This document shows positions 1-26,623 of a stretch of DNA of 26,623 nucleotides, piece after piece. The position numbers and the translations under genes are program-made. The notes under the pieces are model-generated. The model saw only the letters and a list, made by a program, of their open reading frames with translations. It was not told where the DNA came from and did not search any database. Source of the DNA: a virus; the IMG/VR virus record IMGVR_UViG_3300001472_000134, positions 1-26,623 of that record, one strand, 5' to 3'. Numbering within the stretch: the first letter of the stretch is position 1; each line of letters begins with the position of its first letter.

Positions 1-133
1 CGGTTCTTACATAGTCGTGTTTAAACTCGAGCTGTTTAGAGTGCTTCCACCTAAAGGCTACGTTTAGACCATCAACTATTAGTAAGTTCCCATTCTGGAT
101 CTGGTTCCCAAGGCTTGAGAAGTTTATCGCCAT
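1..133 (-). CDS. 5'-3' exonuclease (FEN/PIN-like), N-terminal fragment
   Basis: This gene runs off the left edge, so only the first 44 codons are visible. The ATG at 133 follows an in-frame stop (TAA) by one codon and lies inside the end of the upstream nuclease gene, overlapping it by 62 nt. The segment LLIVDGLNVAFRWKHS (residues 17-32) matches the start of flap/5'-3' exonucleases, where the Asp of VDG binds a catalytic metal. Such enzymes remove RNA primers or degrade host DNA in phage replication. The family call rests on this short motif plus its place in the recombination cluster, and the rest of the protein is outside the window. Confidence 0.6.
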   Translation of the reverse strand, partial: MAINFSSLGNQIQNGNLLIVDGLNVAFRWKHSKQLEFKHDYVRT

Positions 134-563
134 TTGTTAATTCCAATTTTTCATTTTCTAGCCACTTTTCTGCGTTCATTATATATGCACCGAGCCAGTT
201 TATGTACATATATCTTTTTTCTTTTACTGGTTTGCGTGTAGTCGCAACGAACCAGTTTGAGTAGTTTTGTTTCATCAATATGATAGGCTCTTGCTCCATT
301 TGCTGTGCCTGTAATATTGCTTTGTTCCACCACTTTACAAAATTATTACTTTTCTGTGTAAAGATTTTGTGAGTAAAACCCATGTCTTTATAGTGTTTGA
401 CTTCTATAAGAAAGAGATTATGTTTATCTTCGACATACAAGTCTCCTTTAATTTTACCACTACCACTACCGGGCGTCTGTATAAAATCAAGTCCTGTGTG
501 TCTTTTGAGCATTCCTGCTACTTCTCTTTCTGCTTTTGTTCCTTTCTGTCTTGCGTTTACCAT
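72..563 (-). CDS. PD-(D/E)XK nuclease, Holliday-junction-resolvase-like
   Basis: The 163-aa protein has the layout of a small PD-(D/E)XK nuclease: a basic N-terminal helix with KGTKAERE (residues 7-14), then GSGKIKGDL with the metal-binding Asp41, and LFLIEVKHYK with Glu54 and Lys56 as the ExK pair. This arrangement is typical of archaeal-type and phage resolvases that cut branched DNA. It sits next to the SbcC/SbcD-like pair and a 5'-3' exonuclease, so resolving recombination or packaging intermediates is the likely job. No clear Shine-Dalgarno precedes the ATG at 563. A general VRR-type or restriction-like nuclease cannot be excluded. Confidence 0.68.
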   Translation of the reverse strand: MVNARQKGTKAEREVAGMLKRHTGLDFIQTPGSGSGKIKGDLYVEDKHNLFLIEVKHYKDMGFTHKIFTQKSNNFVKWWNKAILQAQQMEQEPIILMKQNYSNWFVATTRKPVKEKRYMYINWLGAYIMNAEKWLENEKLELTNGDKLLKPWEPDPEWELTNS

Positions 564-624
564 ATTTTTTACAATGTGCGCAGGTCATGCCTACGGCTAT
601 ATATATCATTCGCTTTAGTACTGG

Positions 625-645
625 ACATTCATGTTTTATGAATGT
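625..645. other. Perfect 8-bp inverted repeat between sbcC-like and resolvase genes
   Basis: ACATTCAT (625-632) and ATGAATGT (638-645) form an 8-bp stem with a 5-nt loop in the 87-nt gap downstream of the sbcC-like gene. No U-tract follows on either strand, so it is not a standard intrinsic terminator. It could be an mRNA 3'-end stabiliser or an operator. Confidence 0.4.
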
Positions 646-650
646 ATCCA

Positions 651-2441
651 CTATTCAAGCCTACTTATGTTTTCCTCTTTTACTACTTCTATTTTTGCTA
701 CGAGTGGGTGTGTCCAACCATGAGATACTAAGTAAGTATTCAGATCTTCGTCCAATAGTATCTCTACTATCTTTTCTTTTCCTTCATCATCAAGTACACT
801 TATGATTTCATCAAGAAATAATGTATTGATACGAGAACTAGAAATACTACTCATTAGCTTTCGTATAGCTAGTAGTGTTGCTGTATTAACTCTTGCGAGT
901 TCTCCTGAAGACAATGCAAGTATATCTACTACTTTTGCATTGTCAGTTATTTCGACATTTAATTTGTCATTCGTTACAACAAACTCCAAACTGAATCTTC
1001 CATCTGATAGTTCAGACAGGTACTCATTTGTAAGTTGCTCTAAGTCTTTTACTAGATTTTCAATCTTGTATGCAAGTAGTCCATTTGTACTAAATGCTTT
1101 CTTTAATATCTCTAAGTGAGCAGACTTTTCTTCTACTTTACCCAAAGCCGCGACAATCCCTTCCAGTTGCGATTCCATTTCGTTTGTTTGTTCGTCAATG
1201 ATAGAGATACGAGTGTTGTGGCGTTCTGCCACTATATTCTCGGAACTTATTCTTTCGATTTCTGTACGAATATTCGCAATCTTTGAAGAGAGTTCGTCAA
1301 TAGAAGCGGAAATCTCGTCGCCGTCTAAAATTTGAGAAGGTAGACTCTTGTCCACAATTCTCATAAGTTCTTCAAACTCGCGTTGTTGTACATCACGAAT
1401 TGCAACTCTCTTATTCTGTTCTCTTGCTTTCTCGATATCTTCTTCAATATCTTCTTCTTCATCAACTCCATGTGTAATAATACTTACATACTTCATTCGA
1501 AGTTCTTCGAGTTTATCCCAATCTATTTCCTGTTCACAGGTAGGGCATTGAGTATCAAGCTTTGCAAGTTTGTCCAAATGCGCTTGAGCATCAGACAATT
1601 TTGCACGTATAGTGCCAAGTTTCTGCGACTTAGCGGCAAGGTCAACCTTTTCACCCTTATACAATCTATGCTCACTCATCTCTACCTTTTGAAGTAGTTC
1701 GAGATTAAAATTGTTATCTATAATTTTTTTATTATTTTCCGAAATCTTTTCAAAATCGCTTCGTAACTGCTGTAAATCTTCTTCGTCTTTTTGTGAATAT
1801 TTTGGTAGATTTATAATAGGAAGTATGTTAGTACTCTCTAATTTATTTTCATCTAACCATTTCACTATTGTATCAGACTTACTGTTGAGACTATTCACTT
1901 CAAAAGAAATCTCTCTTGATGCGTCCTTGAATATATCAAAGAACTCTACATACTCTTCTAGCTTTAACAAATCAATGAGAAACTTTTTTCTATTTGTATC
2001 TGTCGCAGTTAGAAACTGTAATGATGTATTTGTGTTCTGATATACAAGTTGTGTGAAAGTCTTAAAATCAAGTCCAAGCAGCTCTTGGACTGTCTTATAT
2101 GTGTTGGTTGCAGTATGACTAGAAATATCCTCTCCATTTTCATAGAGTTTACACTTTATACTAGCTTTTCTACTTACATCAATTTCGTACTCATTCCCAT
2201 CTACTGAGAATGTGAGATTTATTGAGTAGCCATTGTTAACGAATCTGTTCTGTATCTCTTGTTTCTTAATACCTTTCGAGTTCTTATTAAATAATACTTC
2301 CTCGATAATAAGTGGTATGGAAGACTTACCTTGTCCATTTGTCCCAACGAGTTGGGTAAGGTTACTATCATCAAGGTGTAAAATATTGTTCGTACCATAA
2401 CTAAAACAATTATCCCAACGTAGCGTTTTTAGAGTAATCAT
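651..2441 (-). CDS. SbcC/Rad50-like recombination ATPase (T4 gp46-like)
   Basis: The 596-aa protein is a compact SMC-type ATPase. It shows an N-terminal Walker A GTNGQGKSS (residues 33-41), a long charged coiled-coil interior with a zinc-hook CPTC at 299-302, an ABC signature LSSGE (510-514), Walker B LFLDE (541-545) and the switch His574. It is shorter than cellular SbcC, matching the size of T4 gp46. With the SbcD-like partner it should form the Mre11/Rad50-type complex that resects DNA ends for recombination-dependent replication and host DNA breakdown. Its ATG lies within the end of the sbcD-like gene (32-nt overlap) behind a GGGAG Shine-Dalgarno, so the two are translated together. Confidence 0.93.
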   Translation of the reverse strand: MITLKTLRWDNCFSYGTNNILHLDDSNLTQLVGTNGQGKSSIPLIIEEVLFNKNSKGIKKQEIQNRFVNNGYSINLTFSVDGNEYEIDVSRKASIKCKLYENGEDISSHTATNTYKTVQELLGLDFKTFTQLVYQNTNTSLQFLTATDTNRKKFLIDLLKLEEYVEFFDIFKDASREISFEVNSLNSKSDTIVKWLDENKLESTNILPIINLPKYSQKDEEDLQQLRSDFEKISENNKKIIDNNFNLELLQKVEMSEHRLYKGEKVDLAAKSQKLGTIRAKLSDAQAHLDKLAKLDTQCPTCEQEIDWDKLEELRMKYVSIITHGVDEEEDIEEDIEKAREQNKRVAIRDVQQREFEELMRIVDKSLPSQILDGDEISASIDELSSKIANIRTEIERISSENIVAERHNTRISIIDEQTNEMESQLEGIVAALGKVEEKSAHLEILKKAFSTNGLLAYKIENLVKDLEQLTNEYLSELSDGRFSLEFVVTNDKLNVEITDNAKVVDILALSSGELARVNTATLLAIRKLMSSISSSRINTLFLDEIISVLDDEGKEKIVEILLDEDLNTYLVSHGWTHPLVAKIEVVKEENISRLE

Positions 2442-3357
2442 TAAACACTCCCATTATTTGTTTTATCTTGTTGTCATTTAGATTTAGTATTGCACTCATG
2501 TACTCTACTAACTCCTCGTCTATTGTCATGTTCTTGAGGTTGAGTGTAGCTTCTGTACTTCGTTTTACTACTTTCTTATCAAGTAGTTCGGAGTTCTTAA
2601 TATTCGCTAAGTCAGCTACATCTCCTTCAATCTCATAAATTGTGTGATGAAAGTCAGACGCTATCATTTCACTTTCACTAGTTACCGTTCTTCTAAGAAG
2701 CTGAGGTAAATCGAAAGTGTCCCACGTCCAACTGTTATCATCATGTATAATTAGAAATCCTGTAGTAACCAAATCTCTGTGAAAAGATGTAGTCATAGGA
2801 CTTCCTGGATAGACTATATTTCTCTGCGTATTGGAGTGGCTATGTAGGTCACCCGCAAAAACTACAGGAAATGGACTAAATCTATCCAAGTCCACCTCTG
2901 GTGTAACATGAGGAGGTATCTCTCCTCTTACATGAGTATACAAAGGTTTGTTAGGATTGCATTTTTCTATTGAACCTTTCTTATGCAAGTCTGCATATGG
3001 GAGTAATGTCCCCCAATCATATTCAGTAGTTGTATCTACAATCTCAACTAAAGGGTTTACATCAGATGTGGCTCTCTTAAGATTAGAGAAGAAAGTCTTA
3101 TTTTTCTTTGTAGCTTCGTGGTTACCATCAAATATAATTGTTGGTATTTTTACTTCTTTAATAAAATCAAAGTATAAAGTAATCTCGTCCATCGAAGGCA
3201 CTCTATCAAATAAGTCTCCACCAATAATGTGCATACTAAAGTGTGGTTCTAATTCTTGAATTGCTTCAAAGAACAACTTATATCTAGTACATGCCCATGC
3301 CATTGGTACATTCTTCTGACCTAATTTAATATGCCAATCTGCTGTAAATAATATCAT
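2410..3357 (-). CDS. SbcD/Mre11-like nuclease (T4 gp47-like)
   Basis: This 315-aa calcineurin-like phosphoesterase is the nuclease partner of the SbcC-like ATPase. Metal-binding motifs are in order: DWH (Asp7, His9), GGDLFD (Asp48), GNHE (Asn79, His80) and GDLHSH (Asp170, His172, His174). The start chosen is the ATG at 3357, which overlaps the peroxiredoxin stop as ATGA. A longer reading to 3390 would lie inside the peroxiredoxin gene and lacks the expected N-terminus. Coupled translation of peroxiredoxin, SbcD and SbcC follows from these overlaps. Confidence 0.92.
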   Translation of the reverse strand: MILFTADWHIKLGQKNVPMAWACTRYKLFFEAIQELEPHFSMHIIGGDLFDRVPSMDEITLYFDFIKEVKIPTIIFDGNHEATKKNKTFFSNLKRATSDVNPLVEIVDTTTEYDWGTLLPYADLHKKGSIEKCNPNKPLYTHVRGEIPPHVTPEVDLDRFSPFPVVFAGDLHSHSNTQRNIVYPGSPMTTSFHRDLVTTGFLIIHDDNSWTWDTFDLPQLLRRTVTSESEMIASDFHHTIYEIEGDVADLANIKNSELLDKKVVKRSTEATLNLKNMTIDEELVEYMSAILNLNDNKIKQIMGVFNDYSKNATLG

Positions 3358-3860
3358 GCTACAAAGTCGTCCTCTGGTTCCCAAGCACACCCGGTGAGAC
3401 CACCAGATTTAAGTGCTTGTAAAGTTCTAAGGACTTCTTGGGCATTTCTGCCTGTATCTAGTGCATTAACTGATACATGTTGTATTACCCCTTCGGGGTC
3501 AATTATGTATGTTGCTCTAAGGCAAACATTCTCTTGCTTGTCAACTATTCCTAGTTTACTAGCGAGTACCAAACCACAGTCAGCAGCAAGAATATGTTTA
3601 ATATTTCTTAGTCTACCATCTGCTGTTTTCCAGGCAATCTTACAGAACTCATTATCTCCGCTGACTCCTATAACATCTGCATCATCTACTAATTTATCCA
3701 TGGCGGTTATTTCAGTAGGGCAAATGAAAGTAAAGTCTTTGGGGTAAAAATATACTACTGACCAATCAGTTGGTGTTAATATATCTATATCCATTATTGA
3801 GTTGTCTATGTCTACACCTTGAAGATGCATACTTGGAAATTGTTCTCCTACTCCTATCAT
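3354..3860 (-). CDS. 2-Cys peroxiredoxin (AhpC/TSA family)
   Basis: The 168-aa protein is a thioredoxin-fold peroxidase that reduces hydrogen peroxide and organic peroxides. It carries the peroxidatic site DFTFICPTE with Cys47 and Thr44, the supporting Arg115 in LRATYIIDPEG, and a C-terminal Cys158 in TGCAWEPEDDF placed where AhpC-type enzymes keep the resolving cysteine. A good AGGAG lies 8 nt before the ATG. Its stop overlaps the sbcD-like start, so an antioxidant enzyme is translated with the recombination nuclease. The phage glutaredoxin at 20930 is a possible reductant, which is inference. Confidence 0.92.
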   Translation of the reverse strand: MIGVGEQFPSMHLQGVDIDNSIMDIDILTPTDWSVVYFYPKDFTFICPTEITAMDKLVDDADVIGVSGDNEFCKIAWKTADGRLRNIKHILAADCGLVLASKLGIVDKQENVCLRATYIIDPEGVIQHVSVNALDTGRNAQEVLRTLQALKSGGLTGCAWEPEDDFVA

Positions 3861-3869
3861 AATTTTCTC

Positions 3870-4505
3870 CTAGCTAATACTGAACTCACTATCCACATCT
3901 GATGGTGTTTCAGCAGCATCAGCAGGTTGAGTTACTCTTTGCAATAACTCTAATTGAGCGTCTGCAGTTGGTCTTGGTAAGACATCGTCCATAGAACGTA
4001 GGTCAGCTATCTTAGCTTGCTCTTCGTCTGTTAGAGGTCTTGGTTTGCACTTAAGTGCTTGTAGTCTGTACTCGACATTAAATGCCATAGGTCCAGTCTT
4101 TACTCTTTGGAAGCAAACGTCCCACCCTGTTTCAGGGTCAGTTGGATCGCCTAAATCTTCTGCGGCAACCATTACTTGTTCCATGAGTTTCTTTTTTAGA
4201 TTAACAACTTTGACGTTGCCATCTGCTGGGTCAATAGCTTGAATAGCGTATGCCCAACCACATTTTAAATCAGGAAAAAACTCTCTTACGTAGTCTTTAT
4301 CCTTGTTATTGAATGTTTCTGTATTACGGTCATATGCTAAGCACTCCATAGGAATGTTTTTACCATTTTCACCTTTAATCCAGTAAACGTATCTCGGCAG
4401 TATGTCACCTACTAGACGGAACTTGTTGTCCCCTTCTTTGTATGTGTACTGGTCGATTTTGTCTTTTTGGGCTCCGCCCTTAGTTTGATTAAATTTTATT
4501 GCCAT
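3870..4505 (-). CDS. Single-stranded DNA-binding protein (gp32-like)
   Basis: The 211-aa protein begins MAIKFNQTKGG, with FRLVGDILPRYVYWI around residue 30 and a conserved aromatic and basic core, and ends in an acidic tail (ETPSDVDSEFSIS). A basic or aromatic OB core plus an acidic C-terminus is the standard plan for phage SSBs that recruit replication partners. The ATG at 4505 is preferred over the one at 4517 because GGAG sits at the right distance from it and it overlaps the previous stop as TAATG. It is adjacent to the UvsW-like helicase and the recombination genes. The assignment rests on overall resemblance, not on a catalytic motif. Confidence 0.72.
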   Translation of the reverse strand: MAIKFNQTKGGAQKDKIDQYTYKEGDNKFRLVGDILPRYVYWIKGENGKNIPMECLAYDRNTETFNNKDKDYVREFFPDLKCGWAYAIQAIDPADGNVKVVNLKKKLMEQVMVAAEDLGDPTDPETGWDVCFQRVKTGPMAFNVEYRLQALKCKPRPLTDEEQAKIADLRSMDDVLPRPTADAQLELLQRVTQPADAAETPSDVDSEFSIS

Positions 4506-4903
4506 TATGTTCTCCATTTAGCGTTATCTTCAAACTCAAAGTGTATTAGACCATCTTTGAGATGAAGCAGTCTGTTGCGATTTACTATCGTTGTGTCAAC
4601 AGGTAAGTGTAGCAACTCTAATGTTGTCTTACCTGATTGCATAAATTCAAAGTAATTACGGTACGAAGCAACTGCAATATACTCTGCAGCTTCTTTATTA
4701 CTATAATTTCTTCTCTCTGCCAGTAATTGTCTAGGATTACACAGAAAGCTACCCCCGAGAAAACTTTTCCCAAAGTACTTGTATGTTTTATCCTTTCGGC
4801 TGGCTGGGATTCTCTTGTAAGTCAAGAGATGAATAATAGTGAGAATTGAAACACTATCGCCTTTCGCTTCTCTATATATCTTTTCCCAATTATATTTTAT
4901 CAT
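4505..4903 (-). CDS. Conserved phage protein of unknown function
   Basis: The 132-aa protein starts NWEKIYREAKGD and contains YSNKEAAEYIAVASYRNY near the middle. I recognise it only as a type seen in marine phages and give no function. It is the first gene after the promoter at 4906-4934. The ATG at 4903 is only 2 nt from the -10 box, so a normally placed transcript start (about 4898-4900) would fall inside or just after the start codon. Either the RNA starts unusually close to the -10 box or another promoter feeds this gene. It is coupled to the SSB gene by TAATG. Confidence 0.65.
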   Translation of the reverse strand: MIKYNWEKIYREAKGDSVSILTIIHLLTYKRIPASRKDKTYKYFGKSFLGGSFLCNPRQLLAERRNYSNKEAAEYIAVASYRNYFEFMQSGKTTLELLHLPVDTTIVNRNRLLHLKDGLIHFEFEDNAKWRT

Positions 4904-4905
4904 AT

Positions 4906-4934
4906 ATTATAACAAATTTTGAAACTCGTGTCAA
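4906..4934 (-). promoter_or_regulatory. Sigma-70 promoter for the SSB-SbcC operon
   Basis: On the minus strand TTGACA (4934-4929), a 17-bp spacer and TATAAT (4911-4906). The flanking sequence is AT-rich and the -35 is preceded by CTAC rather than the usual GTTC. The ATG of the downstream gene begins 2 nt after the -10 box. Confidence 0.85.
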
Positions 4935-4954
4935 GTAGTATTTTTCGGAGGTGC

Positions 4955-6235
4955 TTACAGGGTTGATATCTCATATCCTTGTTTGATATAGTACCCTAGT
5001 CGTTGACTAGCCTGTCTCTTTGCAGTTTTTCCGATTAAATTAATATCTACTATTGCGGGTTGTGGTTTTCCTTCATAGTCTCTAATAACCCTACCAATGA
5101 GCTGGGTAAGTAGAGGCTCGTTATTCACTGGTGTTGCCAGTATCAAACAGCTTAGAATGTTTAAAGAAATACCTTCTGAGAATATTGATTGTGTCCCATA
5201 CAGTATGTCTTTATCTTCATAAATCTGTTGAAGTATATCTGGTCTTTCTTCGTGTGGTATATCTCCTGTTACATAAACTGCATTATCACCAGTGAGTTTG
5301 GCACAGTTCTTTAAGAAATCCACTCTATCAGATACTACTAACACTTTATGACCTTTGGCGGCATATGATGCAGCAGCCATTGCCACAGAATGTTGGTACT
5401 CTGGGTTGTAGGCTAACTCATTTATTCGATTAGCCCAAGGTATTGATGTTCCATCTATAAACCTTATAGGTATTTGTAGGATATCAATTTTTGGCACCAT
5501 AAAGTTTTCCTTTGGTGGTTTAAAAACATTATCTCCAAAGTAATCTCGGAAGACAACATGTTTACCATCTTTTCTTTGTAAGGTACCTGTAAGTCCTATC
5601 TTATATCTAGCACAAGACTTATCTATAATTCGTGAGAATGTTGGAGAAGATACATGATGCATTTCATCTAGTATGATTGTTCCAAATTCTTGTCTAATAT
5701 CTTTTATTCTTTTGTATAGTGATTGTATATTTCCTACTACTATAGGAGGTTCTGTATCAAAGCTACCACTACCAATCACTCCAGCTTTAAATCCAAAGAC
5801 TTTGAGTACTTCATTTTCCCACTGCTTACGCAAAGGGACAGTGTGCGTAACTACAAGAGTCTTTTGACCTAACTTACCAGCTATTGCTAAAGCTGTAAAT
5901 GTCTTTCCCCAACTGACCCAAGCGTTAATTATAGCACTGTCATATACTTCATCATATACCAACTGTTGGCTTTCACGTAATTGAAATGCAAAAGCAGGGA
6001 ACTTCTGAGGTTTCTCGGTTCGTTTATCAACTATTTCATAGTCGTTTGGTATTAAATCCTGTCTACCAATAGGTATAGCTATAAGTCCTTGCTTAATTAA
6101 TGCCATGTTCTTAATTATAAATGGTGGGTCACTAAATCTAAAAGAAGGTATAGAATAAGTTAATTCATCATCAATCTTTTTTTGAGTATGCGGAAGCACC
6201 TCCATATAAATCCTATCGCTAAGTACGGCTTTCAT
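4955..6235 (-). CDS. Superfamily 2 DNA helicase, UvsW-like
   Basis: The 426-aa protein has the ordered SF2 motifs: a Q-like LRESQQ near 87-91, Walker A SWGKT (108-112), VVTHT (motif Ia, 128-132), DEMHH (190-194), TGT (216-218), and a C-terminal helicase lobe with GRVIRDYEGK (motif VI, near residue 390). A short N-terminal domain of about 80 residues precedes the motor, as in T4 UvsW. UvsW unwinds R-loops and branched DNA and drives the switch to recombination-dependent replication. The ATG at 6235 overlaps the previous stop as ATGA. Confidence 0.88.
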   Translation of the reverse strand: MKAVLSDRIYMEVLPHTQKKIDDELTYSIPSFRFSDPPFIIKNMALIKQGLIAIPIGRQDLIPNDYEIVDKRTEKPQKFPAFAFQLRESQQLVYDEVYDSAIINAWVSWGKTFTALAIAGKLGQKTLVVTHTVPLRKQWENEVLKVFGFKAGVIGSGSFDTEPPIVVGNIQSLYKRIKDIRQEFGTIILDEMHHVSSPTFSRIIDKSCARYKIGLTGTLQRKDGKHVVFRDYFGDNVFKPPKENFMVPKIDILQIPIRFIDGTSIPWANRINELAYNPEYQHSVAMAAASYAAKGHKVLVVSDRVDFLKNCAKLTGDNAVYVTGDIPHEERPDILQQIYEDKDILYGTQSIFSEGISLNILSCLILATPVNNEPLLTQLIGRVIRDYEGKPQPAIVDINLIGKTAKRQASQRLGYYIKQGYEISTL

Positions 6236-6702
6236 TTTATCCAGTGAAGTCCTTGTAACTCTTTTATATCACTCCATACAAACCAAGCATAGTCAATAGA
6301 GTCTGTTCCTTTTCCTGTAAACGAAGGTCTCTTACTTAGTATATATAATCCATCAGGTGGAAACTGTTGCCAAAAACTATATCTTTTTTGACTACCTAAA
6401 AAATTTATTCTTAGTAACATTACTACTGTAGGAGCGCAAGATAAAGCATGCTCTATAAATTCTTGTGCTAAAGAAAATGGAGGATTGGTAAATACTAAAT
6501 CTACTTCTCCACTATAATCAAAGAAGTTTTTTCCTTCTTCTATTTCTGAGTATGTTGTTTCTATTCCTTTATTTTCTAGAAATGATACTATTCTACCATC
6601 TCCTGCTCCAGCTTCATGAGCTGTCTTAAATTGACTCCAATCTATAGGCAGATGTTCATAGCACCAAGTAGGAGTAGGGTAGTAGTCATTCGGGTGTCTC
6701 AT
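6232..6702 (-). CDS. DNA adenine methyltransferase-like protein
   Basis: The 156-aa protein is a small class I SAM-dependent methyltransferase fold. It starts with DYYPTPTWCYEHL (residues 6-18), then the SAM-binding loop EAGAGDG (30-36) and the catalytic NPPF (73-76) typical of N6-adenine enzymes. It lacks room for a separate target-recognition domain. It could modify phage DNA against host restriction, or mark it. Start and stop both overlap their neighbours by 4 nt. Similar short phage proteins are annotated as Dam-like, but activity is not proven by the motifs. Confidence 0.72.
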   Translation of the reverse strand: MRHPNDYYPTPTWCYEHLPIDWSQFKTAHEAGAGDGRIVSFLENKGIETTYSEIEEGKNFFDYSGEVDLVFTNPPFSLAQEFIEHALSCAPTVVMLLRINFLGSQKRYSFWQQFPPDGLYILSKRPSFTGKGTDSIDYAWFVWSDIKELQGLHWIK

Positions 6703-7067
6703 GCTTCTTTATCAATGTCCCATTTAATTACATTGCTTTTTCTTGGGAAGAGTTTCTTCTTCCACTGCTCTTGTCTATATTCTGTATACCAGTTGCGTCC
6801 ATCTCTTTCAGCTTCGTGAAATATAATGTTAGTAAATATAATTGGTATTATAACTCCTAAGTGGACAATGATAGAAGTTACTATGTCGTAACCATACCAG
6901 CCTAAATAGTATGTAGCAATAAAGCCAAAAAATACAGACCACATTGTAAAGAGTACTAATGTAAAGTACGCTTGTATCGATGCATCGGGTATGTGTCTTA
7001 GCGGATTAAATCGATTATCCATAACGACTCTCCAGCAATCTATAACCCAAAATAATAATTTTTTCAT
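6699..7067 (-). CDS. Two-helix membrane protein of unknown function
   Basis: The 122-aa protein has a hydrophobic N-terminal start, two clear membrane segments (roughly residues 35-57 and 63-85) and a basic C-terminal tail rich in Lys, Arg and Trp. The ATG at 7067 is preferred because GGAG lies at the correct distance and it overlaps the upstream stop as ATGA. The ATG at 7079 itself belongs to that ribosome-binding site. No family is recognised. The position between polymerase and methyltransferase genes does not indicate a role. Confidence 0.65.
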   Translation of the reverse strand: MKKLLFWVIDCWRVVMDNRFNPLRHIPDASIQAYFTLVLFTMWSVFFGFIATYYLGWYGYDIVTSIIVHLGVIIPIIFTNIIFHEAERDGRNWYTEYRQEQWKKKLFPRKSNVIKWDIDKEA

Positions 7068-7543
7068 ATTTTTCTCCATGAATCTTTTTCTTTTTTATTT
7101 GAAGTAGAATACAGAATCCAAGGCATATCTTGTCTATATAATATGCCTGCCCAAGTTTCTGTATCTTTTAAAGGTCTTTCTAGTGTAAAGGGGAAAGGAC
7201 AATCCTTTATCCATAATATACTTGCCACACCTTTTTTATCTGTTCTTAATATTTTGTGGTACTTGAGTTTTACCACTATTGTTTTTTCTTTTGTAAATAC
7301 ATATCCTGCACTATCTATGTAGTGGCTACCTTTATGTCTTAGTAAAGATGATATATCTTTTACCATATACTTTAGAGGGTAGATACTTTTCATAGGAGAC
7401 TGCAATCTTCTTATGCCTAGCGTTTCCCCTTTCATATTAGTATCATCTACTACTTTGTTTTCAATCCAAAGCAATCCATCTGCTGACACTACATCATCAG
7501 TATGGATTGTAAATATTGGAAATTTTAGTCTATCATATATCAT
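7064..7543 (-). CDS. Conserved hypothetical protein downstream of DNA polymerase
   Basis: The 159-aa protein begins MIYDRLKFPIFTIHTDD and has a mixed, soluble composition with alternating strands. No motif is recognised. The ATG at 7543 overlaps the polymerase end by 11 nt and is taken as the start, since an upstream reading to 7594 would lie within polymerase codons. The Shine-Dalgarno is weak, so translation probably depends on ribosomes finishing polymerase. Confidence 0.6.
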   Translation of the reverse strand: MIYDRLKFPIFTIHTDDVVSADGLLWIENKVVDDTNMKGETLGIRRLQSPMKSIYPLKYMVKDISSLLRHKGSHYIDSAGYVFTKEKTIVVKLKYHKILRTDKKGVASILWIKDCPFPFTLERPLKDTETWAGILYRQDMPWILYSTSNKKEKDSWRKI

Positions 7544-9815
7544 ACTTGGCTTCAAACTTTCCAAAGGAATAGTCATCACCAACATCAAAGTCACAACCTA
7601 CAGGAGTTCCTGGGATACTAAATCCTCTATCTAATTGTATAAACTCTTGTAGTTTTTCTGAGTATAACTCTACCTCATTTTCTGGCACTTCTGCAAGAAT
7701 TGAGTCATGGACTAAAGCAAAGATTCTTGACTTCATATTATTTCTTTTGATATATTCATTCATATCAATTCCACCAAGTAAGTTAATATCAGAAGCTACT
7801 GATTGAACTAAGAAGTTCATACCAGATCTAACTTCATGACTTTGTATTCCTTGATTATCAGAATTTACATTCGGTAATCTTCTCTTTCTGCCTGTAGCAC
7901 CATAGATAAATCCATTATCCATAATAAATCTACTACTCTTATCTATCCATGCTTTTAGTTTATGAAACTGTCTAAAGTAATCATCAATGACTTCTTGAGC
8001 CTGAGACTTACTAAAGTAAGTACCTGAGTCTGTAGTAACTTGCTGTGATATTTTATTTGAACCAGCACCATACATAATACCAAATGTTACAGCTTTAGCA
8101 GCCTGTCTATCGGTAGGGTATAGTTCTGCAACTTCATCTGCTTCACAAGGCAAGTTAAATACTAACTTAGCAATATTACTATGAAAGTTACCGCCTTCTT
8201 TGAATATATTCATAAGATTCTTATCATCAGCGAGTACAGCCGCAACATACACTTCTGCAGTTGTTAAGTCCATTGCAACTATCTTGTTGCCTTCTTTGGC
8301 ACGAATACAACCTTTGACAATAGGATTGTCTCTAGGTATTTGTTGCATATTCATTTTACCACTCGAAGAAAGACGACCTGATGTTGTGCCATGCAGATTG
8401 AAACCTGTACGTAGTCTATCATCTCTATCAAGTTGTGGTAATATTTTATCAAGATAAGTATTCTTTATCTTAGACTTTTGTCTTATGCTAAGAATGTGAG
8501 CAGGTATTTCATGTTCTTCTGCTAATTGTTTTAGTACTTCTGCATCTGTTGAGTGTGCACCTGTACCAGTCTTTTTACCTGTAGGTTTTAGTCCTACAAA
8601 ATCAAACAGTAATTGTCTTAGCTGTACTGTACTGTTTGGATTAAATTGTTTTTGATTTACTTGTTCAAACTTTTCTACTGCTTCAAACTCATATAGTTTT
8701 GCAACTGCATTGTCTATGTCATCTTGCATCAAGTCTCTACCTTTCTCTAATCTTTCTTTATCAAAAGGCACTCCGTTATCTTGGGCATCTGTTAGAAAGC
8801 GACAGCCAGGTATCAGTATATTTTCATACACAGACCACAGTTTAGCATTTTTCTTAACAGCTGGATATAGTTTCTCGAATACTAGTAATGTAACTACTGC
8901 GTCCATTGCTGCGTATGTTTTCATAACTTCAAAAGGAATACTATCCCAAGCAAATTCTGCTTTGAGTATTCCCTGTGATTTTCTAAATCCTGCTATCCAA
9001 TCATGCATTGGTTTCTCATAATCACCATAAGGTGTGTACTTCATAGCGAGTTGTTTTAAACCATGTGTGCCTGGCTGTTCTTCCAAGCAATAGTGAAGAA
9101 GCATAGTATCTTCAAAGCGTGGAAACTTGAAGTTGAAATGATACTCAAAGAAAGCTAAGTCAAACTTAGCATTATGAAACACTACCATCTTAGTGTCAAA
9201 TATCTTCTGCATTATTTCCTCGATGTCTGGCGTGATAACATCAGTAAGTATATAGGCACCCATGTCCTTCTTATAAGATAGACTAAATCCTATCATATAA
9301 CCGTCTCTAGGATAAAGTCCTGTTGTCTCTGAGTCGAGTGCTATAAATTTATTAGGGTGGTCTAATGCTGCCTGCAAAAACTCTCTTGCTTCTGCCTCAT
9401 CATCAATTCCTAATGCTTGCTCTTCTGTTACTTGTGCTACTACCAAGTCTCCACTTATAAATTCTTGTATGTTCTTTTTGCTCTCGTCCCAAAGTGGTTT
9501 AGCTTCAGGCTTGAACGAAAGCATAGCAGGATTGATAACGGGCAGAAATTTATCTTCTACACATCTGCCGCTGTATTCTGTGATAGAATTTACACTTGTG
9601 TAATACTTTAAGGCTTCTGAGCCTACAAGTACTACCCAAGTATAATCATCAAGGTTAATTTCTATATCTACATCTGCTTTTAAAATCTTTTTCTTTCTGG
9701 CGTCTGAACACAGAGCATATCTGTCGAACTCAAACGCATTATCAAAGCGGTCTCCCCAATTAGTTCGGGACATCTTTGATTCAATTATTGCTACTTTTGT
9801 CATTTGTTTTTCCAT
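7533..9815 (-). CDS. Family A DNA polymerase with proofreading domain
   Basis: The 760-aa replicative polymerase has a 3'-5' exonuclease with LDSET (Asp161, Glu163), HNAKFD (Asn215, Asp219) and YAAMD (Tyr301, Asp305). The polymerase domain has TSGRLSSSGKMNMQQIPR (about 478-495), motif A with Asp516 and Glu521, motif B RQAAKAVTFGIMYG (570-583) and motif C HDS (703-705). The position equal to E. coli Phe762 is Phe578. Motif A reads DLTTAEVY rather than DYSQIELR, and motif C is HDS rather than HDE. Residues 1-140 resemble the uracil-DNA-glycosylase fold. The ATG at 9815 is 7 nt after a -10 box, so the message should be leaderless. A downstream ATG at 9803 is an alternative. Confidence 0.95.
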   Translation of the reverse strand: MEKQMTKVAIIESKMSRTNWGDRFDNAFEFDRYALCSDARKKKILKADVDIEINLDDYTWVVLVGSEALKYYTSVNSITEYSGRCVEDKFLPVINPAMLSFKPEAKPLWDESKKNIQEFISGDLVVAQVTEEQALGIDDEAEAREFLQAALDHPNKFIALDSETTGLYPRDGYMIGFSLSYKKDMGAYILTDVITPDIEEIMQKIFDTKMVVFHNAKFDLAFFEYHFNFKFPRFEDTMLLHYCLEEQPGTHGLKQLAMKYTPYGDYEKPMHDWIAGFRKSQGILKAEFAWDSIPFEVMKTYAAMDAVVTLLVFEKLYPAVKKNAKLWSVYENILIPGCRFLTDAQDNGVPFDKERLEKGRDLMQDDIDNAVAKLYEFEAVEKFEQVNQKQFNPNSTVQLRQLLFDFVGLKPTGKKTGTGAHSTDAEVLKQLAEEHEIPAHILSIRQKSKIKNTYLDKILPQLDRDDRLRTGFNLHGTTSGRLSSSGKMNMQQIPRDNPIVKGCIRAKEGNKIVAMDLTTAEVYVAAVLADDKNLMNIFKEGGNFHSNIAKLVFNLPCEADEVAELYPTDRQAAKAVTFGIMYGAGSNKISQQVTTDSGTYFSKSQAQEVIDDYFRQFHKLKAWIDKSSRFIMDNGFIYGATGRKRRLPNVNSDNQGIQSHEVRSGMNFLVQSVASDINLLGGIDMNEYIKRNNMKSRIFALVHDSILAEVPENEVELYSEKLQEFIQLDRGFSIPGTPVGCDFDVGDDYSFGKFEAKYDI

Positions 9816-9822
9816 TATATAT

Positions 9823-9851
9823 ATTATATCAAATTCTGAACGCGATGTCAA
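9823..9851 (-). promoter_or_regulatory. Sigma-70 promoter of DNA polymerase, leaderless start
   Basis: TTGACA (9851-9846), 17-bp spacer, TATAAT (9828-9823), preceded by AGTTC. The ATG at 9815 starts 7 nt after the -10 box, where transcription should begin. The TGA stop of the upstream HNH gene is embedded in the -35 hexamer. Confidence 0.9.
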
Positions 9852-10375
9852 GAACTGTTTTTGATTCCTTCTTCTGCTTGCATTGCCGCTTTTATGTGTG
9901 GATTATTATGTCTAGGCGATACAAATCTTAGATTAGATACATGAGGATTCCACCTATCATTATCTATATGGTCTACTTGAAAATAAGACCTCATAATTTC
10001 TTTTAGTTCAATTGAAAAGCTTGACCAGTAAAGTTCCAAATCTAAAGGACATGAATCTATCCATAACCAAGTATCTGCTACTGCTAAATGAACATCAACC
10101 CTTCTTGCTATCATACCAGCTTTTGCATGATTAAGGTCGTATGATTTTGAGCTGTACGCTATACCAATTGTTTCTATTGGAATTTGCAATTTTACAGCTG
10201 GATAATCAGCTTTTGGACTTCTTCTACTCCAAGTTAAGGGTCTGCCTTTTTTACTTACTTTATAACTGATTATTAAACCAGTTCGTGCTATTTTATATCC
10301 TGGAACTATATGCCCACGATATTTTAGTTCTGTTAATTCTTCTTTTCCTGTCCATTCAGGTTGTCTATTATCCAT
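9848..10375 (-). CDS. HNH endonuclease, homing-type
   Basis: The 175-aa protein has the pattern of free-standing phage HNH nucleases: an N-terminal beta-rich part (GHIVPGYKIARTGLI), VHLAVADTW around residues 95-103, and the catalytic segment QVDHIDNDRWNPHVSNLRFV (133-152) followed by RHNN. Such enzymes nick or cut DNA and often spread into replication genes. It is inserted between primase and polymerase, overlapping the primase stop by 8 nt, with its own stop lying inside the polymerase promoter. No intron is visible in the neighbours, which are intact. Confidence 0.85.
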   Translation of the reverse strand: MDNRQPEWTGKEELTELKYRGHIVPGYKIARTGLIISYKVSKKGRPLTWSRRSPKADYPAVKLQIPIETIGIAYSSKSYDLNHAKAGMIARRVDVHLAVADTWLWIDSCPLDLELYWSSFSIELKEIMRSYFQVDHIDNDRWNPHVSNLRFVSPRHNNPHIKAAMQAEEGIKNSS

Positions 10376-11204
10376 ACAATCTATCCCTAAGGCTACTAAC
10401 CTTTGCTAGAGCAAGTCCGCCTGGGTCCATATTAGAACCTAGATTTATATTTCTAGATATTAGTCCAACCTTCTCTGCCATTATTTTTAAATCTTCCGCA
10501 GCTTCTTGTCCTGCGTTATCGCCATCAAACATAATATCTACTGCTTCTATGTTCTGCATCTTAAGTATTGATAGCTTTTCTATGTCTATGTTCTTTGTTC
10601 CGAAACAACAGATTGCATTTGTCAATCCTTTGTCCCATAAATTTACCATGTCAAATATACCCTCTACTAATATTACTTTGCCTTTAATAGGTTTAACATT
10701 AGAAGGATACAGTGGTAGCTTAGCTTGTGGAGGGTATATTAGATACTTAGGTATCTCGGTCATTGTCATATGACGACCGTTAAAAGCTACCACCTTTCCT
10801 GTTATATCACGAATCGGGAAGACTATTCTTCCATTAAACTGCGAATCGTGATGCATAAAAGCATCAAAATGCTTATATGTTTCTGGTTGTATTCCCCTCC
10901 AGTTTCCTTTATAAGGTTGGAAACCTTTGGGGAACTCAAAACCTACACTTGCAGAGCGTTTTTCTTCAATAGAGGTTTTCAACTTTTGTCTCTTTATCTC
11001 TAAGAAGTTTGCTGCTGCACCAAAATGTGTGAACAAGTTGCCCTTAAAACCACAAGCAAAGCAATTAAATATACCAGTGATATTATCAATGCGCATACTT
11101 GGATTACTATCCTCGTGGTCAGGGTTAATACACTTGACTACATAGTCTCTACCTGAGACTTTGTAGTCAATACGTTTCTCTTGTAATAGTTCATCAACTT
11201 TCAT
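10368..11204 (-). CDS. DnaG-type primase
   Basis: The 278-aa protein has a CHC2-type zinc finger (Cys25, His30, Cys48, Cys51 in CINPDH...CFAC) followed by a TOPRIM core with VILVEGIFD (Glu181) and MFDGDNAG (Asp227, Asp229). It is much shorter than cellular DnaG and lacks a helicase-binding C-terminal domain. It should synthesise RNA primers with the DnaB-like helicase encoded three genes upstream. The ATG at 11204 overlaps the ParB-like stop by 11 nt. Confidence 0.93.
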   Translation of the reverse strand: MKVDELLQEKRIDYKVSGRDYVVKCINPDHEDSNPSMRIDNITGIFNCFACGFKGNLFTHFGAAANFLEIKRQKLKTSIEEKRSASVGFEFPKGFQPYKGNWRGIQPETYKHFDAFMHHDSQFNGRIVFPIRDITGKVVAFNGRHMTMTEIPKYLIYPPQAKLPLYPSNVKPIKGKVILVEGIFDMVNLWDKGLTNAICCFGTKNIDIEKLSILKMQNIEAVDIMFDGDNAGQEAAEDLKIMAEKVGLISRNINLGSNMDPGGLALAKVSSLRDRLYG

Positions 11205-11745
11205 TTAAGTTACTGCCCAAATTACTATTATCAGAACTATGTATGCTGCTATTAGTATTTCCATTTCTTTTCCATTTAAGTTTTTCGCCAATGTCTTCAT
11301 ACTCGGTCATTTTAGTTCCGTCAATATCTACTTCATGCTGGTAAAATTTTGATTTGAATACTGCTTCTTGCATCTGAAACCAGATTGCAATCGCATCATC
11401 TCTAAACTTCTTATCACTCCATAAATAGTAACAATTCCACCAATCCTCTAAATATCTATGAACTACTACATCCAAGTTAAAGTTTGAATCGGTTTGCTTT
11501 ATTATTTGTACTGCTCGTAATCTTTGACTACCAGCAATAGGATACCAACTTTTCATAGCTAAGAAAGGATTCATAATCCCACTTTCTTTTATACTAGCTA
11601 CGAGTAGATGGTTTGCAGGAACATTATGTATGTTCTGCACAACAGTAGGCTCTAGTAAGAGTCTATCCGTTGTTGTCTTTACCACTTCATAAGGTGGTAC
11701 AGCTACTAAATTTGCAGCTGTTTCTCCTATTCTATCACTAGCCAC
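11194..11745 (-). CDS. ParB/Srx-fold domain protein
   Basis: The protein contains a ParB-like nuclease/CTPase-fold core: VVKTTTDRLLLEP, then IKESGIMNPFLAM and WYPIAGSQRLRAVQ, which carries the GSQR box. The rest is charged with a Ser/Asn-rich tail. The best start is a GTG at 11745 that overlaps the upstream stop (GTGGCTAG), giving 183 aa. An ATG at 11844 would force a 107-nt overlap with a well-formed small gene and add residues unlike the rest. Phage relatives occur in replication clusters, but the function is unknown, and no DNA-binding HTH is obvious. Confidence 0.68.
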   Translation of the reverse strand: MASDRIGETAANLVAVPPYEVVKTTTDRLLLEPTVVQNIHNVPANHLLVASIKESGIMNPFLAMKSWYPIAGSQRLRAVQIIKQTDSNFNLDVVVHRYLEDWWNCYYLWSDKKFRDDAIAIWFQMQEAVFKSKFYQHEVDIDGTKMTEYEDIGEKLKWKRNGNTNSSIHSSDNSNLGSNLNES

Positions 11746-11977
11746 GCTGATCTGCCATCCATTTGCCAAAAGATTGAAATAAAGAGTCTTTTGTTTCTTT
11801 CTCTCCTGTTGTCCATTTCTTTCCACCAGGCTTAGTTTCTTCAAATCTTTTTAGTCCGTTATTAAATGCAATCTCCATAACTCCATGACTAGCATGTATG
11901 TATTTTACTTGATTGCCCCACTCTTCAGCCTCTAGTTGTTTAGCTTTTTTTCTGATTAATTCATCATATTGAGTCAT
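11738..11977 (-). CDS. Small hypothetical protein (79 aa)
   Basis: The protein is charged, with an amphipathic N-terminal helix (MTQYDELIRKKAKQLEAEEW) and a compact C-terminal part ending KWMADQRG. No family is recognised. It overlaps the helicase gene end by 14 nt and the ParB-like GTG start by 8 nt, an arrangement that suggests coupled expression with replication genes. Helicase loading or regulation is possible but not shown. Confidence 0.6.
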   Translation of the reverse strand: MTQYDELIRKKAKQLEAEEWGNQVKYIHASHGVMEIAFNNGLKRFEETKPGGKKWTTGEKETKDSLFQSFGKWMADQRG

Positions 11978-13319
11978 GTATATCTTCTCCTGTTGATAGG
12001 CTATCTTTGATTGCGTCTCTCTCTTTAGGATTCATGGTGGTTTGGGGGCCTATCTTTAATGTTTCCCAATCCATAACGCTTGTAAATCCTTCCATTTTTG
12101 CACTACGCATTTTAGTACAATTGAATGTGATACACTCGTCTTCTGGTGACCATGTTTCAATCGTAAACGCTGCGTCAGCAGCATCTAAAATACCTTTTGC
12201 AAATCTTGCCTCTCCTGTATTGTCTGTTTGATAAGGAGAGAATACAGGAACTTCATATTCCTGTGCCATACTTTTCAGAGTCTTACTTACTTCTATTTGC
12301 TCTGTCCAGTCATATTGTCCTGACCGACTTGGTGCATTACTTCTTTTGACTTGGTTTAGATAGTCAACTATAATTACACCATAATCTCTTTGTGAAACTC
12401 TACTCTCTAATTCTTGTCTAATCTTTCCTAGACTAAGTATTGGGTCATAGACTACATCTAGTTGTCTATCTTTATTTAGTGGTAGTGTTTGTAATTTTTT
12501 ATGAAACCCATCAAAGTCTTTATTATCATAGTACTCTGGTAATAATTCGTGTCCACCATCAAATCTACCTGCCCACCATTCACCCACACGATTCCACTCA
12601 ACAGTTGTTAAGTTACGAGTAGCTAGTCTTGATATGGGTATTCGTGCGCCAAGAGCACATAATCTTTGTAGAATAGAACGACTATCCATTTCTATTGTAA
12701 AATAGATACTGCTTCTTCCTTGATTGTAAACATTGTTGGCAATATTACAACAAGCCAAGGATTTACCAGCACCTCTACGACCACCTACTAATACTAAGTC
12801 TCTTGGAGAGAACTTCATTGATTGGTCATAGTCATCATTTAATCCTAGAGGTAAGAACTTCTTAAGGTCTTTCTCAGAATCAAATAGTGCAATAGTCTGC
12901 ATATTTTCTTCGGGTGGTTTTAAATCGACACGGTCTCCTATATCTAATACGATATTCTGTAGAGCTTCTACATTCTCCTCAGCATTAGATATAGCGACAG
13001 TCTTTTCTATAAATCCATCTAATTCATCTAGTATTTCTACTTGCGTATATTCATTTTTTAAGTACTCTAATAATACATACGCATCAACCTCGACCTCTAC
13101 AGCTTCGATTGCGAATACTTTTTCTTGTAGTTTTCTATCACGAATGGATAGTTTAAGGTCTTCAAAGGTTGGTAGACCATTATAACTTTTAATATGTTTA
13201 TCAATTACTTTATAAAGAGATTGATATTCTGCAGATAAATAGTTCTCTCTTAGGTTTCCCCAAGATTCGAAATCTTCCTGCGTTATTATTTGCTTCAGTA
13301 AAGCTGAAGTTAAGTTCAA
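11964..13319 (-). CDS. DnaB-like replicative helicase
   Basis: The 451-aa protein has an all-helical N-terminal part and a RecA-type motor with Walker A GGRRGAGKS (179-187), the H1a-like FTIEM (208-211), Walker B VIIVDY (315-320) and a late FSPYQTD motif. This fits phage DnaB/gp41-type hexameric helicases working with the DnaG-type primase. The start is a TTG at 13319, which is supported by a strong GGGAGGG Shine-Dalgarno 6-12 nt upstream. No ATG is available nearby. Confidence 0.9.
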   Translation of the reverse strand: MNLTSALLKQIITQEDFESWGNLRENYLSAEYQSLYKVIDKHIKSYNGLPTFEDLKLSIRDRKLQEKVFAIEAVEVEVDAYVLLEYLKNEYTQVEILDELDGFIEKTVAISNAEENVEALQNIVLDIGDRVDLKPPEENMQTIALFDSEKDLKKFLPLGLNDDYDQSMKFSPRDLVLVGGRRGAGKSLACCNIANNVYNQGRSSIYFTIEMDSRSILQRLCALGARIPISRLATRNLTTVEWNRVGEWWAGRFDGGHELLPEYYDNKDFDGFHKKLQTLPLNKDRQLDVVYDPILSLGKIRQELESRVSQRDYGVIIVDYLNQVKRSNAPSRSGQYDWTEQIEVSKTLKSMAQEYEVPVFSPYQTDNTGEARFAKGILDAADAAFTIETWSPEDECITFNCTKMRSAKMEGFTSVMDWETLKIGPQTTMNPKERDAIKDSLSTGEDIHDSI

Positions 13320-13342
13320 TGTCTACCCTCCCAGATATAAGC

Positions 13343-13366
13343 GAACAGGGGATAATTCCCCTGTTC
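13343..13366. other. 10-bp hairpin ahead of the helicase gene
   Basis: GAACAGGGGA (13343-13352) pairs with TCCCCTGTTC (13357-13366) around a TAAT loop, a perfect GC-rich stem in the 62-nt gap between the Myb-like and helicase genes. No U-run follows on the minus strand, so it is not a simple terminator. It may set mRNA processing, partial termination or stability at this operon junction. Confidence 0.6.
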
Positions 13367-13381
13367 AGTTGTTAGAAAGAA

Positions 13382-14107
13382 TTAGCTAGATGCTTTTTCT
13401 TTTCTAGCGGCTCCGTCATAATCAGCACAAGTTAAGCCTCTACGAGTTAACATTGTTTTAACGCCTCTTACAGTTTTGCCAATTTCGTCAGCGATATCTT
13501 CAACATTCATGTTTTCGATATCATTAACTTCCGCTAAAGGGTCAGCTTTGCTAGAACCTTTAGTTTCTTTTTGCTTAGGTATAGCGCCTATGTCGCCACT
13601 TCTAAGTAAGCTAAGAGCTTTTCCTCTGATAGAATTAACAGATTTGCCAAGTGCTTCTGCGATTTCTTCAACAAATGCACCATCGTTTACCATAGTGGTA
13701 AATGTGTTTTCTTCTTCGGGAGAGTAAGTTCTGACAGATTCAGGCTTCTCAGCTGGTTTTACATGAGAAGTTAATTCCATTGATAGAATTTTTCCCTGTA
13801 TTGATTTTGCAGAAAAGTGTCCACCTTCGAATGAAGATGCAATGTCTGCGTATGTGTACTGACCACTGTTGTCAGTTACAAAGTTTGATAAAGTAGCTTC
13901 TTGATCTTCAGAAAAAGTTCTGTTTGATACTGAAGAAGCAAGCTCTACGTCATATCCCATTTTTCTTAGCTTTGAGGATACTGACCTTGTTGATGTTTCT
14001 AAATCATCAGCTGCGTCAGATACCATAGCTTGAGAAATTGGGCTTGAGTCACCGACGAAATCTACTAACTGTTGAGTTCTTTCGTCTGTCCATTTTGGTA
14101 ATGCCAT
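13382..14107 (-). CDS. Multi-module Myb/SANT-like helix-turn-helix protein
   Basis: The 241-aa protein appears to hold four related helical modules. They begin KWTDERTQQL (about 5-55), TFSEDQEATL (about 63-112), TYSPEEENTF (about 128-175) and a last one around VEDIADEIGKTVRGVKTML (about 203-235). Each has an acidic W/F/Y-S/T start and a helix pair ending in a basic recognition-like segment (SVSSKLRKMG, SIRGKALSL, GVKTMLTRRG). This suggests a modular DNA-binding protein. Two single-module relatives lie at 17764 and 25055. AGGAA precedes the ATG. The start at 14107 is 3 nt from the upstream ligase gene. The number of true modules is my reading, not a profile search. Confidence 0.7.
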   Translation of the reverse strand: MALPKWTDERTQQLVDFVGDSSPISQAMVSDAADDLETSTRSVSSKLRKMGYDVELASSVSNRTFSEDQEATLSNFVTDNSGQYTYADIASSFEGGHFSAKSIQGKILSMELTSHVKPAEKPESVRTYSPEEENTFTTMVNDGAFVEEIAEALGKSVNSIRGKALSLLRSGDIGAIPKQKETKGSSKADPLAEVNDIENMNVEDIADEIGKTVRGVKTMLTRRGLTCADYDGAARKEKASS

Positions 14108-14109
14108 TT

Positions 14110-14865
14110 TTAGTTTCCTATTATTTCTTTTAAGTTGGTTATTATTTTAACACCCCTTTCTTGGGCTGTCCTTGTTTTTGCGGACTCTACACCGCTTTCA
14201 TTAACTAATATATTTACATCTTTAGTCAAACTACTTTTAACAAGATAGCCCAGTTTTTCTAAATATTCTGTTGCTTGAGCTTTTGTCTTGTAGCTTTTTA
14301 GTTTTCCTGAAATACAAACGACTCCTTTATTCCCTGTAGGTTTAGATACTTTTAGTATCTGTATCCACTTGAATGGAAGTCGTTCATACCCGTTTATAAA
14401 CTCGTCGTAATACCAGTCCAATAAATGTTCTGTTGCTACTGGTCCAAGTCCTGCTTCTTTGCAAGTTTCCTCACTAAGTTCTGCCATGTTTTTAATAACA
14501 GAGCAAATTTTTGCAGAAGCTGACCGACCAATTAGTTTGATAGAGAAAGCTGGTAACAAGTCGACTAAGTCAGTAGCCTTACTACTTTGTATTTCTCTAT
14601 GCAGTTTAACTGCTAGTTTCTCGGATTGAAGTGCGTCTATCATAATTTCTAGAGGCATTTCATATAAATCGAAGTAATCGATTAATTGTAGTTTTTCAAC
14701 TGTTCTAGGTCCGAGACCTTTGATTTTGAGAGTAGAAGCAAAATGCTCAATCTTTTTACTTGTCTTGCCTGCGCAATTCAGGTTATTACAATAGAGCTGG
14801 TCTTTAACCCACTCAAGCTGTGTCATACAAGATGGACAGTGCGTTGGCGGGAGTATTTGCTTCAT
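14110..14865 (-). CDS. NAD+-dependent DNA ligase, C-terminal subunit (Zn-HhH-BRCT)
   Basis: The 251-aa protein equals the back half of a bacterial LigA. It has a four-cysteine zinc finger (Cys10, Cys13, Cys26, Cys31), helix-hairpin-helix repeats including IKGLGPRTVEKL (48-59) and a second around AGLGPVATEHLL, and a C-terminal BRCT domain starting VVCISGKLKSYKTKAQA. No adenylation domain is present; that is encoded by the separate gene at 16144. The two products should form a two-subunit ligase, as described for phage T5. A promoter 28 nt upstream and AAGAGAG supply expression. Confidence 0.88.
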   Translation of the reverse strand: MKQILPPTHCPSCMTQLEWVKDQLYCNNLNCAGKTSKKIEHFASTLKIKGLGPRTVEKLQLIDYFDLYEMPLEIMIDALQSEKLAVKLHREIQSSKATDLVDLLPAFSIKLIGRSASAKICSVIKNMAELSEETCKEAGLGPVATEHLLDWYYDEFINGYERLPFKWIQILKVSKPTGNKGVVCISGKLKSYKTKAQATEYLEKLGYLVKSSLTKDVNILVNESGVESAKTRTAQERGVKIITNLKEIIGN

Positions 14866-14892
14866 GTGTTCTCTCTTAATTTCTATTTATAT

Positions 14893-14921
14893 ATTATAAC
14901 AAAATTCAGTTCCCATGTCAA
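14893..14921 (-). promoter_or_regulatory. Sigma-70 promoter of the ligase C-terminal gene
   Basis: TTGACA (14921-14916), 17-bp spacer, TATAAT (14898-14893), preceded by AGTTC. The predicted leader is about 20 nt and holds an AAGAGAG ribosome-binding site. The stop codon of the upstream gene (14918-14920) lies in the -35 box. Confidence 0.9.
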
Positions 14922-15286
14922 GAACTATTTTTTGGAAAGTCCTGCAGAATCAACGAATCAATTTTGAAACACTCTGTATGACCTCCAAACTTAACCTTAG
15001 GAGAATATTTGTCATGTCGGTACTTTTCATGGAGGTCTTGTTCTTCTGCCCATACGAGGTACAGAGGAGCGTGCCAAGTCTTTTGAATACGAATATCATA
15101 TCCTTTAAAACCCTTACTACGCTTTATTATATGTCTCCAATCCTTACCTGATGCGATTCCAACCTTAATACATTCTCTTTCGAATGTTTTTGTATTGACC
15201 AGAACTACCCCATAAAGAACTCCGTCTCTATCGCATTCATCGGGGTGATTACTAAAGTAAGTTTGATTATATTTACCTATACTCAT
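14918..15286 (-). CDS. GIY-YIG-like nuclease domain protein
   Basis: The 122-aa protein has a strand LYGVVLVN, then IKVGIASGKDWRHIIKR (about 40-56), an acidic WAEEQDLHEKYR (about 79-90) and FGGHTECF near the end. This order matches divergent GIY-YIG proteins of the T5orf172/Mug113 type, where the Arg and Glu are catalytic and GxTECF is a common C-terminal signature. Small phage members may be nicking enzymes. It sits between the two ligase genes. Its ATG overlaps the upstream stop as ATGA. Confidence 0.55.
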   Translation of the reverse strand: MSIGKYNQTYFSNHPDECDRDGVLYGVVLVNTKTFERECIKVGIASGKDWRHIIKRSKGFKGYDIRIQKTWHAPLYLVWAEEQDLHEKYRHDKYSPKVKFGGHTECFKIDSLILQDFPKNSS

Positions 15287-15585
15287 GCTATGAGTACTGG
15301 AGTAAAGTGCCTAATAAATCCTGTTAGTAAGATAAACACTGCTATACCATTTAGTATTATCAATGCTCTATCCTTCCACAACAATCCTACCCATAGCCAA
15401 CCTGTTACTCCTATTAAAGATAAACATAAGTCTAGAAAAGGGTATAATTGACTAGACCTTACTGCAAAAGCACATATTAAAAATGCACTAGCTATCCATT
15501 TTACATACCATGAAAGGTCTTGTTTAGGAGTAGCACTCTTATAAATTCTTTTGCTATTCTCTACTTCTTCTTTAGAATACTTCAT
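15283..15585 (-). CDS. Membrane protein with about three transmembrane helices
   Basis: After a charged N-terminus (KYSKEEVENSKRIYKS), the protein has hydrophobic spans near residues 30-45, 49-67 and 71-92 and a short end. A conserved-looking WYVKWIASAFL and WLWVGLLWKDRALI resemble small membrane proteins of unknown function in marine phages and bacteria. The ATG at 15585 is chosen, but one at 15597 is also possible since both lie in the end of the upstream gene and neither has a good Shine-Dalgarno. The function is unknown. Confidence 0.6.
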   Translation of the reverse strand: MKYSKEEVENSKRIYKSATPKQDLSWYVKWIASAFLICAFAVRSSQLYPFLDLCLSLIGVTGWLWVGLLWKDRALIILNGIAVFILLTGFIRHFTPVLIA

Positions 15586-16144
15586 CAAACCACTCATGTA
15601 CTAAGTTGTCAAATAATTCATCTGCAACTCCATGTCCTTCAATCTCGTCCCACCAATCAAAGTTTTCATCAGATATATCTACTTTATATTTAGTTTCGAA
15701 CTGTTCTGTTAGCTCGTCTCCATCTATTTCTTCGTAGTCTCCATTAAACCAAACTCCAATAAAGTTTCTAAACTCATCTTCATAATTACATTTAATTACT
15801 ACTTCTTCATCTAGTTTTATTAAGTGTTGGTGTAAACTTTCTAAGTAAGGAATTACTGGGCTCCATGCACTTACTATGTAAGCACTAAATTCATCGGCGT
15901 CTTCTATATGAGCCCATTTGGCTCCTATATTTTCACAACCCCAATCATACCAGTTATCTTCGTCATAGCCTTCTAGAAATGGGTGTTTTTGTATTTCAAA
16001 CCACTCCCATATTTCTATAGTGCCATCTCCATGATAACTAGGTCTTTCTACTTTCTCTCCATAGTTTGTAAACAACTTATCCCATTCTAGTTGTACTGCT
16101 TCGTTTCCTTCCACAGTAAGATAATTATATACATGATTTGCCAT
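15572..16144 (-). CDS. Api92/YubB-like (ferredoxin-like fold) phage protein
   Basis: The 190-aa, very acidic protein begins MANHVYNYLTVEGN, has YDWGCENIGAKWAH (about 66-79) and SAWSPVIPYLESL (about 92-104). These features match the Api92/YubB ferredoxin-like family of phages and plasmids, whose role is unknown. The C-terminal half is rich in Asp and Glu. AAGGAG precedes the ATG, which overlaps the ligase N-terminal gene stop as TAATG. It is one of three genes separating the ligase halves. Confidence 0.65.
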   Translation of the reverse strand: MANHVYNYLTVEGNEAVQLEWDKLFTNYGEKVERPSYHGDGTIEIWEWFEIQKHPFLEGYDEDNWYDWGCENIGAKWAHIEDADEFSAYIVSAWSPVIPYLESLHQHLIKLDEEVVIKCNYEDEFRNFIGVWFNGDYEEIDGDELTEQFETKYKVDISDENFDWWDEIEGHGVADELFDNLVHEWFDEVF

Positions 16145-17094
16145 TAGTCTATTCTCCTTACTATTCTTGGTATAATTTCACCACTTCGTATAACTTCTAC
16201 TTTACAACCTAATTCTAAACCCATATCTCCTATATATCTTGCATTATGTAAAGTTGCTTTGCTTACTACAGCACCATCAATATCTACAGGTTGTAGCATT
16301 GCTACTGGAGCTACTACTCCTGACTTTCCGACATTCCATACTACATCAAGGAGAGTGGTGATAACTCCTTCTTGTATTTGTTTGAGTGCATAAGCACCTC
16401 TTGGGTGGTGTGAAGTATACCCTCTCTTTTCAAACTCGACATTAGAATTAATTCTAAATACAATTCCATCATCTGGGTACTCAGACCAATTACTATCCAT
16501 AACTGTATCAAAGAAATATCGTTTCAGTAATTGTATGTCGCAAGACCATTCGGGTTTTTGAGAGGGGGTAAGTCCATATGCGATGAAGCGTAAATCTCTT
16601 TCCATAAATTCATTAATGTCTTTTAGGTTAAGAGCGCCAGCTGCATAATTTCTAGCATTTTTAATTGTTCTTGGTGCTACTACTTCGCCTGTAACTTGAA
16701 AGTATTCAATCTTTGTAGCTATGCTACGAGGGACTAATGTTTCCATTTGTCTTGTTATATCCAATCCCTTCTTGCCATCTCCTCTTGTCAAGGCTCGATG
16801 TAGTTTTCCACCGACATAGAGTAAAGATACTGCAGCGCCGTCCAATTTAGGACTGACAATAACAGTATCTTTATAACTATTGAAAGGGTCTTTAGTACTT
16901 ACTTCATTACTAAAAACCTTTTGTAAAGAAAACATCTGAAAAGCATGAGGATAGCGATTATCTTTACTAGATGCGCCAACATCTTCATAATTTACTAACT
17001 CAGCTAGTCTATCAAATTCTGTATCAGACATGATAGGACTGCCGTTATAGTATGCAATCGCTGCCTTTCTTAAACTTGCTTTTATATTTTCCAT
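16144..17094 (-). CDS. NAD+-dependent DNA ligase, N-terminal subunit (adenylation + OB)
   Basis: The 316-aa protein has a short Ia domain with YYNGSPIMSDTEFDRL (15-30), which binds NMN of NAD+. The nucleotidyltransferase domain has the adenylated Lys83 in SPKLDG (81-86), LTRGDGKKG (102-110) and GEVVAP (136-141). An OB domain ends with VEVIRSGEIIPRIV. It stops where cellular LigA would continue into the zinc finger, which is encoded at 14110. The ATG at 17094 lies 6 nt from a -10 box, so the transcript should be leaderless. Confidence 0.93.
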   Translation of the reverse strand: MENIKASLRKAAIAYYNGSPIMSDTEFDRLAELVNYEDVGASSKDNRYPHAFQMFSLQKVFSNEVSTKDPFNSYKDTVIVSPKLDGAAVSLLYVGGKLHRALTRGDGKKGLDITRQMETLVPRSIATKIEYFQVTGEVVAPRTIKNARNYAAGALNLKDINEFMERDLRFIAYGLTPSQKPEWSCDIQLLKRYFFDTVMDSNWSEYPDDGIVFRINSNVEFEKRGYTSHHPRGAYALKQIQEGVITTLLDVVWNVGKSGVVAPVAMLQPVDIDGAVVSKATLHNARYIGDMGLELGCKVEVIRSGEIIPRIVRRID

Positions 17095-17100
17095 TTATAT

Positions 17101-17129
17101 ATTATATCAAAAATAACTTGCAATGTCAA
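17101..17129 (-). promoter_or_regulatory. Sigma-70 promoter of ligase N-terminal gene, leaderless
   Basis: TTGACA (17129-17124), 17-bp spacer, TATAAT (17106-17101). The ATG at 17094 begins 6 nt after the -10 box, so no leader is expected. Confidence 0.9.
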
Positions 17130-17138
17130 GAAATATTT

Positions 17139-17441
17139 TTAGTTAAGGTAAATTTGGTCAAGAATATCTTTGAAGTGAGTTTCTAAGATACTCTTGCTTT
17201 CTGCTAGAGAAATGATTTCTACCAAACCTTCGAATAATCCTTTCGAGTTATTGAAGTCTAACTTCATTGCAAGTCCGTCTTTGGAGGGTTTGAAGTCTCC
17301 ATCGAAATCTAAATAGTACTTCCTAAGATGTAGATATTCTATATCTCTGAAGGTATTTATTGTGAGTCTTATTTGCTCTGTGCCATCTTCTGTTTCTGAA
17401 ATGATTTTTTCATACATCTCAGGTGCGTCATGTAAGTTCAT
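17139..17441 (-). CDS. PC4/YdbC-like ssDNA-binding protein (tentative)
   Basis: The 100-aa protein has IRLTINTFRDIEYLHLRKYY (24-43), then DFDGDFKPSKDGLAMKLDF (45-63) and a C-terminal helix. The strand-strand-RKYY-DGxFKPSKxG pattern resembles the PC4/YdbC fold, which binds single-stranded DNA and can affect transcription or replication. The match is by eye. Its ATG overlaps the upstream gene as ATGA and it lies just before the ligase promoter. Confidence 0.55.
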   Translation of the reverse strand: MNLHDAPEMYEKIISETEDGTEQIRLTINTFRDIEYLHLRKYYLDFDGDFKPSKDGLAMKLDFNNSKGLFEGLVEIISLAESKSILETHFKDILDQIYLN

Positions 17442-17704
17442 CGTTTGTTCCTCAATATTGCACTGAGGGGAACAATGCTCGTTACATTCTTAGGCATTAG
17501 TAAGCGATAAGAATCTGTATCCCAGCAAAAAAGCAGGACTGTGTCATTGCTTTCTTTAGCCCTGTTTTTCTTGCTTTGGATATATTTGTTATCGAAATCT
17601 AAGGTACAAACATTGTACTTTAGTTTTCGAGAGTTGGTACTTCTGTATGTTATGATTGCGTCGCCACAGTCATTTACAGTTCGTATGAACTCATCTTTTT
17701 TCAT
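17438..17704 (-). CDS. Hypothetical protein (88 aa) with SD in a hairpin
   Basis: The protein has KYNVCTLDFDNKYIQSKK and DTVLLFCWDTDSYRLLMP blocks with a strand-rich look and no known motif. It is translated with the PC4-like gene through ATGA. The GGAG ribosome-binding site lies within a long stem (17707-17760), so expression may depend on RNA folding. No function is assigned. Confidence 0.6.
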   Translation of the reverse strand: MKKDEFIRTVNDCGDAIITYRSTNSRKLKYNVCTLDFDNKYIQSKKNRAKESNDTVLLFCWDTDSYRLLMPKNVTSIVPLSAILRNKR

Positions 17705-17706
17705 TT

Positions 17707-17760
17707 AATACTCCAATTACTATTAAGAAAACTCTTTCTCGTTAGTAATTGGGTAGTATT
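17707..17760 (-). promoter_or_regulatory. Long hairpin enclosing a ribosome-binding site
   Basis: AATACT (17707-17712) pairs with AGTATT (17755-17760) and CAATTACTA (17714-17722) with TAGTAATTG (17743-17751), giving 15 base pairs with small bulges and a 20-nt loop. On the minus-strand RNA the GGAG at 17715-17712 for the gene starting at 17704 is in the stem. It sits right after the Myb-like gene at 17764. Confidence 0.65.
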
Positions 17761-17763
17761 TAA

Positions 17764-18210
17764 TTAGTCATTGATTGCGTTGATAATCCCTGTGAAGTAT
17801 ACTGAAGCTTTACCAGTAAGTTTACTGATAATGTCATTGTCTACTTCTTGACCTGCATCACTAATAGCTGCTGATAATGTTTCAGCTGCATCAGCTTTTG
17901 ATACTCTAGCTGCACCACCACCTGTGGATTTGCTAGCGCCTGTTGCAGGGGATTTCTTAACATATACGCCTGCTTTAGTAAGAATCATTCTGACTCCATT
18001 AGGGCTTTCACCTAACTCTTCAGCTATGTCTTTGACAATTTCCATACTTGTTTCTGGTGTTGCCTCAGCATCTGTATACATTTCAACGGCTTGTGCTTTG
18101 GATTCATCTGTCCATGCCATGCGTCTTCTCCTTTTATGTTTGAGATATTCGGGTAAGCCGGGTGCCCAGCCTGTCGCGTCTCTCATTTGGTTATAATATC
18201 TATCACTCAT
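17764..18210 (-). CDS. Single-module Myb/SANT-like HTH protein
   Basis: The 148-aa protein has a basic N-terminus (KHKRRRRMAW), then a module starting AWTDESKAQAVEMY (about 32-45) and ending GVRMILTKAGVYVKK, close in style to the modules at 13382 and 25055. A Gly/Ser linker leads to an acidic-hydrophobic C-terminal part (ADAAETLSAAISDAGQEVDN) that might dimerise. The ATG at 18210 is 8 nt from the -10 box, so the message should be leaderless. A DNA-binding regulator is likely, with target unknown. Confidence 0.68.
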   Translation of the reverse strand: MSDRYYNQMRDATGWAPGLPEYLKHKRRRRMAWTDESKAQAVEMYTDAEATPETSMEIVKDIAEELGESPNGVRMILTKAGVYVKKSPATGASKSTGGGAARVSKADAAETLSAAISDAGQEVDNDIISKLTGKASVYFTGIINAIND

Positions 18211-18218
18211 TACTATAT

Positions 18219-18247
18219 ATTATACAGAAAAATAAGTGCTATGTCAA
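18219..18247 (-). promoter_or_regulatory. Sigma-70 promoter of the 148-aa Myb-like gene, leaderless
   Basis: TTGACA (18247-18242), 17-bp spacer, TATAAT (18224-18219), preceded by AGTTC. ATG at 18210, 8 nt after the -10 box. Confidence 0.9.
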
Positions 18248-18250
18248 GAA

Positions 18251-18463
18251 CTATTTTTTACTCCCATGACCAAAGTGGTCATGAATTGTGTGCAATTTAT
18301 CTTCTGCGTGTGCTATAATTTCTACTTGAGTTTCCATTGCTTGAACAATCTCAGGGTGTTCCCCTATACCTACAGCATTTTTTTCGTATGCCATAATATT
18401 TGCTTTAGCCATAGCTATCTCTCCTTTCAATTTAAGACACAATGCTTCTAGTAAATAATTCAT
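18251..18463 (-). CDS. Small helical hypothetical protein (70 aa)
   Basis: The sequence is mostly helical and heptad-like (LLEALCLKLKGEIAMAKANI, VQAMETQVEIIAHAEDKL) with a His-rich end (HTIHDHFGHGSKK) that could bind a metal. No family is recognised. GAGGA lies about 10 nt before the ATG. It ends 4 nt before the next promoter's -35 box. Confidence 0.58.
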   Translation of the reverse strand: MNYLLEALCLKLKGEIAMAKANIMAYEKNAVGIGEHPEIVQAMETQVEIIAHAEDKLHTIHDHFGHGSKK

Positions 18464-18464
18464 T

Positions 18465-18719
18465 TTAGTTTTTCCTCAAAGCATTTACATATGCTAGTAC
18501 ATATCTTTTTCTATATTCATCATTAAATGCTACTTGCCATAGCAAAGGTGTTATGAATATTAAAGAAAAAGAATATATACAAAAATGTAATACTTTATAT
18601 CTTTGTGCTAATACGATTTGGTACGTATCAATTAGTCTGGCAATAATACTCCATGTTCTAAAGAGAAGCATAATCCATGTTGATATCCAAAACGCACCAA
18701 CAAATGTTAGTACGTCCAT
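18465..18719 (-). CDS. Small membrane protein (84 aa, two helices)
   Basis: Hydrophobic spans near residues 5-25 and 47-63 with basic residues between and after. AAGGAG precedes the ATG. It ends 1 nt before the 70-aa gene. No family is recognised. Confidence 0.58.
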   Translation of the reverse strand: MDVLTFVGAFWISTWIMLLFRTWSIIARLIDTYQIVLAQRYKVLHFCIYSFSLIFITPLLWQVAFNDEYRKRYVLAYVNALRKN

Positions 18720-18729
18720 TATTTTCTCC

Positions 18730-19413
18730 TTATTTATAGATGTCTATTCCGTATTCTTTTAAATGTCGTAAACTACCTAAGTCATAAGTAAGTGAATGGC
18801 TCCAATACCCACCAATTTTTTGATAACCAAAGTACTTTGTCTCAAAATCTGTCATAGTAATAACAAATATCTGATAACACTTAGCACTATACTTATCGAC
18901 ATAGTTTGTGGCTTTGCTTATAGCTTCTTTTTTAATTATTGCCATAGCATTATCGTGGGCTGACCACACTCTTTCACCTATGTCAAAACTTTCTGCTACA
19001 CATTGTTCGGGTAGCATAGGTGTTTTATGCCTATATACTGTCATTTCGGACTTCGTAATTTTCTGTGGAACTCCGATATTATCAATCAAGTTGCGAATAA
19101 AGGTAGTAGACCTATACATACTTTTTGCGATTTCTGAGACTGTTTGTCCATTTAGGTATCTTTCTATTGCGTCTCTTTTCTCTAAGTCTGTGGCTTTCCT
19201 ACCTCTGTTCTGAGCTTTACGAGTAGCTCTATACTCCATTATATCTTTATGTTCAGCTAAAATACTTCCTAATCTTGTTGTATTATAACTAATATTAAGC
19301 ATCTCACAAGCAACTTTTTTTGTTATAGGCTCGTCGCCTTCTAACATTTCAATTACTCTATCAAGATTAGCTTCATCTAGTTTTTCATGTTCTCGTTTTC
19401 TAGTCTGTCTCAT
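18730..19413 (-). CDS. Helix-turn-helix protein of unknown target
   Basis: The 227-aa protein starts MRQTRKREHEKLDEANLDRV and has two likely HTH units: ITKKVACEMLNISYNTTRL (30-48) and a Hin-like TVSEIAKSMYRSTTFIRNLI (91-110). The C-terminal part (ESFDIGERVWSAHDNA, then a strand-rich end) looks like a separate binding or beta-barrel domain. The ATG at 19413 has GGGAAG just upstream and overlaps the DUF3310 stop by 14 nt, whereas a longer reading to 19437 has no such site. A transcription regulator is the simplest reading. Confidence 0.65.
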   Translation of the reverse strand: MRQTRKREHEKLDEANLDRVIEMLEGDEPITKKVACEMLNISYNTTRLGSILAEHKDIMEYRATRKAQNRGRKATDLEKRDAIERYLNGQTVSEIAKSMYRSTTFIRNLIDNIGVPQKITKSEMTVYRHKTPMLPEQCVAESFDIGERVWSAHDNAMAIIKKEAISKATNYVDKYSAKCYQIFVITMTDFETKYFGYQKIGGYWSHSLTYDLGSLRHLKEYGIDIYK

Positions 19414-19681
19414 CGCTTCCCAATAATATAATAGCATAGTGAATTACTTTTAATAAGTCTAATTCATTTTTGCCTTGTTTCTTTCCATAACGCTTTGCAT
19501 ATTTCATAATATTTCCTATACAAAACCCTTCTCCATGCCCTGAATCTATAATAAATTCAGTAGCTTGAATTTTATCTGTGCTGTAGTGTTGGTCATAAGT
19601 ATTATCAATGTAAGCCTGTAGCTTAATAAGCATTTTATCTTCATTGAATTTATACTTAGTTTTCTTACTAAATATCCCCAT
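19400..19681 (-). CDS. DUF3310 family protein
   Basis: The 93-aa protein ends in the typical DUF3310 block: QATEFIIDSGHGEGFCIGNI (39-58), then MKYAKRYGKKQGKNELDLLK and a hydrophobic helix. The family is common in phages, often next to nucleotide metabolism genes such as MazG, as here. Its biochemical role is not established. It overlaps MazG by 14 nt. Confidence 0.8.
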   Translation of the reverse strand: MGIFSKKTKYKFNEDKMLIKLQAYIDNTYDQHYSTDKIQATEFIIDSGHGEGFCIGNIMKYAKRYGKKQGKNELDLLKVIHYAIILLGSDETD

Positions 19682-20120
19682 CTGCTCTCACTTCAGAGCG
19701 TACTACCTCAAATCCATTTGGGTATCTGGCTTCTAATTTATTGATATTTTCGTCCATGACTTCATCAGGAGTAAATCCTAATGCTGTACAGCCTTGTACC
19801 CAATACCAAAGAACATCTCCTAACTCTCTTTTCATATGAAATATTTCATCATCAGTAAAGTTTGTGTCTGCTTGAAATAGTTTTTTCTTTACTACTTCTG
19901 CAAACTCTCCTGACTCTGCTAACATTCCTATTACTGAAGTTAGTAGTGTTGCCATGTGTATTTCTGCACCTCTTTCTACAGTTCCATCACTGCGTGTTAG
20001 ATGACTTGTAGTTCCTTCTAGTCTTAATATTCTGCTAGAAAGCCCTAATGTGTTCTTGCTCATTTCTGAGGTTGTTGTTGCTACGAATCTTGCGTAGTCA
20101 TTAAATTTTTCTGTTGTCAA
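19668..20120 (-). CDS. MazG-like nucleotide pyrophosphohydrolase
   Basis: The 150-aa protein has the all-alpha NTP-PPase metal site: ESGE (69-72, ExxE) and ELGD (99-102, ExxD), followed by VLWYWVQ and NKLEARYPNGF. Phage MazG proteins hydrolyse NTPs or alarmone-like nucleotides. Proposed roles are keeping host metabolism active and recycling nucleotides. The start is a TTG at 20120 with GGAG 8-11 nt before it; the nearest in-frame ATG would remove 19 residues. Confidence 0.85.
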   Translation of the reverse strand: MTTEKFNDYARFVATTTSEMSKNTLGLSSRILRLEGTTSHLTRSDGTVERGAEIHMATLLTSVIGMLAESGEFAEVVKKKLFQADTNFTDDEIFHMKRELGDVLWYWVQGCTALGFTPDEVMDENINKLEARYPNGFEVVRSEVRADGDI

Positions 20121-20298
20121 TTTCTTTCTCCACTATGTCTTGTATGTCTGCTAATTTATACCACAGTCCTGAATACATAGACTGTCTGCCGTCTTCGTAT
20201 ACTACTGTGTATCTTTTGTACCCATAAGGTCTATCGGAAAATATTCTAGCAAATGGATATATACCACCTACATCATACGCTCCTTCTAATAATCTCAT
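20101..20298 (-). CDS. Hypothetical protein (65 aa)
   Basis: A small soluble protein with many aromatic residues (GGIYPFARIFSDRPYGYKRY, then YSGLWYKLADIQDI). No motif is recognised. It overlaps the upstream stop as ATGA and the MazG start by 20 nt, so it belongs to the same message. Confidence 0.55.
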   Translation of the reverse strand: MRLLEGAYDVGGIYPFARIFSDRPYGYKRYTVVYEDGRQSMYSGLWYKLADIQDIVEKEIDNRKI

Positions 20299-20891
20299 CT
20301 TGTTATCCTACTTTCGTAATCAGCGTAATCTTCATTCCACCAATGTGGTTTATCTCTAAACTTCCAACTAGCAAAGGTAGCTTTGTCAAGATGATAGTAG
20401 TCTCTATAAGACTGTATAGGATTTTCATAATCCTTTAGTTCATCAGGCATAGCTAATCCAAATTCTGTAAAGCCTAGTCTTTTCATATGTACTGGCTCAG
20501 GTAGTTTGTTTACTACTTCATGTATGGACTTATGTTCTTTGCCATATCTGTATCTGTACTCGTCATTCAAAGCATTGCCGTAGCAGTGTGTCCACTCGTG
20601 ATTGTCTAGTGATGACCTTGCCCAAATAGTGCATGGGTGGTTATACATCATAGGTAAGTATGGTGTAATTGGTCTTTCTGCTGGGGGTAGATGTTTTATC
20701 TTTGCTTTTTCTTCATTGAGTACATCTCGTTCTTCTTTGTTGAGTGCACGAGGTACAAAACCCAAGAACTTGTCAATCCATATGCTAGTGCATAATATTT
20801 GAGCAACCTCTAGCGGCATCTTGACAATATGTTTGTCAACATGGTACTCGGCACACTTATCTAAATTTTTGTCTAAGTAAAATAAATTCAT
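20295..20891 (-). CDS. Conserved phage/bacterial protein, pyrimidine-dimer-glycosylase-like annotation
   Basis: The 198-aa protein starts MNLFYLDKNLDKCAEYHVDK, continues HIVKMPLEVAQILCT, and has NHPCTIWARSSLDN (about 89-102), TEFGLAMPDEL and IQSYRDYYHLDKATFASW. This pattern belongs to a widespread family that databases sometimes label pyrimidine dimer DNA glycosylase, on uncertain grounds. The ATG at 20891 is chosen because it lies 6 nt after a -10 box; a longer reading to 20906 would include promoter sequence. The message should be leaderless. Confidence 0.68.
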   Translation of the reverse strand: MNLFYLDKNLDKCAEYHVDKHIVKMPLEVAQILCTSIWIDKFLGFVPRALNKEERDVLNEEKAKIKHLPPAERPITPYLPMMYNHPCTIWARSSLDNHEWTHCYGNALNDEYRYRYGKEHKSIHEVVNKLPEPVHMKRLGFTEFGLAMPDELKDYENPIQSYRDYYHLDKATFASWKFRDKPHWWNEDYADYESRITR

Positions 20892-20897
20892 ACATAT

Positions 20898-20926
20898 ATT
20901 ATACAAAATTTTGAGAGCGGTGTCAA
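20898..20926 (-). promoter_or_regulatory. Sigma-70 promoter of the 198-aa gene, leaderless
   Basis: TTGACA (20926-20921), 17-bp spacer, TATAAT (20903-20898). ATG at 20891, 6 nt after the -10 box. Confidence 0.88.
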
Positions 20927-20929
20927 GTA

Positions 20930-21163
20930 TTATTTTATGATTTGTGAGAACTCAGTATAGCCTCCGATGCTCTCTTTGTCTATGAAGATTTGTGGGAATG
21001 TTCTGGCGGTGGGTACTCTTTCGAGTAGTTCGTGAAGTTCAAAATCTACACCTAATTTATATACTACATACTTATTAGATGATTCTTGAACCATTTGTTG
21101 TGCTTGTTTTACTGCCATGTCGCAGTAAGGACAGTTATCTTTACTATAAATTTCTATGTTCAT
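20930..21163 (-). CDS. Glutaredoxin
   Basis: The 77-aa protein has the dithiol site CPYC (Cys11-Cys14) after a first strand IEIYSKDN, the cis-Pro loop TFPQIFID (55-62) and the GSH-binding GGYTEF (67-72). It can reduce disulfides, including those of ribonucleotide reductase. The ATG at 21163 is chosen because it overlaps the cytochrome stop as ATGA and gives the expected length. Confidence 0.93.
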   Translation of the reverse strand: MNIEIYSKDNCPYCDMAVKQAQQMVQESSNKYVVYKLGVDFELHELLERVPTARTFPQIFIDKESIGGYTEFSQIIK

Positions 21164-21603
21164 TTCATTGTTTCCTCTATGAATTTTCCTATTGTTGCTA
21201 TTTCTTGTTCTGAGAGCATGCCTGCTTGAGCCCACATTGTAGAGCTCATTGCTCCAACCTGGCCTCTATTCTTATATGTAGTAAGCCTATCAACTATGTA
21301 ATCAGCTGATTGACCTGCTAACTTAGGAAATACTGCCATACCTTGTCCGTCTGGTCCATGGCATGCTGCACACCCTGCCCATAAACTTTTTATTGAACTG
21401 AATTCGTCTGCTGCTGCAAGAGCCTGCTTAGCTCTAAGTATATCTACTGATGTACCATTTAGTGCAACATATTCTTCGTAGCACTCACCTGTACATGAAT
21501 GTCCTCCACCATATCCACTATACTCTAAGTTAGGATAAATTTTGAGTGTAAAGAATCCAAAAATTACCGATACTCCTATCATTGTCATTCCTAATTCTCT
21601 CAT
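21160..21603 (-). CDS. Membrane-anchored c-type cytochrome (class I)
   Basis: The 147-aa protein has an N-terminal membrane anchor (about residues 5-23), a linker with CTGEC, and a small class I heme domain. Heme attachment is GCAACHGPDGQG (Cys78, Cys81, His82); VFPKLAGQSADYIVDRL and a Met-rich AMSSTMWAQ (Met119 or Met123 as axial ligand) follow, then the terminal helix. It resembles c4/c553 electron carriers and would act on the periplasmic side of the host inner membrane, matured by host machinery. The ATG at 21603 overlaps the 57-aa membrane gene stop as ATGA. A longer reading to 21723 is not supported. Confidence 0.9.
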   Translation of the reverse strand: MRELGMTMIGVSVIFGFFTLKIYPNLEYSGYGGGHSCTGECYEEYVALNGTSVDILRAKQALAAADEFSSIKSLWAGCAACHGPDGQGMAVFPKLAGQSADYIVDRLTTYKNRGQVGAMSSTMWAQAGMLSEQEIATIGKFIEETMK

Positions 21604-21773
21604 TCGAACGCTACTCCTATCATTAGCATAGATACACCCATAAATCCTAACACTAATACCTGAACTACAGACATTACTGCTATTTGTTTCATAGGGTGTA
21701 CCTCTACTACTTTTTCTACCCAAGCTTCACTTGGGGAAAGGTTTATTATTTGCAACACCTTTTCTTCTTTCAT
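21600..21773 (-). CDS. 57-aa single-span membrane protein coupled to cytochrome c
   Basis: It starts MKEEKVLQIINLSPSEAWVE, then has one hydrophobic span (about residues 30-55) ending VAFE. It begins directly after the stop of the candidate holin gene and its TGA overlaps the cytochrome ATG (ATGA), so the two are translated together. A cytochrome partner, a second holin or an unrelated membrane peptide are all possible. No family is recognised. Confidence 0.7.
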   Translation of the reverse strand: MKEEKVLQIINLSPSEAWVEKVVEVHPMKQIAVMSVVQVLVLGFMGVSMLMIGVAFE

Positions 21774-22151
21774 TTATTTACCATTAATTTTATCTTTTGC
21801 CGTTCCAGCATATAGTCCAAACCAGGCTGCTCCTGCTCCTACTACCACTGAAATCAATCCTGATTGTTCAAATGTTGGTTCTGGTAATTCCATAAACCAT
21901 ATTGTACACTTATATAATAATATAATATATACTGATAAAAACGCTCTAGGGAATATTCTCCATGCGTCTATCATGTTTGATAACCATATCCACTTCTGCC
22001 ATGGATTATCTGGTTCTCTTTCGTTCTCCATCTCCATAATCTTGGCTTTTAATTCACCAATTTCTGAAACCATTGCCATAAATTTATTAAGGTCAATCTC
22101 TACCTCGTTACGACTCATGTCGCCTTGAAATTGTTCACTAGGTTGTGCCAT
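21774..22151 (-). CDS. Candidate holin (two membrane spans)
   Basis: The 125-aa protein has an acidic N-terminus with a short coiled coil (VSEIGELKAKIMEMENERE, 28-46), a Trp-rich segment, and two membrane spans (about 70-88 and 98-117) with a charged end. This plan resembles marine phage proteins annotated as holins. The lysozyme lies in the same transcription unit, which supports a lysis role. Holin function is inferred. Confidence 0.55.
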   Translation of the reverse strand: MAQPSEQFQGDMSRNEVEIDLNKFMAMVSEIGELKAKIMEMENEREPDNPWQKWIWLSNMIDAWRIFPRAFLSVYIILLYKCTIWFMELPEPTFEQSGLISVVVGAGAAWFGLYAGTAKDKINGK

Positions 22152-22176
22152 TTCTATTTCCTATTTCTAAGTTTCC

Positions 22177-22467
22177 TTAGCCTGTGGTTATACTATCTTT
22201 TAACCACTTATACTCATCACTTTCCAAATCTATTGGTGCTACTAATGTAGCGTGAACATGATTAGTATTTTCTTTAAACTGACCTTCATTAACTGCATCT
22301 AATATCCAGTCAGCTGGGTCATCTTTTGTCATATTTTGTGTAAATATAACTTCAACTTTATATCCTACTAGTTTTTCCATTTGTCTTTTCTTTTGTTTCC
22401 TTTCGTTACTAGCGTGCATGGTTTTAACCCATTCATCGCTGTCTTTCTGCCATTGTTTTGAGTTCAT
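22177..22467 (-). CDS. Hypothetical protein (96 aa)
   Basis: The protein has a charged helix (KQWQKDSDEWVKTMHASNER) and a strand-rich half (YKVEVIFTQN, then VHATLVAPIDLESDEY). AGGA lies upstream of the ATG. It overlaps the end of the 46-aa coiled-coil gene by 35 nt. No family is recognised. Confidence 0.58.
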   Translation of the reverse strand: MNSKQWQKDSDEWVKTMHASNERKQKKRQMEKLVGYKVEVIFTQNMTKDDPADWILDAVNEGQFKENTNHVHATLVAPIDLESDEYKWLKDSITTG

Positions 22468-22573
22468 GTATTTCCTTTATGAGTTCATCTACTCTTTTGT
22501 AGGACTCTTGTAGTTGTTTTTGTACTTCTTTTAGGTTTTGTTTTAGTACTATGACTTCATCAAGTTCCATCAT
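22433..22573 (-). CDS. 46-aa coiled-coil peptide
   Basis: The frame reads MMELDEVIVLKQNLKEVQKQ and continues with heptads to ELKTMAERQR. Nearly all residues are helical and regularly hydrophobic at a/d-like positions, as in a coiled coil. Its ATG overlaps the upstream stop as ATGA. It fills what would otherwise be a 100-nt gap. It may be a lysis or adaptor peptide; the role is unknown. Confidence 0.6.
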   Translation of the reverse strand: MMELDEVIVLKQNLKEVQKQLQESYKRVDELIKEIHELKTMAERQR

Positions 22574-22782
22574 ATTTGTTTAATACCTAGTACGAAGTTT
22601 TCTGCGCAATCTTCTGCCCAGCTTTCACTATGTGTTGGATAATATTCTGTTAGTCCTGGCTTATCCCCATTCTTCATGTGAACACCCCAGCTATCATTTA
22701 TTCTGTGTTTTACAACATGAGCGACTCTATCGCCTTCCATGTATGTGGAGTATACTTTATACTCATTGTTTGTGTTTTGCAT
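22570..22782 (-). CDS. Hypothetical protein (70 aa)
   Basis: The protein has a strand-rich first half (EYKVYSTYMEGDRVAHVV, RINDSWGVHM) and ends with an acidic helix. AAAGGA precedes the ATG. It overlaps the RHH-like gene by 20 nt. No family is recognised. Confidence 0.58.
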   Translation of the reverse strand: MQNTNNEYKVYSTYMEGDRVAHVVKHRINDSWGVHMKNGDKPGLTEYYPTHSESWAEDCAENFVLGIKQI

Positions 22783-22918
22783 CTTTTTCCTTTAGTAGTG
22801 TGAAGGCTTCAGTTATATACTCATCAATAGTCATACCTCTTTCGGTTGCTTGTTGATTCATAGCGTCCCACATCTCTTGTGAGATTTGATACTCTTTGCC
22901 TTCGAATTTAATTTGCAA
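22763..22918 (-). CDS. 51-aa ribbon-helix-helix-like protein, TTG start
   Basis: The frame from TTG at 22918 gives a first strand MQIKFEGKEYQIS followed by two helices (QEMWDAMNQQATERGMT and IDEYITEAFTLLKEK), the plan of small RHH repressors of the Arc/MetJ type. GAGG lies 10 nt upstream and the start overlaps the lysozyme end. An ATG start would remove the strand that contacts DNA in this family. A regulator of the late genes is possible; no operator was identified. Confidence 0.6.
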   Translation of the reverse strand: MQIKFEGKEYQISQEMWDAMNQQATERGMTIDEYITEAFTLLKEKDAKHKQ

Positions 22919-23333
22919 ACAGGTCTGCCTCAGCTTGTCTTCTTCTTGTAAGTCCTTCTAAAACTTTGCCACCTGCTTTATTCCATCTCATCATTTGAGC
23001 TGGTACACCTGCATAATCTCCTGCGTTTAATACTTTCAAAAGCGTACTTGCTTTTAAGTTTCCAACTCCTAGATTATAAACCCATGATACCATAGCATCA
23101 AACTGGTTTTGGTTTAATTCAACAGTTACTAAGCCAGTAATATAACTTTCATATTCATTTAGTTCTTCTACTAGCATTTCATTTGCTGTATTTTCTGAAA
23201 TAACCATACCTTGTTGCACATCTTTAGTGTGCCCGTAGCCTATTGTCCATACGCCTGCAGCGCATTGATAAGCATTTAATTCTAGACCTTCAAAATGTTT
23301 AATCATTTCTAGTCCTTTTGTTCCTATATTCAT
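22908..23333 (-). CDS. Phage lysozyme (glycoside hydrolase 24)
   Basis: The 141-aa endolysin has the GH24 E-8-C/D-5-T arrangement: Glu15 in HFEG, Cys24 in YQCAAG and Thr30 in WTIGYGHT. The C-terminal helices include WVYNLGVGNLKASTLL and the final GLTRRRQAEADLF. It cleaves peptidoglycan. There is no signal peptide with this start (ATG at 23333, AGGA upstream), so export should rely on a holin. Longer readings to 23444 belong to another gene's frame overlap. Confidence 0.93.
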   Translation of the reverse strand: MNIGTKGLEMIKHFEGLELNAYQCAAGVWTIGYGHTKDVQQGMVISENTANEMLVEELNEYESYITGLVTVELNQNQFDAMVSWVYNLGVGNLKASTLLKVLNAGDYAGVPAQMMRWNKAGGKVLEGLTRRRQAEADLFAN

Positions 23334-23340
23334 TTGTGTC

Positions 23341-23646
23341 CTATATGTAGAAGCTTTCGCCACAGCCGCAGCGTCCACTCTCTTGATTATTTGTGATAAG
23401 AAACTCTTCATTAAGTCCATTAACCACCCAATCCAATTTTGCATCTGTTAGATACTCCTTGCTGTATATATCAATTACTAATATATCTTGATATATCATA
23501 TCAGTTAAGTCAGGACTCTCGGCATAACTTAACTCATATGTATATCCACCACAACCTCCACCCGATACTTTAAGGCGAGCGCCCCAAGCAGAGCTTGAGG
23601 CGACTCTTTCTTTTAACATTGCTAAGGCATTGTCTGTTATCTTCAT
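23341..23646 (-). CDS. A-type Fe-S carrier (IscA/ErpA/HesB family)
   Basis: The 101-aa protein has the three conserved cysteines of the family: Cys32 in GGGCGGYTY and Cys93/Cys95 in GRCGCGESF. These bind or pass iron-sulfur clusters. The start is ATG at 23646, which overlaps the stop of the 52-aa membrane gene as ATGA; a longer reading to 23712 would read that gene in another frame. It is placed between hsp20 and lysozyme, next to redox genes. It could supply clusters to host or phage proteins. Confidence 0.92.
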   Translation of the reverse strand: MKITDNALAMLKERVASSSAWGARLKVSGGGCGGYTYELSYAESPDLTDMIYQDILVIDIYSKEYLTDAKLDWVVNGLNEEFLITNNQESGRCGCGESFYI

Positions 23647-23801
23647 AATATTGGTAGCATCGCTAGATACATTGTTCCAAAGCATACTGTAAACATAATA
23701 ATTACCTCGCACAACTCCCCATCTGGGCAGTATTTGTCTTTAACTTCTTGAATCGCTTGCAACTTGGCATAACGATTAAAGAATCGTTTTGCATATTGCA
23801 T
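23643..23801 (-). CDS. 52-aa single-span membrane protein coupled to iscA-like gene
   Basis: It starts MQYAKRFFNRYAKLQAIQEV, has a middle with two cysteines (YCPDGELCE) and ends in a hydrophobic span (about residues 33-52). AGGAG lies 9 nt before the ATG and overlaps the hsp20 stop, and the TGA overlaps the IscA ATG. No family is recognised. The paired cysteines could bind metal. Confidence 0.72.
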   Translation of the reverse strand: MQYAKRFFNRYAKLQAIQEVKDKYCPDGELCEVIIMFTVCFGTMYLAMLPIL

Positions 23802-23811
23802 AGAGTTTCTC

Positions 23812-24243
23812 CTAGCCTATTGTAATCGTCTTAGGCTTTTCTTCATCAGGTGTATTTACCTGTAGGTTAATAACTAACATACCATTTTTGAATCCCGCGT
23901 CGGATATCTCTACCCAATCGCCCAAAGTGAAAATTCTGCTAAAGGTTTTACCACTTAGTCCTTTATGGACATAGCGTTCCTCTCCAGAATCAAGACCTTG
24001 CTTTTCTGTTCCTTCTATAGTAAGTTTATTTTTGTGTTGCTTGATGTCGATATCATCTTTTGACCAACCTGGCAGAGCCATTTCAATACGGTAGCCCGTA
24101 TCTCCAACTGCTACTAAGTTGTATCTTGGATAGTTAGTCAAGGGTGAACTCTCGTTCCTCCTAGTTAATTCCTTGTTCAAGCGATCAAATCCGACAAATA
24201 ATTTGTCGAAGTCGTTAAAGTTTAATGCTGTTAATCCAGTCAT
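23812..24243 (-). CDS. Small heat shock protein (Hsp20/IbpA-like)
   Basis: The 143-aa protein has an alpha-crystallin domain (about 38-130) with YRIEMALPGWSKDDIDI (51-67), the GMLVINL motif (121-127) and a C-terminal ITI (140-142) that links dimers. It prevents aggregation of unfolded proteins. Hsp20 is common in marine T4-like phages. Expression should be controlled by the 220-nt structured leader at 24244-24467. AGGAG lies upstream of the ATG. Confidence 0.93.
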   Translation of the reverse strand: MTGLTALNFNDFDKLFVGFDRLNKELTRRNESSPLTNYPRYNLVAVGDTGYRIEMALPGWSKDDIDIKQHKNKLTIEGTEKQGLDSGEERYVHKGLSGKTFSRIFTLGDWVEISDAGFKNGMLVINLQVNTPDEEKPKTITIG

Positions 24244-24467
24244 TGGTTTCTCCTATATTCGGCTCCTTTCGGCAGCCTCTATGAGTCCCTTTCGGCAACT
24301 CGGTTATTATAATACTATGTCTAACAAAACCCGACCACTGGTGGAAGTGGTGCTCCTAACCTCGCCCTCGGAACGCTTATGTTTCCTACTCGTGCCAGAC
24401 ATATCGTGGGTTTTGATTTGGAAGTCCCCACAACTCCGCATAAAATCATGTAAAATATAAAATTTTA
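24244..24467 (-). promoter_or_regulatory. Structured 5' leader RNA ahead of hsp20
   Basis: Reading from about 24467 to the ATG. Helix A: 24415-24408 with 24332-24325 (8 bp, CAAAACCC/GGGUUUUG). Helix B: 24403-24397 with 24322-24316 (7 bp). Their order (A5', B5', A3', B3') makes a pseudoknot. Hairpins inside are CCACU/AGUGG (24350-24335) and GGAA/UUCC (24386-24370). Two tandem hairpins follow at 24301-24283 and 24277-24261, each with a GAAA loop and an upstream bulged G (GCCGAAAGG). Part of helix A can instead pair GUGGG (24431-24427) with CCCAC (24410-24406). This could be a riboswitch, thermosensor or stable RNA; I recognise no known class. Confidence 0.68.
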
Positions 24468-24474
24468 CTCTATT

Positions 24475-24503
24475 ATTATATCAAAAAAATACCACCATGT
24501 CAA
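24475..24503 (-). promoter_or_regulatory. Sigma-70 promoter of the hsp20 to glutaredoxin unit
   Basis: TTGACA (24503-24498), 17-bp spacer, TATAAT (24480-24475), preceded by AGTTC. It gives a leader of about 220 nt before hsp20. Confidence 0.9.
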
Positions 24504-24513
24504 GAACTAAATT

Positions 24514-24654
24514 TCAGTCCTCATCAAAGTCTATCTGGCCGTCTGCTTTCAGATAATCTAGGGTATGTCCGATTCCTTGTCTACGCCCAACATTATACAT
24601 GATATGTCCACTAGCAAGAGCCGTGAATACAATCCAAACTACTTGCCAATCCAT
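24514..24654 (-). CDS. 46-aa membrane peptide
   Basis: It reads MDWQVVWIVFTALASGHIMY with one N-terminal span, then a hydrophilic part ending GQIDFDED. AGAGGAG lies 8 nt upstream. It overlaps the previous gene by 16 nt and ends 11 nt before the next -35 box. No family is recognised. Confidence 0.66.
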   Translation of the reverse strand: MDWQVVWIVFTALASGHIMYNVGRRQGIGHTLDYLKADGQIDFDED

Positions 24655-24929
24655 TCTACATCTCCTCTTGGTATTACTTGATACGCGCCTTTGTTGTAAG
24701 CGGGAGCTACTGTGAACTTTTTACTTTCTTCAACCTTCCAAGAATTATCTTCAGTTTTATACTTAGTTTTACTACTAGTTTTTAGACTCGGTATCTTTGG
24801 GGTTGTGTCTGGCGTCTTAAAATTTTTAGTTTTTTGTGCTACAAAGTCAGGTCTAGCCTTCTTTTTGTAAGCATTTGTTTTTCTTTTGCGACCACTCGGA
24901 GAGTAACGCATACTGCCTTGTATTATCAT
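24639..24929 (-). CDS. Small basic hypothetical protein (96 aa)
   Basis: The protein is very basic at the front (SPSGRKRKTNAYKKKARP), with a Ser/Thr/Lys-rich middle and a short end (NKGAYQVIPRGDVEWIGK). It looks partly unfolded and could bind nucleic acid. AAGGA precedes the ATG at 24929; a second ATG at 24911 is possible. It is the first gene after the promoter at 24960. Confidence 0.6.
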   Translation of the reverse strand: MIIQGSMRYSPSGRKRKTNAYKKKARPDFVAQKTKNFKTPDTTPKIPSLKTSSKTKYKTEDNSWKVEESKKFTVAPAYNKGAYQVIPRGDVEWIGK

Positions 24930-24959
24930 AAAATTCCTTATTTATTTTTTATATAATAT

Positions 24960-24988
24960 ATTATACTACTTTTGTGAAGCCAAGTCAA
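24960..24988 (-). promoter_or_regulatory. Sigma-70 promoter of the 96-aa and 46-aa genes
   Basis: TTGACT (24988-24983), 17-bp spacer, TATAAT (24965-24960). The leader is about 24 nt with AAGGA. It forms a divergent pair with the rightward promoter at 25020. Confidence 0.85.
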
Positions 24989-25019
24989 GAAAAATATGAA
25001 GGGTTGCTGAAAATAGTTC

Positions 25020-25048
25020 TTGACATTGGAACTTAATTTTGTTATAAT
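25020..25048 (+). promoter_or_regulatory. Rightward sigma-70 promoter, leaderless
   Basis: TTGACA (25020-25025), 17-bp spacer, TATAAT (25043-25048), preceded by AGTTC. ATG at 25055 begins 6 nt after the -10 box. It is the only strong promoter on the plus strand. Confidence 0.9.
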
Positions 25049-25054
25049 ACACTC

Positions 25055-25228
25055 ATGGAAAATAATAATAAATGGACGGATAAGCAAGTTCGCGAACTAA
25101 AGAAGCTGTATGGAAATCATTCAGCCGCTGAACTCGCAATACACTTCAACAAATCGCCTTCAGCGATTACTTCCAAAGTTCATTATCTAAGAAAGCGAGG
25201 TTGGTCTTTCGATACTACGCGTAGATGA
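25055..25228 (+). CDS. 57-aa Myb/SANT-like protein
   Basis: It starts MENNNKWTDKQVRELKKLYG, continues NHSAAELAIHFNKSPSAITS and ends KVHYLRKRGWSFDTTRR. This is one complete Myb-like module close to those in the 13382 and 17764 genes. No leader is expected from the promoter. Its TGA overlaps the bS21 ATG (ATGA), so it is translated with bS21. It could regulate the divergent promoter, but this is inferred. Confidence 0.78.
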   Translation: MENNNKWTDKQVRELKKLYGNHSAAELAIHFNKSPSAITSKVHYLRKRGWSFDTTRR

Positions 25229-25452
25229 GGAGAGGAGAGCAACAACAACCTAATTTTGACCGAATGCTACGCACTTTTCGAAATAAGATGAAAAGAAGTG
25301 GCAAACTTGAAAAACTACGAGAGAAAGAATACTATGAGAAACCTGCACAGAAGAAACAGCGTCTCAAAAATGCTGCAAAGCGGAGAGAATCTCGTAGACA
25401 ACGCGAAGAAATGTTAAGACCTCAGCGAGGACACTTCTCCAAGCGCAGATAA
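25225..25452 (+). CDS. rpsU: Ribosomal protein bS21
   Basis: The 75-aa, strongly basic protein has the bS21 pattern: FDRMLRTFRNKMKRSG (11-26), LREKEYYEKP (31-40) and the basic helix KKQRLKNAAKRRESRR (43-58). In cells, bS21 sits on the 30S subunit near the anti-Shine-Dalgarno and affects start-codon choice. Marine phages, including some of SAR11, are known to encode it. Here it is coupled to a Myb-like gene on the only rightward transcript. It has no Shine-Dalgarno of its own. Confidence 0.88.
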   Translation: MRRGEQQQPNFDRMLRTFRNKMKRSGKLEKLREKEYYEKPAQKKQRLKNAAKRRESRRQREEMLRPQRGHFSKRR

Positions 25453-25561
25453 TTACTTCTTCCTACTTAAAAAATACACTTTTTTATGTTAACTCAAACC
25501 TTCACAGTCAATTCATTCGATGACATACTCAAAAATATTACTAGCTATTTTGTTAAACTTG

Positions 25562-25570
25562 TGGTATAAT
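25562..25570 (+). promoter_or_regulatory. Possible extended -10 promoter
   Basis: TGGTATAAT fits an extended -10 element. No good -35 is present at the usual distance. RNA from here would include the hairpins at 25640-25720. Confidence 0.35.
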
Positions 25571-25639
25571 ATATACAATAATTGATAATAACATTGCTAA
25601 TTACTATTCATTCAATTCAACAAAACATAAGTTAAGAGC

Positions 25640-25680
25640 ATCGCTTGAGCGAGACGCTCCCCTAGGAGCGGTGAAGCGAT
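25640..25680. other. Strong nested hairpin with alternative pairing
   Basis: ATCGCTT (25640-25646) pairs with AAGCGAT (25674-25680), and inside it CGCTCC (25655-25660) pairs with GGAGCG (25665-25670) around CCTA. GAGCG (25647-25651) can instead pair with CGCTC (25655-25659), excluding the inner stem. An outer CATCG/CGATG pairing (25639-25643 with 25684-25688) is also possible. Confidence 0.65.
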
Positions 25681-25694
25681 AACCGATGTCTCTC

Positions 25695-25720
25695 TTAATC
25701 GTTGTTGCTAATGCGATTAA
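25695..25720. other. Second hairpin in the noncoding region
   Basis: TTAATCG (25695-25701) and CGATTAA (25714-25720) form a 7-bp stem with a 12-nt loop, directly after the nested hairpin. Confidence 0.5.
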
Positions 25721-25762
25721 AGCAATCGATTATACCACGATTCAAACTCCACCTCAACGGGG

Positions 25763-25811
25763 TTATCAACATCTAAACTAATTTACTACAAAACCATCAA
25801 ATTTATCCACT
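25763..25811 (+). other. Two DnaA-box-like 9-mers
   Basis: TTATCAACA (25763-25771) and TTATCCACT (25803-25811) each differ at one position from TTATNCACA. A third, TTATCCAGA, is near 26042. Such sites arise by chance in AT-rich DNA, so origin function is only a suggestion. Confidence 0.25.
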
Positions 25812-25928
25812 TATAAATCCCAATAACTTACGCCAATTCAAAATTTTTTAAGTCGTTTTTACTCAACTGACTGCGTTAAATTCTACCTATACCTGTGCAA
25901 ATTTCCCCTAGACTATTTAATTTTAGCG

Positions 25929-25950
25929 ACCCCGCTACGGTTTAGTTAAG
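25929..25950 (+). repeat. 22-bp direct repeat, copy 1
   Basis: The 22-mer ACCCCGCTACGG plus TTTAGTTAAG is identical to the copy at 25975-25996 (period 46 nt). A TAGCG/CGCTA hairpin (25924-25937) overlaps it. Confidence 0.8.
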
Positions 25951-25953
25951 GTT

Positions 25954-25984
25954 GTAGCGTTGAGGGTTAGAACAACCCCGCTAC
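25954..25984. other. Hairpin between the repeats
   Basis: GTAGCG (25954-25959) pairs with CGCTAC (25979-25984) and GGGTT (25964-25968) with AACCC (25974-25978), giving 11 base pairs with a 4-nt bulge and 5-nt loop. The 3' arm is part of repeat copy 2. Confidence 0.55.
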
Positions 25985-25996
25985 GGTTTAGTTAAG
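25975..25996 (+). repeat. 22-bp direct repeat, copy 2
   Basis: Identical to 25929-25950. It includes the stop codon of the 27-aa leftward peptide. Confidence 0.8.
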
Positions 25997-26075
25997 AACA
26001 GCTGTCTAATATAAACATTAGTACAGCTATCCAAAACATCATTATCCAGAATTTGCCTTCTGTCCAATTATTCAT
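25992..26075 (-). CDS. 27-aa membrane micro-peptide
   Basis: It reads MNNWTEGKFWIMMFWIAVLM then FILDSCS: a short polar start and one membrane span. Its ATG overlaps the stop of the next micro-gene as ATGA. The size makes it uncertain, but the coupling with two upstream frames supports it. Confidence 0.5.
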   Translation of the reverse strand: MNNWTEGKFWIMMFWIAVLMFILDSCS

Positions 26076-26158
26076 GACTTAGGCGTTCCGTCAAAGAACA
26101 AAAAGTATATGCCAGTTATGATAAACATATACAGTATTAAATCAAATGCAATTTCCAT
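26072..26158 (-). CDS. 28-aa membrane micro-peptide
   Basis: It reads MEIAFDLILYMFIITGIYFL then FFDGTPKS: one membrane span with a short polar end. Its ATG overlaps the stop of the 85-aa gene as TAATG. The Shine-Dalgarno is weak. Confidence 0.5.
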   Translation of the reverse strand: MEIAFDLILYMFIITGIYFLFFDGTPKS

Positions 26159-26415
26159 TAGTGTAAACTATCCCTATATTTCATAAATTCATCTACTCCT
26201 AATTCTTCACTAGAATCAATCCATGCAGTATCTATCTCCACTTCTTGTTCATCAGTTTCAACGATTGTTAACCTCTCGTCACTTTCTCCAGCACAGTAAT
26301 CATCTAGTAATTCTTCTGCCTGTCTTTCTGTTTCTGCTAGTATTTCTACTTCTTCTAAAACATATACTGTTTTCTCTACTTTAGCAAAATATTTTTTCAT
26401 TACATGGTCAGCCAT
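26158..26415 (-). CDS. Acidic hypothetical protein (85 aa), DpnD/PcfM-like strand pattern
   Basis: The protein has MKKYFAKVEKTVYVLEEVEI (6-25), then AETERQAEELLDDYC and an acidic C-terminus. The strand-helix plan with KVEKTVYVLEEVEILAE resembles DpnD-PcfM-type small domains, but this is weak. The ATG at 26415 has GGAGG 9 nt upstream, and one at 26430 belongs to the ribosome-binding site region. It overlaps the upstream partial gene by 8 nt. Confidence 0.6.
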   Translation of the reverse strand: MADHVMKKYFAKVEKTVYVLEEVEILAETERQAEELLDDYCAGESDERLTIVETDEQEVEIDTAWIDSSEELGVDEFMKYRDSLH

Positions 26416-26623
26416 TATCAGCACCTCCATTAATAGTATCGTGCAAGAACTTAATATCTTGCTTCGGGGCTTTCTCTAGTCCCATAATTTTACTACTAGG
26501 TATTTCTAACAGCATAGCTAGATTTTCTACTAACTGTGCTTTTGTCACAGGTATCTCGCCTGTCTTTGTTTTGTAGACAGCTTTTCTATATACGCCTTCT
26601 CTACTTAGCTTTCCTATGATAGA
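26408..26623 (-). CDS. Hypothetical protein, C-terminal part
   Basis: The frame is open from the right edge to a TGA at 26408-26410, giving 71 visible residues. It includes SREGVYRKAVYKTKTGEIPV, a helix KAQLVENLAMLLEIPSSKI and APKQDIKFLHDTI. The start lies outside the window. No family is recognised. Confidence 0.6.
   Translation of the reverse strand, partial: SIIGKLSREGVYRKAVYKTKTGEIPVTKAQLVENLAMLLEIPSSKIMGLEKAPKQDIKFLHDTINGGADNG

Follow-up and report, generated by a model that had tools for sequence, protein, structure and literature searches.

In a 26,623-nucleotide stretch of phage DNA (the window, positions 1 to 26,623 of IMG/VR virus record IMGVR_UViG_3300001472_000134), four genes, encoding LigA, a D3-like protein, a phrog_624 protein and a Myb-like protein, are very probably expressed from leaderless mRNAs, as judged from promoter geometry and its conservation in orthologues. 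The spacing between promoter and start codon stays fixed while the intervening bases change, no Shine-Dalgarno (SD) site is present, a gap separates short from long spacings and the start codon is AUG, and together these features strongly support leaderless expression of the four genes. We propose that the window operons would be read from a single stereotyped promoter, AAAAATAGTTC-TTGACA-N17-TATAAT, recognised by a sigma70-type RNA polymerase, and that the start codons of the four genes, which begin at bases 7-9 past the -10 box, would have the RNA start on their A or 1-2 nt before it. The leaderless first cistrons would be translated without an SD site, presumably by 70S ribosomes on the 5'-terminal AUG, many of the downstream operon genes would rely on ordinary SD sites, and the DNA polymerase gene (polA) probably has two usable starts. 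We give this explanation as a whole a probability of about 0.86; within it, we infer the exact RNA 5' end, the use of 70S ribosomes for initiation and any advantage that the phage gains.

According to PHROG matches, the window carries the DNA-metabolism genes of an uncultured marine T5-like phage, its T5-likeness being judged from the D-gene region; the record is without T5-type structural genes and terminal repeats. The T5-type proteins include a family A DNA polymerase, LigA and LigB (a split NAD+ ligase), a D5-like regulator and a helicase, with further matches to a D3-like DNA-binding protein (phrog_1725), phrog_624 and phrog_4258. Compared with saus132 and PM135, the T5 D-gene set (helicase, polA, LigA/LigB, D5-like and D3-like genes) is arranged in T5 order. 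A megablast search of the window against phage records gave no match, and the DNA polymerase shares 44% identity with its best cultured relative and up to 100% with uncultured marine relatives. Four close matches in a genome collection are metagenome bins labelled Halieaceae, Porticoccaceae, Parcubacteria and Bacteroidetes; these bins span different phyla and are too unreliable to point to a host.

Eight perfect TTGACA-N17-TATAAT promoters were found in the window, at 4934, 9851, 14921, 17129, 18247, 20926 and 24503 on the minus strand and at 25020 on the plus strand, against 0.015 expected from first-order Markov resampling of the window. A ninth promoter, TTGACT-N17-TATAAT, lies at 24988 on the minus strand, so that the nine near-consensus promoters with 17-bp spacers counted in the first-pass annotation were all recovered. 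Perfect TTGACA/TATAAT pairs with other spacers (13 to 22) were absent from the window. The promoters and the genes associated with them are as follows, with d denoting the number of nucleotides between the -10 box and the ATG that opens the reading frame.

4906 to 4934, minus strand: perfect promoter of the phrog_4258 gene, whose ATG (4903) lies only 2 nt past the -10 box
7533 to 9815, minus strand: family A DNA polymerase gene (polA), phrog_17, candidate starts ATG 9815 (leaderless) and ATG 9803
9823 to 9851, minus strand: perfect promoter of polA, first ATG (9815) at d = 7
14110 to 14865, minus strand: LigB, d = 27, SD AGAG
14893 to 14921, minus strand: perfect promoter of LigB, ordinary leader
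16144 to 17094, minus strand: LigA, N-terminal part of the split NAD+ DNA ligase, phrog_3359, predicted leaderless first cistron
17101 to 17129, minus strand: perfect promoter of LigA, d = 6
17764 to 18210, minus strand: T5 D3-like DNA-binding protein, phrog_1725, predicted leaderless, with the 5' end expected about 1-2 nt from the AUG
18219 to 18247, minus strand: perfect promoter of the D3-like gene, d = 8
20295 to 20891, minus strand: phrog_624 DNA-binding protein with weak Pyr_excise similarity, predicted leaderless
20898 to 20926, minus strand: perfect promoter of the phrog_624 gene, d = 6
about 24315 to 24468, minus strand: putative conserved structured non-coding RNA of about 155 nt, downstream of the next promoter
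24475 to 24503, minus strand: perfect promoter of the structured RNA, no convincing reading frame (d = 25)
24639 to 24929, minus strand: phrog_4593 gene, d = 30, SD AAGGA
24960 to 24988, minus strand: TTGACT promoter of the phrog_4593 gene, with leader
25020 to 25048, plus strand: perfect promoter of the Myb/D5-like gene, d = 6
25055 to 25228, plus strand: Myb/D5-like putative regulator of 57 aa, matching the middle of phrog_323, predicted leaderless

Sigma70 RNA polymerase usually starts about 7 nt past the -10 box, for example at lacUV5 and T5 N25. The first-pass annotation had placed an ATG 6-8 nt past the -10 box at five promoters (9823, 17101, 18219, 20898 and 25020), and the measured distances bear this out; combined with the usual start point, they predict an RNA whose first base is the A of the AUG or lies 1-2 nt ahead of that A. 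From this geometry, with the AUG at bases 7-9 after the -10 box, the transcript 5' end should lie at or near the start codon. Its description of the genes behind these promoters as including DNA polymerase, a ligase and a Myb-like regulator agrees with the matches to phrog_17, phrog_3359 and phrog_323, and many genes inside the window operons do have the ordinary SD sites it had noted elsewhere. No SD was found upstream of the LigA, D3-like, phrog_624 and Myb-like ATGs in the window. That most strong promoters are of the leaderless type holds for five of the nine, a bare majority only.

Relatives were fetched for six window genes and the regions upstream of the orthologues were compared, yielding 911 promoters in total, 520 of them distinct, which fell into 200 clusters. 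The first ATG counted was one opening a reading frame of at least 40 aa, and counts for single families use distinct promoters. Over the 200 clusters d is bimodal, with 59 at 5-8 nt (42 at exactly 6), about 14 in a near-gap at 9-16 nt and 77 in a broad mode at 17-35 nt, which often comes with SD sites. With a background near 2 ORF-opening ATGs at each position, the 44 at d = 6 are extreme. The comparison of spacing across related phages that had been proposed as a check produced a sharp spike at 6 nt next to a near-gap. No GTG or TTG occupied the leaderless position in clusters without an ATG start. D3 and polA were found both leaderless and leadered among the relatives, and parsimony gave 1-3 changes between the two states per gene, indicating that the states are stable within lineages and that the counts are of non-independent events. 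Codon-position diversity over the first ten codons showed no clear coding constraint.

LigA orthologues have d = 6 exactly at 49 of 60 distinct promoters, with ten different hexamers filling the interval, and phrog_624 orthologues have d = 5-7 at 54 of 59. For the Myb-like gene, d is 6-8 at 22 of 25 promoters, and at 25 of 25 once three copies with d = 0 are re-read, as these carry an extra ATG touching the -10 box plus an ATG at d = 6; a 52-aa family in the relatives has d = 6 at 14 of 14. The D3-like orthologues are more divided (d = 5-8 at 43 of 76 distinct promoters, 28 leadered). A pyrimidine precedes the ATG in every leaderless case of phrog_624 (T in 53 of 54), Myb-like and phrog_4593, as expected for position -1 of a transcription start site, while in LigA this base is mostly A, not a pyrimidine. 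Most of the LigA, D3-like, phrog_624 and Myb-like genes have no alternative plausible start: family profile alignments begin at residue 1 for LigA and phrog_624, and a second in-frame ATG near the start of the Myb-like gene was looked for and none was seen. The predicted true start of phrog_624 is 20891, not the TTG at 20906. This matters for annotation, since a longest-ORF call would put the phrog_624 start at a TTG overlapping its promoter and the polA start at the TTG of polA's own -35 box. The phrog_624 homologues of Pelagibacter, Caulobacter and Methylophilales phages lack such a promoter upstream.

The leaderless reading is very probable for these four genes, in which spacing is kept as bases change and no SD occurs, and is weaker for polA, whose leaderless start is ambiguous as read from the sequence. 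In the window, a second in-frame ATG (9803) lies 12 nt downstream of ATG 9815 and is preceded by a weak SD, GGA. One group of polA relatives (L026-L034) has no upstream ATG, the second ATG carrying a clear AAAGGAAAC-type SD; in others (L045-L064 and the L044/L092 contig) only the first ATG is in frame near the start, and the polymerase of the latter contig, 93% identical to that of the window, has its sole nearby in-frame ATG at 6 nt. For polA, and compatibly with the main reading, both starts may be used, the 5'-AUG by 70S ribosomes and the other through its SD, to which we give roughly even odds. Wherever polA copies have ATGGAA at d = 6-7 and a second ATG, the pair is 12 nt apart and in frame, and first ATGs at d = 11 (L037, L245) are out of frame; moreover, 5'-uAUGs in E. 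coli bind 70S ribosomes and the internal start binds 30S (PMC4965119). Against this, the independent lineages are few.

A simpler account of the short spacing would be genome compaction only, with the real starts lying downstream behind SD sites and the first ATG being incidental. The polA relatives that start at the second ATG, and the GGA before that ATG in the window, are what this account would predict. However, LigA, phrog_624 and the Myb-like gene are without a nearby downstream start that preserves their conserved N-termini, the 6-nt spacing is fixed although the bases vary, the polA of L092 and L045-L064 is left with the first ATG, and compaction alone would not give a gap in which distances of 9-16 nt are rare. 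We consider it quite unlikely. Alternatively, translation of the genes could use longer transcripts that read through from promoters further upstream, the adjacent promoter serving other purposes. The operons are contiguous, and something similar must hold for phrog_4258 if its ATG at d = 2 is used, yet such a longer RNA would have no ordinary ribosome site, there being no SD just upstream of the leaderless ATGs, and the exact 6-nt spacing would be left unexplained, making this highly improbable.

The promoter itself does not define the leaderless class, as its sequence is near-identical between leaderless and leadered genes. Among the relatives, 341 distinct perfect sites have the 17-nt spacer, followed by the 22-nt spacer with 22 sites, and the conserved sequence reaches upstream to give AAAAATAGTTC-TTGACA-N17-TATAAT. 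The C adjoining TTGAC is present in every leaderless cluster representative (100%) and in 99% of the leadered ones, and resembles a CTTGAC -35 form of alphaproteobacteria. The AAAAATAGTTC extension with its near-invariant C is more sequence-specific than a usual UP element; the extension is perhaps bound by an activator of phage or host origin.

Other arrangements share this promoter. The orthologous promoters of phrog_4593 (n = 42) are leaderless in 20 and leadered in 22 cases, a strict SD being present in 20 of the 22. In phrog_4258 orthologues the ATG lies 1-3 nt past the -10 box at 56 of 59 distinct promoters (8 nt in L041), so that the AUG should be absent from the RNA made there, and this case illustrates that promoter and ATG can adjoin for reasons other than leaderless translation. 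The first codons of phrog_4258 (ATGATAAAATATAATTGGGAAAAG) look unusually conserved at the DNA level. The product of the promoter at 24503 appears to be a structured RNA rather than an mRNA. Seventeen sequences align over 24315-24468, with a closing helix (TATGTCT/AGACATA) and a 3' hairpin that show compensatory changes; 7 predicted pairs in all changed on both sides, and the 5' hairpin shows apparent covariation as judged by eye. The RNA matched no family in Rfam, and the window copy alone folded no better than shuffled sequences; from the alignment, it looks like an undescribed phage RNA family. The view of the leaderless genes as a deliberate class accordingly holds for AUG placement and not for the promoter, which is shared with SD-led genes, a putative non-coding RNA and phrog_4258, whose AUG would be untranscribed. 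Leaderless AUG placement is, on the predicted starts, an arrangement of operon heads.

In the corresponding part of the saus132 and PM135 genomes, promoters with a good match are at least 17 nt away from the start, mostly with a strong AGGAG-type SD. Across IMG/VR, the ATG of TTGACA-N17-TATAAT-N6-ATG opened a reading frame of 60 aa or longer in 65% of cases versus 3% in other frames (117 matches listed), compared with 26% versus 12% for an N12 control among the matches listed (P = 1e-7 for N6 versus N12), these figures being samples of the matches listed and no rates. After removal of promoters with the lineage motif, 65 of 102 listed N6 matches still opened a reading frame. When 20 N6-ATG proteins among the matches listed were compared with PHROGs, most named matches belonged to DNA and nucleotide metabolism (clamp loader, primase, exonuclease, dCMP deaminase, thymidylate synthase, UvsY). 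These data suggest that the leaderless arrangement is widespread in environmental phages. Separately, consensus promoters were observed 6 nt before clamp loader, primase, exonuclease and dCMP deaminase genes on contigs without the lineage motif (L324-L443).

An uncultured marine phage lineage keeps a predicted SD-bypassing architecture nearly to the base for its ligase and other replication genes. It is a tentative and rather doubtful extension that environmental phages widely use leaderless AUGs as a selected strategy for expressing early replication genes, giving SD-independent 70S translation of the first cistron of each strong operon. Such translation would possibly be useful when host initiation is disturbed during infection. 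In a host that is itself rich in leaderless messages, as Caulobacter is (PMC4117421), the phage may just be doing what its host does.

Leaderless mRNA is already known; for its systematic use in phage replication genes we found no report, and an incomplete literature search returned none of leaderless expression in T5-like, pelagi- or cyanophages. Many transcripts of the giant phage phiKZ have been described as leaderless. A paper on phage AR9 calls phage transcripts "often leaderless" (PMC5312081), a remark of little weight as its cited source is an E. coli ribosome study. In phage lambda, the cI RNA that starts at the AUG is a model leaderless mRNA (PMC4965119, PMC9031893); that is a single repressor gene of a temperate phage, whereas the window has several T5-like replication genes with many relatives. 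The in-frame AUG pair of the window polA recalls the E. coli 5'-uAUG messages (PMC4965119). Leaderless mRNAs with a 5'-terminal AUG and no SD coexist with leadered ones in Caulobacter crescentus (375) and Sinorhizobium meliloti (171, all AUG) as in the window, although those are host genes with mapped 5' ends and ours are phage genes predicted from sequence and orthologues (PMC4117421, PMC3616915). Leaders in Lactococcus cremoris are shorter than 5 nt or far longer (about 40 nt), the range between 4 and 14 nt being empty, a gap that matches the one in d and was mapped experimentally on a bacterial chromosome (PMC10986495). In Deinococcus-Thermus, a -10 box a few bases before the reading frame yields leaderless mRNA under a spacing requirement (PMC12340547); there the -10 box works without a -35 box, whereas all eight perfect window promoters have TTGACA at exactly 17 bp, and the window promoters have a conserved upstream A tract as well. 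The phages saus132 and PM135 share D-gene content, order and consensus-like promoters with the window and differ by starts at 17 nt or more that are mostly SD-led. SD-led orthologues, in the same lineage and in these cultured T5-like phages, form natural matched pairs for asking when and why leaderless translation is used.

Follow-up and report, generated by a model that had tools for sequence, protein, structure and literature searches.

A membrane-anchored class I c-type cytochrome, predicted in a T5-like phage contig and in relatives from T4-like phages, is probably (we estimate at about 60%) an auxiliary respiratory electron carrier in marine phages. The gene, here called CYT, is shared by hundreds of sequences and often lies near an alternative oxidase (AOX) gene, so that marine phages may keep or re-route host respiration. 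The window analysed is the whole stretch of 26,623 nucleotides corresponding to positions 1 to 26,623 of IMG/VR record IMGVR_UViG_3300001472_000134.

A cytochrome gene in a T5-like phage contig

A T5-like replication block occupies positions 72-17094 (minus strand) and comprises homologues of ligA, ligB, D5, helicase, primase, PolA, D10, D11, D12, D13, and D14, an order kept relative to Proteus phage PM135, which belongs to the T5 family (Demerecviridae). By blastp, 13 of the 16 PM135 query genes were matched in the window, and the best matches of the window PolA came from Proteus, Enterobacter, Aeromonas, and Salmonella phages, PM135 first. This gene order and these matches identify the window as phage rather than host DNA, so that the cytochrome gene is phage-encoded, as the sequence-only reading had proposed, and the host chromosome fragment which that reading had named as a possible objection is rejected. 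The broader suspicion that CYT is host DNA or a product of mis-assembly draws on close relatives found in four contigs that had been assigned to bacterial MAGs (L082-L085). However, all four loci show the phage context nrdA-nrdB-CYT-glutaredoxin, and a 121-kb MAG contig, the only one read along nearly its full length, is T4-like, with terminase, sheath, portal, and capsid genes. Alongside the gene order and PM135 matches of the window, these contexts make a host or assembly origin vanishingly improbable. Since CYT lies in phage-like contexts there, we take the four, from MAGs named Planctomycetaceae, Synechococcus, and Sphingobacteriales, to be phage contigs that were apparently mis-binned. 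Two membrane proteins of the window (6699-7079 and 15283-15597) have counterparts, 45-70% identical, in CYT contigs that are T4-like or untyped, which suggests a gene pool common across phage families.

CYT, which runs on the minus strand from an ATG at 21603 to the end of its stop codon at 21160, is the third gene in a same-strand row made up of a PHROG 10198 membrane protein (22151-21774), a 57-aa single-span membrane protein (SMP, 21773-21600) with relatives in viral contigs, CYT itself, and a glutaredoxin (21163-20930; PF00462 at 1.5e-9 for 20930-21160). The ATGA join of SMP and CYT noted earlier is confirmed at 21600-21603, and a second ATGA overlap, read from the sequence, links the CYT stop to the glutaredoxin start at 21163. 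SMP has one C-terminal hydrophobic stretch (residues about 28-57). The product of 21774-22151, formerly called a holin, had PHROG 10198 as its sole match, with none in Pfam or NCBIfam, and is here treated simply as a membrane protein of that PHROG. Elsewhere in the window, Pfam named Hsp20 and AhpC/TSA genes, and the genes for a phage lysozyme and an A-type Fe-S carrier overlap in their listed ORF starts (22908-23712).

The 147-aa CYT product matched Pfam Cytochrom_C (PF00034) at 3.5e-9, with 38.3 bits against a cut-off of 21.3. Its predicted N-terminal membrane anchor covers about residues 5-24 (21532-21591); a Kyte-Doolittle scan placed the hydrophobic segment at about residues 4-23, and the structural model has a helix at residues 2-28. 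The CAACH heme attachment motif lies at residues 78-82 (21358-21372), Met123, the predicted distal heme ligand, at 21235-21237, and a Cys37-x3-Cys41 pair between the membrane helix and the heme domain at 21481-21495. Across 95 distinct CYT ORFs, C37, C41, Y45, G50, C78, C81, H82, and M123 are invariant, whereas M119 is kept in only 84 and is Gln in 11, which refines the axial Met of the sequence-only reading to M123 rather than M119. The median dN/dS of CYT was 0.27 over 430 pairs, next to medians of 0.29 for SMP, 0.13 for AOX, 0.09 for NrdB, and 0.35 for glutaredoxin. Conservation along the whole length and this purifying selection place the observation above chance. Judged from its sequence, CYT is a class I monoheme c-type cytochrome gene with intact predicted heme ligands and anchor, in agreement with the membrane-anchored class I cytochrome c originally called from the CAACH motif and axial Met region.

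The AF2 model of CYT (mean pLDDT 75.7, pTM 0.51) allowed structural comparison of the heme domain (residues 65-147), whose best match was cytochrome c546/556 (8yts; Z 12.3, 81 residues, 2.4 Å). Further matches were c552 (1cno, Z 10.8), c554 (2zzs, Z 10.5), and cytochrome c4 as chain K of the P. aeruginosa bc1-cbb3 supercomplex (8smr, Z 10.4), and a sequence-profile search of the PDB agrees with these. Like c552, c554, and diheme c4 (1cno, 2zzs, 1etp, 8smr), CYT has a class I heme domain with CxxCH and a distal Met, at 30-35% identity over about 80 residues, and its heme domain is closest to these periplasmic donors to terminal oxidases. Unlike them, it carries a membrane helix at its N terminus, plus a conserved segment, about 45 residues long, with the CX3C pair; residues 23-75, which include this segment, gave one insignificant match against the PDB and no credible relative there. 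With one CxxCH in 147 aa, CYT also lacks the two heme domains of a diheme cytochrome c4. An N-terminal anchor followed by one periplasmic heme domain is the layout of the cytochrome cy, NorC, or CcoO type, and CYT shares it. These proteins were absent from the strong structural matches of CYT, the CcoH/cy-containing supercomplex of R. capsulatus (6xkw chain p) reaching a Foldseek E of only 1.2, though they may be related to it.

This heme architecture bears on whether CYT scavenges peroxide or relieves oxidative stress, a role that would group it with the AhpC/TSA, glutaredoxin, Fe-S carrier, and Hsp20 genes of the window and with iscU, which adjoins CYT in T5-like relatives. One heme and an invariant Met123 are instead of the electron-carrier type, unlike di-heme peroxidases, and in the window some 17 kb separate CYT from the peroxiredoxin gene. 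We therefore consider a scavenger highly implausible.

Distribution and genomic settings of the family

Relatives of CYT were encoded in 407 of 419 pattern-matched IMG/VR stretches, from which 80 loci were kept for context work, and in 376 of 382 stretches from a second scan seeded with a divergent member. One divergent branch (L238, L286, L289, and L291; 40-45% identity), found near AOX, keeps CxxCH, CX3C, and Met123 and has Gln at the Met119 position. A tblastn search of CYT against 50,697 INPHARED phage records gave 0 matches at E 0.01. A genome-collection scan returned four close relatives, all phage-like, its other matches being weak and confined to the heme domain; among cellular relatives, 4 of 398 genomes of one phylum passed 1e-17, with all alignments starting at residue 62 or later. 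By its location in T5-like and T4-like contexts and its homology to cellular metabolic genes, CYT is a candidate phage auxiliary metabolic gene.

The T4-like phages with CYT relatives resemble HTVC008M. In four large CYT contigs, namely G008, G009, G012, and the 121-kb one from G003, the T4-like core shares 40-73% identity with Pelagibacter phage HTVC008M, except for a more divergent primase and glutaredoxin/thioredoxin (33-35%). This kinship, together with IMG sample numbers, indicates that the contigs are presumably marine. Passages of PMC5332604 tie IscU in phages to Gammaproteobacteria/SAR86, and the IscU link gives a hint, and only that, that such bacteria may be hosts here.

Clustering found CYT in 84 of 85 loci, and its setting varies among them. 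Arrangements include nrdA-nrdB-small membrane gene-CYT-glutaredoxin, uvsW-TM21-CYT-SMP-gp55-gp47-gp46, and, in T5-like relatives, iscU-CYT, and further settings exist. Most neighbours are nucleotide-metabolism genes (nrdA, nrdB, glutaredoxin), a placement that would also fit simple co-expression with that operon. One phage contig encodes IscU and a class V aminotransferase resembling IscS close to CYT (L045:8899-10614), and unrelated single-span small proteins of the TM21, C52, and C151 types adjoin CYT in others (L012:7719-7898, L062:3846-4013, and L049). In a tree of 95 CYT proteins, built on few columns and with many open forks, the seven T5-like rows are split between two positions, and two changes are required by the starred branches (L299 being typed as T5-like by gene neighbours only). 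On this evidence, CYT has moved between T4-like and T5-like phages.

A holin-like gene of the PHROG 10198 type is specific to the T5-like group and occurs in only 9 of the 85 loci; elsewhere, CYT is found with nrdB, glutaredoxin, iscU, or gp55/gp47/gp46. The earlier proposal that the cytochrome senses or triggers changes in membrane energy near a holin finds no support in this distribution, and a lysis or membrane-energy sensor was rejected as the main reading. A related alternative is that CYT disturbs host respiration, diverting electrons or competing with a host cytochrome and so lowering the membrane potential to time lysis or block superinfection. Its membrane location is in keeping with this, as is the T5-like arrangement, where a membrane protein about the size of a lysis protein precedes CYT and SMP. 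Yet the rarity of the holin-like neighbour, the position of CYT in replication or nucleotide operons elsewhere, and intact heme ligands that suggest a working carrier rather than a decoy make such interference distinctly unlikely.

The small membrane protein and the alternative oxidase

SMP belongs to no Pfam or PHROG family, has only an incidental NCBIfam match at 0.016, and is modelled mostly as one long helix. In a search of viral genomes for the gene pair, the two genes were adjacent in 29 of 94 distinct cases, with SMP upstream in 17 and downstream in 12, in different genome slots. An SMP-seeded scan of 80 loci found CYT within the fetched stretch in 32, AOX only in 1, and neither in 47, and in several loci the same slot reads nrdB-SMP-glutaredoxin or TM21-SMP-gp55, without CYT. 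The coupling proposed by the sequence-only reading thus stands for this phage, but an obligate two-gene CYT-SMP system is ruled out. Since SMP fills the same slots without CYT, CYT looks as if it had been inserted beside an older small membrane gene; CYT loss would give the same picture. The adjacency of the two genes in three settings hints at a functional tie and could also reflect a hot spot.

Cys37 and Cys41 match the heme ligands in their invariance (95/95), and SMP (29/94) or other small membrane proteins adjoin CYT. Both observations would suit a CYT that exchanges electrons with a membrane enzyme or small-membrane-protein complex made by the phage, for example in a periplasmic dithiol/heme relay, rather than acting as a carrier in the host chain. 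However, CYT and AOX are both missing from 47 of the 80 SMP loci, the examined stretches showed no candidate phage enzyme for CYT to serve other than AOX, and AOX, by its family, takes electrons from quinol and not from cytochrome c. On balance, a phage-made partner seems unlikely.

Seven loci of the first CYT context set carry a gene of 188-202 aa, for example at L058:4467-5033 and L041:9191-9772 (both plus strand), that is identified as AOX by Pfam, the two proteins tested scoring 1e-65 and 3e-69 against PF01786. Of 57 distinct AOX ORFs at least 160 aa long, 56 contain all four motifs that we take to be the di-iron ligands, and the remaining one is cut by its contig end. A scan with AOX as its single seed gave 208 relatives in 210 stretches. 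Among the 80 loci kept, the fetched stretch held CYT in 40 and SMP in 17 (8 of these without CYT), co-occurrences that are not independent events because the 80 loci include near-identical contigs. Across 32 large records, chosen as CYT-, AOX-, or SMP-seeded and all possibly fragments, AOX was found in 18, cytochrome c in 18, and both in 7. CYT frequently occurs without AOX, and AOX without CYT, which is evidence against the carrier reading. Bacteriophage AOX is common in marine T4-like contigs, and one jumbo-size viral record (L271, G433; 250,519 bp) has AOX, CYT, and SMP within a few kb. Within INPHARED, AOX matched only phage C48C1 (OQ984149.1), whose gene is annotated as hypothetical, and a tblastn search with AOX returned no cyanophage PTOX at E 1e-3. 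A cyanophage photosynthetic cytochrome is not favoured, given the lack of INPHARED matches for CYT and an oxidase relative that is AOX rather than PTOX.

A proposed role in host respiration

The heme motif and axial Met found in 95 of 95 relatives, with AOX near many of them, support the initial suggestion that CYT could alter electron flow. As an auxiliary respiratory carrier, the CYT apoprotein would be exported, its anchor placed in the inner membrane, and its heme attached by the host cytochrome c maturation system. The periplasmic heme domain would then shuttle electrons from the host bc1 complex to a host terminal oxidase, most likely of the cbb3 type because cytochrome c4 as part of a bc1-cbb3 supercomplex is among the closest structural matches; this redox partner is suggested purely by heme-domain resemblance. 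As host protein synthesis fails in infected cells, CYT would maintain an oxidised quinol pool and an energised membrane, both of which would serve nucleotide and virion synthesis and aid phage replication. The phage AOX near CYT in many relatives may provide a second outlet through direct ubiquinol oxidation, and SMP, which also occurs without CYT, probably acts as a docking factor or as an accessory subunit in the membrane. More tentatively, anchored CYT with its CX3C segment, AOX, and SMP could form a mobile respiration-rewiring module, the phages' own electron outlet in host membranes, that mirrors cyanophage photosynthesis genes; we hold this to be possible but less than an even bet.

The closest published parallel is the cyanophage pair of plastocyanin (petE) and PTOX, which PMC3037559 describes as belonging to a mobile cassette, itself a hypothesis, that would likely keep electrons from backing up. 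As in that system, T4-like marine phages here carry genes for an electron carrier and for a di-iron quinol oxidase, both auxiliary, sporadic, and mobile. Unlike it, the carrier is a membrane-anchored c-type cytochrome and not a copper plastocyanin, the oxidase is AOX (PF01786), and CYT also occurs in T5-like phages, with hosts that are presumably non-photosynthetic. On this comparison, CYT is best read as a probable equivalent, in phages of heterotrophs, of cyanophage plastocyanin/PTOX. Among other auxiliary genes of viruses, those for cbb3 oxidase subunits and SoxD have been reported (PMC3474794, PMC8190135, PMC12713726). These are likewise respiratory or c-heme genes, but their proteins differ from CYT, and the passages on viral respiratory genes in these papers do not describe the CYT family. 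AOX is also listed for prasinoviruses (PMC12584671). In our searches of the open-access literature, we recognised no description of the CYT family or of such bacteriophage AOX, a weak absence since subscription papers fall mostly outside it.

Cyanophages are known for hijacking photosynthetic electron flow, and to our knowledge few genes have been tied to the way in which phages maintain energy flow in heterotrophs, which are far more numerous. If our reading is true, a widespread and transferable phage cytochrome c, often near AOX, would make viral control of respiration directly testable, and would bear on the oxygen and carbon burnt by infected ocean cells.

Follow-up and report, generated by a model that had tools for sequence, protein, structure and literature searches.

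A conserved pseudoknotted leader RNA ahead of hsp20 in marine T5-like phages: a candidate class of cis-regulatory RNA

Introduction

Is the leader between a strong promoter and the hsp20 gene of a marine phage a structured RNA, and if so, what might such an RNA do? The question arose in a window of viral DNA (the whole 26,623-nucleotide stretch analysed here, positions 1 to 26,623 of IMG/VR record IMGVR_UViG_3300001472_000134), for which the first-pass annotation described a structured leader of no known class and named, beforehand, compensatory change in homologous leaders as the check. All evidence presented below is computational and comes from uncultured contigs.

Results

Genomic setting and distribution of the leader

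The first-pass annotation gave no strand; hsp20 sets it as minus. The plus-strand fold of the same interval (24244-24467) was not significant (z 0.59). The leader begins directly after a perfect sigma-70 promoter (Table 1), and a sigma-70 promoter precedes it in 53 of 53 representative loci. Further 12/12 sigma-70 promoters were noticed on the minus strand at 20926, 18247, 17129, 14921, 9851 and 4934, each heading a gene group. The genes expected downstream (hsp20, an iscA-like gene, lysozyme and cytochrome c) were confirmed by Pfam, as was the glutaredoxin of the operon. As a side observation, redox-flavoured phage genes (cytochrome c, glutaredoxin and a peroxiredoxin-like gene; 20930-21723 and 3354-3860) occur near the Fe-S carrier.

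Table 1. Features of the leader and its surroundings (own-versus-swapped shuffles ignore relatedness, and z values are not probabilities)
Feature	Position	Strand	Remarks
Sigma-70 promoter TTGACA-17-TATAAT with TG extended -10	24503-24475	-	12/12 match
hsp20 leader RNA	24467-24244	-	~225 nt; RNA is the reverse complement of the interval
5'-terminal AU-rich hairpin by the predicted transcription start	24450..24468	-	own-versus-swapped z 6.8, 49 distinct sequences
P1 hairpin GGAGU/ACUUC, 7-nt loop UGUGGGG	24421..24437	-	z 8.4; 94% of cells paired
PK1 pseudoknot: P1 loop GUGGG 24431-24427 with CCCAC 24410-24406	24405..24432	-	own-versus-swapped z 10.7 (1-nt register shifts between sequences tolerated)
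P2 5' strand UAUGUCUGGCA	24393..24403	-	90.9% of P2 cells paired
P3 hairpin GGAA/UUCC	24368..24390	-	100% of cells paired; z 7.6
G-rich joining strand GGGCGAGGUUAGGAG, P3 to P4	24353..24367	-	GGG and AGGAG invariant, spacer length variable
P4 hairpin ACCACU/AGUGGU, conserved loop U(U)CCACC	24334..24351	-	97.6% of cells paired; z 10.5
Conserved CGGG joining P4 to P2	24327..24333	-	alignment
P2 3' strand UGUUAGACAUA	24316..24326	-	same P2 pair counts as 5' strand
TH1, first twin hairpin: bulged purine and CC-GNRA-GG	24283..24301	-	z 10.4; 92.3% of cells paired
TH2, second twin hairpin	24261..24277	-	z 11.6; 90.1% of cells paired
Shine-Dalgarno (SD) AGGAG of hsp20	24250..24254	-	direct reading
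hsp20, small heat-shock protein	23812..24243	-	Pfam PF00011, E 5.8e-15; phrog_432
iscA-like A-type Fe-S carrier, downstream gene	23341..23712	-	PF01521
Phage lysozyme, downstream gene	22908..23444	-	PF00959, E 6e-52
Type-2 leader	L337:2270-2510, L344, L362, L389:850-1075, L403:1785-2000		ahead of hsp20

An Hsp20 protein scan of IMG/VR yielded 75 loci, whose upstream regions represent 47 distinct sequences; the order promoter, leader, twin hairpins, SD and hsp20 is constant among these, except in two truncated contigs. A scan with the pattern of the conserved core yielded 80 viral stretches, and hsp20 lay next to the core in 73 of the 74 loci checked locally. From an alignment of 53 distinct cores we built a covariance model, R1, whose E-values are rough. 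In the phage records searched, R1 found one good copy of the core per record and no core elsewhere. The 41 matches of a looser DNA pattern in bacterial genome contigs, none accompanied by an R1 match, were attributed to chance; a search of cultured phages for the leader gave no convincing match, and the element is absent from cyanophage hsp20 leaders. The DNA polymerase encoded in the window is nearest to those of T5-like phages (about 44% identity), and the window also encodes a T5 D5-like regulator; on these grounds we take the carriers to be uncultured marine T5-like phages.

The fold is conserved by compensatory change

Folding the leader of the window as a single sequence gave no significant result (z -0.99); one sequence proves nothing, and the evidence for a fold is comparative. 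The own-versus-swapped test asks whether the pairing of a strand to its own partner exceeds its pairing to the partner taken from a different phage. Column counts over the core showed that 94.5% of cells were paired, with 119 two-sided changes versus 33 in shuffles, and in a sliding control the pairing fell to 33-51%. For the twin hairpins the corresponding values were 91.3% of cells and 133 two-sided changes versus 35, and pairing fell to 21-47% on sliding. Many G-U pairs occur in P1, P2 and TH1, as expected of an RNA transcribed from the minus strand but not of DNA or of the opposite strand. These comparisons support the leader as a structured RNA conserved by compensatory change in P1, PK1, P3, P4, TH1 and TH2, and the check set beforehand was thus passed, with 53 distinct cores. 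As its shape has been preserved by evolution, the RNA almost certainly has some function.

Comparison with the Rfam 15 families at the gathering score, as suggested in the first-pass annotation, gave no match for the window, the core (at E up to 10), the relatives or the type-2 leaders described below; two weak matches at relaxed E lay on the opposite strand, far below threshold. The proposal of a structured leader outside the known classes was therefore borne out, both by compensatory change and by the Rfam result.

A pseudoknot followed by a three-helix junction

Two-sided changes were found in three of the five pairs of P1, whose loop pairs with a strand further downstream to form PK1. The pair types of PK1 include GUGGG/CCCAC, GCGGG/CCCGC, GUAAGG/CCUUAC, GAUGG/CCAUC, GUCGG/CCGAC, GGUAG/CUACC and more, and so many independent types are hard to account for without real pairing. 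Loop 3 of the pseudoknot (24420-24411; CAAAUCAAAA in the window) is A-rich. A pseudoknot had been predicted in the leader, but with a different topology: CAAAACCC (24415-24408) was paired with GGGUUUUG (24332-24325) in an 8-bp helix, and the PK1 helix was regarded as a competing arm. The strongly covarying PK1 is the true pseudoknot with P1, whereas the 8-bp helix has no two-sided cells, pairs at the level of shuffles (own-versus-swapped z 0.5) and is lost in distant members. A switch between PK1 and the CAAAACCC/GGGUUUUG helix is possible in the close relatives of the window, but not throughout the group, as the distant members no longer have that helix.

P2, earlier described as a 7-bp helix, is real, but extends to about 11 bp. 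Eight of its 11 pairs vary on one side only, mostly by G-C/G-U swaps, which is again consistent with an RNA read from the minus strand. The two inner hairpins described earlier are P3 and P4, and both covary; in P4, five of the six pairs show two-sided change. The flanks of P3, AGUA (24390-24387) and GA (24369-24368), are invariant in the alignment and possibly adopt the three-dimensional form of a sarcin-ricin/bulged-G motif. The G-rich joining strand might form a two-layer G-quadruplex and the P4 loop UUCCACC a T-loop-like fold; these are further leads, suggested by the order of the bases. Covariation cannot test these three leads, because the bases concerned hardly vary.

P4 scores as terminator-like, but CGGG stands between the stem and the U-run and the stem lies in the conserved core, and it was rejected as a terminator. 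A small open reading frame from a nearly invariant AUG in P2 (MSGTS...) was also rejected: its length ranges from 7 to more than 50 aa, its frames differ with the variable length of the P3 loop, and an SD was not seen ahead of it. No tRNA or tmRNA was found.

Twin hairpins and an exposed Shine-Dalgarno sequence

After P2, an AU-rich linker of variable length leads to TH1. The twin hairpins with their common core GCCGAAAGG just ahead of the SD, already noted in the first-pass annotation, are present and covary; GCCGAAAGG occurs 3 times in the window versus 0.04 expected. The SD is not part of any conserved helix and is mostly free within the local 3' module (median paired probability 0.29 over 52 leaders); folding of the whole leader without pseudoknots gave a wider spread of SD exposure, from 0.03 to 0.96. 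We found no conserved alternative structure in the leaders that would hide the SD or form a terminator. Since no conserved helix holds the SD, control would act through bound factors or stability, and not through the melting of an SD stem.

The twin hairpins travel with hsp20, the core need not

At L337, L344 and L362, which carry more distant relatives of hsp20, and at L389 and L403, the promoter, the twin hairpins and hsp20 are present with a different leader. This type-2 leader consists of GAGUUGGCACUCGUUAAAAUGCCCCUCUUGUAUCC followed by other helices, some of them covarying, and it matched neither R1 nor Rfam. It contains an invariant GAGUUGGCACUC, a covarying hairpin GCCUAC/GUAGGC (with the variants GCCUAU/AUAGGC and ACCUAC/GUAGGU) and a likely long-range pairing UAUCCA/UGGAUA, and is pseudoknot-like and unrelated to the core.

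The reverse situation was found in L219 (826-1170): this contig retains the core but lacks hsp20, iscA and the twin hairpins, and lysozyme comes in their place. Ahead of lysozyme, it has another GC-rich hairpin (GGAGUGGCA/UGCCACUCC) and a gene for a 28-aa membrane peptide, and its 8.5 kb yielded no hsp20. Taken together, the type-2 leaders and L219 indicate that the twin hairpins go with hsp20 and that the core need not, the core-without-hsp20 side of this modularity being represented by the one contig. The retention of the core in L219 is easier to reconcile with a role at the level of the operon, or an independent one, than with a role specific to hsp20.

Discussion

The best reading of these results is that the leader represents a new class of structured cis-regulatory RNA, unlike any Rfam family. 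We consider it moderately likely that the leader acts in cis on the hsp20(-iscA-lysozyme-cytochrome c) operon of marine T5-like phages through two separable modules. By comparative analysis, one is a compact core, in which an H-type pseudoknot (P1/PK1) is followed by a P2-closed junction with P3, P4 and long invariant joining strands, and the other is a pair of bulged GNRA hairpins immediately before the exposed SD. The core would fold immediately on transcription from the strong sigma-70 promoter, and the folded core may bind RNA polymerase, another protein or a small molecule. The twin hairpins may belong functionally to hsp20 and determine how its translation starts, how stable the mRNA is, or both; in the simplest case they would be an operator bound by a protein or a stabiliser of the 5' end.

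Two observations weigh against a cis-regulatory role. The usual switch mechanisms are not visible, given that no SD-hiding or terminator alternative structure was found, and the persistence of the core in L219 would also fit a free-standing RNA. The core could thus be a stable trans-acting phage RNA, cleaved from the 5' end of the transcript within the AU-rich linker before TH1, with the twin hairpins then shielding the 5' end that cleavage leaves on the hsp20 mRNA. The compact fold with its long invariant unpaired stretches and the variable length of the linker would agree with such a role, but the core has no separate promoter or terminator of its own and is always found at the 5' end of one operon, and we regard this explanation as unlikely. 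Retention of the core when the first gene changes would be accounted for by processive antitermination, in which the nascent leader would bind RNA polymerase and allow readthrough of pauses or terminators in the operon. The analogy is with the put RNAs of phage HK022, which are ~70 nt long, form two stem-loops and lie just downstream of the promoter (PMC9378689). The phage leader likewise starts right behind a strong promoter and opens a long series of co-directional genes; its two stem-loops would be the twin hairpins, but these come after a ~125-nt pseudoknotted core, at the SD. Since no terminator-like site that would be overridden was seen in the hsp20 operon (19000-24243, minus strand) and separate 12/12 promoters precede gene groups further downstream, we find antitermination improbable.

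The two remaining alternatives draw on the identity of the first gene. E. coli IbpA acts as a repressor on the 5' UTR of its own mRNA, to which it binds (PMC10474464), and by analogy the phage Hsp20 might bind the twin hairpins, which travel with its gene, and repress its own translation. The positions of IbpA Tyr34 and Arg97 are conserved in the aligned phage proteins, but the equivalent of Arg93, which is needed for self-repression and is reported not to be replaceable even by Lys (PMC10474464), is Lys in all nine of the aligned proteins, and Lys98 is not kept. The Lys at the Arg93 position makes a model of the IbpA type less likely, and we give autoregulation only a slim chance. A ROSE-type RNA thermometer, as at many small heat-shock protein genes, is suggested by the gene context and by the presence of hairpins beside the SD in a structured 5' UTR, as in the ROSE thermometers of ibpA/hsp20. 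In those, the SD is paired with U(U/C)GCU in the 3'-proximal hairpin (PMC3669281). In the phage leader, by contrast, the SD lies outside the conserved hairpins, where it is mostly free, without a conserved U(U/C)GCU/SD pairing; U(U/C)GCU occurs upstream of the SD in just 3 of 52 leaders, within the P2 region there, and the covarying pairs are far from the SD. We judge a thermometer of this type to be very improbable.

The closest analogue by context of the proposed cis-regulatory leader is manA RNA (RF01745), a large multi-stem orphan cis-regulatory candidate from the 5' UTRs of genes of marine metagenomes and phages, ibpA chaperone genes among them (PMC2864571); the leader likewise lies directly upstream of hsp20. 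The two are nevertheless different RNAs in consensus: RF01745 gave no match above 55.2 bits in the window, L204, L200, L232 and four phage records of the group, while the positive control P-TIM40 scored 141.7 bits, and R1 found nothing convincing in the P-TIM40 manA RNA. That RNA lies upstream of talC in this cultured cyanophage (L397:1501-1695).

The preQ1 and SAM-II riboswitches contain an H-type pseudoknot with an A-rich third loop, a feature that the core shares. The leader differs from them in that it does not match their Rfam families, a three-helix junction follows the pseudoknot, and the SD is not in the pseudoknot.

More broadly, the two leader types could represent a plug-in system, in which a constant hsp20 translation module (the twin bulged GNRA hairpins and the SD) would be fed by interchangeable unrelated pseudoknotted domains, each of them a new ligand- or protein-sensing RNA class. 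We regard this idea as doubtful; under it, the phage would couple the expression of its chaperone and lysis genes to the condition of the host cell. If a metabolite proved to be the ligand of the core, the RNA would form a riboswitch class carried by phages. Few structured regulatory RNAs are known from marine phages, and to these the family described here adds one whose fold is modelled exactly and of which over 50 natural variants are available. The occurrence of two unrelated leaders at one gene is a clean natural experiment on the role of the leader, and a leader that is short, strongly conserved and has its SD exposed lends itself to easy probing and reporter tests in laboratory bacteria.

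The DNA on the other side of the hsp20 promoter has some features of its own. Divergent from hsp20, a 12/12 promoter on the plus strand (25020-25452) precedes genes for a small SANT/helix-turn-helix-like protein and a basic protein, and L389 and L390 encode similar small proteins close to the type-2 leader. Beyond them, 25500-26130 is a long non-coding stretch with a direct repeat, CCCCGCTACGGTTTAGTTAAG, at about 25930 and 25976 and a block rich in inverted repeats near 25637-25695, and it could contain another structured RNA.
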